Source of the DNA: Coprinopsis marcescibilis
Lineage: Eukaryota > Basidiomycota > Agaricomycetes > Agaricales > Psathyrellaceae
Length of the DNA: 64,000 nt
NCBI GenBank assembly: GCA_004369085.1
Contig: ML210156.1
Location: forward strand, 245,896-309,895
Direction of reading: 5' to 3'
Shown piece after piece: positions 1 to 64,000 of the stretch. The first letter of the stretch is position 1, and every line of letters starts with the position of its first letter. The translations under genes were made by a program, and so were the position numbers. The notes beneath the pieces are model-generated. The model worked only from the letters and a program-made list of their open reading frames with translations, ran no database searches and was not told the DNA's origin.

Positions 1-1077
1 TCATATCTCTGTCGACAACTCCGTTATCATAACACAACTTGTCGGTGACAGTTATCCTCCTTTGCGCTTCATTTGCTCAAACATTCCGTCCATCCTAGGC
101 ATGCAATCGAACTCGGAGTTCGAGTTTGGGCACTTTGTGCTGACCCTATATTTTGAGAAGAACGCAGACACTCAGGACTCGAAGCTGCTCTTGTTCCTAA
201 CAGTATTTCACTCAATGGTGAAGACAAAAAGGTTTCCTGTTCAGAATCGAAGGAATGCAAGATTTTTCTATTTAGGGAAACCTTCCACCGTTCCAGTGGC
301 GCGCCTGAGAGTGCATTGCGCCATTTTCGATCGAGGAGAAGCTGGTGTGTGCTGAAAACATTTTTGAAGCCTGTCAGTTCTCAGCTTGATATGATTTGAT
401 TCCTGCGCTACTCGGAATTGATACTAGGAAGGTTAGCTGCCAAGTCCTTCGCTTAGCTTTTCATTGCTCGTATTTATGCTGTTCATCCAACTTGATGATA
501 ACGTCCCCCGATCGCGAATGATCGCTTGTAGCGGACTCAAGCCTGGTGGCGCTCGTCACAAAGCTGTTTCAGGGACAGATTATTACCTTTCTCGGAGAGC
601 CAGACTCGAGATCGTGCAAGCACTTGTGTATGAAACCTTTTGCAAAGCACACAGACAGAGTGTTATCTCTTCCGCCATCTCAGCGAATGTTCCGTATCGA
701 GTGAGAATAACAGAAAAACAGAGACATTCCAACTGGATAAATCTCCCGATTATCTGGGAAAGAGTGGAAGACTACTACTAAGCCGGCTTGGCCAATCTGT
801 TGGCGCCTTCGGAGCTTTTCCTGATTCACTACAAATGGGAAAAAACTGGACCTGAAAGCTTTTTGTGACCGTTTCCACCAGTCCGTTACCGCCGCTCTTG
901 CTCGCTACTGCAGGGCAGCCCATAGCAGTGTTCGCTGGAACGCCCACAACAGTCATCATCACCTCGCTCCATCACCATCAAACCCAAGTGGCTATTAATA
1001 CAACGTTCCTTGCTTAACATTTAACCTTCATCACTCCTGCTTATTTCTTTTTCTTATCCATTTTGCTGCTCGCCACG
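1..1077. other. 5' intergenic stretch, no supported gene
   Basis: Short open frames on both strands here have no recognisable domain, no paralogue in the window and no convincing splice partners. A pyrimidine-rich stretch (about 1024-1070, with TTATTTCTTTTTCTTATCC) directly precedes the start codon at 1078 and looks like the leader and core promoter of the next gene. I see nothing else. Confidence 0.5.
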
Positions 1078-3149
1078 ATGAGCACCGCCGCCAAAGCTGC
1101 TGCCGTGCAAGGCGTCAAGAACGCCGCTTCGAACGCCACCAATCCATCGACCTCAACCTCGCCCATTGTCATTCGCACAGGGACACTCTATTATCGCGAG
1201 CGCAGCGCGTTCGGTGGGAGGGCTTGGAAGTCCAAGGGCGTTACTCTAGACGAGTCAGGGTTGACAATTCACCAGGTTTGTTGTGCTGTTTGACCAAAGG
1301 ACAGGCGGGTTACTGACTGAAACTGCTGCGCCTTGTTACCCCAAACCAATGTTCATCCCACGCCGACCAACGACTGACTCTCAACCAGCAGCAGCCCGCC
1401 TCAAGTCGCCATCTGCGGATACCTCTGCTCTCTGTCGTGGAGCTCGAAAGGACCGACCTGATGCCCCATTCTCTAAGCATCCGCTGTGCAAGCGGAAAGA
1501 CACACCATATCGCTTTCGACAGCGACAGCGACCTCTACGACTGGCGCGACGACATGTATAGTCGTTGCCCACTAGGAATGGCTGCAACAAATCCCTTCAA
1601 TTTCCAGCATACTGGTCACATTGGAGCTTCAGGAGCGACAGGGACATTTGCTGTACGTCTTTTTTCTGCTTATTTTTCGCCCCAAGCACCTGGACTCTGC
1701 TCCTTTCCCATCTCACTTGGTTCCGCATCTGTCTTTAATCCATCTATCATGTCCGACGAGAGACTGACTGACGGTTATTTGTTGTCGCAATTTGTTACCT
1801 GCGGATTTACAGGAGGCCACTACTCTTTCTTCCTATGAAGAAATGATGGGCCGGTCTACACCAGCGACGACCCCACCGGCACCAGCTGCTATATCGTCGC
1901 GTTCTCGATCCGCTCAAACAGCGGCGGCTCGACGGCGGTCCAACCCACTCAAGGGTACCCATGTCATCCTTAACAATAACAACAACCTCAATGCCGAAGG
2001 TGTTTACTTCATCAAGCAAACCGGCATGTTCGCTGGGTGGTACTGGAAGGAGCGGTGGCTATCTCTCAAAGGGGAATTACTCACAGTCCACACAAGGAAA
2101 ACCAAGGTATGTCACGTTTATGATATCCTGGTCAGACGATTCCTCAACTGCGGATTCGGTTGTCAACAGGCATCACCTCCTGCCAAAGAAATCCCGTTGT
2201 CAACCATTACAAGTGTCGAACCTGATCCCAAACGCTCCAATTGTCTTATTGTCTCGACCACCAGGCGCGAAACATGCATCAACATTCTATTTCCGACTGA
2301 TAGAGAACTCTATGCGTGGCGTGAAGCCATCTACCTGCGTAGTGGCCTCTCAGCGGTTATTAGCACTCCGACTAATTTCGTTCATGCGATGCATGTAACG
2401 TACGATGAAGCGACTGGCGAGTTGAAGGTGAGTTCCATGGCATCCATTCTACTTTTCGCCGGGATCATATTCGATCCTGAGATCTTCTCCAATGCTATAC
2501 CCACCCGTCCATCGTATGAATACGATCCTGGATAGTCAATGATTGCATCTTGATGATTCTCTGTCATTTTGCTTACGATACATCACTTACAACGCCATTC
2601 TCGTTTCTCCAACTTCCTATCCTATTCAAACGAACTAACAATCGTCTTCTCGTTTACCAGGGTTTGCCTGATCAATGGAAGACGGCACTCTATCCTTCCC
2701 ACTCCGCACACATTGTGAAGCTTCCTATTCAACCGACCAACGGGAGCAATGGTGCCAACAACAGCAACCGTTCTGCCCGCCGCCGCTCGCACCCTTCCTC
2801 CCGATCTCCCGATGCAGATGCGGCCTCATCGCCGCCCCTATTCTCCAACTTGACGCGTGTGCCACCGCCGAGTACCAGTGCGGATACTGATGATGGCGCT
2901 TCTCCTTTGAGGGACGCTGCCATCAGGCCACCTCCATCTAGCGCTGTGAAGAGAAGTGGCAGCGTGGGGCCCATACCTGGGACGAGGACCCAGGCCGCTC
3001 CAAGGGTCGCTCAGTCGCTGTCGTCCGATTCGCAGTTAATGGCGGGGACAAGTGTCGGTTCTGATGGAACCTTGGTCAGCGTCTCGCCTCATGTGTTGAC
3101 GGGCAAGTCTGTGCTCAAAGTTGACGAGCTAGGACCGGTTCAAGAGTAA
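1078..3149 (+). CDS. PH-CRIB-PH-CRIB protein, kinase-less (Cla4/PAK N-terminus-like)
   Basis: Five exons splice in frame: 1078-1275, 1389-1652, 1813-2106, 2170-2427 and 2661-3149, giving about 500 aa. Residues ~25-135 read as a PH domain (GTLYYRE... to DLYDWRDDMYSR), followed by a CRIB-like segment (NPFNFQHTGHIG). A second PH domain follows (GVYFIKQTG..AGWYWKERWLSLKG to ELYAWREAIYL), then a good CRIB motif split by intron 4: ISTPTNFVHAMHVTYDEATG / GLPDQW. The tail is Ser/Pro-rich and disordered. PH plus CRIB is the N-terminal layout of Cla4-type p21-activated kinases, which bind phosphoinositides and Cdc42/Rac-GTP, but here the unit is duplicated and no kinase domain follows before the stop or in the next 2 kb. 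The first CRIB is weaker (GATGTFAEA in place of TG..GLP). Inferred role: non-catalytic Cdc42/Rac effector at membranes. Confidence 0.85.
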
Positions 3150-5302
3150 TCTTTTCGATTTCGCTTTCCCGGTTCCTCCTTTTGTCAACGTTAAATTTTC
3201 GGTGCTGGGTCTCGATGATTCTGTTCTGTTCCGTGTTTGCCTATGATTCTATTTCTGTTTCTGTTTATGCTGCATTCATACATCTCGCTTTGAAGTTTGA
3301 TGATACCAGGATCGCATTGTTCGTGGATTTTTTCTCCCCGTTTTTTTACATTCGCATGATATATGCACGATACATGGTTCCCTTTCCTCGCAATTGTTCT
3401 CCTTTTTTACCCAACTATTCTCGGGCCTGGTACCTTCTCGATTTACTTCCCGCACTCCGCGTTACCCCCCTACATGTCGCTCCATTTATATGTCCATGCC
3501 CGTTTCCTTCTCCTTCTCCTCCAGCTTTCTAAAGCTTTCGTTAATGTTGATGTTTTTCTATCCTCCTTGTTATTGCCCTGTCCATCCCGTCGGTCGCAGT
3601 GTCGACACCCACTCGTTCGTTTCCAAAAGGTTGCTTCAATCCATTCCATCATGTACATCCATCATCATCCCGCCGCGGTCAACCCACAACCCTCCACCAC
3701 CTACCTACCTTATTCGCTGCCCTAACCTTATTTTTTAAACCTTATTCCCTTGAACATTACTGGCGCTGCAGCTGTGTGTAATTATAGTTATTATTGTTAT
3801 GAAGGTTTCTAGTCTCTAGTATCTACCAATCGTCGCTGTACATGTATGTCGAGGTTAAACAAGCAAAGAATAAACCGGAAACATTTTCGTCGGGCAGGCA
3901 GATAGGTGTAACTTGGATGTGTGCTCGCTACTATCTTATTCTAATCCTTCTTCCTCTGTTCATGAACAGGTGCCAGGACGGCAGGGAAGAGGCTTGGGCT
4001 TCCGGGTGGTTTGCCTGGTGGTTACCGGTGTTTTGCTTCAAGCTTTGAAAGCCCTTGGTTGTCGTCCACGTGGTGGAAATCTTTTAGCGCCTGGCGTGGC
4101 AGTGACTGTGGTGAAAAGTTCTTAGTTGTGGATGGATGGGCCGTCTGAGAGTCACAGGTGCCGTACCCTGCCCGATGTTCTATCTCATATCATGTCCGCG
4201 ATTCACGCGGCGAGGAATACGACCATGACATGCAGTAGGCTCTCAGCGTATACCAGACCAATGTCGAGCTCACGATCCAACATTCCAACGCAGGTAATCT
4301 AACTAAAAAGTGAAGAGCACATCGCAGCCGGTGTTACACGCCACTACGACGTAGAAACTCGTGACGCTCTTGCTTGCCACGACTCGGAGAACAGGACTCG
4401 TCCCGTTCAAAACGATTTACCGCGTCACGTCCGGACAGCTCGTCTACGTGAGCAAAGTTTTGGCGACGATGCGTCTCACTCGAGCCAAGGAGAAGGCCGT
4501 CAATTATCAAGTTGGACAGTTGGACCTGGCGACGATGCCGCTGCTACTTGAGAACTAATTTCCTCCTGGAAGAAAAGGACGGCGGCATGTAAATGCTCTA
4601 TTACAGACCTCTAACTCTGGACAACTCGGACAAGGTTGTTCGCCCCCGAGATCTTGCAACATGTTCTGCTTCAGTCGCTCTGTACATCAGGTAGGTAAGT
4701 CCACCAGACCTACTCGATGCCTTCCTGCCTGGGCATTTCCACGCAGTCCATGTACCTTTTGCGCGAAGCTCTAACCCTGCCCGGCAGTGATAGCCCACAG
4801 CGACACGGAGGAAGAGCAGGACCGCGATACAGATGCAGCCTTGGCCCAACCATGCTGAATGAATGGAAGACCAGTTGGAAAACGTTTCCAGATTGAGAGA
4901 CCTCAGGTTTTTCTTCTGCTAGGACCCGAATGCGGTATACGATCGGAAAATATGGGATTGACCAAGGCTTGTAACACAGTCGCGCTATGGCAGAAGCTTG
5001 CTTCATGTCGATGTTCCTACACGTGTCATTCGATAGTCCAAAAGAGATTGATTCGTCAACCAAGGTTGGTTAGCATTTTAACTATGTGCCCTGTCAAGGC
5101 TTTTACATTCCATTCAACTCGGCACGAGACCAGTAAAGCAAAGTGGCGAGTTCCAAGAGAACACAGTGAATGGATAGTGACCACGGGCATGAACCACCAG
5201 TAGCCAAGTTGAACCAGGAGGACAGCAAACCGAGCCATAGAAGAGAGCCAAGCACCATAACGGAGAACATAGTTCCCAGAGGTTTGTGTTGTAACCCTTC
5301 GA
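3150..5302. other. intergenic, 3' region of the PH-CRIB gene and of ZIP4
   Basis: Pyrimidine-rich, low-complexity DNA to about 3,780 probably includes the 3' UTR of the upstream gene. From 3,800 to 5,302 I find no frame with family signature or paired splice sites. The two genes are convergent here. Confidence 0.45.
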
Positions 5303-8300
5303 TTACGCCTTGCCGTACCTCGACAAAAGGTGTCTATATGTGTCCGAGATCTGGAGTATAGGGGGTACATCAGCCAACAGAAACCAATGACCCCAAACCT
5401 ACTTCACAACATGACAATATGACATAACCTCGCACCTTTTCCGACCGCTCACGCCCTCCCGGGACAAAGCGACATATTGAGATAGCAATTTCGAACCATC
5501 TTTTGGCCTCATCGATCAGTGAAGCGCTAACGCAACAAGCAAAAGGCAAACGTTAAGCATGTCTGCCAGCACTAAGGAACTTAGCGTCCCGAAGAAAGAA
5601 AACGCCACCAACTGTAGACATTCGGTTGCAGTGTTGTAAGAAGTTGCGAGAAGCCATTGCCGTTCATCCATGGGGTAAGTCTTTGAGAGGTGAAACAACA
5701 CGGTGCGCAAACATGCGAACAACGTTCAAAAGAAAGAAGGAGCAAGGGAGAGGAGCGTAAAAGAAAAGAATGCGGAGAAGGCAGAAGATAATTGGAAAGA
5801 TAAGATGAGAAGTGACGGGCATCGGTCGAATGAGAAAGGGGCAACAGACAAAGGTGGAGTGAGAGAAACGATCAGTATCAGCACGAGATCGAAGCGGCAG
5901 GAACAGACCTGCTCAGCGCTGCCACTGTAATCTGCATACTCCTGAATGGTACCGACAGCTTGCTCAAAGTATCCGAACGCCTTCGTTCTATCTTGGGGAG
6001 AATTCCTCGCCAAAACAATGGTACAAATGGCCCGCAGCCACCGGGAGAAGCGTTCCAAGGAAAGCGACTTGCACTCCAAGCTGGCGTTCAAAATAGCCTT
6101 CCCAGAACGCCATGTCAGAAACGCGTGTGGATGGGGAGAGGGAAACGCATCAAGGGTTACCTCTAAGCATTCGTGCAAAACTGATCGTGATGAATGAACA
6201 GGGAACAAATTAGCACAGAAGCGAGGTAACTGAGCGAATGGAATACCTTGAACGGGGCAATCCGGGGCTACCCACTGATCGTCACGTTGAGAGAGAATAC
6301 AGTTTTAAGTGAAAACAGCGAAGATAAATCGAGAAGAATCCCAAACATACCAGCAAATCGGCAAATGCCTCGTAAGTTCCGACTGGCGTGCTTCCCGGTT
6401 TTAGAACCTCCTGTGGGATTTTCTCGTATCAACCGCGCCCCCTTCTCCAATGGCGTAACATTTGACCCACCTGAAGGATTCCTGACACTTTGTCCCACTC
6501 TTTCACTTGTATCAAAGCCTCCATTTCAAAAATCCGCAAGGTTTGGAGTAATTGCTCTCCGCGATCGCCATTGCTACCACCGCTCGATGCATTCTTCCTG
6601 GAAAGAACACCAAGGATGGCTGATTTAGCCTCCCTTATTCGCTCAAGGATCTTGCGAAGTTCTGGTACCTGTACGTCGGAGAATGTATCCTCAGACCGGA
6701 GACAAGTATGTATTAGGGGAAGACTAACGTCAAGCTTTCCTGTGGTATTAATCATTTCCCTTGTCGAGAAAACTTGTGCAATTGATGGGCGTGAGTGTCG
6801 TGTACAGTAATATGAAGAGTGGGAAATTTCACCTCGACCAGCCACCGCGGAGAATATCGCATTGAGGAGATAGACGCAAGATTCGTTGTCAATATCGACT
6901 GGAGAAGAGTTCCAACACGTCTCAAGCAACTATGCCCCCAGTTAGATCGAACTATATCAGGCGTGTAACTCGTGGAACTGGAACTTACGATTCTGGACGT
7001 ATCGAAGAGCTCCGATATCTGTTCACCACACCCTTCCCATTCGGAACATCCCTGGACAGCACAGTTGTATGCTGTTCTCCATAACCAGGAGATATCTTTG
7101 TGGATCAATGATACTGCCTTCTGTTCCAAAGCAGAAAGTACTAGTATTTTAGCTTCAAGTGCATTCAGTCACCTAACCCCTAGAATTACCCTGTGAACAA
7201 TCTCACCTGTACGGAAATGGCTAACCAGAGTATCGATGAGGGCGCTTCTAAAAGCGGCGCGTATGCAATTAAGTGCGACACGAGCGGAATATTTACAACG
7301 TCATACCTGTTGGCCAAAGGATCCACCAAAAGGCCCAGGATGACCCTAATGATACATCGCAACAATGCCATTGCTTCGACGACAATTTCCCCGCTGGACC
7401 CGAGTTTAAGGCTCTTGAGCAAACCCTCTAGAACAGCGAGGAGAATGCGCTTCAATTCCGAGCGGTGTGAGATCTGGGTGGCAAGTAGCAACATGGTACG
7501 GTCAAAGTCCGGGGCCGCCTGGATGGCCTTGATCGCACAGATGGCTACGGAAGACGTTACTTTACAACGCATGAAGCAAGTTTCATAGCTCGGACCTTCT
7601 TCTTCCAACCCTTTGCACTCCTCGTCAGGTACATGCGTATCACTTGGGATGTATACCACGAACCTTGATGAAATGCGGTCAGAAAGATGATGTACTGAGT
7701 CCTAGCCTCGTTCAGTGAACAACGCCGAATGATGGTTGAAGCCTTCGAGTATTCCTTCTGTTCTAGGTAACATAGAGCGGCCTTCCGAAAGCATTTTGCC
7801 GCAGTAGAGGGTGAATTCTTTTTGAAGAACTGGTGACTGCCCACAAGAAACCAATCCGCCGCCTGTGCCCTCTTTTTGGCTTTGTAATATCGGCCGCCAG
7901 TTTGCCAGAGCAGCTGCGATGATAGAACGTCAGAGATTTCTTGAGGTTCCATTTTCAAATAGAGCTTACAGAAAGGCACGCGGTAATGGCCGCTCTACCA
8001 AAATCAACGTCCGTTTCGGATAATACTGAGACAACGGAAACACCAATTAGTCGAAATTTAATCCGAAAAAGAACCTACACGTGAAAACGTCGTTCAATGT
8101 TTGGATTCCCCTAGAATGATTTTCATCCTTCGAACAATGGAATATCATTGATAGAGTGAATCGGTCCGCATAGTGCTCTTCATTTTCTTTCTGTTGAACC
8201 GCATGGTGAATGCAGTACTTATGCACCTCCGCTAGTAGTATACTGATGGAGAAGACTTCAGCATTCCCTTGTTTAGATGCAAGATTAGAACGCACCGGTG

Positions 8301-10151
8301 ATGACTGAAAGCCCTGAGCTCTTGCAGGATTCTGTTGATACGATTAGGGACTTAAGCCCGATTAATGTATAGCTAATCTGCGACCCACTCCGTGATGTTG
8401 GCCTCAGACCAGGTCGTATAATCAATGATGGCCTTCAAAGCTAAATCAAGCATATCAATATCGGCGTAATTCAGTTGTTTCCAGCGACCCTACCGTCTAT
8501 TATGGCTACTTCCGGGGCTTTCCTCCTTTTCAGGACAGTTAGCCTTAGCCATCGGAGTTCTTGAAACTCAGGTTTTGCCTATGCGAAGCTGCTAAGGCTA
8601 AGGCTGTTCTTCGAGCAATGCTTGGGGGCTTACATCATTTCCAGGTAACTGCATGAGTTCGTCAAGGACGGCCTCTGCCCGATCATAAGAGTCCGAAAGA
8701 AAGTAAGCTCGCGCTGTCGCAGGAAATTCAGTCCGAATTTAGGTTGGTAGTCCGTCTCACCAACCCAAAGTCCGCAGCATAGAAACCTGGCGTGAAGGAT
8801 CAGTAACCCGAATAGAGAAGGCGAATCAACCAAGAGACCTTCAGTTCCGGAATGGCGGCCGCCGAATCATCGTCTGGGAGTTTATCCAGGAGGGCGAAAG
8901 AGCGCTGCAACCATTCGACCGCATCTAAAGCTTGTTTACCTGCATCACCCAACAGAGATCTCCCGATGTCATGAACCTTCAGGGCGAGATACTTCCTCTA
9001 TCCGAGAGTTAGGTTAGATGACCTCCATTGATTATCGGTCAGGGATCTCACTAGTTGTATCGTGAGGAGCGACAAACGCTCGCTGTCCTCTGTGTAATAA
9101 TGTCACATTTAGCACAGATCTATGCGCAGGATTCTCTGTTCGGACCTGCAATTTTCTTGGACATGAATTCTGCCAGGGTGCGATTCTCCTCATTCCACGC
9201 CTACGCGCACATACATATAAACCGTGGCTTCTCAAATTCAATCAAATTGTAACTTACAACCTCCATTCGACTGCAAAAGTACATCACCGTCGCGGAAGCG
9301 ATGAGCTTTTGTTGTGAAACCTCCGAGGGTTCAATATTCCTGAGCATTTCTTCGTACTGTCGGCGTTCGCGTGAGATAAGCTCGGAACTCGAGTTTGGCA
9401 CAGATCTTACCTTTGCAGCGCTAGTTAGTACACTCCCTGCAACGACATTTTTCCTCGCTTCTGATACGGAGCCTGAGGTGGCTGCGAAGCGAAGCTCGAC
9501 CAAATTTACCAACCTGATAGGCTAATGCCAGTTTTGCTGGCCATTTGTAGCACGTTAAGGAGAGCTGACCAGTTGTGAGTATGAATGTGACACAAGAGGT
9601 GGTCTTAGACTTACTCTCAAGAGGAGGCTTCCTTTCTAAGCCAGCTTCAACGAGTCTGAATGCCGCATATCTGACTGTAAAGAGGAGATAACAGATCTGT
9701 TAGCTTTCTGACCGATATGAAACCTACTTGTTGACAACTGCACTCGGCCTTCATCGCTCTCGCCCTTGACGACACTCGACAGATTCCATAGGTTTACTCC
9801 TGTCCATGGTCAGATTCCGATTAGTGAAGCTCTAACAGCCACAACATGTATCGCATGCCTTCTTGGTCCAAAGTGTCCGTCAAATTCGCTAACGCCTTAC
9901 CCGCCTTTAGCCGAAGTTCAAGGAACCTCTCTGCCAGACTTGACACGCTCAGCAGGTCTTCTGTTACGCCTTCGTGAGGACTCTTCAGAGAGCCCTGCAA
10001 TTTGGGCTTTATCCTGGAAAGTAGCTCTGAACGAATTGAATGAAACTGCGGTGCAAGGTAAAGACAATCAGAACACCACAAAATTACCCATTATAGATTC
10101 AAAAGCTTCCTGTGCATTACCAGCACCTCTTATCTTCCTCCCAGACGACAT
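5303..10151 (-). CDS. ZIP4: Zip4/Spo22 (TEX11-like) meiotic TPR protein
   Basis: Reading the minus strand from ATG 10151 (MSSGRKIRGAGNAQ...), a ~61-nt intron joins to the segment ending SSLAERFLELRLKAGKALAN, and the gene continues through many short introns. Signature blocks of the Spo22/Zip4 family are clear at 7,680-7,930: LLWQTGGRYYKAK, AADWFLVGSHQFFK, AKCFRKAALCYLEQ and YSKASTIIRRC (helical repeat units). The C-terminus YPMDERQWLLATSYNTATEC splices over ~85 nt to ASLIDEAKRWFEIAI and then, over a further intron, to ISDTYRHLLSRY ending at 5303. Family role: chromosome-axis-to-crossover scaffold of the ZMM/SIC group in meiotic prophase, so nuclear and meiosis-specific. Size (roughly 1,000 aa) fits. 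Inner exon borders between 8.0 and 9.7 kb are not all resolved here. Confidence 0.85.
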
Positions 10152-13100
10152 TTTGATCCAAAATGCAGTCGATTTATGGTCATAAACTGGGAGAACAGGG
10201 AGTAAGAAGGCAGAAAGCAATCAAGCCGGTTCGTGCGCGTGGTGACGCGTGGTGACGGTGGGTCACGTGTCAGCATTCCATCGCGCAGCCCGGTTTTTAG
10301 CTCGGTTCGCCATTCTGGACCAAACCGGGGAACACCGCCAAACCAGCTCAGCCACGGCAGTCAAGCAAGAGTCGCCGGGACCATTAACTACCTAAATACA
10401 TCATGGGCCGATGGTTCAGCTGGCGGCAGTGATCCCGACATGTTGCGGACAACGCTCATCTCAATGCAGTTCCTCTGCGATTTCATCGCCCCCAAGTTCT
10501 ACGCCGGTCTACGGCGCATCATCCATTGTCATACATCGGATTTTTGCTATGCTCAGCGTGGCTGAACAATAACACGCCACCTTTCCTTGTCTTGTCGACT
10601 ATGCTAACCAACTCTGACTCCGAACCCGGCAGTCCAACACTCACAGGGCCTACCGTTGTCAGGTAGCTCCATCCGAGCTGTTGGACCCATCCATTAGCTG
10701 CAATTTATGCTTGGGGTTCCTGCCCATTGTTCTAGGTTTCGTCGGCCATCGCCAATAGTCAGTACACCCATTTGCGGATCTCGTCTCAAGATCGGTCGAA
10801 TCTGCATGCTGAAACTGGGTCTGCGCACTACAGCGATGTGCGCAGTAACGAACGAGTGATTGGGGGAGTCCACTTAGGGCCACCGTGCCATACATCCGAG
10901 GCTTTTCTCCGAACCCCTCTACGTAAGGGCAGTCAAACGCGAGGTTCATACCACGAAATTCCCTGTCGCTCAAAGTCCCTCGTCGCCAAGTCAGGACATA
11001 AGTAGGTAATTATTCAATACTGCACAATTGGACCCCCAAGGGACCCTGGTGGTCCGATCTGAGAACTCAGAGCTTTGCTACCCCCATCTTTGCTTGATTG
11101 CATTTCCGCGACTTTCTGTGGAAATTGCAAGTGACTTAACATCCTCCCATGCCAGAAAGCCCTGAACACAAGTTCGTGAGCCTGTGCTAAGGTTCACGGA
11201 ATTCGTGACACGGTGACAAACCCTCTGCGAGACTGATATTCTCAACCACCCTCTACCCACAGGGTGTTTGGTGGTCACTCGACTTCTGCGAGATTCCATG
11301 GTTCCCTCAATTCTGTGACAATCGCAAGGACTAGTTGCCCCTTTTTGGATTGATACGATCACAGTGGAAACCTGAAAGGGCATCTACAATGTCTGGAAGA
11401 CTGGAACCCTCTTCTAACCCCTTTTGCCACGGCTACATTACTCCAATTTGTCTTCCGGACATTATTTAAAGGGGGTTCGGCCCTTAGTGCCCTCTTGGGT
11501 TCCTCTGTCGGCTTTTATATTTTATAATAAGAATTGGGTAACATCCGATTCGAGCACCTTCTGATGTTCCCTGATTCCCCTAGTACATGACCCTTGTGGA
11601 AACCTCAAGGCTCAAGCATACTACAACGTTAGCCTAGAAAATTACTGTGATGACCATTTGACAAGACCAATCCAAGGGTGTCAAATTCAAAACTCCAAAT
11701 TATCTGCCTCCCACACCTCATGTCCACTGAGAACGAAAGTCCAAGGAGGGAAGGTGCTCGAAGCGAAACTTGGACACCACATCCGATCCACGTCAAGCCA
11801 AGATGTTCACAATCACGGTCCTTGCTTACCTGTGTCAAAGCCCCTCTCTTACAAACGTTTTAACTGCACCGCGCTTCCGAACCACGAGGACTTTGATCTT
11901 AGCGGTCAAAACAGTCACGGCAATACTAACCCCCAGGTTTGAAAATTCACTCGATACGACAAAAGCGGTGATATTAGCCGCCTCCCTTTGGCCTCTCAAA
12001 TGGTCCAGCCGGTGTCTCCAGTTGATGTCTCAGGCTACGTAGAGGGCCACGTCCCTTAAACTGTCCGCCTGTCTAAGCAGGGGCCTTGAATGCGTTCTCC
12101 ACATCTACTTTTCCATCGAAGCGCCACCAATGACTCGGCAATGGGTTATTCCAAACCTTTCCAAACCTAGTGGCTTCATCTACTTACACCGTACACGAAG
12201 CCAATTTCCAATGCTAACCTTTTCAAGCCTGTCGTGTCTATGTGCATACTTATCTTACTTCGTAATCATGCAGTTCTTCCGTCTCTTGGTGATCGCCTTG
12301 CATTTCAAGCAGTGGCGCTGCCGTCGTTAACGAGAATGCAAGCCATTTGTTCCTTAAAAACCGTGTGGCCCAGCTATACCTTTAGGACCAGCTGGCAACC
12401 GCAGATATCCTTCTGAACCCCTAAACATGGAAATTGGGCCAACATGAGATTTGTTCATCAGCGGGTCGCACTGTACTGACATCGAGACCGGGGAGCAGTC
12501 TAATCCGCTAAAAGGACCTCGTGTTCACAGAGGAGAATTAAATCAGTTTTTTATGACCAAGTCTTTTGAAATTCCGATGCACCGAACAAACCAAGCAAAG
12601 CCCGCTTACTTGCATTGTTGACCAACCCTCCGCCATCCCCGAATGATAAACCGTTCAAGCCGACCTTGTTCGCAGTGACACACGAGGACGCACGCAGGTA
12701 ACTGTAAGTACATTTTTCACGGCTGTCCAATGCATAACACGGCCACACCAAAAGCATTCGATTGTCTCCCAGCAAAATGGAAATAACCATTGAGGGCCAC
12801 CGCACCACGCGCACCACGCTCAGACGTATTCGATCTCATTACATTGAACACCGGCTCATAAATGACAAGGCGAGTTCCGGGAACCACCCTGAAACCAACT
12901 AATTGCAATACCCGCAACCGGTAACCCATGATACGGAAAAATATCCCATTCAAAGCTCCTCACTCCCATACCAGTGCCACTCCACCCGCACCAACGATGG
13001 CAGCGGCGCGGAGGGTGGCGGAGGAATACAGACATTTCAACAATTTCCACCAAAGCGGAAATGGCCCAGCAATGGCACGGAGCCCAAAGATTACATGAAT

Positions 13101-16100
13101 ACCGACATCGCGGTTTATCCGTTCATGCCCCATAATATGAACGAACTGAGCGCTGAAACTGGCCAGACCAGGTCTTGTGCATACAAGTGGTGCTCGCACA
13201 TGCAGACGTTTCCAAAACCATGATACATACCCCCAGTCCTACATCAAGAATCCGCCACTTAGGAAGGACTCTTTACCAAATGAACAGCTATCGCGGGAAG
13301 TAAAGGAACTGTGGTTCAAGAAATCTTTCAATCCATCTTCGATCCAACGGCCCACTAATGCAAACCAAATCCCGATGTCTCAGGTATCTGCCCTGCTCCA
13401 AGAGCGCCCAGGATTGACTGTGGCAGGAGAGAGGAGTAAATCTTTTAAGGAGCGAGCCTCGCCGTGATGAATTATTGGTTTCTTGATCTTGATTTACCGA
13501 AGTCAGAATCACAGCGGTACAGGAAAGAATTCGAAGGGAAGAGAAAACTTCGAGTTGAGGCCTCTGGATGCAACCCCATGATTGGTGGTAAAATTGCGTC
13601 ACTTATCAGCCCAAGATCGACTGATTGCAGATAAATCCTTGATAGAATTCAGAACAAGAAGGGCGCTGAACTCGGTGACCTCGACTTCAGGACCGGGGAA
13701 GTAAAATCGAGGGGACCTACGGCGGATATCGAATTTGGGAACCCCAAATCACGCTGAACAACTTCAAAGCTCAATGTCGACAATTAGCCGGGGCCAAGCG
13801 GCGTTCAACTTCTATGGTCTGGTTTATCCTCTTCAGAACCTATTCCATGCCTCGTTAAATTTGAATCGAATCCATAACCCAAAAATCGTGGTGGCTGCCG
13901 ATTCTTAGCCAGTTCCATCCAAACTCTCGTAGCGTACGGGCGGCTTATACAATTCATTATCCGCGTGCACCACCCCAAAGGCCGGATGCCCACTTGAAGC
14001 CTTTTCCGTGTCCTCTTGCATAAATTTTATGAGGGGTTCTTCATTCCAATCTCCCATTGCAACCTGGACGAGAATGAACCATGCGGCATTTCCAGATCAT
14101 ACTTTCGCCTGTGTGCCTCTTCATCCGCAACCCAACGGCCGAGGCTCGAGTCAAAAAGTTAGCCTAAACTAGTAACAGTTCCGGTATTCCCAATATGCGA
14201 GCCCAACTCCCCTGAAGTTTTTCCCGAGTATATACTTCAAAGGGTTGGTCGATTCTCGTCCAATAAATTTATGCCGCATTTTCCAACTTGAGCCGGTGAA
14301 TCCTAAAATACCAGCCATTATTCCCGCTGCGCCCTTGCGCTTGTAGCATCCAGAATGGGCACAACCCGACTGCGGCACAGTCTCGAGATCCACGGCGATT
14401 TAGGGAATAGATCGTATGATTGATGTCTATTAGGACGGTATGTAACTACTAACCACCAACCCAAGCTTTGCCATTTGAACGAGTCAGGCTGCGGACGTCC
14501 GCTCCCAAGTCCTCACCGGCACCACTGGCAACATTTATCACTCCAGAAGTAGATTATATCATTAGCCTCACCCCAAATTGTACGCGAGTTCCGTCCCACA
14601 AAAATCCAATACAAAGTGCCTTTGTCGCGGCGGTGGACGCACTTGCCAGGCTTTCAGCTGAGCTTCATTCAGCTCGGACTCCGATATCTAAAACATAATT
14701 ATATCCCCTTTCATTCCATAACCCCAAGTATGTCAATACATCTGAAAAAAATAAATAGGGCACACACTTGCTTTGTATGTGGCATGATCGGTATACGGTA
14801 TAACTTCCGACTCCACGATCCAAGGTATTCAGACAAGTCGAGCGTCACGATGATGTTATCCTCCCTAGTTCCCTGAATCACTGTGCACTTCAAGCCATCG
14901 CACGAAACATTAACATACGGTTATCTCAAGCCTGATCATGCTTAGTTAGCACCTTATCGTCACAGGACCGGTACAATGACGATGAGCAAGCCCGCGCTGC
15001 GGTGCAATCCAACCCAGGCGCACACCCACACACATAACGTTTCTCAGAGTTCTGTCGCATTGCGCAGTATGCTTGCAAAATACTACGTATGTCCCGGCCG
15101 GGCCTCCCAGGCTCCAGCATCGGATCCAAAAAATCAAAGAGTAACCTAACCTAAGATCCAACTTGAGCTTCTTACCACAAGCCTTACTACAATACCACCA
15201 ACGTTCCGAGCGAAAGTGATTCCAATCTTATCATCTTCGAACCCGAACGGCGAAGAAACTGGAACCAAGCTTACCGGCAACATTTGATGGATCTTGAATT
15301 CGGTTGGAACTTCGAGGAAGCACTCACATCACTGCGCAGTCTCCTTGAGAATTCGGAAAGTTCAAGTTTGCCGGCAAATACTAACGCCCGAAACACTAAG
15401 GGTACTAACGTACCATAGACTGACGCACCTGAAACAGACCTCCTTACCCAGCGTTATACATTAGGCGTTAGGCATTGGATATCAATATCATAAGCCCAGA
15501 CACGACCAGGCTCATCTCATGATTGCAAGTTGTATAAAAGTCCTACTTCGAACCGCTTTCCTAATTAACCCATGCACTGTAAAAATTCTCGCGAATTTAT
15601 GTATGCAGCAACCCATTCAAACCAGGCCTCTGCCGACTATGTTAAAGTTACAGGTCCGAGGCGCGAGATCAAAGACAGGGGAGTATGCATGTCGATAAAA
15701 CGCCGATATATTGCTATAAAAGTGAGATGCTGTGTATACGTAGAAAGAGCCAAAAGGTGATGATGACTGATAACTATACTATAATGTATGTATGTAATGC
15801 TAATGCTGATGTATGTATGCTGCGAGAGGAGCTTATAAAGCGGCAAGGGAAGTAAGGTAGAAAGTAAGGTACGATAATAAAAACATGATACAAAGCAGCC
15901 ACGAGAAGTGTGAATGCAAGTGGCATGGCATTTTGTTTGTTGCTGCTGTAATAGTAGTGGTCACAATATACTAGTGAATGACCCTGGCACCGTCGCATGG
16001 GTTACAATGTGAGCGACGGGCGCTCACAAATCTCGAGAGAGATAGAGAGAGGGAGAGAGACAAGAAAGGAAAACGAGTTGGTAAAACGAAATGGTGCCAC

Positions 16101-16358
16101 AAGGTCCAAGGATGCGGAAAATACGATAGAATAATGTGCGGTATGTGCGATATGATGAATGGGGATGGTACGATGCAACTTGCAATGCAAAACAAACAAA
16201 AGAAAAGAAACCATGGGATGGATGGATGGGGATTGAATGAACCATAACCGCATCACAAGTCGTAAAAAGTCGTTTAATGCGAAAACAAAGGGAGATGCAA
16301 GAAGAAATGTAAACAGGCAGAATCAAATTGAGGATGCTGGAAACCAACAGATCGAAAT
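10152..16358. other. 6.2-kb stretch without a supported gene
   Basis: The first ~150 bp upstream of ZIP4 carry short direct repeats (GTGGTGACGCGTGGTGACG near 10,240) and are presumably its promoter. Beyond that, open frames are short on both strands, none is recognisable, and stop codons are frequent in all frames. Near 16,035 there is a purine GA-rich microsatellite (AGAGAGATAGAGAGAGG). Relics of mobile DNA are possible, but I could not identify terminal repeats or transposase motifs. Confidence 0.4.
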
Positions 16359-19300
16359 CTAGTATTCCCGATGGCCTCCTCTGTTCCACTCGTCGGCATA
16401 ACGAGATTGACCGTGCGAGACCGACTGCTGTTGCGAATAAGCAGGCTGTTCGCTATGATACCCGCCCTTTGCATTCGCGTTCGAGGCCGAATTCTGCCGG
16501 GACAGATAGCTTGAAGAATAGTCGGAAGGGTAGCCATACGAATAGTTCGCATGATTGTGGCTGTAGGTCGGGTAGTCGTTGAATGCAACGTGTACACCGG
16601 CAGGACCAGCGTTGGCGAACGGAGCTGTCGGCACAACGGAATGCGACACGAGTTTACTCGCAGTCGAAGAGTAATACCCATTGGGCACAGCGGTGGCAAC
16701 ATCAGAGCGCATGCTCTCCTCGTTATCAAGATACTCCTCGCTCCCTACATCGCTCCTGTCCTCCTCCACGACCTCATCTTGGCGGCGGGAAGCAGCCGAG
16801 ACAACAGCAGGTGGTCTAGCCCACACATTGTCGTGAAAGTGCGGAAGACTGGACATGCTGTCCCGGACACCACTTGCAGTAGTCGAATATTGTCGGATAT
16901 CACGATGAGAAGGAGCATAATGTTCCGCCTTGGATTGGACAGGAGATGGATGGTAAGAAGCAGCGTAGTAAGGTGCCGTGGTCGTCGAATAGTGCTGAGA
17001 AGGTTGCTGATACTGGTTCGACTCGGCATTGGACCTAATTGGGTACGCCGAGCCCGGATAGCCAGCGTTCCGAAGGTAGATGCCGCTTGGGCTAGTCGAT
17101 GCGCTCTGCACGACGCCGATGTATTGGCGAGGTACTGGGTGGACCAGAGGTGGAAGATTTGGGTTGGTAGACTCCGAGGTCGGGTACTGGCTAGGAGCAG
17201 CAGTGGATTCCGAGGACCTCTCAACTGGTAGCGCAGATTGCCCTTGGCCTTGATGCTGGCGATGGGTGCTATGCGAGTTCGAATAGTCATAGGCGTATCC
17301 ACCAGGATTCTGGGGTTGCGCTCCGAGATACCACCGCATTAATTTACCCTTCCTGGTTCGCAACCTCTGCCCGTTGACCTCTTCCTCTTCGTCGTCTTCG
17401 TCGGCCATCCCATCATCAACAGCAGATGCGTCAACCGGCATGTCCATATCTTGACTATCTGCTCGTCGCTCCCTTCTTGACCGTGATCGCGTAGGCTCGT
17501 CCATCGGCGAAGAAGCGAGGGTATAAAAGTAGAGCTCCTGAGGTTGCGATGGCCGACGCTGATTCTCGACGGAATAGGCATATGGAGCCACCAAAGTTGA
17601 AGGTTGGTGTGACGGGAGTTGAACGGGCCGTGCAGGCTGCTGGTGCTGTTGCTGAGGTTGCTTCCTCTCTGGACTACCATCAGCACCGTTCGCTAGTGTC
17701 ATCCTAGCAAAGCTCGATAGGGAATCGAGAGGGCTGTACGAGTGTGGTCCACTCGAAGAATCGTGAGATGATGCCGACATTCCTGTGCCGAAACTGGAAT
17801 CGGGAATTTGAAGGATCATGGAACTCGGCCGCTTGCTGGGAAGACTGGCGAATGAGGCAGAATCAGGAGAGAACGCAGCTTCTGCAGTGCGCTTGTTAGA
17901 GATGGATTGGGATGTGTCAACCCGCAACTGCGGTGTAGGCATAACTGGTACAGGGGTCTGACGGTAGGGCTGTGATTGGGGGGGTGGATGTGCCGACATT
18001 CCATCGATATGCGAGTCCATCAAAGAGGTCCTACCCGAATAGGAACCACGGGGTGTTGGTGAAGTGGATCGAGCCCTTGGGTAGTAAGGCGAAGGAATCG
18101 CCTTGGACAGCGGTGGCAACCTGGTCGGAGTACCATATGCTCTGGGCTGGGCTGACTGCGTGTCCATGTACGAGTCCTGATGATGTGGCTGTGGGATCGG
18201 GGAAAGGTGTTGATTGGCCTGTCGATGGTACTCTGCTGCCCTGTTTCTGGCGTTGGTAGACACTTTGCGAGTATCGCGTCGTCGATGAGAATCGCGGCTG
18301 TTGCGGGCGTTGGAGTCCCGCTCCTTCGCAATGACAAGACCCTTGAGCAGATTCAGCCACGATTCGTAGGTCTGCTTGTCGACGTAGAGATTGAAGTCGA
18401 CACCCATTAGAAATTCGCGTTCCATGCGGTTAATCTCCTCCAGCTCGATTCCCGAGACCTCTGACCAAGTCTTGTTGGTATAAGTGTTGCTATATGCGCG
18501 TCAATTGACTGGGACATGATGGAAAAGGAGAAAATATACATACTCGTCCAAGAACTTGTTCGCCATCATCAAACCAGAGACCGCAATGCGGAATTCACTC
18601 CCTTTTTGTGCCGGAGTGAGGTGGTTCTGCTCCTTGAGCCTGTGAATGTAGTGCAGCGACAAAACGATGACAGATTGTGAGACCTGAGTGGTTTCAAGCA
18701 GCTTTTGCATGAAACTAACAAAGGAGGGAGACGCGACGAGTTGGAGAGATGATGGGGGAGAGCGACTGGGCGAGGAGGGCGATATATGCGCGGTTGCTCG
18801 CGGTGGAGATGGCGGAGAATGGTTTGGCGAAGGGTATGGGTTGACATCATCACTGCCTACAAGACCATCGGATCTCCCACTGACCACGGTGCTCTCCTGC
18901 AGCAAAGAACCACCGCTAGGCTCCTTGCGACCACGCTTTGCGACGGGGGTGTTTGCAAACCAGAGGTAGCAAATCATCTCGCAAGTCTTTTCAGCAATAA
19001 AGTGGGCACTGCGATTTCTGGTAAAGTCCAGCCAGTCAATGGTATGTGGCGAAGAATCCCAGACGCATACAGGCTGCTGCAGCTGCGAATGTGGGGGCTC
19101 CGACGGCTGATACTTGAGCTTCGATGACGACACGAAGGGGTCTGGGTACTGGATCGGAGGCAGGATTGTGGACGTCGAGGCTATACTGGAGCCGACATCG
19201 TCTGGAGGAGTGACTGTCGCTGTTGATGAGTGGGGAACGCGTCTCGAGTGTGTGGCTACTTACGAGGATGCATGGCGGAGAGCTGCCTGTCGAACTGGGC

Positions 19301-19579
19301 TATTGGGGGGAGTGCGACCCTTGGGATGTAGGGCGGGTTGCTCGGGACAGTTGCGGGACGTCGGGATTCGATGGTGGACGACATTGGCGGGGTAATTGGG
19401 TGCTGGTCGACGTCGGGGGCGGCGTGCTTGGGGGTTGTGCGCCAGACAGACCAGGACTGGTGCTGGTGTTGGTTGTTGTTATAGGCCATTATTGGCGGGG
19501 AACTGGGTTGGAAGGCGGAAGTAGAGAAGGCCATATGTTCTAGAGACAAGTGTTCATTGAAGACAGCTGAATAGTCCAA
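16359..19579 (-). CDS. PHO80/Pcl-like cyclin with long disordered C-terminus (Clg1-like)
   Basis: Three exons are seen. Exon 1 runs 19579 to about 19261. Exon 2 runs from about 19210 (TPPDDVGS...) to about 18543. The last exon runs from about 18502 to 16359. The cyclin box spans the exon 2/3 junction: SFVSFMQKLLETTQVSQSV, LSLHYIHRLK, GSEFRIAVSGLMMANKFLDD / NTYTNKTWSEVSGI, MEREFLMGVDFNLYV. The FLDDNTYTNKTW and EREFL signatures are those of Pho80/Pcl-type cyclins, which partner Pho85/Cdk5-like kinases in nutrient and morphogenesis control. An insert rich in Ser/Pro interrupts the box (PYPSPNHSPPSPP). The C-terminal ~550 residues are Ser/Tyr/Gln-rich and disordered, as in fungal Clg1-like proteins. 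Total roughly 1,040 aa. The start was chosen as the first ATG of the open first exon; an internal MAFSTSAF start is possible. Confidence 0.85.
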
Positions 19580-22500
19580 AAAATTAAATGGAAAGGGTGG
19601 TTATATTTAAAACATGATCAGCTCCAGAAACAGAATTTCGGTGAGGTACGCAAGTCCGTATGCGGGCACTCCCGAATAGGAAGGTGCGAAGGTCAAAATG
19701 ATCAGTCAAAGGGCCGTTTGGTTTACTTGTCCCGATTCCGAATCCGATTCAAATTGCACCGCACGCGAGATCACTGCTGTAAGATTTAGATTAAAATACG
19801 CGCGCCTCCAGATCGGGTTGAAAAAAAGGATGCAACAACCATCTATCCACCTGTCACCAGAAGATCCCACAGCCAGAAGAACCAGCTTTCTGTCACGCGT
19901 CACACTCGTCTCTTGCCCTCCGTCCAGTTCGGCTCGCCTGCACCTCCTCCGCTACAAACCAGTTCGTCCGGCCAAATCAACTCGCAAACCAGACCAGCGC
20001 ATCAGAAGGTCCCCCCGTCCCTCCTTTGAAATGGAAACTGAAAAGAATTTTTCTATCCATTAGCAACCACCAGAGGGAAACTGACAAGTCCGCCTGCCAG
20101 GGCCTTTACGCAACCCGTGTATCCATGTTCCTTCTGGCCTTGTCCAGGCTTAGACTCTCGCCATTACTCGCCTTTTCGGTCCAGTCTTCCTCGTCCCCGT
20201 ACTTACACGGTCATATATGTAGTCACAGTGTCTTCCTTGGTGCCCGCTCTTCCTCCCACCGCTTCTCTCGTTCTCTGGCAAAAAAAGCCAAATGCACTTG
20301 GTTTTCGCATAGACGTCTGCTCCCTGAAGAAGTCCACGGTTTGAGCGCCCAAGGTATGTAAAGAAAAAAATTATGATGCATCACCTCCGCACGAAATGCT
20401 CCCTCCCCGTGGGTCTTCTTGTCTTGTGACAAGCCCGCAAGGCTGCATTCTTCAACTTTCCAAATGCATCAAGGATAAGTTCCGATTCTTGAAATTATGT
20501 AATTAACTCAACAATCTCGCATCATTGATCAACCACGAATCAGAGTTTCATTCAGCCACCGGGTGGCACTGAGCTTGCTTCGTCCCATCCTTTGCGACCT
20601 TTTGGAGTAGACCGCTCTAACTCAGACTATGGCATATCCGAAATACATAAATCGATTCCCAATCTGAGAGCCCTAGCAACAAAGCACCATAATTAACTAA
20701 GACTCAACATTTTGCATCTTGAACCTTATCCCATCAAAGCGTTCGGCCGGCTCGCGCAAATGGCAGGTAAGAGAAAGGCATCTTCCGGGCGGCTAATCAC
20801 CTGATGTTCTCGGCAGGGGGATTCCCCATAGCCTTACCCTTAACCCAGTTCCCTTTTCGGGAAGGAAGTCCTCACGTGACTGACAATGGACGCGTCTTGC
20901 GTGAGTTGCAACTTGAAATGTTGAACATCTTCCACCAACTTCGACGCGTTGACTGCCTCTGGCTGAGCACTCTCTGGCTTCTCGCTATACGTATCTTCGC
21001 TTGCTACTGCATTGGACAGACTACGGCCTTGATAACTGAAAAGCCGATGCGCTGGAGGATCACGTCTTGAATGAACCGCGCATGAACTTGTCGAGTCACT
21101 ACTGCGGCAAGAACTTGCTATTCTCGAGTCAGGATCAACTTGCGCCTCCTTCTCGCATGTCTCAGTCCAAAGCTGGGTCTGCTGATGCATTGCATTGCAT
21201 TATGATTGCTCAGTTCGGAGACGGGCGAACGAATTTCGGGAGTAGCTATCGGTATCTAGCTCTAAAACGTCGAAGTTGTTCAAGATGCCGTAGTACAGAC
21301 GAGTACAACACGCATTGGGTCCAGTCTTGACGCCTTTTTCTGACTTCTGATGCACCCTTCCATCGCGAGGATGTCACTGCCAGCCTTGTGTTTCTTCGTT
21401 CGGTCACGCTCACTCTGACTCGAACGGTGGACACGTCGCTGCCCGAAACGCTAAAATCACGGGTCCACGAATATGCAGTCCTACAATTGGGCGTCTTCTG
21501 AATCTCTTGCTATCATGATTCATCAGCACTAGGGTGGATAAATTTTTACAGCAACGACTCTTGATATTAAGGTGCACGTCGCCCAATCAATCATCGAACG
21601 AACCCCCGATTTCTAATCTGGCTGTCATTGGTCTCGCGCTCTGTTGAGCTTTGCAATAATTGAAACTGGCTACTTAGCTGCGGGTAATTTAGACTCTGGA
21701 CCCCTTTTTGAGTTTTTTGCTGTGTCGTGCGCAAGCTATTCTCGGTACTACTGTTCTTGAGGATGCAAACAATCTGATACAACGGGTACGAAGCCACCAG
21801 ATTCTCAACCCGTAGATGCCTGTCCGACTACCACGCCTCCTCGCCACCACCCCTTGACAATGCTAATGACACGGCTTTAGACCAAACCAAACCCATCTCG
21901 CCGAGTCGCAACCCTGAGTCTTGACGCAGTCTGGTCAGGTGTTCCCGCAATAACAAGGCCAGATAAACAAATCATCTTCGGGATATTAAATGTTATGGGG
22001 TAAGTATTACCTGGCCAAGCAGGCAGGGTCCGGCGATCCCTTTTTTGTTTGCCAGTGGGAGTGGTGGGTTCTTTTTGGTTGTATCAGGAGCACCACTGCC
22101 AGCACAAATCCCCGAACCCGTGCTAGGGGGTTTTTGTCGGACTTTGGGATGCTGTCCGCAGCTCTCCCTGACGTCGTTGGCTTCGATTCGCTGGTTCTGG
22201 CGTTCTGGATCTTGCAGTTGAAATTTGAATGCACTTGGTGCAGGGACGATCACTGCGAAACTGGATAAGACCCTAAGCGGATGGATTACCGCAGGCTGGG
22301 ACCGGTGACTGCGGTTCTTTCGCGCTGCCTTTTCGCCGTCGGACGAGTGTCATGCCAAGTCAACGTACGGTAAGCCTCCCTGCGGAGTACTTACTCGAGT
22401 TATGCAGAGGTGACACGCCTAGCTCCATACTCCAGTTACCTAGCGACCTTTTCTGAGCTCTGTCCGTGACGCGTATTCTCCTCGTGTGCTCGCCTCAATT

Positions 22501-25500
22501 CCCGTCTCTGGAGTTCGACCACGATCCGAATCGCGGAGATGGCGTTTGCAACTCGATGGGTGGGTGCAGTGAACGCCATTCACATGTGCAACTGCTTTGT
22601 CGTCTACTCTGTCGGTTGTCTCGCCGACTGTCATTCACCTTATCAGATCAACCTGGTCGCACACCACCACGTCCAACCTCTACCCCCCGTGTTGGGCCAG
22701 GGATGGCTATGGCTGGGCTTTCGTAAAGCTTTCATTCTTGTCTCACTGTAGGCCCCTTCCTTGTGTTCCAGAATCGAGCTTCCTTAGTTCTTATTTGGAC
22801 TTCCACAGAAGTATTATGACCTGGTCGACCATAATGCATAAGGTTTGACTTGTTGTGCTGCCAGCGCGATGATCTGTCTGTTAATTTCACATTGCACAAA
22901 CAACAACGGCCGTGCTGTTTTTGGATATATCGTGGCTACTGCCTCCCAGGGGCTGCGTGTTCTTCATCTTCAACATGCATCTCTAATTCTCATCTTCATT
23001 ATTGTCTCGTCGTGTCTAGTTCTGCCTCAAGTTCCATCTTGTTGTTACCCACACCACAGTTCCACAACCGCAACCACCAGATCCCGGATAGCTGAAGCAT
23101 AACTACATCTTCACTAATTAGATACTCCGCTCTGCTCCAACCAGGTTCGTGATCGTATGATACTTATGCTTGAACGCGGTCACTGGACGATCATGATCAT
23201 TGTAAAGATATTGTTATGCATGTGTTCTGGTCTCGCGAATCTCCCTTCTCCAATCTCCATTCTAGTAAGTTCTCAGAGTCTCTCACCGATACATCTCGCC
23301 GTTCTCTCTGGCAACTTCCGCCGCTTTATCTTCAGGAATCCCAGAAACAGATGATCCCCGGATAGTCGTGGAATACGGGACTTGGTTATGCGCCAATTCG
23401 TAACCCATTCAACAGCTTCTGAAAGTTCATTTTGCACTGTTTTTCCGGCTGGAGACTTATTAACGTGAGTTGTTCCCTAGAAGCGAGTCTCCTAATCGAG
23501 TTACTGTACTAGGAGTATGTATCAGCCAGGTATTTTTGGCAGCTACGATGGAGGTCGTGAACACTAAATAGCGTGGGGGACTCCCTTGATATGGCATATC
23601 AAGTTGATCGGATTTTCTGTCATCCCTTCTTGTCCCTAGCCCTTGAAGGACGAACGAGTTTGAACCTTTACAGCCCGTTAACGTCCTCCTATATCAGAAA
23701 GTCAATTTTGATAAGGTGAGTCAGATACATCGATTACATACCGTGACATGCATACTTGCAACCTCACATTTTTGTTCCCTTCATCACCTCGAGTACCATT
23801 CTGGGCGCTCCGCTGGGATTGGGGGTGTAACGTATGGGATAAACCGCTCATATCTCACCTGGAGCGCCGGAAGGCCACCGCCGACCGACCTCCGTGCCCT
23901 TCCTCCACCATATACGGTTCTAAGTATACCTCGCACCGTTTGGTGATGAACTGTCAGAATTTTAGCTTACAGAGGCCGCCGCGGACGGGTAACACTATGT
24001 CTGCATGCCAAGGAAGTAGATGAATAAAGATTTCCAAGTCAAGATCAAGGCGCTAAGCAAACGTCCCGAGTCCGAATTCTTGTCATTTTCCGTTGCCCAT
24101 GGCTTTCGACGTATGTTTGTCGCACTTCGAATGTGGTTTCTGATCGACCTCAAACAAGCGGGCGCAGCACTCCCAGCATTCGCCGTGCGGGAGCTTCTGA
24201 TATCGTGATTTTACTTGTGAGGTTTGTTGTTACACATCTTTTTCAAGCGTACTTGTGGTATACTGCATCATAAGACCATTGAACGCCATGGGCGGCGTGG
24301 ATTCGGCTTCAATCAGGCACAGGTCCTTTATGCATATACGCACGATTATCGCGATGTGCATGCTGCACACAGCTAACTTCGTTGCGTCTTGATCTCGCTG
24401 TCCATAATACCCTGCTTTGCAAGCTGACATTCTGATCAGAGCGAACATAACAGAAGCTCAGCGAACACGCCACAATTAACAAACAGCGCGACCAGGTAGC
24501 AGCCACAATTGGAACTATGTATCACCAAACACGACCTCCAGAGCCTCCGGCTTCTCTGGTAGATCAAATTCCATTCGACCGACAGATGTTCGGATGAACC
24601 CTGCTTGATCCAAACAAATACATCGCTCGCTCTCTGAATGGACCGTGATCAGAGTTTCCCCTGACTGACTACTACCTGACTGCCCAAGTATGGACACCCC
24701 AAATCTTCATCGAAGCTCGCCAAAAGCCTCTTCTGCCGCCATGGATGCAGTATGGACATCCATTGACTGGACAACTATGTAAGCTCGTGAGGGAGGAAGG
24801 ACGGAAGAAGAAGGAAGTTTGTCACCACGCTGAAGCTTGGACACCGCACTCACACCTCACACCGCGCAATTCCGGTCCTGGCCTCAGTTCAATTCAATCG
24901 GGACTTGTGTGCCACAAAGGGCTGTCGTTGAAACGGAGTGGAAGAAGGGAGATTGGACAAGGTAGGTAAGTACGTAGGCGAGTTTGATGGATGGACAGAT
25001 GGGCCGTCTGCTGCATGCTTGTTTGGTGTAACTCAGTACATAGATTTGACGCGGCGTTGACGACCGTGGTCTGGAGGTCTCGAGAACGTGAAATCCACGG
25101 TGTTCACATGTTCTCATGTTAACATCGAGTATTCCTGTCAATGGTCATAGCCCCCTCGCTTAAGTCCTAGGTCTTGTTCGAGCACAGACTTATCGGCACG
25201 CTGCGGCGCTAACCCTGAACGAATGGAATGCAGAGACAAATCTCCGAGTCCGTTCAATCCTCTCTCCGGTCACCGTGGAGCACCATGACTCCTTTGTCTT
25301 CATTGAAATATACGCGGAATCTGTCTCCAAGCTGAGATTCGTTATGAATGGGAAGTCGAACGAGAGACGCAACTGCTTATCCCCGCCACCAAAACACAAT
25401 GTTGAAAGGGCAACTCAGAGGATGAATGAGATCGATAATCGATACACGTTGTGCGAATCAAACACAAAGCTCGGTAGAACTGGTGGTTTCCGGCGCCGTC

Positions 25501-28500
25501 CCTCATTCCGGGTCATGGAAGCTTCTTTGTCGGGGTCTCTCCTCAGGATAGAGATGTACCAAATCCATGAAGTATTATTGATGCCTTAAGAGCATGGGAG
25601 CTAACGTCTGAACTCTACTGTAATGACCTTCACCACCCTATTTCGATGTGCATATGCGGCGATGGAATGATGGCACCGGAAAACCGTTTATGTCAGATCC
25701 GCCCCACTTTTCACCGGATCGTATCGAATGCCCCTGCGCAGTGCGGCTGTATACAGTAGAAGCTCGTTCCAGTCTCATGTCGGCTTCTTTTTTTATTCCT
25801 CCCTATTCCAAGCAATTCAAGCCCAGCGTCTGCCTCTCCGGGGTAATTACTTGCATCAGCCCTGGCTTCAACTGTCATTTTGATCACTGACTTTTCCCCG
25901 TCTCGCCGCTTCGTTGCCTTTTAAGTATGCTCAGACCACACACATTGCTGCCATTCGTGCGAATTATATCCACAGGTGCGGGGCAAGCTTGTTGCAGCAT
26001 TAACACAAGTTTGGTACGGCAGCCGTGGACCTTTCGTCCGAAGGCATAAGGCCGATTGAAAAGAGCGACCTGCTGCCCCCATTAATTTGCTTTGTTTCGT
26101 TTCTGAAGGGGGTTGTCCGAACACCTTCCTTGTCGGTCAACAGGATCGGACCGATTCCATAAGCTGCAAGTTAAGCGAGGATTTCGCTCACTTACGTTGA
26201 GCTTACGAGTGGGGAGTTAGTGACGCATACGCCAACAGGCTATCACTGTTGATTCAGATATTGCGGTACGACCATATGGCCACCCTCATTCTCCCTTCCA
26301 GGAATAAACCCTTGTTTGCTCGGTCCCATGGCCATTTCCACGATGCATCTCATGATTATCATCCGAGGATAAGCAAATCTCGTCCGTTGCGGGCGTTAGT
26401 AGCCTTTAAATATTCTTACCCCTCTCGTCGTGTCGTTAGTGTCATTGTCCGTCATTTAAAGGTGCTGCTTTCCAAATTCTTCTACATGCGCTTCTCTCAG
26501 ATTGCACGAATGCTGCATTGCGTATTACAAACACGATGTAGAGCCCGCAGTGGGATCTTGCACTCTCATCTTACACCCGATGGAACCGATCAAGTTGCGT
26601 AGGTTTGTGTCGTTCCCATGCGAGCGAATGATGTCGTTCCTATTGGCGTAAGCTTTGCAAGAGCGTCTTCTGAATGTCAGTCGGTGGTTAGATCTTCATG
26701 AATTCTGGTTGGAGAGCTAGATCTTGTTTAAATAACTACGAAACAATGAATCGTTATGGCTCCCTAACTCCTGCCATTGCCACAGGCCATACGAAACTGA
26801 TTCTCAGCGTGGCCGTTGCCCAAGGCTAGGGCGCCTATTGCCAACCCACTTGGATACAGATTCCAGTGGGCAAAAAATGTGTGGGATCAGGGGTAATCTC
26901 AGGTCAGTGTGGGGGGTTTTGATGTAATCTATTTCATTTTCGGTTTGCAGCCGAAAGCCAGCAACGCGCGTGAACCAGATCATGCCAGTGGCGGGAGAAT
27001 TCGAACCGGTCCGAGCCCAATGTTGCGCTTCCAGCTCGGTTCCCAAAGTTGTACTTGGGAGCCGGCTCGAGTCGCTGGTGAACCAATCCGAAGCACATCA
27101 GCATATCTCGAGTCATTCGGGGGGTATTCGGAGCAGCCGACCAAGGTACAAACAGGCAGATATTCGGTAGGGCAGCTGGTCTCTCTCGAGGAACACCGTT
27201 TGAGCAAAAATCGATCAAAGAGATCAGCGCGGCTCTGTTGGTACCTGCAGCGTTAGCAACTTGAAAGCTCTAGTGACCAACCTCATAGGAGACAATGTAA
27301 GTGAAATCAGGTGCTTGGATACCGCGGCGCTTCCAAGGAGCTCACGATTTGTTGCTGGAAATGTGTTGCACGGACAAGCTTCCAAGAAATTTGACTGTGT
27401 CAATGGCGCCGGTAAAATTGCAGTATCCTTCAGGTCATCACACCTGGGGATAAGTATCGCTTGGTTATCATTCGGGTGCCAGTGATGATCAGAGGAGAGG
27501 ATGATCAAGGGGTGTTTGCTAGTGTCTGCTTCACCAAAGGCCGCTTCCTGGGCTGGTTTGAGTCCCGCATCAAGCCTATGAAGAGGAAACGAGTAAGGAA
27601 CGGCTCACAGAGTGTTACGGATCATCCGACCACAGTGGCCAGAGATCGTAAGCGGTCTAGAGACAGCGACCCCACACTAGTCCTTCAAATTCGGCAACCA
27701 AGGGCTTATGTAGGTGGATGTTATTGAGTGTCCACCAAATATTTAAAGCTAATGACAAGATTCAGCCGTTTACTTTGGTCCGCAACTCCAAAGCACCGGT
27801 CTTGACATGGGCACGCTGGGAGAGTAATCTGCTATCATCTCTGTCTCATCTCAGCTTACTCTATGTCACCCAAGGGCTCTCCCCCGCCGAGGGCCGATAT
27901 ACGCGGTTGGGTTATCCCTTCAAAAACGTATGTTTCCCGGGTGTTGTACCCGATTACTCCCAACTGGACTGTGGCGACGGCAAACGCCCAAATCCGTGCG
28001 CCAGTTCTTCGGCACATTTGCGACGCTTGTGGTATACACCTCTCTTTTTCAGTTCATCTCGTTCGTTCCTAAACAGGTGGCACATCACGTCTTTTAGCTG
28101 CCTGCGCCTCAGCAGGATGATTCAACCACAGTGACTCGGGAGCAATTATACCTTTGGAGTAGAGCGAGTTTATGCGAACACACAAAGGAATGTCAAAGCG
28201 TACTTATGCAAAAGCAGGTACATATACGTAGCCCCGTATTGGCGGAAAAAGGTTTCAACGGTCAGATACCCATGCCGTTTATTCAAAGCCGCAGAGGGCC
28301 CGCCCACTGCCCTGTCTACTAAATCGCAGATGACCACTGATTTGTTCAGCTCTTCGTCAGCCCAAGATATGTCCCAAAGGCTCGAGGATTACGTTCAATA
28401 GGCTCCTCAGACCTCAAGTGTCATATTCATCTCATGACCGTTCTCCAACGCTGCAAATCGACCCGCTGAAGCCGGCATTACCATCTTTGCTGCACTCCTG

Positions 28501-29274
28501 CTGAGAACTTGCCCCAACATAAACTCTTCAAGGCAAGTTCTTTTACTTCACTGACCCTGCATTCATGATGTTTGGAAAAGTTCGTAAGTGTTGAGCCCCT
28601 GTGCCGTTGACCCTTCGCCTTTGCAGCCCAATTTGCCCTTTCAAGTCGAGAATTCACACTTTCGTTATCGACACCGCCCTGCACTGCTGCGCATGGACTA
28701 AATTCAATTGAACTTTCTACGTCAGTCCGGCCCAGACAAGATATTTGACCAAACGGATCTTGACCCGTTCAGAGATGGACCTTGGAGCTACGGCGGTCCT
28801 GGATACACAAACTGCAACTCGGTCTACATGGCATTCTCACATGGGGTGCCATTGTGTATACGCCCTGTTCCTCGGATGCTTTTGCGTCTCCAGGTCTTGA
28901 CCCAAGTGCTCGATTCACATCCATGATCCCGATCCGAGTTCCACAACCATTGGACCTATTATCGTAGAACAATGCTCTAAACTACCAACATAACTGCAAT
29001 GAGAAAAAGGTGTATCGACCGCGACACAAAGCGAAGTAAATTTCGAAACCAAAGTCCTTAACAACGAGACCATTGTAATATAGAAAAGATATGTATGTAG
29101 TAGACAAAAACAGAAACAAATGAACGGTCCGTGAATGATGGTTGGGGCTGTTGGGTGGTAGTAGTGCGTGAGGAGCAAGTCGGGCGGGTATGCGATGGGA
29201 GTTATAAATTAATATTATATGGTATGACATTTTCGACTTCGTAAAAGGGTGTCAGGAGACCACTCGCTGCCCGA
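19580..29274. other. 9.7-kb gene-poor stretch
   Basis: The longest gene-free interval of the window. About 19,580-20,400 is the presumed promoter and leader of the cyclin gene. I examined the longer open frames (20,804-21,190, 21,990-22,268, 22,845-23,102, 26,909-27,256, 27,461-28,134) and none shows a domain, biased composition or splice-consistent continuation. No tRNA, rRNA or transposase signature was recognised. RNA-seq would be needed to exclude small or non-coding genes. Confidence 0.4.
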
Positions 29275-30634
29275 CTAGTAGTTGGCCCCAGGAGGATATC
29301 TTCGACCGCCGCCATAGAGTTGGTTCCCACTAACTCCCCCGACGAGACTCGGTGGTGCATGGTATGCGCTACCAACATCCTCCTCGGAGTGATCCATAGG
29401 CGTAGATGCGTTCAGCAGTGGATCCTTGACTTCCCAAACAGCAGCCTTCGAACCGACCGAGAATTCGAGATCCTCCCGCTGAGAAGCAAAGGGAATGAGA
29501 TAAAATCGGGTGGCCAAAAAGCAAAAGCAAAGGCAACGTACAGTGATACTGTCCCAGTATTTGTAAACCATCATCACGCTGAGCAGCATGCAGAGGGTGA
29601 AGAAGAACAGTCCGTCAATGTAATGCTTGATGGCATCACAAATAGTAACGCTGAACGCAAAGAGCAGAACCTGTAGATTGTTGAGCACAAGGTCAAAGAA
29701 AAGACGACGGTGGTCTTACCTGTGCAACTGCGAAGAAGGCGGTACCAAAAATGATGTCGCCAATCGGCCATCGGTCTTCCAGAGTTCTGAAGACGAGGAT
29801 CAACTGGGATACGATGTATATTACGGTGCAAACAAGTGGCCAGAGAATGTAAATGATCCAAAGGCCAAGCGGTTGGTCGTATTTGAATCCCGCGAATCCC
29901 TTAAAGGTAGCAATGGCGATGAAGAATGTAAGACCCCAGACAACGAGGCAGGATATTCTTAGGAACTAATGCACATCTGTTAGTACTTCACAATCATTGA
30001 AAGTAAGTCGGCTGCGACGCACCCAGAGAGACAAAGGTGTACCATCCTCTGCGAACTGAAACCCAACAAATCCGTTGATTAGCAAACAGCAATACGTTGC
30101 TGCTACCAATCCCGAGTAAACCGCCGCAAACCACTAGGGGTTTTCGATGAGATGGTAGAAATGCGAAAAGCCAGATTTCCTTACAGGGTAGCTGACGTTG
30201 GCCGTTGGAATAATTCCAGAGTCGAGGAACATGGCGAGTAGTTCGATGATCGCATACATCCAGAAAAACATGACGATTTCCTTTCGGCCTACAAACGGTC
30301 AGAAGAGCCATCTACTTGCTAGTTCAAAAGTACGCACCGACAGCTGTGTATTTACTGCGAATGTGGAGGATCATAATGGCCGTCATGATGATCGCGACGA
30401 TGTGAACGAAACATGTTGCTAGCGGAATCCTTGCGTTAGTACCATGCCTCGTATATGCAGCCCCAGCCATAAAAGGAGGAGGAACTCACAAGGCTGAAAG
30501 ATGAGAGTCCCGCCAACATCCACATTTCTGCTATAACAAATTGGTTCAATGCCCTGATCTGTGCCAACCAAGGGGCAGACGACGAGAGCCGCCGTCTGGC
30601 AGAGTTTGTTGAAGGATCCGAATTCAACGGCCAT
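29275..30634 (-). CDS. CHS7: Chitin synthase export chaperone Chs7
   Basis: Start [13 protein letters not shown] at 30634. Exon 1 (30634-30490) ends in LIFQP and joins exon 2 (30418-30338: [19 protein letters not shown]), then [65 protein letters not shown], further membrane helices, and a hydrophilic tail ending at 29275. The CYSRN segment in exon 1, the [14 protein letters not shown] block and the [17 protein letters not shown] block are diagnostic for Chs7, a multispan ER membrane protein needed for export of chitin synthase (Chs3 class) from the ER. At least six introns are present. Neighbours are unrelated and over 2.5 kb away on both sides. The start was preferred over an upstream non-ATG extension because it matches the usual Chs7 N-terminus. 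Confidence 0.92.
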
Positions 30635-33558
30635 TGGGTTTGCCTGCAACTACCAAGATAGTGCTTTTGTCGATGTCAACAGGTTTCAAGATAGCCTGAA
30701 TACGGCCTTGCTGGTGGTTGTAAATTGACGTTGGAGCGAGTGATCACAGTCCAGCGTCGGGTTTGAAAGTAACCTTAAGGTAAATTAGGGTCCAAAGACC
30801 TATCACGACGTCGTCAGGACGATATGGACGCATTCGGTGCAAGAAAACGTACTAGTCGTTGTCGTTGGGTTGTAAGCGTGGGTGGAGAACAATGAAAGAA
30901 AGTAACGGTCAAAGAGAGAGTATCTAGGCGAATTACACAGTCGTTGCGGCTATCAGTCCCTTGCAGAAGCTGAAGCCCGTTGAGGACGCTGCACGCTGTT
31001 ATTGAGCGCTGGGCGTTCGGGGTGGGGGCGACGTTGGAGGCGGTGGCGGGAGTGCTGTCGACGTTGCAAGCAGGGCCAACCTCGCCGCAAAGGGAGCCTG
31101 GGAACTACCTCCCGTTTTTGGTCTCATTCCATCATTTCGGCAGGGTCAAGAACAATTTGCATTAAGAGCGATAATTTCGCTGAAAAAGACTGTAATAAGG
31201 CTGGAGTATATATTGATAAAAAGGTCTTCAGCCTAGCCGACAGTGGCAAATCCAAGTCTCTAGAAATGGCCAGATTTTCCTTGAAGCATCGAGATTGAGA
31301 ATACTTTTACTAATTTCATCTACAAGCACCACTGTTCTCAGCCTGAACCGAAACATACAGGAATTCGATCTTGGGTGAAGGCCCTGAACCATGGCTGCCT
31401 AATGGTAGCAGCAAGTGCCCAGTGTCAGGGCGTGTTACTGCATAGTCCATTCGAATCAGGTCAGCACAATGGCAAGGAGCGAAACATTCGAACCAGCCCG
31501 GAACGTCGAGACGGTCCACGAGGGGATACACCACTTCAACAAGACAGGGGATCATCGAGTTTCAACTTCCTGGACCCGACAGAATTCCGAGAAACACATC
31601 ATGTCCACTGAAACCTTGGATGTGTCCCCAAGGTCGTGACGTAAATTGGCGCGTGGCTGGCTGTCAAGGACAGAGGTAACCTATTGAATAGAGTGTAATC
31701 TGGACAAAGACAGGACATTGTCAGTCAAGCAATGGAAACCAGACAGCAAATGAGACGCCATACATACCATTGACCCACACAGTTTGATCTGTCATGTCCC
31801 CACCCACAGTCCATAGCGGCCTTCCAACCTTTTACTTGTTCAGAAGAAGAAACATCTGCGTATAGTTTTGGGAGTGACTAAGTAAATCAGTATCACCACC
31901 GCGCGAGGCGGTGGCGGTAAAACCCACAGCGAGACCATATCAATCCTCCTAATCGAGCAACGTCATTGACACACATATCAGCAAAGGTCCAAACGTCCCA
32001 TCCATCTGCCCATCCATATTAGTTCCCTGCCATCAGAACATATATATTCATATCGGGCAGTTTTAAGCATCCCGAACGCAGATATATCGGATTGGGTGCT
32101 AGATGGCGCCGTGAGGTGGGGTGCCATTAGGACAGCGCTCGCCACCAACGCACATCGAAAACGAACCAATAAACCCTCGCCAATATCGCATCTGTCGCAA
32201 ACTGCCGAATGTTTGTGGCTACTCCCTTTCTTTGCGGCGTTGACATTAATACCCCTGTTAGATAGACAAGCATGGGGTTTGTCCAACAACATCAGTTCCG
32301 ATTGAAACCCGGGCTCTATCGGAGCAGTAAGCTGCTCTTATCGTGATCGTTCCCATTTCGTCGTAGTGCCACCTGTGGAGAGAGGTCTAAGTGAGTACCC
32401 AGAACGATAAAAGACACGTGTATGTATATACCGGGTATGTTGTCTGTCTGTCTTTCTTGCGTCGGCACCTGTTGGTGTTGCGGCGGTGCTTGCTGCTAAC
32501 TTGCCACACGGTCAGTACGGTAGGCGAAATCTCTGCTTGGTTTGGGAAACCAACATTCCAAACCATGAACCAATAAAAGAAATTAACCGCCCCAAACCTA
32601 TACTCGTCGCAGAACCCAACCCGTGATCTATCCGGTGCAATGGTAGACTGCGACCGTGTTCAGCTACAGGCGCACCGTTTCCTCATCTGGCGGAGAGGTA
32701 TGGTCCAAATCGCCGGTGTCACCGGATGGAATTGTCGATCAAGTCCTTTGGGCATCGCATCCTTGTCAGAATGTTTGGCCTGGAAAGGACGCGCCATATT
32801 ACCACTCTTGCAATACTTCAATGCACTTGATCAAGGGAGGGCCCTGTTCATGGTAGCCTGTTCAGGCATGTATCTCCAGATCTCCAGATTCTACGGAAGC
32901 CTACTGACACATCAAGCCCAACCGCAGTGCCTCCAGCCACTTTGACGCGTTGGGGAACATGAACCCAGCCGACTAGAATCCGCTGAATAGCGCGACTCCA
33001 TTGTAAGCACTAGCAATATAAGGAAGATGCCATCAGATAGATTCAACCGAGCACAGGAAGGAAACAAAGCAGCTTGCCATCGTTGACTGACTGGGATAGA
33101 ACAGACTGCTACCAAACTTGGCAACATTCGTCACAACAATTCAATCGTAATTGAACTGGGTTTACCCTGCGCAGCGTGAATTCTATTCCCGGGGCATCGC
33201 CCTCGCCTACCCAGAGGGCTTCAGTGTGATAGACCCGCCAAAGGCGGCGAATGGAGTGCTGGAGTAATCAACTTCGAATAATGGAAATAAACCAAACAGA
33301 ATGTGAATGGGTTCAAAGCGGCAATTATTAGCGGCAATGGAGTTTGGTGGTCAGGCAAACCGCCAAAAAAGCGAGTACTCGCCATAAGCGAACCACTCCA
33401 AAGACTTTATGGAATAGGCCGTCTATTTATCCAGGCTCTAGATGGGGATCGAAATGTTTTCTTTCATCGGTTTCGTTGAATTACGAACTGAGAGAGGAAT
33501 CAGAACTGCAACGGCGAAGAAAGAAACGAGTTACTAGTACTCACCGGTACACAACTAA
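30635..33558. other. intergenic between CHS7 and UTP18, no supported gene
   Basis: About 30,640-30,960 should contain the CHS7 promoter. The rest shows only short frames without signatures and without consistent splice partners. No RNA gene was recognised. Confidence 0.4.
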
Positions 33559-35803
33559 CTACCAAACACCGTAATCTTTCAGATGGTATAGCAGCACACG
33601 ACCTTTGCTGTTTCCAATCGCCACATACTCACTGCGTGGCGAGAAGTCGACTCCGGTGACATTACCCAGGGGCGTCCCTGATGTAGGCCAATTTGAGAAC
33701 GCAGTCAACGATGGGAGGTGGATCTGCAGATAAGGACGCCAAGTCAGTACAATGCGAGGGATTCGACAAGACAAAGTAAAGAACCCACCAGTCGCATAGA
33801 GTCCTTTTTATCCTTGCTTGCGATGGCAAGGAGTTGAGAATCATAGTTGAACCTCGCCGTAGAGATAGGCGTTGTGAGGTTGGCGATGGACTTGAGAGGT
33901 TTGGGTTTGCTCGCGTCCATGCTTAAATTTGAGTAGGCATCCGAGTTGTATACGTTGACGTAACCTGTGTTCGAGCTGCGTGCCAGGTGAAAATCGTTAG
34001 TACAGGTCAAACATGGAATACATAAAGACCGAGATGAGAAGAAAGACGGGGACTCACCCAACGGCAATGTATCCAGCACCGGCAGCGGACGTGCCCGCTA
34101 AGACGCTAGAAGAACCTCTGAATCCTCCCTCGTCTTGCCATTTCTTAACACACCGCCTCTGGCCAACGTCCCAAATGAAGACCTCTGAATCTCCAGTCAA
34201 TACCGCCAACTTTGAACTCCCACCACCTTCAAAATTCGTCACTCCATCCCCAAGGACGCTGTCCGAAAACCCAGGCGGCACCCACCACATGCCTTTGATC
34301 CCTCCAGCACCAGCTCCACTGCCAGTTGACGAGCATTTGAGACTCCCAACGACTTGACCTGCACCAGTCTTCCAATCCACCAAGTGCACATAGCCACCCC
34401 GGCCTGCAACGGCGAGCATATCACCATCAGTGCTGAACGATGTCAGCGAGAGACCCTCTCCATCCCCGCTTCCTGCCACGAGTTCACCGTCTTGGCCGCG
34501 TTTACGCCTCCGTTGAACCGTGGCGGAGGTGTCATTGAGGCCGTTAAAAGTTGTACCCCAAAGACCCCTCGCGTGGTGTGTTGGCGTTCCACTAAGCAAG
34601 TCGTACGTGTAGAAGAATGGACGTGGGCCAGAAATGAGCATCGAGTCGCCAGAGGGGTGGAATAGGGCTGATGTAGCGGATGTCATGGGGAGGTTGGGGA
34701 AATGGAGCGTTGTGAGCAGAGGTGACAGGTGTCCGTCAACCTGTAGAGATATGTGTTATAACGATGAGTTTGGCGAGGAAAGAATGACGGAGAACGCACG
34801 TTAAAAAGTCTTATACGCCTGTCTGCCGTCGCAACGCAGAGAATGGACGCTGCTGTCCCTGGATGGAAGGAAACAACGCGAACCTCGCCGCTCCCTGATT
34901 TCTGTACAGACTGATTGACGTCGCGGAGCCTTTCAATTTGAATTTCGCCCTTTGCCAGAACCGTTCTGCCCTTGGTTTTAGTGGATTTGAGGATTCCTGC
35001 TGTGGATGTGAGGGCTGCAGCGTCTTCGTCTTCCTCGTCATCCAATGTCGTTTCTCCTTGACCCTTTTTAAGAACCTTGCGAGCTTTCTTTGCCCAATCT
35101 GGTTCCGGATTGATAGCTTCGAATTGACTTCGCAATCGAGTCTCGTATTGCTGGGCCGAAATCACATCCTCCTCTACTGCTTGGCGCAGTTTACGACGAC
35201 GCGCAGGACCCTGGAGTAACGAGACCCCAGCGTCTGGATTTGAATCAGCAGGGTCTGCCCATGCTGAACGCGTTTTCGAAGATTTTATCCACGATTGGGA
35301 CGGTTGAGAGATACCAGAAGGAGACGCCGTCCGTTCCGGTGGTTCAGCAGAGTCGTCGCGTTCGTTCGACGCTTCGGAACCAGAACCAGCCTCGTCTTCG
35401 TCATCACTGGCGCCAGATTCTTGCGCAGTGGTTGGAGACGAGCCTGTAATTTCGTCGTCGCCGTCGTCGACGAAGAACAGCTACAAAACCAAGACGGTGA
35501 GTTCAAATACAAAGAAGAATCCGAAGAGCATACATCCTTGTCCAATAAATGGGCCAGACCACGGCTTTCGTCCAACGTAAGTCCATCACCAACAATGCCC
35601 TCATCATCGTCTTCAGCTATCTCCTTTCCCTTGCCCTTCTGGGGCAGATACTTCGTTCCAAAAAGCAAACTCTCCAACCTCCGCTCCTCATCGTCCTTGG
35701 TCGAATCGTCGAGTAACAAATCTAAGTTTCCTCGTTTCTTTTCGAATTTCGAGTCATAGAGATCCTTTGAGGTCTTTTGTCGTTTTCTTGGGTTCTTTCC
35801 CAT
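33559..35803 (-). CDS. UTP18: U3 snoRNP / SSU processome WD40 protein Utp18
   Basis: Start MGKNPRKRQKTSKDLY at 35803. The acidic N-terminal region (LLLDDSTKDDEERRLESLLFG) leads to the characteristic linker YETRLRSQFEAINPEPDWA, then WD40 repeats: VVSFHPGTAASILCVATADR, SALFHPSGDSMLISGPRPFF, FSTDGDMLAVAGRGGYVHLV, KLAVLTGDSEVFIWD, YVNVYN, and VDFSPRSEYVAIGNSKGR near the C-terminus (stop at 33559). The ESLLFG and 'PDWA' blocks are typical of Utp18. Role: subunit of the t-UTP/UtpB part of the small-subunit processome in the nucleolus, needed for early pre-18S rRNA cleavages; the N-terminus recruits the exosome cofactor Mtr4 in yeast (established for the family). At least five introns. It shares a 222-bp divergent spacer with RTF2. 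Confidence 0.92.
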
Positions 35804-36025
35804 ATTTATCGCGAGCAACGATGTCCAGAGCGATGAGGTCGACAAGGTGAAATTTCGAGTCTTCCAAATTTGGCAATGGAATGCAAAGTGATCTGATGGA
35901 TGAGTAAGCTTTGTCACAGCCACATATGTAGTGTTCCATTGCCAAGCATGGCAAAGCAGTGCCCGTATCTTGTCCTAGACCACCTCCTCAACTTTTAAAG
36001 ATCGTACTCGTACATTCCTGAAGCC
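35804..36025. promoter_or_regulatory. divergent promoter UTP18 / RTF2
   Basis: Only 222 bp separate the two start codons, which face away from each other, so both promoters and leaders must lie here. No clear TATA box is visible. Placement is inferred from the gene starts, not from motifs. Confidence 0.55.
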
Positions 36026-37127
36026 ATGGGTAATGACGGCGGAAGTATCCCTGACCGCAGAGATTTGGTAAAGACCAAAGCAAAGGTTCGTTGCTAAGTA
36101 TTCCAACTGTGTCTGTTGTGTTGACCCAATTCTAGGCAGAGCAAGCTGATAAAGCCAACCAAACCAAAGCTCGCTGGCTCTATTGCGCATTATCCAAGGT
36201 TCGTGCTATGCGGTGGATGTGTTAAAAGCGGAATCCTGAAATTAATCTAGAAACGATTACAAGAGCCCGTGGTATCCTGTACACTGGGCAAGCTATACAA
36301 CAAGGATGCAATAATAGAGTTCTTACTAGACAAGGCGGCTTATGGCGACTGGGAAGAGATCTGCCCGCATATTCGGTCACTTAAGGTGCGCAATCACGCA
36401 AGTGCTCTTTGGACCTTTCTAATTGGAACCACAGGACGTCAAGACTCTGAAGTTGACGCCAAACACCGCACCTTCGACCTCAGACGACAACGACCGCCCC
36501 GACTTCGTCTGCTCTCTCACACTGAAGGAAATGAATGGCGTTCAGCCGTTTGTGTACATCTCAACATGTGGTTGCGTCTTTTCGCAAGCAGGTCTCCGGA
36601 CGGTGTCCGGGTCACCAAAGGAGAAGGAGAAAGCGCCATCCCCATCTGAGGACTCAGCCTCTACTACTCCCCCCGCAGATGCAGCCCTGGACCTTTGCCC
36701 AAATTGCGGCACGAAATACTCGCAGAGGGCGGACGTCGTTCTCATCAACCCTTCCCCAGACGAGGAGTACGAAATACGTATGGCCATGGAACAACGCCGC
36801 GCATTGGAGCCTGTCAAGAAGAAGAAATCGAAGAAGCGGAAGCACGACCAGGAGTCGAACGAACCTGAGCCACCGACCAAAAAGAAGGCGTCGACTCAAC
36901 CGACAATCAACCCCTCTATGGGAGCTGCTAGTCGAGCTGTGATACAAAGCCTTGCAGAGGAGGAGACAAAGCGGAAGGCCAACATGAGTAGTGCTGTGAA
37001 GAGCTTGTATAGCGACGGCAAGCCTGCAAGGAAGGAGACTTTCATGACGATGGGGACGTTTACTAGGGTGAGTACATTTCTCGTCACTTTTGCGTGCTGT
37101 TTTAACCCCACTCGATAGTATGCGTGA
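36026..37127 (+). CDS. RTF2: Replication termination factor 2 homologue Rtf2
   Basis: Start MGNDGGSIPDRRDLVK at 36026 matches the near-invariant N-terminus of the Rtf2 family. Introns interrupt after KTKAK, ALSK and IRSLK. The body has the two RING-like halves: WLYCALS..RLQEPVV / LGKLYNKDAIIEFLL, then DFVCSLTLKEMNG, FVYISTCGCVFSQAGL and LCPNCGTKYSQRADVVLINP. The Lys-rich tail (PVKKKKSKKRKHDQ) suggests a nuclear localisation signal. A last intron splits TRYA: the final exon holds only TAT GCG and the stop at 37127. Family role: nuclear factor at stalled forks and in pre-mRNA splicing (fission yeast), proteasome-regulated at forks in mammals. It converges with G1, 278 bp downstream. Confidence 0.93.
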
Positions 37128-37405
37128 TACCAATGCAGCTGGCAAACTGCCAGCGCAGCCACTTTCAGACGATTGCTGTTGTACAATACTCTATATGGAA
37201 TTGCACATACGAAAGGAGAAGATTGCATTGTGGGTTCAGACTTGCGCGTACCTGTAGAAGATTTAATCCAATCGTGCCTTGACGGGCCCAGAGCTGGTGT
37301 GTGTGTCTTGACAATACAACATTTCTGATTGCATTCTTGTACAGACCTCTGGGTATGAAATAAGTAAGGTATCGGGGCGTGATGTCTAGGGAGAAATTGT
37401 TCCGA

Positions 37406-39305
37406 TCACGAGAAGAACTTTTCGCGCAAGCGACCCAATAACCTGTCGCGCTCCTTAATGGGAGGGAACGCTTTCTTGTCCTTCCCGGCCCTCTCAAAAA
37501 TCTTGACAACTTCTCTAGTGGTAAGCTGGTTTTTGCTCTCTAGTAAGAGTGTCTCCGCAATCCGGTAGCAGAAATTTTGGGAAGCGGAGGAATCCCTCGA
37601 CGGCTGGAGATTGCTGTTCAGGCTCCTCACTTCTGCGCAAGCCGCAATGAGATCCCCCGTGTCTATTGCTGTATTTTTCGGCGTTGCCAGGTATCCGATA
37701 GCCCTGGGTTTTAGGCTATTCTTGGGTAGTTCGTTTTTCAGGTAAGTGTATAATTTGTAACCCCCATGCCTTCTGTCTTGGATCGCACTAGAGTCCTCCA
37801 GATAAAGCACAGCGCAGCTTGGGTTGGTCTCTCTAACCGTAACAGTTGGCATCGATCGAAACTGAAGGGCGAAACACTTACTGTGAATGCTGCTTCATCC
37901 AGCCAACGATGGCCGCTAGGATATGTGTGTCTGTGATCTTGATATCACTATCGTCAAATCCAGGCGTGTCCACGACGACGAAACGACAGCTTTCAACTTC
38001 GTTCTCTGGATAGTGCACCTCAACGTGCCTCGTTTGAGAGGAAAGGGTGTGTCCCTCCTTCGCGAAGGTTTGGTTGAAACAGATGTTGGAGAACTGTCAA
38101 ACCACATTGAAGATCCCTTAGCTCGTGATGCAGCGATATCGGGGCAATAAGTGACTCACTGTGCTTTTACCAACACCCGTCCGCCCGATGAGTCTACAGC
38201 ATTGGAGAACGGGTTGGTGAGTGATATAGCTCATATTGGGGTGGCTATACTAACAGAACAAGTGGCTTTGTTGATAGTAGCCTGTCTTCCGCTGATGTCA
38301 ATGGTCTCCTTCTCGGGTCATTGGCCTGAAGGATCGGGTCATTGGCCTGAAAGATCGGGTCATTGGCCTGAAAGATCGGGTCATTGGCCTGAAGGATTGG
38401 GTCATTGGCCTGAAGGATCGAATCGATGGCTTGGCAGACACTGTTCTTGGAATAGAATGGCGCAGGGTTTTTGAGGATGATTGGGTCCTTATTAGGAGCA
38501 CCTTGCGGAGTTGCAGAAAGCACTTTATATAAGAAGTAATTTCTCAACTGCTCATGTCGAGAGTGGGCAATTTCGAAGTTCACTTGCTCCCAGTACGTCG
38601 TTACAAGCACCACCGTCGACTTCGGCTGGGTTGAATGGAACTCCTCCATTAGTCGGAAGAAATTTAGAGCGCGGTTGCGCACTCGTTGGTCGCTAATGTC
38701 GTGCATGTAGATGATACCCGCCAAAGGATGTTTTCCGTATCTGGTTCGTTGCAAGTCATCGTTAGAATAGTGCGTTGGGGACAGGCCTTGAGCAGAGCAG
38801 AACCTTAAGGCAAGCCAGTCACGAATATTTTCAAATATTGACTGGTCATCAACCTCGAAGCTATTGTCGAAGCCCGGTGTATCGATAAGGACGAGGCGAC
38901 TAAGAGGGAGATGAATCAGTATTTGAGCTGAGAGAGTCCAGCCATGTGAGGTCCAGGACAGTTCTCCCGAGCGTACCTGTAGCGATGCTGTTGGCAAGCG
39001 GACTCTGGGGGCAAAGGCGAGCTATAACCCCTAACTTTGGAGGTTTCTGAGTTCATTGTACTCGATTCTTCGGCCTCCTTTCGACCGAGAACTGAATTTA
39101 TGAACTGGAAGGAACGAGGAAGATCTATATTGGCCATGAACCCTGGTTCAATTTCGAATGCTTACAGTGCTTTTGCCACACCCAGTGCCGCCCAGGAGTC
39201 TTATTAGACTGTCAAGATTGTCATTTTGACTATGGAATGCCTTAGCTCTTACAGTACTAGGATATCGTTTGGCCTGGCGGAAACATCTGGGATGAGATTG
39301 GACAT
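37406..39305 (-). CDS. G1: two-domain AIG1/GIMAP-like GTPase (type A + type B)
   Basis: Exon 1 (39305-39253: MSNLIPDVSARPNDILV) leads to the 34-nt P-loop exon 39199-39166 (LLGGTGCGKST), then FINSVLGRK, VLIDTPGFDNSFEVDD, LAGIIYMHDISDQRV and a weak G4 (VTTYWEQ, Asp to Glu). The C-terminal part of domain A holds five copies of a 7-residue repeat, ANDPI(L/F)Q. Phase-2 donor GTTAGT near 38,248 then joins PLVL to a second 34-nt exon, 38193-38160 (LIGRTGVGKST), giving domain B: VVVDTPGFDDSDI, CAVLYLEDSSAIQD, a TP in place of G4, and the end LREKFFS. Domain B could be misread as a separate gene because a stop follows in the unspliced frame; the splice frame and the same layout in G7 argue for one protein. 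Function unknown. Confidence 0.8.
38315..38419 (-). repeat. 21-bp coding minisatellite, five units, in G1
   Basis: Five head-to-tail copies of a 21-bp unit (plus strand GGGTCATTGGCCTGAARGAT, then C or T). They differ only at one G/A position and one terminal T, so they are nearly identical. As the unit is 7 codons long the frame is kept; the minus strand encodes ILQ or IFQ followed by ANDP, five times. No other cluster member has it. Confidence 0.97.
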
Positions 39306-39631
39306 GTACTTCTGAGTGATCCGCGAGTTTCTGAGGGGATGTGGTCAACGTTGTTCAACGATCAACGCCCGCTTGCTCCAGCACCATTAGATACTTATGT
39401 GCAACTGCAATGTGAATACCATGCCGTGTGAAACAACGTGATAGCCATGCACATGATGCACACGATGTTGACCAGTTTGGCGCTCATTATGTAGAAGTTT
39501 AGGACTCCGATTTACTTCCGCATCAGGCAGTTAAACGAATCAAATGATATGGGCATTGGGGATGTTGAATAGATATGAAAAAACATAAAGAAAGCAAAAT
39601 AATTTCCTCAGAGCCACTAATTACTGACTGT

Positions 39632-40796
39632 TCACGCTATCTTGGTTGGTTCTGTGGACGAGTCCAGTCGACGTCTGCGCAGCCAGAGGAAAGCCAGGAT
39701 CTGCGCAAGTCATTAGAACAGGAGAACGAAGGGATATCCATATGAAAGAATGCAAACGTACAGGTTTGAAGTACGCCTTGATTTTCTGAAGCGGTGACGG
39801 TGGCCAAGCAAGCTCCTCGATGGCTGCTCTTGTGGCAGAAATCTGGGCAAGCTGAGACCGATCGGTGTATAGGAGCAATTCCAGCAAGCACCTCTTGAGT
39901 ACCTTGCCTGCGGCCGTTTGAGGGATGCACAAGCCGCTTTCGAGCTCCTGTTGAAGCTGTACCAACAGTCGTGCAGCAACGGAAGCTCCATAGTGCCTTT
40001 TAACGATATGTTGAACCACATGGCGCTCTGTGTACCCATCTTTTATGTCCACGCATTGGGCACCTGCGTCGATCATTTGTTTGAAAAACGTCCCATTGAG
40101 ATCTGCACCACGACGAAGAGCACTGGTGTCTGGTGTCCTCGACCATTGTGTCTTTACTAGGATAGCTTTGTGCGCAGAGCCTGTGCCACAGACCTCTTCG
40201 AAGAGGGACAATGACATCTGTGTCTCGCGCACCAGTCGCTTCTGGGTCATGTCGTGTAAATATATGATGCCTGCTAGCTCCCGCGGGCGGCTGAAGAGGA
40301 TGTAACAAATTTGATTCAGCACACGTCTTGAGAGCGTCAAGGTTGATAGTGACTGAACTCACCCTCCCTGAGGTCGCAGAACGTTGGCAATTTGCTTCAG
40401 CGTGGCTGCATCGTTCATGTCTCCCCCAAAGAATCCTGGAGTGTCTATGAGGACTACCCGGTTCCCACCAATCATAGGGTTTGATTCGAATGGAGGGGCG
40501 GGGATTGGCTTGATAGATCGTGTACAGGTGCTGTAGGCGTGCGTCACCGTTGCCAGCTCCTGGCCAGAGTAATTGTTGATGAACTACGTCGTAATCAGCG
40601 TTGGGGTCGAGAACTGCTCAGCATGGACGCATACAGTACTCTTGCCCACTCCAGAGGGACCAAGCAGTCTATTTGAACGTAAGAGGCTTGAAATGTAATA
40701 AATAAGCGGAAGCTCTTACAGAATTAACGCGTCCCCTTCCTGAAAGTCGAACTCTTCGATAGCTGCATTCCCTCTGGTATCATTCCTTCTGGGCAT
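39632..40796 (-). CDS. G2: single-domain AIG1/GIMAP-like GTPase (type A)
   Basis: Start MPRRNDTRGNAAIEEF at 40796. Exon 1 ends DALI, then the 34-nt exon 40668-40635 (LLGPSGVGKST), FINNYSGQELATVTHAYSTC, VVLIDTPGFFGGDMND, an intron, and LAGIIYLHDMTQKRLV. The G4 motif reads VKTQWSRT: the specificity Asp of TxxD/TSQWD is Ser, so guanine recognition may be altered. After the G domain comes the family helix (CIPQTAAGKVLKRCLLELL). A consensus intron (GTACGT...GCAG, about 39,756-39,697) rewires the C-terminus to ILAFLWLRRRLD and a stop at 39632; unspliced reading would end at 39621 in a less plausible tail. The hydrophobic plus basic end could touch membranes (inference). It is divergent from the small membrane protein at 41231. 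Confidence 0.82.
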
Positions 40797-41230
40797 GGGA
40801 GTTCTAACTTTTACACGTCAGTGAGAATAGCAGGAGGGTTGAGCGTGGATGCAGAAGGCTTAGAACATGCCATGCAGGGCCTGCCCTTATTATTGACTGT
40901 CCGATACGCCTCGTTTTCTTGATGCACCCCACCCAAATCAGCCGAACATGTCGACCGGGATTATGGCCTCCATAGCCAACAGTATTAATAGTAGAGCTTC
41001 CTGTGGCTCTAAGTTTCACGGTTTGTCCTTATCGTTGCTGCTGAGTGAATAAGAAAGTGGTGCACTTGAAGTTGTAGTTGGCAAAGGGTACTTGGTCGAT
41101 AGTCATTACTTGGCCAAGCACAATGGGTTGAACCCGGGCCGTTCATGGGCCGTCGTTCCGATCGAAGGCGCACGGACCGCGGACGCGGTCGTCGACACGA
41201 TTGTGAACGGTGACGACAACCTCCTGGCCC
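40797..41230. other. 434-bp divergent spacer G2 / small membrane protein
   Basis: Start codons at 40796 (-) and 41231 (+) face outward, so both promoters must be here. Frames opening in it on either strand have no signature. No motif was singled out. Confidence 0.45.
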
Positions 41231-41769
41231 ATGTTGAGCGTCACCCCGACCGAGGTCGAAGAGCTGAAGCTCGAACATGTCAGCTACGATGTGGCCTCTA
41301 AGGCATTAGCGGTGCGTCCTCTTGATCTTAGTAACATGATTTAGCTCGATGAATTGTTTCGTAGGAATCCAAGAAGGAGGCATTCTTCGCTGGACTTACC
41401 GGAGGATTGGCGTCGGGTAAGATGTTTCAAAAATTAGTAGACTCAAACAGTCTTTTGACTGGGTCAACTTGAAGCGGTTATTGGATCTAGATTGCTCAGG
41501 TTTAACCGAAACACCACCTTGCTTTGCGGAATCGGTATGTCTTCCGATATAATTCGCATCTTCACGCCTCGATGACTTAAAAAACCTCATTTACAGCGAG
41601 CGGGGCGCTCTCTGGATATTACTTTGCCGAGGTACGCTCAGTTTCAGTAGAAAGGAGTGCCCATTCAATATCTCGCTTGAAACAGGCATTCAGGTCGACT
41701 GCCGTTGCCCAGTTGCACGCGGAAGACGTGCGTTTGGCCAAAGTCAAACTACAGGAAGGAGCAAAATGA
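41231..41769 (+). CDS. small membrane protein, unknown function (103 aa)
   Basis: Not visible as a long frame: it is built from five small exons whose phases all agree (41231-41311, 41365-41416, 41475-41534, 41597-41631, 41686-41769; 312 nt). The start is MLSVTPTEVEELKLEH. Two Gly/Ala-rich hydrophobic segments follow, AFFAGLTGGLASAVIGSRLL and TTLLCGIASGALSGYYFAEA, linked by RFNRN, with a charged C-terminal helix (QLHAEDVRLAKVKLQEGAK). The two-helix hairpin with basic loop resembles small mitochondrial or ER membrane proteins in general, but I do not recognise the family. It sits inside the GTPase cluster without sequence relation to it. Intron sites are consensus, which is the main support. 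Confidence 0.72.
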
Positions 41770-42248
41770 ACTCTTCGATCAGAGAGAGTTTCACCCTGTG
41801 GTCAGAATGATACCAGGTGCGTTGTGCGAAGCAGACTGGAACACGGATATCTGATGTTACATTCAAGGTCCGTGGTGAAGTAGTCTGTCACCGGCTTCTC
41901 TGCGTGAAGAACGATATCACATACACCCACCGCTCAGCCCATCTTCTGTGTCACAGCAAACCATGTCTACTATACAGTTTGGAATTCATGGGAACTCCCG
42001 ATTATCCGAATCCGAAGCGAAAGCAATCTGGCAATGATTATGTGGCCAGTCAACATATGCGAGCCAGTACATCGGCTCTTAATTACTGGCAGTGGAAGGT
42101 CAACTAACCCAGGGCCACGCGACGCGAAAGGTTTCTTCCACATATGAGTATTCTTACTCGATTACCTTTTGCTTTCTCAGGGACAGCCTGATTCCGCAAA
42201 GACGACATATTCATTCCGAGTGTGCACCAATAGAGCAGCAGGAACGCA
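41770..42248. other. 479-bp spacer upstream of G3
   Basis: Presumed 3' region of the small membrane gene and promoter of G3. No additional gene or repeat seen. Confidence 0.4.
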
Positions 42249-44234
42249 ATGAATCAAGATTCACCTTCCTATCTTCTCGACCACCCAAAGGACACAGATA
42301 TCATAATTGCGTGGGTTCTTCGACGACTTCTGTGTCTGTGTGTATCTGATCAAGCCAAATCAGGGTTCTAGGTCCCTTAGGATCTGGAAAGAGCCATGTA
42401 CGACATCTGTGTAACACCCGTCTTTTGAGGTAAACTCATCTGTGGATATAGTTCATTAACGACTACTTTGGTCGAACTGGATCTCCTGCGGTAGTCGGTT
42501 CCCCCACGACTTTGAGTGCATGTACAACCGACGTCGCCGCGTATTGTGCCCCAACACCAGAGATCGATTACGGCGGGAGACGCGTCGTGCTCTTGGACAC
42601 CCCTGGATTCGAAGAACCTTCATTTGAGGACAAGAATGCCCTGGATAACGTCTTGGATTGGATCAAGAAATACAGCCCTCGCCCAACGTATGTCTCAACC
42701 TTCCTCAACAAGTTACACCACTGACTGAGCCGCAGGCTTGCAGGCATTGTCTATGTTTATGATCCTACAGAGAAAAGGTTGAGGTCTTTCTGCGGGGGAA
42801 GAAACGGAGGGGGAGAAATGCTTGACGTCTCGCTTCGCTCGCTTCTCGGCGAAAACTTCGCCGAAAAGCAAGTGAGGGTGCTCATCAATGCCCATTGGCA
42901 GACGTTATTGAATTCAGACCCAGAGGCAGGGTTTAATCGATTGAAAAGTCTACTAGTTGAGCTTGACCGGCCTCCTAAACAAGTGCAAACGGATAATTTC
43001 CTTCGTCGGGTCAACTCTCCGCAAGATGTCAAGGCGATAGTCGATATGTTGGCTGCTACGGCGGAGACGGCGGCCCCGCCATGTTCAAACACCAAGGCAC
43101 CACTTCCACACTTAGAGGGACTGAAGCGTAGTGATGACAGTTACATCCGCGATGAAAACCACGACGACATTATCATCATGTTTGTGACAAAGAACTTTCC
43201 CTGTGCCGCCGTTGCTGATTTCTTTTTGAATTTAGGATTATGGGTGCAACTGGCTCTGGGAAAAGCCGGGTATGTCAATCACCCTCTTCTCCCTCAGTTC
43301 TTATTAACTTGTACCCCTTGCTAGTTTATAAATCAGTATCTCGGAGAAAATTGCGCCGACGTCGGGCATGAACTCACGTCTCAAACTCGGAAGATTGCAT
43401 GGTATTCGCGCGCATTGCCCTCAAGCCACAGTTTATATCCAAGGAACGTCATTCTTGTCGATACACCCGGTTTCAACCAGACTTTCGAGGATAATCCCGA
43501 GATCTTGCGTCAAGTTGGGGTGTGGCTTGCCGATACGTAAGCCTCGCTACCCACTTTCTTGCAGCAAAGAGCTGATGAACTGCGAAATTGTCTTGCGATC
43601 CAGGTATCATCGAGATTTTAAACTCGCTGGCATTGTTTACCTCCACGACATCCACCAGAAGCGAGCTCTCAGGTCTACAGAGCTGAACTTTTCCGTCTTT
43701 GAAAAGCTGATTGGCGAAGGACGGCTGGAGAAGATTGTGATAGCGACTTCTCACTGGGATGAGCTCCCACCTGAGTCGATACCCTCTTTCTCGGGACGAG
43801 AGAAGGAACTTCAGGACCTGTATTGGGGTCAGCTGCTGGAGCGAGGGGTCAGATATGGTCGGGTCGGTTCCGCGGACAGTGTTCATGCAATCGTAAACCA
43901 AATTCTGTCGCAAACCGCGACCGATGCCTCTGATTTGCATCTTCGGATACAGGAGGAGCTACTCCAGCTGAAAATGATCATTCCGGCAACAGATGCTGGA
44001 CGGCAGTTGAAGTATAGCATCGATATTCTGCTAGAGATCCTCCACGAAGATTTGCGCAAGGTGCCCGATGACCACATGGAGAGAGCCTTGCAATTGCGCA
44101 TGGCGAAGCAGGCCGCGAAGAAGCAGCTGAAGGAGCTTAGGATTCCTCTGCGATACCGCCTCAAAGCTTTCTTTAATTTGTTGGTGGCCTCATTCCCTCC
44201 TCTGAGCTCACTACTGATAACTAATTGGACCTAG
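42249..44234 (+). CDS. G3: two-domain AIG1/GIMAP-like GTPase (type A + type A)
   Basis: Seven exons, all phases consistent: 42249-42310, 42364-42397, 42452-42687, 42736-43179, 43236-43269, 43325-43536, 43604-44234; about 550 aa. Start MNQDSPSYLLDHPKDTDIII. Domain 1: VLGPLGSGKSH, FINDYFGRTG, VVLLDTPGFEEPSF, LAGIVYVYDPTEKRL, and a broken G4 (INAHWQTL). It has an extended Gly-rich insert (CGGRNGGGEM) and lacks the helical tail. A linker DENHDDIII then enters domain 2: IMGATGSGKSR, FINQYLGENCADV, VILVDTPGFNQTF, LAGIVYLHDIHQKRAL, ATSHWDE (intact G4), and the helix IIPATDAGRQLKYSI. Both P-loops end in Lys-Ser followed by H or R rather than T. An optional last intron near 44,190 (weak donor GTGGCC) would replace the final residues. 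Domain 1 looks like a pseudo-GTPase, domain 2 active. Confidence 0.85.
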
Positions 44235-44690
44235 GAATTGACTGTGACGATCATCAAACCTCTGATTAGGATGTATGCCGATCCCCGCATTCCCGTATAT
44301 TCCTCTTCAATAGACTGGTTATTACCACATCTTGTGAAATCGGGAGCGAATCATGCTTTTCCCGGAAGCGAGGGACACAGCGCAACGCTCTGATCTCAGT
44401 CCTGAGTAGGCCGCTATGCAACGTGCTTACAAGACGCTTGCAGAAGGTTTCTCTGACCATTCATCACAGGCTTGAATCGTCACATTAGACACAGCCTGAA
44501 CAGGAGACCCTGTAGAATTGTGTTTGTCAACGGGTCGTGTTCGACACGAGGCTCGATTGAATCAAGCCACTTCGGACTAACGCGAGGTCCCCGCGTGGTC
44601 CGGCGGAGATTTACTCAAACACTTGCCTGTAGTTGGTTCATCACTATCGCTCCTTTACTCTTTACTCCTCTCATCACTGGGTACTCCTCT
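44235..44690. other. 456-bp spacer between G3 and G4
   Basis: Holds the end of G3 transcription and the promoter of G4 (same strand). The sequence just after 44,234 could be an alternative last exon of G3 (ELTVTIIKPLIR). No separate gene. Confidence 0.4.
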
Positions 44691-45816
44691 ATGGCGAACG
44701 GAAACGAAAACAAGAAAAATGCAAAGTCATTCAAATGGGTGTCCAAACTCGGTTTTGGAAATGTGGAAGAGATTGATACCATCCCGAATCCCCGTGACGA
44801 CGATGTCCTCATAATGTGAGCCCGCCTAAAGGTCGATATGCGGTTGACTGACTCTTCGTTGTAAAGCGTAATGGGTCCGACTGGTGTCGGGAAAAGCACG
44901 GTGCGTACAATTGTTGATAAGCGATTGGATTAAATGGTCTCAATACCGTCCGCTCGCAGTTTATTCAGAAGGTTACGATGAGCCAGGATGTTGTGGTTGG
45001 TCACAAGCTGAAGTCCTGTACGCGGGATCTGTCTTGGCACCAATTGCCAGAGTCCCAGACAAAGGGCTTTGAGAATCGCAGAGTCTTCCTCATCGATACC
45101 CCTGGATTCGACGACACCTTCGACGACGACTCCCAGATCTTGAAACGAATTACAGCTTGGTTAGCAAAATCGTATGTGCATTGCACCCTCAACCGCATTT
45201 GAGCCCATTAATTACGAGCTTCTACAGGTACAGTTCACAAATGCCTATCGCAGGCATCGTCTATATGAACGACATCACACAGAAGCGAATGTTTGGATCT
45301 ACGAGGATGAACCTGACCATGTTCCAGAAGCTCTGCGGCGAAGAGTCTTTTCAGAAGGTTGTGATGGCTACCTCTCAGTGGGATACACTCTCCAACGAGT
45401 CAATCGGCACCGCAAGGGAGGAACAGCTGAAAACCAATTTTTGGAAGGATGTGTTGGACGGCAATGCAACATATATGGCCATGAAGGAAGAAGATAGTCT
45501 CACCGCCATTATCAATCACATCTTGGCGACCTATCGCATGATAGAGCAAGGACATTTGATGGTTGCAGAGACACTGAAGATTCAGGACGAGATCGTGGTT
45601 CTTGAGAAATCACTTCCTGCGACATCAGCAGGACAGGAGCTGCGGTATACGCTGCAGGAGCTTATGGAGCTCCAGAAGGCTGCCCTCAAAAACGTTCACG
45701 ACGAAGAAAGGAAGAAAGCGATCGAGGAGAAGATGAAGCAACTTGGTGACCAAGTCAGTGGGCTGAAGATGTCGTTCTCAGAGCGTTTCAGGCGGTTCTT
45801 CAGGTTTGGTAAATAG
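44691..45816 (+). CDS. G4: single-domain AIG1/GIMAP-like GTPase (type A), canonical
   Basis: Exons 44691-44815, 44867-44900, 44960-45171 and 45228-45816 give 319 aa. A basic N-terminus (MANGNENKKNAKSFKWVSK) precedes DDVLI and the P-loop VMGPTGVGKST. Then come FIQKVTMSQDVVVGHKLKSC, VFLIDTPGFDDTFDDDSQIL, AGIVYMNDITQKRMFGSTRM, and G4 VMATSQWDT. All G1, G3 and G4 residues are intact. The C-terminal helix has the family motif LPATSAGQELRYTLQELMEL and ends in basic/aromatic residues RFRRFFRFGK, which could be membrane-attracting (inference). A Thr in the FIQKVT segment may serve as the G2 residue. Best template of the cluster together with G9. It converges on G5 with 191 bp between stops. Confidence 0.92.
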
Positions 45817-45964
45817 TTTTACATTGTGCTTCAGTTAACATTCATAGTCATAATATTTTGGTGTATCCGTTTCTATTTATTTAATACTGTGCTGGGTCGA
45901 ATACATAGACTGATCATTACCGCCAAGGAAGAGGATGATCGATATTGATGCAACAGGTGACTAG

Positions 45965-45993
45965 GTAGTAGTAGTAGTAGTAGTAGTAGTAGT
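45965..45993. repeat. (GTA)n trinucleotide microsatellite
   Basis: An uninterrupted period-3 tract of about 9.7 units (29 nt), lying between the convergent stop codons of G4 and G5, hence in their 3' regions. Confidence 0.97.
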
Positions 45994-46007
45994 GAATTTA
46001 CTTCTCG

Positions 46008-47688
46008 TTAGGCGAAGTGGGCCCGCACTGTATCGCGAATATAGTCAAAGACCTTTGAGAACCACGAACGACGCTTGAAGCCGGGCGAAGGACCTCTCAT
46101 TTTGGGAAGGATTTTTGTCAGTTCTTGTTGCACTTCATGAAGAGATAGTGGCGACTGGCCATCAGCCATGTTGGCCACCTCGTGACAGAATGATTGCAAA
46201 CTTGTGGTGTGCGACGTGCGGGCTGCACCATGTGTATTGAGCTGATATCGAGGACGGTCGTTCTCGTCAAGAGCATACGAAGGGTTCGAAGGGTCTGAAC
46301 CCGTCACAACCCTGACGAAACACTTCTCTGCTACCCCTCTCATCAGTCCCTGCAAGAGTTGGCGGTGGTGGATATGGTTTTCGTCCCGAAGGAGTATGAG
46401 AGTGCAGCGAGCCGTAGCGAGGGAAGAACTATACAAGCGCATTCGTTAGTACCCTTTCACGGCCAGAGATGTAAGTTCATTACCGATAGTCAATCCAGTC
46501 CACAAGTTCTTGAAGGGTTTCCCGGTCGGATATTCCGTCCGAATCAAATCCTACTGTATCAACGAGGGCAGTTCTAGAGTCCATAGCTGTGTTCATGTAA
46601 GGTGAAACGACCTGAGTTTCAGAAATCAAGCCACTTCCAACCGCGATCACATTTGAGGGCAAGCCGAGGTAGTTTTGGATGAACTAGTAGGGACATTATT
46701 GGCTATCTTTGCGCGGGGACATTTGCAAGCGGAACGTACGCTGCTTTTTCCTGCCCCAGTCAAGCCGAGAACCCTGGAGAGCAGTTTGTTGTGAGCGGTT
46801 AAAGCTGAAGGGAAGGATGTACCCATTAGCCTGCTTACAAGATAATCCGTTTTGCGGCTGATATTATCCCTTCTTCAACTCGAAACGCATCCAGAACGTA
46901 TTCGATGGCCTTCGTGCAGTCCTTCTCTGTTTCGATTCGCGTCATATATGCCGCACTGAACTGAGAGCCTTTGAGGGCGTTCTCAACCTGAGCTCCTGCT
47001 TCGAGGTCGACGTCAGTCCACTGTGTTGTGCCCACAACAATCCTTGAGAAACTCGGTGACCGACAGAGCTTCATCAGCTTCTTGACGCACACGGAGTGGA
47101 ATCTTGTCAATCTCGCTTGCGTAACCGGATAGAGATACACAATTCCAGCGAGCCTCATTCCATATCCAGGATATCTATGGTCATTTAGTAAGGGAACGGA
47201 AATGATTCACCCTAGGGGTAGTCCCATGGGAATGATGAGCTCTCACGTATTGTGCAGCCATTTGGATATTTCGTCCAGAATGGCATCCTTCCCTATCTCA
47301 GGATCACCGTCGAGTCCTGGGGTGTCCAGAATTACGAGGCGCCGGGGAGCCCGGTCAACTCCGAGTTTGAAGTGGTAAGGGCGCAATTCCTTGGTGTTTG
47401 GCTTTAATCCACTGCATGCTTCTGCGCAAGGTTGACTAGGATCGTCGTAATGACTGGATTTTAGCCAATTGATAAACTATCGAAGGTAATATCAGCATCT
47501 TCAGCATAGTTGTATTGGGAAGTCCCGCCCTCACAGTACTCTTTCCACACCCGGTCGGTCCGATGATACTGTGGTCGCAAAGGGTTGTTGGTACAGTACT
47601 AGTGGCACTAGTCCAACGGATAGAGTACGCACGCTATGACGACGTCTTTTGGAGAGGGATCCTTGACTGTACGGGTCCATGTTGCCAT
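46008..47688 (-). CDS. G5: two-domain AIG1/GIMAP-like GTPase (type A + degenerate type B)
   Basis: Start MATWTRTVKDPSPKDVVI at 47688. The 34-nt exon 47568-47535 gives IIGPTGCGKST. Domain A: FINWLKSSHYDDPS, LVILDTPGLDGDPEIG, LAGIVYLYPVTQARL, and G4 GTTQWTDVD (TSQWD altered). It runs via AAKRII into a second 34-nt exon, 46773-46740 (VLGLTGAGKSS), then FIQNYLGLPSNV, ALVDTVGFDSDGISD (DTPG is DTVG), an intron, and TLILLRDENHIHHRQLL in place of a normal core. The rest is ARTSHTTSLQSF... with a basic end (KRRSWFSKVFDYIRDTV). Domain B keeps Walker A but has lost DTPG and any G4, so nucleotide turnover there is doubtful. An upstream open frame beginning MLNPHGSLEV was rejected as the start because the MATWT frame alone splices correctly. 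Confidence 0.8.
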
Positions 47689-49265
47689 TTCGATAGAGGT
47701 GAATCTCGAATGAAAAAGGAGAGTAGGGTCCCGTATACCGGAAGGTCAAGTTGATGATGGAGACCTTTTGAATAGGGACCTCAAGGGAACCATGAGGGTT
47801 CAGCATGCTGAGTTGAATTGTGCTGAGCTTGCAGCAGTCTAAGCGCATGGCTGAAACTTGAGCACCGCAGAAAAGTGGGTGCCCAACTAATTAGTGGTCA
47901 CCGCGAATCAGACTGCGAAAGTATGGCTACTATCGCGCCCGTAGTGTTTATAAAAATTTCAATGGTGCACGTTTTTTAGCATGTTCCGGGGCATAGAATA
48001 TTACCGGGAGTTCAGGGTAGGTAAAAAATTGTCCAATCTCGAGTTCTACCTAGTTACTTTGGTGATAAAGAGGTATATACTACGAACGGATGAATTCCGG
48101 TGTCTTGAAGTCGAAATCCTGTAGTCTTTATAAATTTGTCACGCCCTGTCACACTCTGCCGACCGCAACTCCGCTCGACTTTGTCATGGGGAAACAGCTC
48201 GAAGTGCGCGGTCGCCTGTTACTTACTGCCACTGGCCAGCGAAGGCCTTCGGGGCGGAGCTTGAATATGTCACGCTTGGAGGTCTGGGCCTATGACGTAG
48301 TCAACGTCATCTTGATGTTCTCCTTGTCCGAATCATTTATTCACGGCTCGCCTCTTGCTTTCAGACCCACTGTCTCGCAATGCCCATTCCCAAAATTTTC
48401 CTTCGTGTGTTCCTCGTGTTCTCGCCGTCGACGAATGCCCCCCCTTCAATGTTCCTCATTATATTGATGATTTTCCCCAGGATTATGATCCACTCTACTT
48501 TCCTCACCTTTTCCCCGACGTCTCAGGATCTTGCCACCTTTTGTCGCTGCCCCTCTGCTCACATTCCAAGATCTGTTCTAACTGTCAATGAGCAAAGAAG
48601 CAAACAGTTCAAATCAGAAGTTCCTTGCCCGGTCCTGTATATTTTTATGCCTATTTTATTAGCTAACTCTCCGGGATCTAATACTACTTTACACAAGAGG
48701 TGGCAAATCGGTCAGAAGTGGAACCGGATCTGAACGCGAGTGATGGTGATCGGAACACTCCGAGGAGCTGCATTGCTCGGCAGGTCAGGGAGCGGAAACC
48801 ATCCTATCTCTAGGGGAGCGTAGACAGCAGAAATATCTGAGCCAGGCAGTCAAGGTCTGTTCTTTAATCAGTTTGAGAGAAGGTTCTGAAGAAAGTGAGC
48901 GAAGAGCTAAAGGGTTGCGCTCGACTTTCGCTCGAGGGCAGCAGAAGCCTATGCCAAACACGACACGCAGATTCCCATATATGGGGGGTGGGGGGGACCC
49001 TCCGTGGGAACATGTTCCGCGATCGAAGGATCTGCCACCTCTTGACTTTACATGTACTCTCAGTTGATTTTTGATTCGCTCTCTTTCGTCTGAGTCGGAG
49101 ACTGGCGTCGCGAAGCGGCGCCCTTAACGATCGAGATAGGGGCTAAACGTTGAACGAATGATTGACTCGGATGCTTCAACACTGGAAATATTGGGAGTCT
49201 GGAGATCAATATCTCAGGCCCTGTTACTTCTCCCAGGAATATGTATTATTGTAATGTATGACGTT
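47689..49265. other. 1.6-kb spacer upstream of G5 / downstream of G6
   Basis: Includes the G5 promoter. Frames at 48,090-48,733 on the plus strand (one containing DECPPFNVPHYIDDFPQDYD) look slightly protein-like but have no family, no start context and no splice partners that I could confirm. A G-run (GGGGGGTGGGGGGG) lies near 48,983. I do not call a gene. Confidence 0.4.
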
Positions 49266-50122
49266 TTACATTATTGTGCATTTGCTCTTCTTAGGTTTAG
49301 GTTTAGGACGAGCTTTGATAACGCCACCGTTACTTGCGTCTTGCAAGACACTCAACAGCTCGCCAAGCTCCAGTTGGCTTCCCCCAAGTGCACATTCAAC
49401 CACATGATGGCAGAAGTTCCCCGAAACTGAAGACCGCTGTATTTTAAAGGCATTTTTGTTCAGCTCCTTCAAAATTTTACGCGAATCCTTAGGCTTCGGT
49501 TCTACTCCGGATCCTGTCTTTGCCTTTCCGGGTGTTCTGAGGCGTATAATGGCGGATTTCTTCGTTTCGTCTTTAAATCTCTTTTGTAGGTAGTCGAAGA
49601 TTCTTCTGGCGCTATCTGCGCCAGGAGAGTCCTCATCCTCCAAGTATAGCACGGCGCACTTCTCGGCGCCGCTCTTGCGGGCACTAATTATCATGTTTCA
49701 GAGAAGTGATTTCGTCATAATACGTTGGACTTGAACAGACCTTTCCATTACCCACGAAATAATTTTAGCCATGATATCTGCATCCGACATTCCCCAATTC
49801 GAGTCGTTCGAATTTGTGTCGTCAAATCCAGGAGTGTCTACCAAAGTGCAATTGCCTAGGGAATATTCTTCGATTTGGTGTGTCTCGGAGAATAGGCTAG
49901 CATATCCAACTTTGGCTACAGAGCACCTGTCGAAGTATCCGTTCACAAACTGCCAAAATTGTTGGAACCTCCATCTTGATAACAATTCAGCTCTGCTTAC
50001 CGTGCTTTTCCCTGAGCCCGTACGACCTATTAGCCTGCATAGGTCAGACAGAATTCGATAGGTGGGTGGAAAGAGAAGAGGACGAACAAGACGAATCCCC
50101 AGTCACTTGTAGCCCTTGACAT
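49266..50122 (-). CDS. G6: single type-B GTPase-like protein with C-terminal CaaX box
   Basis: Start MSRATSDWGFV at 50122; exon 1 (50122-50088) ends at a GTTCGT donor, the same as the G7 domain junction. The 34-nt exon 50034-50001 gives LIGRTGSGKST, then FVNGYFDRCSVAKVG, CTLVDTPGFDDTNSND, an intron, and CAVLYLEDEDSPGAD, RRIFDYLQKRFKD and a TP motif (RLRTPGK) where G4 would be. The C-terminus is polybasic KARPKPKPKKSK followed by CTIM and the stop: a textbook CaaX box (Met at X favours farnesylation), so the protein is predicted to be prenylated and membrane-bound. It is the only cluster member with this end; the other good type-B domains end in FFS. It appears derived from the second half of a G7-like gene just upstream, having gained its own start (inference). 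Confidence 0.8.
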
Positions 50123-50353
50123 ATGTACTTGCGCAACCGAAAAAATTACTAGGGTAGATAGAGTATGCGAGTGTGTATTAGTAGCGGGAGTCATTCTGCC
50201 TAATTCTGATACCTCCTGGACCACGCTGTGTACACGAGGCCCAGAGCAGGTTCTGAGTGCAACGCAAACGCGAGGTTTACACGATGCAAGTATGAGTTGT
50301 TACGACATGGCCACGTGTGTGAAGAGTCGTAATTAAACATGTGCCTGATTAAT

Positions 50354-52071
50354 CTAAGAGAAGAAGCTCCGTAACTTTGACCAGATGCTGTTCTTATCCT
50401 TCTCGTTTTGCTTCTCCTGTTTGTGGTGACGATTAGGTTTGGAGGCGTTCCGTATGGGTGACTTGTTCCTTTTGGGCGGATTAATGATAGAAATGAGCTC
50501 TTTGGCGGTTAGGGATCCATTACTGCGGTGCAGAAGAAAATCCCCAGCACTACGGCAGAAGCTCTGGGTTTCACCCATTTTAACTCCTGGATCGAGATTC
50601 GGAAACGTTGGATTCAGCGTTTTCAGCCCGTTGCACAGCACCTGCAGATCCTCTGACGTCCCAGACGATGAAGGGGTTTTTATCACGTCGATACTTTCTG
50701 GCTTCAATTCCCGAATTCGCCGGAAAAGCAGGCGGTCTCCATGCTCAGTTTTCTTGTCCAGGTAAGGATACTTGGATTCGTCAACCAGATATAAGACAAC
50801 CCCAGGTGCACACGGATGCCTAATTGGTCAAAAATTTTGACATTGATGGGATAGCTATTTTGTGTACTCACAAATTGCTGAGGGCTTTAGCGATTTCCAC
50901 TGGGGCCTTTGCGTCAAGTGACCAGGTGTCGTCGTAACCAGGTGTGTCTATGACAATATAATCGCAAATATTCTTGTCGGCTCTCGGGTAGTGTATCTGG
51001 GCGCTTTTTGTCATCGACTTCAAGCCATGGCCGACTTCTGCCAGCTCTTCCCGGAAACAGAGGTTGACAAACTAGAATCGTGAATAAGCCCGCCATAAAC
51101 GGGTTCTCAGACTCAGGATCCCACTTACAGTGCTTTTACCAGCGCCGGTTCGTCCGAAGAGCCTGTAAGAGTGGTATATTTAGCTTCTTCAGCAGGAGAG
51201 GTAATCGAGCGACGAACAAAACAAAGGGCGTGCAATTGATAGTTGAGGTAATCCAGTCGCGAATGGCTTCCCAATCTTGGGGGCTGTAGCTCCCATCGAA
51301 CGACGAGATGTGAATGGGCGCCCAATAGAGCATTCGATCCTGGAACATCGTTGTGAGATCCCTTACTAACTCACGCTCTCTTGCGTTCGCATCTTTAGGG
51401 CGATTGTCCCAGTGAGACGTCGCCAAGAAGATTGGCACAGTCCGGGAAATGTCGAGGGACGTGATAAAGTCGTAGAGCAGCCTATTTAGTCTCTGCCATT
51501 CCTTTCTTGTTTTGGATATCGGATGAAAATAAAGGATGCCCGCCAGCTGAGTGTTATCCCTAAAGGCGGATCCCGAATGGAACAATCAGAGTCGGAAAAT
51601 CGTCCAGATATTGAAGCTATACCTTGGTATAAGCGCTTGAACTTGCTTCACGGCTTCATTTTTGTTACAAAATTCTCCATCTAGCCCCGGAGTGTCCACG
51701 AGCACCAGCCGCCTGATTGTTGATGACCCTGATTATGACTATGACAGAGCTAAGAGTCAATCGAGCTTACCTCTGGCAACGTTGATTACCTCGACGTATA
51801 CTCAGTGTCCTTGTTGGATAAGCCTTCACTTTGGTGGTGATGATCTCGTTCGATCTACCATCGACTGCGGCTTGGACGAACTTCAAGTTCGAAATGAGAC
51901 GGACGTATTGGCAGCTTAGTAGGCGAGGAAATTGAGCTTACCGAGCTTTTCCCGCTACCGGTGGCCCCTAGCAGTCTGTAGTACATAGTCATTCGGCCAT
52001 AAATCTAGCACAAGTAAAACAAGAGCATACAAGATACGGTCATTCGAAAAGGCCACCGCCCCATCTGCCAT
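50354..52071 (-). CDS. G7: two-domain AIG1/GIMAP-like GTPase (type A + type B)
   Basis: Start MADGAVAFSNDRI at 52071. The 34-nt exon 51975-51942 gives LLGATGSGKSS, then FVQAAVDGRSNEI, RRLVLVDTPGLDGEF, an intron, LAGILYFHPISKTRKEWQRL and G4 LATSHWDN. After WITSTINCTPFV a GTTCGT donor leads to a second 34-nt exon, 51162-51129 (LFGRTGAGKST). Domain B: FVNLCFREELAEVGHGL, DYIVIDTPGYDDTW, VVLYLVDESKYPYLDKK, DVIKTPSSSG where G4 would be, and a basic tail ending WSKLRSFFS at 50354. The A-B order, junction intron and FFS end match G1, so these two are structural duplicates on the same strand 11 kb apart. Domain A appears catalytically complete; domain B has Walker A and DTPG but no recognisable guanine-specificity motif. 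Confidence 0.83.
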
Positions 52072-52852
52072 TAGAACCTGGTCTCAGACGTAGAAGCGAC
52101 AAGAAGCCTGTCAACGAAGCCAAACGAGGCCCGCCTTCAAGAACACTGGGTTGTGGGCATTGTTCTGTATTTGGCCACGAATGTGTCATACACAGTCCGA
52201 CTCCTTTTCTGGATACATACATTGCCAGCTCCAAGAATAGTTTGAGCATCTAGCGCCCGAGAACAATTCACCAAGGCGTCGGAATTTCTCAACCTTATTA
52301 ATATAAGTACCATCGGTGACAGGCATCACTGCCTTGTGTCTTCTCACGGACAATTATTCAGTCGACTTCACTTGTGATCGACGTGATCTCAGATTGTGCT
52401 TCTTTCGAACTCCGTACAAAAGCTGCGGACCTGAGTCATTGGTCAACCTCAAGTTGAAATCGAGAAACGACAAAGGTCTGGGTCTTGAGCTGTCTGTTAA
52501 GACACATTCAGATCGTTTCTCGAATATGGACGCAACTCTCGGTCTAAGTCGGACGCCTCCCACACCGGTGACCGCGGCAACACAACCTCACAACACGTGG
52601 CTCAAGCCACGCAGGTACAACGAGGACAAGGCCAGGACCCGGGTCACCAGACGACCCTTGACTGAGTTTGGGCGCTACAGGGTCTCTGGCCTCATTTTGA
52701 GTTCGGTTCAATCTTATCTATAGCATCCGTACCGGTAATCGAGAGGAGACGTCAGCTAAAACTCACTCGGTTTTTTGATTGTTCTGATTTTCTCCCCCTC
52801 TCTCCAGCGAAACCTCCAAAGGAGCTGAAACAATCTCTCATCCAGTACTGCC
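52072..52852. other. 781-bp divergent spacer G7 / G8
   Basis: Start codons at 52071 (-) and 52853 (+) face outward; the space must carry both promoters. A plus-strand frame 52,316-52,723 has no signature and was not called. Confidence 0.45.
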
Positions 52853-53967
52853 ATGCCCAGGAAACTTCGGAAATTGTCTGATCGATGGAAAAAGCAGAGG
52901 AAGGCTGGAGACAAGATCATGGACGATGCACAGGCAGACGATTTGATTATTCCGTGAGTTCTACTTCCTGTTGCTCTTTACATTGCCTAACCACTGTAAT
53001 CTAGGCTTATGGGTCCAACCGGTGTAGGGAAAAGCTCAGTACGCTTTGACCTTATACTCCTTCGGGGCTGCACTCAACTTACTCCGCCACAGTTTATCAA
53101 CGCCTATCTTGGGACCGCCGTCGCCCAGGTTGGCCATGAGCTAGAGTCGTGCACCAGGCATATCGACTGGTATTCCACGATATTACCCCCCAAGTCATGC
53201 TACGCGGGCAGACGCCTCATTCTAGTCGATACACCCGGGTTTGACGACACCTACGCTGATGATGCTGAGATTCTCCGGCGAATTGGGGTATGGCTTGCTG
53301 CCTCGTGGGTATCGTCTGACTTGAATCTAGGAATAGAAAATATCTGACAGACTCCCCAAGGTATGCAAATGGCACGAGCCTCGCTGGAGTTATTTATCTC
53401 CATGACATCAACCAGAAGCGAATGTTGGGGTCGACCCGCCTTAACCTCAAAATGTTCGAACGGCTCGTTGGTAAAGACTCGCTTCCCACTGTCTCCCTCG
53501 TCACAACGCAGTGGGAAACGGTCCGCGTTCAGGCAGGAGTGGACCGAGAGAAGGAACTGAGTGCCGAGTTTTGGACAGACGCTCTGAAAGGCGGTGCTAC
53601 CGTGTCCCGCGTCCAAAAAACCCCAGAGCATCCGAAGCCACATCTTGACGTGGTGGAGAACGTTTTGCGAAGACACTTCGAATCCAAGGCCAAGGCCCGC
53701 GCTCTGCTAATTCAACAGGAGCTTGTCGATAAAGAGCGCATTATTCCACTAACTACTGCGGGACAGGAGCTTAAATACTCTCTTCAGCATGTCCTTGAGC
53801 TTCAGAAACAGCTAGGAGACAGCGTCGATGATGATGATAGAAGGAGAGAACTTGTTGACAGGATTGAAGCAACCAAGAATCAAGTCATCGCGCTCTCCCC
53901 GACAATGAAGGCAAAGGTGAGATCATGGATAAAAGATGTACGTCTCTTCACTCTAAAATTCGGATAA
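52853..53967 (+). CDS. G8: single-domain AIG1/GIMAP-like GTPase (type A)
   Basis: Exons 52853-52953, 53005-53038, 53093-53304 and 53361-53967 give 317 aa. The strongly basic N-terminus MPRKLRKLSDRWKKQRK is followed by ADDLII and P-loop LMGPTGVGKSS. Then FINAYLGTAVAQVGHELESC, LILVDTPGFDDTYADDAEIL, LAGVIYLHDINQKRMLGSTR and G4 LVTTQWET (Asp to Glu). The helix IIPLTTAGQELKYSLQHVLE is followed by a charged coiled-coil-like segment and a stop at 53967. Exon 3 is 212 nt, exactly as in G4 and in domain 2 of G3, supporting a recent common origin. The D-to-E change in G4 is mild; activity is possible. Tandem with G9, 630 bp upstream of it. Confidence 0.92.
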
Positions 53968-54597
53968 GCTTGAGCACTTTGTACTGATGGATCTTCCCAG
54001 CTTATAAAGTAATAGTGGAAAGCCACTCGGGTGGTCGGCGGAAGCTCTGTATTAGGTCGCGCCCGTAGTGTATCGTCAGGGTTCCCCATTCCACCCAGCA
54101 CTATAACGTGTATACGGAGCCCGGTCGAACAGTGGCGCCGGAACCTTGCGCTCTGTGACACATACCCTTATTATCTAGCGATATTTGGACACGGAGACCA
54201 CTATCGAAACGTGTTTTCCACAAACACCACATATGTACTTCGGATTGGGTTGTGCCAGAAGCAATTCAAATCGGTTCGGTGCACCTGCCCCACGTGTGCG
54301 CAGCGGCGTTCAAGATGGCTATCGATCATGTCAATATATAGTAGTAGTTTGAGTTTGAAACACGCTTCAGGTCCTCGTGCATCCTTGAGGTGTCCTTGAG
54401 GCATACTCCGTGTAGATACCGCGTGTCTATGCATAGTAAAGTCCTAGACGCTGAAAACCTGCAGGTAGCTGCATGGTCCCCCATTTTGAGCTTGTAATAG
54501 ATATAGTTCTTTTCCCCCACAGGCCTCACTCGTTAAGACGCCCTTCCTTCTCAAGCACTTTGCTAACCCGTCCTCTCTTTCATCTCTATCCGACATA
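53968..54597. other. 630-bp spacer G8 to G9
   Basis: 3' region of G8 and promoter of G9. No gene-like frame with support. Confidence 0.4.
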
Positions 54598-55721
54598 ATG
54601 GCCAAAAAGAATGGAAAGAAATGGAAGAAATCCGAGAAACCCACTGACAAGAAGTTGGACGGAAGATCCGATGACATTATTATCCCGTAAGTACCCTGGC
54701 TTTCCGAGCCTTGGTATCATTGATATCTGACGATGGCTCAGCATTATGGGTGCTACAGGAGCGGGGAAGAGCACCGTAAGTAGACACTGGCGTCTGAAAC
54801 AGTGATTTGTGCTAATCGTTTGCCCGCAGTTCATCAATGAATACATAGGGAAGACTGTAGCGAGAACATCCCCGGAGTACAACTCGTGTACGCCCAATGT
54901 CGAAGCTTACCTCCATACTTTGTCCTCGAAGAGACGAATTGTACTCGTGGATACTCCCGGCTTCAATGACAGCCACGAGGACGAGACAGAGATCCTTCGG
55001 CGCGTCGCTGTGTGGCTTGCCGCATCGTACGTACTTTGTTCGCGCCTTTGGCCTTTGTAGTAGCCTAACTGAAGATTTTTTACAGGTATGAGAAGAATAT
55101 GAAAGTTGCAGGCGTTATATACCTCAACGACATTTCTCAGAAGCGGATGTATGGATCCACGCGCATGAACCTCACGATGTTCCAGGAGCTTTGCGGGCCA
55201 AAGTTCTTCCACAAGGTTGTGATGGTCTCCACACACTGGGACACTGTGTCTCGGTCGGTGGGTGAGTCCAGAGAGACGGAGCTCAAGCAAAATTTCTGGG
55301 TCGATATTCTCGAGAATGGTGCCACTACCGAGCGTGTCATGTCCAACCCAAAGAGCTCGGATGTCAAGGCTATTGTCAACAAAATTGTGAGCCGAAATAT
55401 GGCGAGCAGCTCCAGCTCCCATGACGAAGCTCTTGCACTGCAGAAAGAGTTGGTCGAGCTCGATAAAAGCATTCCTATGACCGGTGCAGGAAAGGAACTC
55501 AAGTATACTCTCAAGGAGCTCGCCGAGATTCAGAAGCAGGCGGCTTCAGACGAGACCGATCCCAGGAAGAAGGAGGAGCTGAGAAAGAAGATGGTCATCG
55601 TTCAGCAGCAGATAAAGGAGCTGAACATTCCTTTCAGCGATCGATTGAAGAGTTTCCTTGGACTGGTGAGTGACTCACTGTCCTTTTCGCGTACTTTTTT
55701 CTCATCGATTTCTGTTAGTGA
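54598..55721 (+). CDS. G9: single-domain AIG1/GIMAP-like GTPase (type A), canonical
   Basis: Exons 54598-54686, 54742-54775, 54830-55026, 55086-55665 and a last exon beginning 55719. About 300 aa. Basic N-terminus MAKKNGKKWKKSEK, SDDIII, P-loop IMGATGAGKST, FINEYIGKTVARTSPEYNSC, RIVLVDTPGFNDSHEDETEI, VAGVIYLNDISQKRMYGSTR, G4 MVSTHWDT, helix SIPMTGAGKELKYTLKELAE, then a Lys/Glu coiled coil and LKSFLGL. A consensus donor (GTGAGT) follows LGL and the matching acceptor TTAG is followed at once by TGA, so the last coding exon is only the stop codon; reading through the intron instead would add about 42 hydrophobic residues. I prefer the spliced form because G2 also has an intron at this spot. All G boxes are intact. 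Confidence 0.9.
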
Positions 55722-56095
55722 ACATACCTTCAATTTTCTACTCTTCCACATCGACCTTTTCGCCTTTTCGCCTTTTCGCTGTCTTGTAATTCTCTTTGTG
55801 ATTCCGTGTTTCTATATAGCCTATTTAACTCCAAATGTTGGTACTTAGCTCTAGCTCGTGTGCGACTTCTGGTCAGGTGTATGTAGAAAATGATGTAAAG
55901 CATAATGTAATTACTTTATCTGTCAACTGCGGCTGATCTGACTGCGCGGGGCGAGGCTCCGCAGCATTGCGTCCGTATAAATCAGGAACTTTCTCATAAG
56001 CCGAGGTTATACCCATCTTTCTCTCTCTTCGCACCTTTCCACAGGTGTATCCTTATACCTGCGCTGCCGCCCAGGTTCGCTACTAAGACCTCGAA
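55722..56095. other. 374-bp spacer with CGCCTTTT repeats
   Basis: Contains three near-perfect copies of an 8-bp unit (GCCTTTTC) around 55,762-55,785 and the presumed promoter of the zinc-finger gene. Nothing else. Confidence 0.45.
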
Positions 56096-56841
56096 ATGGC
56101 CTTCGATTGCCTTGATTGCAATAGAATTTTCTATTCCGAACATGCAATCGAAAGCCACTGCGAGGCCAAGTACCACCGTCGTAGCTACGGCTGGTATTGC
56201 GATCTCTGCGACAGAACTTTCTCGACAGAACGAGGGTTGGAACAGGTACTGTCGTCCGTTGCTGCTCAGGGGTGGGCGCTTAATCGTATATTAGCACTGC
56301 GAGACGGCTACAGCTCATCGCACCTGCGATGTATGCAACCGTACATTTGACACTGTGGACGGATACGAACTTGTAAGAGTCTTCGTTCATAATCTGGATA
56401 ACCTTACTCTTATTGATTGATTGCGCCCTTTAGCATTGCGAAAGGTCTCTCCAGCATCGTCAACGACTACGGGCTCAACAACGCCCAGTCGAGTGCCCCA
56501 TCTGCGAACGGACCTTCAATTCCCCTTCGGCATACGCTCAGCATATCGAATCAGGGTCCCACGGCGTAAATAGGCACCAGATAACTCGCGCGGTGCAATC
56601 GCTGAAGGTTATTCCTAAAGTGACCCTGGACGTGCACCCCGCTTTTCAATCCGGTGTAGCCCGAGTGGAGACATTGGATAAGTATCTACCGGCCCTTTCC
56701 CCCGGTCCCCCCGAGGAGAGCAGGGTGGCCCCCAGCGCTGGGCCTCCCGATACCGCCGCACTCAACCTCGGAGTATCAACCTTCTATGTTAACGCATGCC
56801 ACATCTGCATGCGTACATTCCGAACTATTTTTGCGCTGTAA
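56096..56841 (+). CDS. multi-C2H2 zinc-finger protein
   Basis: Exons 56096-56245, 56295-56372 and 56434-56841 give 211 aa. Four C2H2 fingers are complete, with Cys-x2-Cys-x12-His-x5-6-His spacing: CLDCNRIF...HCEAKYH, CDLCDRTFSTERGLEQ/HCETATAH, CDVCNRTFDTVDGYEL/HCERSLQH and CPICERTFNSPSAYAQHIE. Introns fall in the same place, just before the first His of fingers 2 and 3, pointing to internal duplication. A fifth, CHICMRTFRTIFAL, is cut off by a stop before its histidines; a possible intron there could extend the gene to about 57,139 (an open frame without finger residues). The paired HC...H type fits RNA/DNA-binding jaz/U1-like fingers; target unknown. It lies between G9 and MED21, so it interrupts the GTPase cluster. 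Confidence 0.82.
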
Positions 56842-57231
56842 GCAATTCGAGTCACCTCTTGTGTTACTAGTAAGTCTTTCTCGACTATAGGTGACAGTTT
56901 TAGCTCGGTTCGTTGATACTAACCAGAGTTCAGACAATGATGGCCATCCCTGGAGAAAATCGTCTTTACCAACTCAAGATCAGTCAATATACATAGAAAG
57001 GGACGCAACCATCTATATCGCTAAAGAAGTTCAGCATAACCAATTGTACTCATATCTCGAGACTGCTTTATCTAATTTGCTGTACAATTTATGCTGCGTT
57101 GGGTCATTCTACACAATGAGAAGGTCAGAGCAGGTATAGATCTTCCTGTCGCAAAAATAGCAGGATTCAATGTAAGTTCATTCATCTTTAAGGGTGTTTC
57201 AATTTGCCATGCGACCTTCAAGTTGGTACTA

Positions 57232-58275
57232 CAGTAGAAACCCCTAGGAATAGTCACGGAAAAGGAATAGAATTTTCAGTCCACCAACTTGGTTCACAGG
57301 TGAATTTCACAAAAAGTAATAATATCTCCGAAAAGTAATAAGGAATAGGCCCAACCGGTAGCCTCGTGAACCAGCCGGTTCGGTACCCTGATTTGTCACT
57401 GAGACGCTCAGTTGATGAGATCAATGTTTGGTTTTGGTTTTGAGGGTCGCCATCAGCCAAACATCAAGCGGAGTTTGATGAAGTGGGGCGCATAACCGAG
57501 CTGGTTCACGAGCCTACTCAAACCCCTACATTACATAATCGGATTTCCCGGGACTTTCAAATGATCTGTACGCTCGTAGGTTGGAGGCTGACCTGGGTGA
57601 CCTCAGAAGAAGCATTAAATTACTGATCATTTTTATGAAGTCTAGTTATTCTTTATTCACCCAGTCTCTCCATGGTATATTATGGGAAATTATATCTCTT
57701 TTTGGCAATACTCTAAGAAAGAATAACCTCTGGAAAGGAATAGAAATACCGTCCAGTTGTGCGAGGCTATGAAATTTCATGAAATTTGATGAGAACTGAT
57801 GATTTCTCACCATCCTAACATTCGTGGTTGATGGCAATATGGTGGGGTGGGGGCAGGCATGAGAACCTGACCTCCGACCATCTCAAGCGGTATACTTGAA
57901 GCTGCATGTGCCAATACAAGCTTAGGATAGAAGAATTTTCGAACCATTCACATGTATTTGAATACTTTAAAGCTATAGTACCAACAAAACCCCAAATTCT
58001 AACATCTGGGTTCCGAACTTCTATACATATACTCGTTCTGGCACACTTCTATCTTTGACAGTCTTCAAATGCTCGGAGAATACTTTCAATGGCAGCCAGG
58101 CTCTCACTTTCTGACCGAGGTGATGGGCATCATTCGTGAAATTTCATGGAAGCGATGGCATTTCGTGAACCATCAAAGTTTGATTCAATTTGATTGAGAT
58201 GCCATGGTGGCCCAAATTTCATGAGCGCACAACTCTGCCGTCCACCGAGGGGTATTCCTTAAGGGGTTTCTACTG
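57232..58275. mobile_element. 1.04-kb non-autonomous TIR element, TA target duplication (Tc1/mariner-like MITE)
   Basis: The left end starts CAGTAGAAACCCCTAGGAAT after TA. The right end, read on the minus strand, starts CAGTAGAAACCCCTTAAGGA after TA. The outer 16 bp are identical and the following bases align with a 2-bp gap. Both ends are flanked directly by TA, the duplication expected of Tc1/mariner/pogo transposons. Inside there is a second inverted pair, CTCGTGAACCAGC near 57,363 and its reverse complement near 57,500. No transposase frame is present, so it would depend on a transposase elsewhere. It ends about 250 bp before the MED21 start codon. Confidence 0.78.
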
Positions 58276-58528
58276 TACTCCTATCCTGGCATTCCGAGTC
58301 GCTCGGAGCTGCTTGGCACTCGAATCACTGATAACCAAAAGAGGAAGCTGTCGGGCGGCGCGACATGAATTGTGTTATCCCGCACGGGTTGGTTTGTCCA
58401 TGAACGACCATCATCGAGGGAGACGACGTGCAACTTATATCGCATCTGCCATAAAACCAGCACTATTAACGCAAATAGACCCCTTTTGAGTGTTTTGGAC
58501 AGCCACGACGACAATTGCATGCAGCGAA

Positions 58529-59207
58529 ATGCTGCAGGAGCTAACCCAGATGGACAGAATCACCCAACTTCAAGATGAGATTCAGCAGGTAAATATGGGG
58601 AATACGGATTCTTTGGCACTATCTGACGATGTATGACTCTAGATACTTGTTATAATGTCCAAGTCTATCACATACCTGACGAAGAGGTCCCACTTTCTGC
58701 AAATTAGCCCAGAGATTCCGCTTAGTACAGCGCAGCGAGACCCTGCGAAGTACGACCCTCCAGACGTCTTTGAAGGTGTGCACAGGTTTTACCGGCTGTG
58801 CGTATAGCTTGAGTCTCACCCTTATCTCGGGCAGCGAACAAGAAGGAACTGGTGACAGATTTGGTGGTCAAGGCAAAGCAGATAGAGCTTCTGATAAATG
58901 CATTACCTGAACCAGAAAATGAAGAAACTCAGGTGTGTTCTCTCAGATGCTACGCCATCGGAACTCCGTGTTCTCACATCAGGCTAGGCACGGCGATTGC
59001 AGGGATTAGAGGACGAAATCGCTATTGCAAACGCAGAATACATCAGCGCGGTCAATCGGGCCAGTACGTACTTCTTCATGGATATACGTGCCTTCCCTCT
59101 GTTACTGAACTGCAATTGCAGAGGATTTGCATTCTCAAATTGCCGAGGTTCTTCGTGCGCTCCTCGATGAGGATGATTCGGACTTACTGGCTCAACATCC
59201 CGATTGA
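58529..59207 (+). CDS. MED21: Mediator subunit 21 (Med21/Srb7)
   Basis: Five exons agree in phase: 58529-58588, 58643-58775, 58835-58932, 58988-59063, 59122-59207; 150 aa. MLQELTQMDRITQLQDEIQQ is the standard N-terminus, followed by MSKSITYLTKRSHFLQISPE, DPAKYDPPDVFEANKKELV, DLVVKAKQIELLINALPE, a coiled coil (LQGLEDEIAIANAEYISAVN) and the C-terminal DLHSQIAEVLRALLDED. Med21 is an essential small coiled-coil subunit of the Mediator middle module; it pairs with Med7 and bridges to RNA polymerase II transcription initiation in the nucleus. Size is normal. It is a core gene sitting within the GTPase cluster, and the TIR element ends close upstream of it. Confidence 0.93.
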
Positions 59208-59646
59208 AACCATCCGTGTGGACCTTAAATCCTTTGACCCTGTCTTCGTCGACAACGTTCATCCCTCCGGGAGCTGCCTGATTTGGATGGGAAATGGGAA
59301 ATGGGAGATTTCAGATCGAGTCAAGGGGACGTTCGTGAAAACTGCGGCTCTGGTTCTTCGTACAGCATCTCCATCCCCGGTCCAAACTTGCAACCTTCAG
59401 CTTGTTCTGTATGTGGCAGAGCCAGATATCACTGCAAACATCGATTACTTCGCACACTCTTCACTTCACTTCTACCTGTCACATAGGAACGAAATAAAAT
59501 GACTGTCAGGTCAAGATTTCCGCGTTCATTGCGCTTCCCAGCGTGTCCCAATGCCTTCGGTGAATTCCGCATGGATGTGATGCGATCGAGAGATAACATT
59601 GGTTTGACATAAATGGTTTGGGTTATTATTCTTACTCTTGTCGAAC
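59208..59646. other. 439-bp spacer MED21 to G10
   Basis: 3' region of MED21 and promoter of G10. The open frame that continues past the MED21 stop in another phase is a shadow. No other feature. Confidence 0.4.
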
Positions 59647-62600
59647 ATGCTGAGCCCGATCAGAGGTCTGTTTCAGCGCGCAGGTGGAGAACTACTTCCA
59701 GATCCAAAACGAGACGTTCTCATCTTGTGAGTATCAGTTTGTCTTGGTGTGTGAGTGATGACTGAGGTTTCTGAAGGCTTCTAGGTCCTACAGGATCTGG
59801 AAGAAGTACAGTACGTCCTATCCTGTGGCTATCGTGTTCCATCTATCTAAACGAAAACAGTTCATCAAGGAGTACACGAACAAAGCTGTCAAGGTTGGAA
59901 AGCATCTATTGCCCTGTACAGATGAGGTCATACCTTATGAGGCGACTTCGGTCCTCGGAGGTTATGGACGTTTGGATGGACGTCGCCTGCTATTCGTCGA
60001 CACACCTGGCTTTGATGGCGAAGAAATCAACGACCTGATGGCCCTTACGAAGATATGCAAATGGCTTGACGAGCGGTAGGTTCAATACCCAAAATCTCAA
60101 CATCTAACCTCACCTGTCTTGGCTCAGGTACGATGTACGAATCAATGTTGCAGGAATTCTCTACTTTACGGATATCACCCTACCACGCATGACAGTCCGA
60201 TTGCAAATCAATCAAAATATCTGCAAGATCCTATGCGGAGAGACCTCGCTTCAGAAAGTCATCCTGGTGACGTCTCAGTGGGATGGCTTGAGGAATGAAG
60301 ATATCCCGACCGCGGAGATCAGAGAAATGAGTTTGCTTAAGGACGACCGCGTTAGGGTATTGATCGACGCACAAGCTGTCTATCGACGTATTCAGCACAA
60401 GCCCGAGGACCCCAGCGCAATTATCGACCATGTCCTCAAGGCTTTCATGAACATTGCCCCAAATCCGACGACGACGCCTGAATCGGTACACAATTGGCTT
60501 GAACAGTTAGAAGCAGCCTTCAAGGAGCTGGTGCAACGGCTGCTCACGTTCCTCTTCACCCGGCCAGCTAATTACCGAGCAGATGATATTCTGATCCTGT
60601 GGGTTCCCCCTGTTACTCTTGTCTATCGCTTGCTAACAGGTCGTTGTTCTGGTTCGCAGATTAGTTGGCCAATGCGGTGCAGGAAAGAGTACTGTATGTG
60701 ATCACCGCTCTCTGTTGAATCTACATAATTATACATCCTATCCTTTAGTTCATCAAGGAATATGCCAAAAAGGATGTACCGATTGGACACGGGCAGGCGT
60801 CATGCACTCACTCCATGGATTGTTATGAGGCGGTTTTACCTGATATACAGAAGATAGAGTCCTTGAGTGGTAGACGACTATTCTTGGTCGACACCCCCGG
60901 TTTCAACGACCCAGACCACGGAGACGAACGCACTTTGGGTCTTATGTTGAGCTGGATCCAGAAATGGTAGGCATATCACCTCAGAAATCTGAACGAACCG
61001 TTGACTTCGATATTCATCACAGTTACAACCTCGAGGACAACGTGGCGGGGATCATCTTCCTGCATGACATTGGGGAAAAGCGAATGACGGATATACCTAT
61101 TGTCGACATTTGCGATAAGCTTTGTGGCCAGTCTGGCTCTTTCAAAAGGGTTACGATGGCCACTTCTCAGTGGGACAACGACGTCACCGAAGCTAAACGC
61201 AAACGCGAGAGCGAATTGAAAGATAAACATTGGAATGACATCCTGGATCGCGGGGCTCGATACCAACGGATCAGCAACAAACCTGAAGACCCAAACAAGA
61301 TTATCAAGCACATCTTGCAAACCTTTGCCAGTGTCGTTTCTGCAAGTCAATCTGATCCGAATGCAAAGCAGAGGACGCAAACAAAGTGGATCAAGCAATT
61401 GGGCTTCAAGAACGAGAAGGAGTTCTTATCGCCTTTCAAGGTTCCTAGTGCACCCAAGCCAGGCGACATTGTCATTTTGTGAGTTTGAGGTCTTTATGGA
61501 TGAATGTCTGACCATTTTCAACCATCACTCTCCACAGAGTTATCGGCGAGGGAGGTGTTGGGAAGAGTACGGTGTGTTTTCTGCTTGTAATTCTTTTCTC
61601 CGTTCATTCAAATCGCTTGTAGTTTGTTGCAAACTATACCGGACAGGGTGTTTTAATATCGGCTGGTTTTGAACCCGTTACGACATCTGTTCGGTGGTAC
61701 GAAGCCACGCGCTGGGCAAATACTACCTCGTCACGGCGGGTATTCCTTGTCGATACTCCCCCTCTACCAGAACAGGACGATGAAGATGGGGTCAATTCAT
61801 TGACGGAGATCTCTGTTTTCCTCGCTAGGTGGTGAGTGCTGCTGAAATGATGCATGCGCTGTCTGAATGTGAAAATAGCTAATCTTACTGTTACCAACAG
61901 TTATCACGCCCGGATACAGATAGCAGGCGTGGTAAGCTTGTGGGACGTTTCATATCGACATTGGCGGGGCGCATCAATTCTCCGTACAGTCATGGAGCTA
62001 TGTGGACCCGAATTTATGACAAGGGTTGTGATTGCCATCCGATGCCGCCAGCATGACAGTGCCTATGCGGGACCATTCCAGCAAGCTGAAAGTTTGGGCG
62101 CTCGGCTTGAAATTTTTGGGGAAGGGGGAAGAGATATCGAATATTGTCAACGTATCGTTAACCGACTCCTGGAATTCGGACAGCAGGAAGAAATGCAGCT
62201 TATGAACGTCCAGAAGGAAATCGTCGACATGGGCAGACCGGTCTTGGCGACATCGGCGGGGCAGTCTCTGAGATGCAGCGCCGGGGGATTGGCCCAGAAG
62301 GTAAGCCTGTCATCTCAATCTCAACCAGTCACCCATACGGAACGCCTCCAAACCTAATCGTCACCACAAACAGGAGGTCTCGTCACCGTCACCGTCACCG
62401 TCACCCGGATCGCGAACCTTGAAATCAGCGAAAAAAGTCCTCCGGCACTGGATATCTCGAGATATGGCCTCTGAGGTACGCACCGGTGTATGTCAGATAC
62501 GTGTACTGATGACGCCTGTCGTGGGCATAGACAGGGCAACGGTCGAACCCAATACCTGAGATTGCACCTGATCCCATTCTCCGCGAAATCGATTTGTTTC

Positions 62601-62833
62601 CCATCGAGGATTTCATGTCTCAGCGGCCTTCAAGCTCCTCAAACAACGACCAGACCGTGTTTTGTGTGCCCGAAGTTCCACCTTATCCAATAGCGCATGA
62701 AGTTGACCTCTTCCCAGTCGAGAGGTGGAGAGGTGCCGTACCCTCAATGGACGGTGAAACCGACGGAAGTAGTGCAATTGACATCAAAATAGGGACTGTA
62801 GATGATGTGGCTGAAGGAAGGACGTGGTCCTGA
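59647..62833 (+). CDS. G10: three-domain AIG1/GIMAP-like protein (type A x3, first and third degenerate)
   Basis: Start MLSPIRGLFQRAGGELL at 59647. Domain 1: 34-nt exon 59777-59810 with LLGPTGSGRST (the Walker A lysine is Arg), FIKEYTNKAVKVG, LLFVDTPGFDGEEIND, AGILYFTDITLPRM, LVTSQWDG. The linker ADDILIL leads to domain 2: exon 60660-60693 (LVGQCGAGKST), FIKEYAKKDVPIG, LFLVDTPGFNDPDHGDE, AGIIFLHDIGEKRM, MATSQWDN, RISNKPEDPNKII; all boxes intact. The linker PGDIVIL leads to domain 3: exon 61538-61571 (VIGEGGVGKST), FVANYTGQGV, VFLVDTPPLPEQDDED (G3 Gly lost), AGVVSLWDVSYRHWRG, and AIRCRQHDSA instead of G4. The tail has an SPSPSPSP tract (6-bp repeats), an amphipathic KSAKKVLRHWI stretch and two look-alike acidic motifs, REIDLFPIEDF and HEVDLFPVERW. 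The last junction is best with donor GTGTAT near 62,489. The stop at 62833 overlaps the next model by 32 bp. Confidence 0.82.
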
Positions 62834-64000
62834 TCGGTGTACAAATGCACAAGGTGCATCACGGAAATTCCTCGAATACGATAACATCCCGTCTCTATAT
62901 ACAACTGTAGCTAAAGTTGTACAATGATACCAAGCACACCAAGACTTGCGGGGTGGTTGACAGGTGCAGATATGGCACAGTATACATGGTCCTAAGAAGC
63001 CTGGAGCACTGCAAACCCGGACCAACCTAGCGGATGACCATCCAGGCGCTTGGAAAGGTGCACTGCAGGCACTAGAAGCGGCACACAGTGTGGTGGCGCT
63101 TTGCCCAGAGCTGGACCCATGGAAGGCATCGCACCTTTTTGGTCAGTACCTCTCATCAAAGAACAATGTTGTCAATCGGAAAAAGCGCAAAGGCAAGTGT
63201 CTATGTTTATCATTGGAGCACATGTTCTAACTACACATAGTTACAAGCAGCATTTTGAATCTTACGACCGACATCGAAGATCAGACAGACCCCTCAGCTC
63301 CCTCAACACCGATTCTCGAGGGGCATGCAGTTCAAGGTTCTGCAACATCTCACCCTACCTCAAAGCGGCCATGTTTAGAGGTTCCAATTGACACAGGTAT
63401 TTGGTTTTCATAGAGTGCCAATGGCTTGTCTGATCGTGTCCGTTGGCAGCATTACTCCAACTCGAGCAAACCTTTGGAACCCGAGTGCACATGGACACAG
63501 CAACGACGGGGACATCAATGCCGAGTGCAGCTCCGAAAATAGTCTCTGTGTCGCACATCAGTGTGAGCTCATCAAGTGCGTGTCAATCCCTTTCCTGGGT
63601 TCAACGTTCTTATGAACTTTGCATATCTGGCTTAGTCGAACACCTTTCGGAGCTTTTCTCTGCTGAGTATGCCACTGTGAAGCACGGGGTGGACCTTCTG
63701 CTCAAGCTCAAGGAACTCGACAAAATCTGCGGTGATGCTCTGGCACCATCCCCCTCAGTCTCCGCCTTTCTAACACGTCTTGAAGAAGCGGATCCCAACG
63801 AGCCTGGACTCGACGATGATAACACAAATAAAACCTGGGGCCACAAGCAATTTACCGAGGGTTCTATGACCATTTCGAGTGTCCTTGTTTCGTGGGACGT
63901 GGTTGGTTCAGTGGCTGTAGCCTGTCGCTTGCTTGCAAGTGCAATCAAGACTTGCCATGTTGCGGCTGACATCTGTTTCCAGCGCAAGATACGTGTTCCT
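62802..64000 (+). CDS. hypothetical protein, 3' end beyond the window
   Basis: Four exons keep phase: 62802-62915, 62964-63196, 63251-63396 and 63450 to beyond 64000, with a fully open last exon. The proposed start MMWLKEGRGPDRCTNAQ overlaps the end of G10; an unseen upstream exon is possible, so the 5' end is uncertain. Visible features: RKFLEYDNIPSLYTTVAK, a GALQALEAAHSVVALCPELD helix, a basic patch NRKKRKG (possible nuclear signal), a Ser/Pro/Thr-rich linker (DPSAPSTPILEG), then a helical region with LSELFSAEYATVKHGVDLLL, KELDKICGDALA and the block WGHKQFTEGSMTISSVLVSW / VAVACRLLASAIKTC. I do not recognise a named family. Same strand as G10 and directly downstream, so it may belong to the same locus functionally, but no sequence similarity to the GTPases is seen. 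Confidence 0.6.

Follow-up and report, generated by a model that had tools for sequence, protein, structure and literature searches.

In the portions of the published accounts that were available to us, GTPases of the AIG1/GIMAP type are reported to have expanded in animals (PMC7053062), to be over-represented among the dispensable genes of lancelets (PMC12373286) and to possess, like TOC34/TOC159, R-fingers (PMC11238149). The same portions describe AIG1-Hint proteins in Glomeromycotina, where the AIG1-type G domain is expanded (PMC8778642), CARD+AIG1+HINT proteins in a few multicellular fungi (PMC12373286), and an Aig1 of Rhizophagus irregularis (GBC10892.1) that is up-regulated when two isolates coexist in roots (PMC7490403). 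A further fungal family, BRG (Big Ras GTPase), which includes TBRG-1 of Trichoderma virens, is presented there as occurring mainly in Sordariomycetes, with a match in ten species (PMC8146680). The literature searched, with AIG1 + Agaricomycetes and GTPase IMAP + Basidiomycota among the queries, yielded no description of an expansion of this family in mushrooms, and the word GTPase occurs neither in a survey of fungal NLR proteins (PMC9815663) nor in a review (PMC10197012).

The window analysed here, a 64-kb stretch of the Coprinopsis marcescibilis genome, carries ten AIG1/GIMAP-like GTPase genes with 16 G domains between positions 37406 and 62357, as delimited by homology-guided gene models; their products bear a resemblance to immune GTPases known from animals and plants. 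Five genes lie on each strand and each encodes one to three G domains, of two types (I and II, see below). These figures match the gene and domain counts of a preliminary description of the locus; the end of the array, which that description had placed at 62833, moves inward to the last family exon. The features are as follows.

37406..39305, minus strand: gene A, 516 aa; a type I followed by a type II G domain, with a linker of 7-aa tandem repeats between them; GT-AG spliced model, MMR_HSR1 in two stretches, AIG1 46.3 bits
38313..38417 (approximate limits), minus strand: 21-nt tandem repeat of gene A, found by repeat search, coding for the QANDPI[L/F] linker
39621..40796, minus strand: gene B, 333 aa; one G domain; AIG1 27.3 bits
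42249..44234, plus strand: gene F, 550 aa; two G domains, both of type I; AIG1 27.4 bits
44691..45816, plus strand: gene G, 319 aa; one G domain; MMR_HSR1 33.2 bits, AIG1 23.4 bits (below cut-off)
46008..47688, minus strand: gene C, 436 aa; a type I followed by a type II G domain, the latter with DTVG as G3; MMR_HSR1 41.7 bits, AIG1 16.9 bits (below cut-off)
49266..50122, minus strand: gene D, 231 aa in the model and 255 aa in NCBI FA15DRAFT_61623; one G domain, of type II and lacking G4; C-terminus KPKPKPKKSKCTIM
49269..49280, minus strand: CaaX box CTIM at which gene D ends, preceded by a polybasic stretch (translation and NCBI protein P0172)
50354..51986, minus strand: gene E, 427 aa; a type I followed by a type II G domain; start and first exon uncertain; AIG1 40.3 bits
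52853..53967, plus strand: gene H, 320 aa; one G domain; MMR_HSR1 35.8 bits, AIG1 24.0 bits (below cut-off)
54598..55721, plus strand: gene I (FA15DRAFT_61719), 300 aa; one G domain; 100% identical to the NCBI protein and modelled as P0001
59571..62357, plus strand: gene T, about 727 aa; three G domains, the first with GSGRST, the third with DTPP and without Arg or G4; start uncertain; AIG1 33.8 bits

All ten models are open frames across GT-AG introns of 47-72 nt, apart from the first intron of gene T (100 nt), which was chosen by hand. The model of gene I was taken from NCBI, whose C. marcescibilis proteins include two that match at 100%, FA15DRAFT_61719 (gene I) and FA15DRAFT_61623 (which contains gene D). 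Since most of the family genes were overlooked or fused when gene prediction was trained on the window alone or on 244 kb, the models needed support from homology and from the micro-exon described below. The right end of the window coincides with the end of the contig (309,895) and the array may thus extend past it; a search of the 64 kb for telomere repeats gave none. Two stretches inside the array are unrelated to the family, a C2H2 zinc finger at 56.4 kb and, at 58.8 kb, an ORF whose Med21 match stays below cut-off. To the left of the array lie an Rtf2 gene (36.4-37.1 kb), a cyclin, a PH+PBD ORF and two ORFs with weak matches to a beta-propeller and to SPO22, respectively.

The P-loops of the array share a characteristic arrangement. 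In all 16 domains this motif sits alone in a micro-exon of 34 nt, which follows a phase 2 intron and precedes a phase 0 intron. Fifteen of the micro-exons below conform to a strict pattern; the sixteenth (T1) deviates as indicated.

38160..38193, minus strand: micro-exon A2
39166..39199, minus strand: micro-exon A1
40635..40668, minus strand: micro-exon B1
42364..42397, plus strand: micro-exon F1
43236..43269, plus strand: micro-exon F2
44867..44900, plus strand: micro-exon G1
46740..46773, minus strand: micro-exon C2
47535..47568, minus strand: micro-exon C1
50001..50034, minus strand: micro-exon D1
51129..51162, minus strand: micro-exon E2
51942..51975, minus strand: micro-exon E1
53005..53038, plus strand: micro-exon H1
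54742..54775, plus strand: micro-exon I1
59777..59810, plus strand: micro-exon T1, GPTGSGRST, Walker A Lys replaced by Arg, flanks AG and GTACGT
60660..60693, plus strand: micro-exon T2
61538..61571, plus strand: micro-exon T3

P-loop words occur 17 times between 37 and 63 kb (15 within domains and two stray), against 1.1 expected and a maximum of five in 100 order-1 Markov sequences. The strict micro-exon pattern, seen 15 times in the cluster, was absent from the same 100 sequences as well as from 26 other loci of the genome (L001-L026; 205,731 bases), which take in intronless AIG1-like genes. The T1 micro-exon, which fits the pattern save for its Lys-to-Arg change, was spotted by eye and then located; a reading of the first domain of gene T as devoid of a P-loop proved wrong. 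Of the sixteen Walker A motifs originally counted, 15 keep the lysine and T1 has GSGRST. The micro-exon recurs in 28 copies in 57 kb of clusters on three other contigs, C48, C201 and C139 (L027-L032), and provides a simple DNA marker with which the family can be counted. As the intron-exon pattern is shared by every domain, internal domains most likely arose by joint duplication of intron and exon.

Alignment of 83 family sequences showed G1 (GxxGxGKS) and G3 (DTPG) to be invariant (83/83 each), with T35 in 79/83. The G2 motif SxT is nearly as constant (S60 82/83, T62 83/83). Within the window DTPG is found in 14 of the 16 domains, so that the DTPG-type G3 attributed to all sixteen holds except in C2 (DTVG) and T3 (DTPP). 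From these residues (G1, the G2 threonine and DTPG) binding of nucleotide and magnesium can be predicted. An arginine, R127, is present in 81/83 sequences and is followed by T/S131 in 77/83 (both in 75/83); the structure model locates R127 in the loop after strand 4. In the available part of PMC7053062 the AIG1 "conserved box" is printed as xRFxxT, and the Arg-x3-T/S spacing of the family, compared by eye in sequence, fits this consensus. The G4 element of the family is TxW (W158 80/83, D159 18/83, D or E at 159 25/83) and does not conform to the NKxD, TxGD or TxCD-E of AIG1/GIMAP proteins. The IAN motif, searched as R...F[ND]N (for RxxxFNN), was detected in two of the 172 retrieved proteins and in none of the ten window proteins.

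Profile searches with the spliced proteins gave a divided answer. Pfam MMR_HSR1 scored over cut-off in all ten and exceeded the AIG1 score in nine; AIG1 (PF04548) passed its gathering score in six (A, B, E, F, I and T), fell below it in G, H and C, and was unlisted for D. A search of PDB sequences placed GIMAP4 first (E 5e-10), with Der and GBP2 close behind, and GIMAP7 at E 5.3e-7 over residues 21-301. The AlphaFold model of the gene I protein (pLDDT 91.3, pTM 0.89) predicts a Ras-like G domain with a helical C-terminal extension; all Foldseek ranks from 1 to 32 are Toc34/33 or GIMAP structures (best E 1.6e-10), and VIA-align Z scores were 17.9 for YsxC (the top match), 16.5 for Toc33 and 16.2 for GIMAP2. 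The initial designation as AIG1/GIMAP-like is supported by the AIG1 profile (six of ten proteins), the best PDB sequence match and the Foldseek ranking. Full AIG1/GIMAP membership fails on two counts, the TxW form of G4 and the missing IAN motif. The family is AIG1-like, a divergent subfamily rather than GIMAP in the strict sense.

Two types of domain emerged from the alignment of the 16 window domains. Type I accounts for 12, of which 11 have both the arginine after strand 4 and a G4 of the form TxW, SxW or AHW; T3 has lost both. Type II comprises A2, C2, D1 and E2, which retain G1, the G2 threonine and G3 (DTVG in C2) and read "VLYLED" or similar in the strand-4 region. No G4 was recognized by eye in this alignment in the four type II domains or in T3. 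Gene D consists of a lone type II domain whose end, KPKPKPKKSKCTIM, joins a polybasic stretch to a CaaX box (KKSKCTIM). Such a polybasic CaaX tail occurs in one of the ten window proteins, and CaaX-like ends in two of 171 retrieved proteins (P0012 and P0131). A homology search with gene D, covering 201 candidates, returned its own NCBI record as sole match. The structure model of the type II domain (mean pLDDT 64.7) shows a moderately confident G-domain core followed by a disordered tail; its best fold match is a pre-60S GTPase, with GIMAP2 third, weak matches given that pLDDT.

We rejected the idea that in tandem proteins a normal domain is, as a rule, coupled to one that lacks G4. Two or more P-loops were present in 36 of the 172 retrieved proteins, and a TxW-type G4 was assigned in the last domain of 29 of these 36, those in which a DTPG-type G3 was matched in that domain (the other seven had no such match); with a loose pattern, a TxW-type G4 was assigned to both outer domains in 28 of the 36. 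As far as seen, therefore, type II is special to the window cluster. The mixture of types, the variation from one to three domains, and the GSGRST, DTVG and DTPP variants bear out the description of the array as structurally diverse and partly degenerate.

The window cluster is one of several. At least some 78 domain-sized places were counted in the genome, spread over 23 contigs, and the window cluster is exceeded in size by the one on C48, where 37 kb contain 20 micro-exons. Related proteins in databases number at least 1,319 (second search; 372 in the first), and the best 120 of each search gave 171 different relatives, whose database names include "P-loop protein", "AIG1-type G domain" and "GTPase IMAP". 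Those named by organism among the matches listed come from what we take to be Agaricomycetes throughout, a placement looked up for Jaapia, Leucogyrophana and Athelia. The closest relative of gene I among these matches is CC1G_12081 of Coprinopsis cinerea (64% identity); a phage search with P0001 gave no match. The domains of the window share 18-47% identity, and the best match of each window protein over more than 120 aligned residues lies at 34-45% (38 proteins compared), which indicates that the duplications are old and none recent in the window. The only recent pair seen lies on C139 (81% identity; dS 0.144, dN 0.060, ratio 0.42 over 291 codons), a single case in which selection is purifying but not strict. 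The characterization of the locus as rapidly evolving is not borne out by these values.

We give an even chance to a reading of the locus as an array of AIG1-like GTPases, kin to Toc34 and GIMAP (the "paraseptin" group), acting as dimerizing membrane switches in an intracellular response, with defence or nonself recognition likeliest. The domains would bind GTP, like GIMAP and Toc34, and would pair face to face across the nucleotide as those proteins do. The family's switch has no glutamine after DTPG, as is also the case in GIMAP, Toc and septin proteins; R127 could be the finger that hydrolyses GTP in the partner, in trans. Tandem proteins might then be built-in dimers, two partners per chain, and a domain that lacks G4, or has GRS or DTPP in its motifs, might be a regulatory partner instead of an enzyme. 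The C-terminus would carry the assembly to a membrane. Among 172 proteins the last 14 residues contain on average 2.8 K/R, 5.6 large hydrophobics and 0.6 D/E, and in 139 of them at least two K/R and at least four large hydrophobics (a figure without a control set); a basic, hydrophobic end of this kind would suit a peripheral contact with the membrane. Most members are unlikely to be anchored there by a transmembrane helix (5/172), gene F being a possible exception. The gene D product may be farnesylated at its CaaX box. Some intracellular response probably rewards the many divergent copies.

A defence or nonself role for the window GTPases is plausible by analogy with other families, namely the GIMAP expansions in animals (PMC7053062; PMC12373286, on lancelets) and the induction of Rhizophagus Aig1 (PMC7490403). 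That mushrooms possess a much enlarged, as yet undescribed immune arsenal of GIMAP-like GTPases, distinguished by the micro-exon and the TxW G4, in which GTP-competent domains would pair with G4-less, sometimes prenylated partners setting membrane site and specificity, seems to us rather unlikely. Allorecognition, with the array supplying variable parts for nonself recognition or heterokaryon incompatibility and GTPase switches working beside or instead of NLRs, is likewise doubtful: a large, diverse family clustered in the genome and found in many Agaricomycetes suits it, as does the response of R. irregularis Aig1 to a coexisting isolate in the available part of PMC7490403 (likened to the window family by name only), but the window has no recent duplicates, and the families listed for the ten proteins (best 25 for A and T) include no recognition repeats or death-fold domains. 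Equally hard to favour is a developmental or housekeeping role without any part in defence, in which septin/Toc-like switches specific to mushrooms would have expanded with multicellular development. The Agaricomycete origin of the organism-named relatives listed and the purifying ratio of the one recent pair point that way, yet high divergence and the loss of motifs in single domains would be unusual for core developmental genes, as would a gene such as D, for which one search found no relative beyond its own record. Neutral birth and death, by which duplicating GTPases drift without a common selected role and several copies head to loss, could explain GSGRST in T1, DTPP without G4 in T3 and DTVG in C2; we regard it as quite improbable, given that all ten genes are spliceable with open frames and consensus introns (two starts uncertain) and that the micro-exon is kept in 16 of 16 domains. 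Finally, it is highly improbable that the domains are ribosome-assembly GTPases of the EngB/Era type rather than AIG1/Toc, as MMR_HSR1 scores above AIG1 in nine proteins, YsxC as top VIA-align match and Era as first NCBIfam hit of P0001 (far below cut-off) might suggest, since the Foldseek ranks, AIG1 over cut-off in six of ten, the box-type arginine and the long helical C-terminus speak against it and we know of no EngB/Era expansion to tens of copies.

The dimerizing-switch reading concerns a kind of protein that is already known, as the database names AIG1-type and GTPase IMAP and the fungal AIG1-Hint proteins in the available parts of PMC8778642 and PMC12373286 attest. The searches brought up no earlier description of the micro-exon, of the TxW G4, of type II domains devoid of G4 or of the CaaX tail. 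If the family acts in defence or nonself recognition, fungi would gain a further large intracellular family beside the NLR proteins. Coprinopsis cinerea is a genetic model, and the role of the family can be tested there through CC1G_12081.

Among known systems, prenylated GBPs and K-Ras4B carry a polybasic stretch and a CaaX end. The tail of gene D (KKSKCTIM) is alike; its domain, however, lacks G4 and the tail is confined to one window protein. Septins offer a profile likeness, with Pfam Septin listed for nine of the ten window proteins and above cut-off in three (A, F and T); single-domain members score 22.5 (I), 24.4 (G), 21.6 (B) and 23.9 (D) against a cut-off of 26.2, H being unlisted, and the fold match (TMq 0.36-0.38) is weaker than to Toc/GIMAP. 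Toc34/Toc33 provide the best Foldseek matches (E 1.6e-10, TMt 0.64) and their G4 is likewise not NKxD, whereas identity is 14-17% and fungi have no chloroplast; with the Toc34/159 profiles (TIGR00991 and/or TIGR00993) all four scanned proteins fell far below cut-off, the best at 37.8 against 660.7 bits. The BRG/TBRG-1 family, compared by description alone, is also fungal, bears "P-loop" and "GTPase IMAP" annotations, has a poorly conserved G4 and counts one Laccaria bicolor member, but the available part of PMC8146680 describes no arrays. The fungal AIG1-Hint and CARD+AIG1+HINT proteins, likened by description only, have the AIG1-type G domain in common with the family; no Hint or CARD domain is among the families listed for the ten window proteins (best 25 for A and T). 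Compared with AIG1/GIMAP (IAN) proteins, the family differs in its G4, where TxW is followed by S, D, G or E, and in the IAN motif (2/172); the profile match in single-domain proteins stops by about position 133 of 212, and the half after G3 is unrecognisable by sequence. Shared with them are the GxTGxGKS G1, the SxT G2, and the DTPG G3, together with a helical C-terminus, tandem clusters and multi-domain proteins; by eye, the arginine after strand 4 also fits their box.

A repeat search of the window detected an inverted repeat shared by the AIG1-like GTPase genes E and T, which are strongly diverged outside the matching segment (98% match). Searching the genome for the 26-nt core of this repeat returned these two occurrences only. 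The repeat could possibly have originated from a short conversion or insertion. Two ORFs foreign to the family break up the array.

Repeat shared by genes E and T, and non-family ORFs within the array (window coordinates)
50414-50467 and 62323-62376: inverted repeat, 54 nt, between the 3′ end of gene E and that of gene T
56434-56838: C2H2 zinc-finger ORF
58813-59499: ORF with a Med21 match below the cut-off

Repeat search also revealed a 21-nt tandem repeat, encoding 7-aa units, between the two G domains of gene A (approximate limits 38313-38417). This repeat is a candidate site of length variation among strains.

The sole recent duplicate pair seen in the family lies on contig C139 (locus L032); its proteins are 81% identical, with a dN/dS of 0.42.

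Two C. cinerea relatives, P0006 and P0035, bear the NCBI name "TKL/TKL-ccin protein kinase". Their sequences resemble plain G-domain proteins, and the kinase name is possibly a naming artefact.

Further clusters of AIG1/MMR_HSR1-like genes occur on contig C187 (3.8-23.4 kb) and on contig C380 (14.0-17.0 kb) (loci L001-L006). Introns are apparently absent in the two examined; L001:1453-2256 (AIG1, 38.9 bits) is an example. The genes of these clusters represent a subgroup different from the window array.
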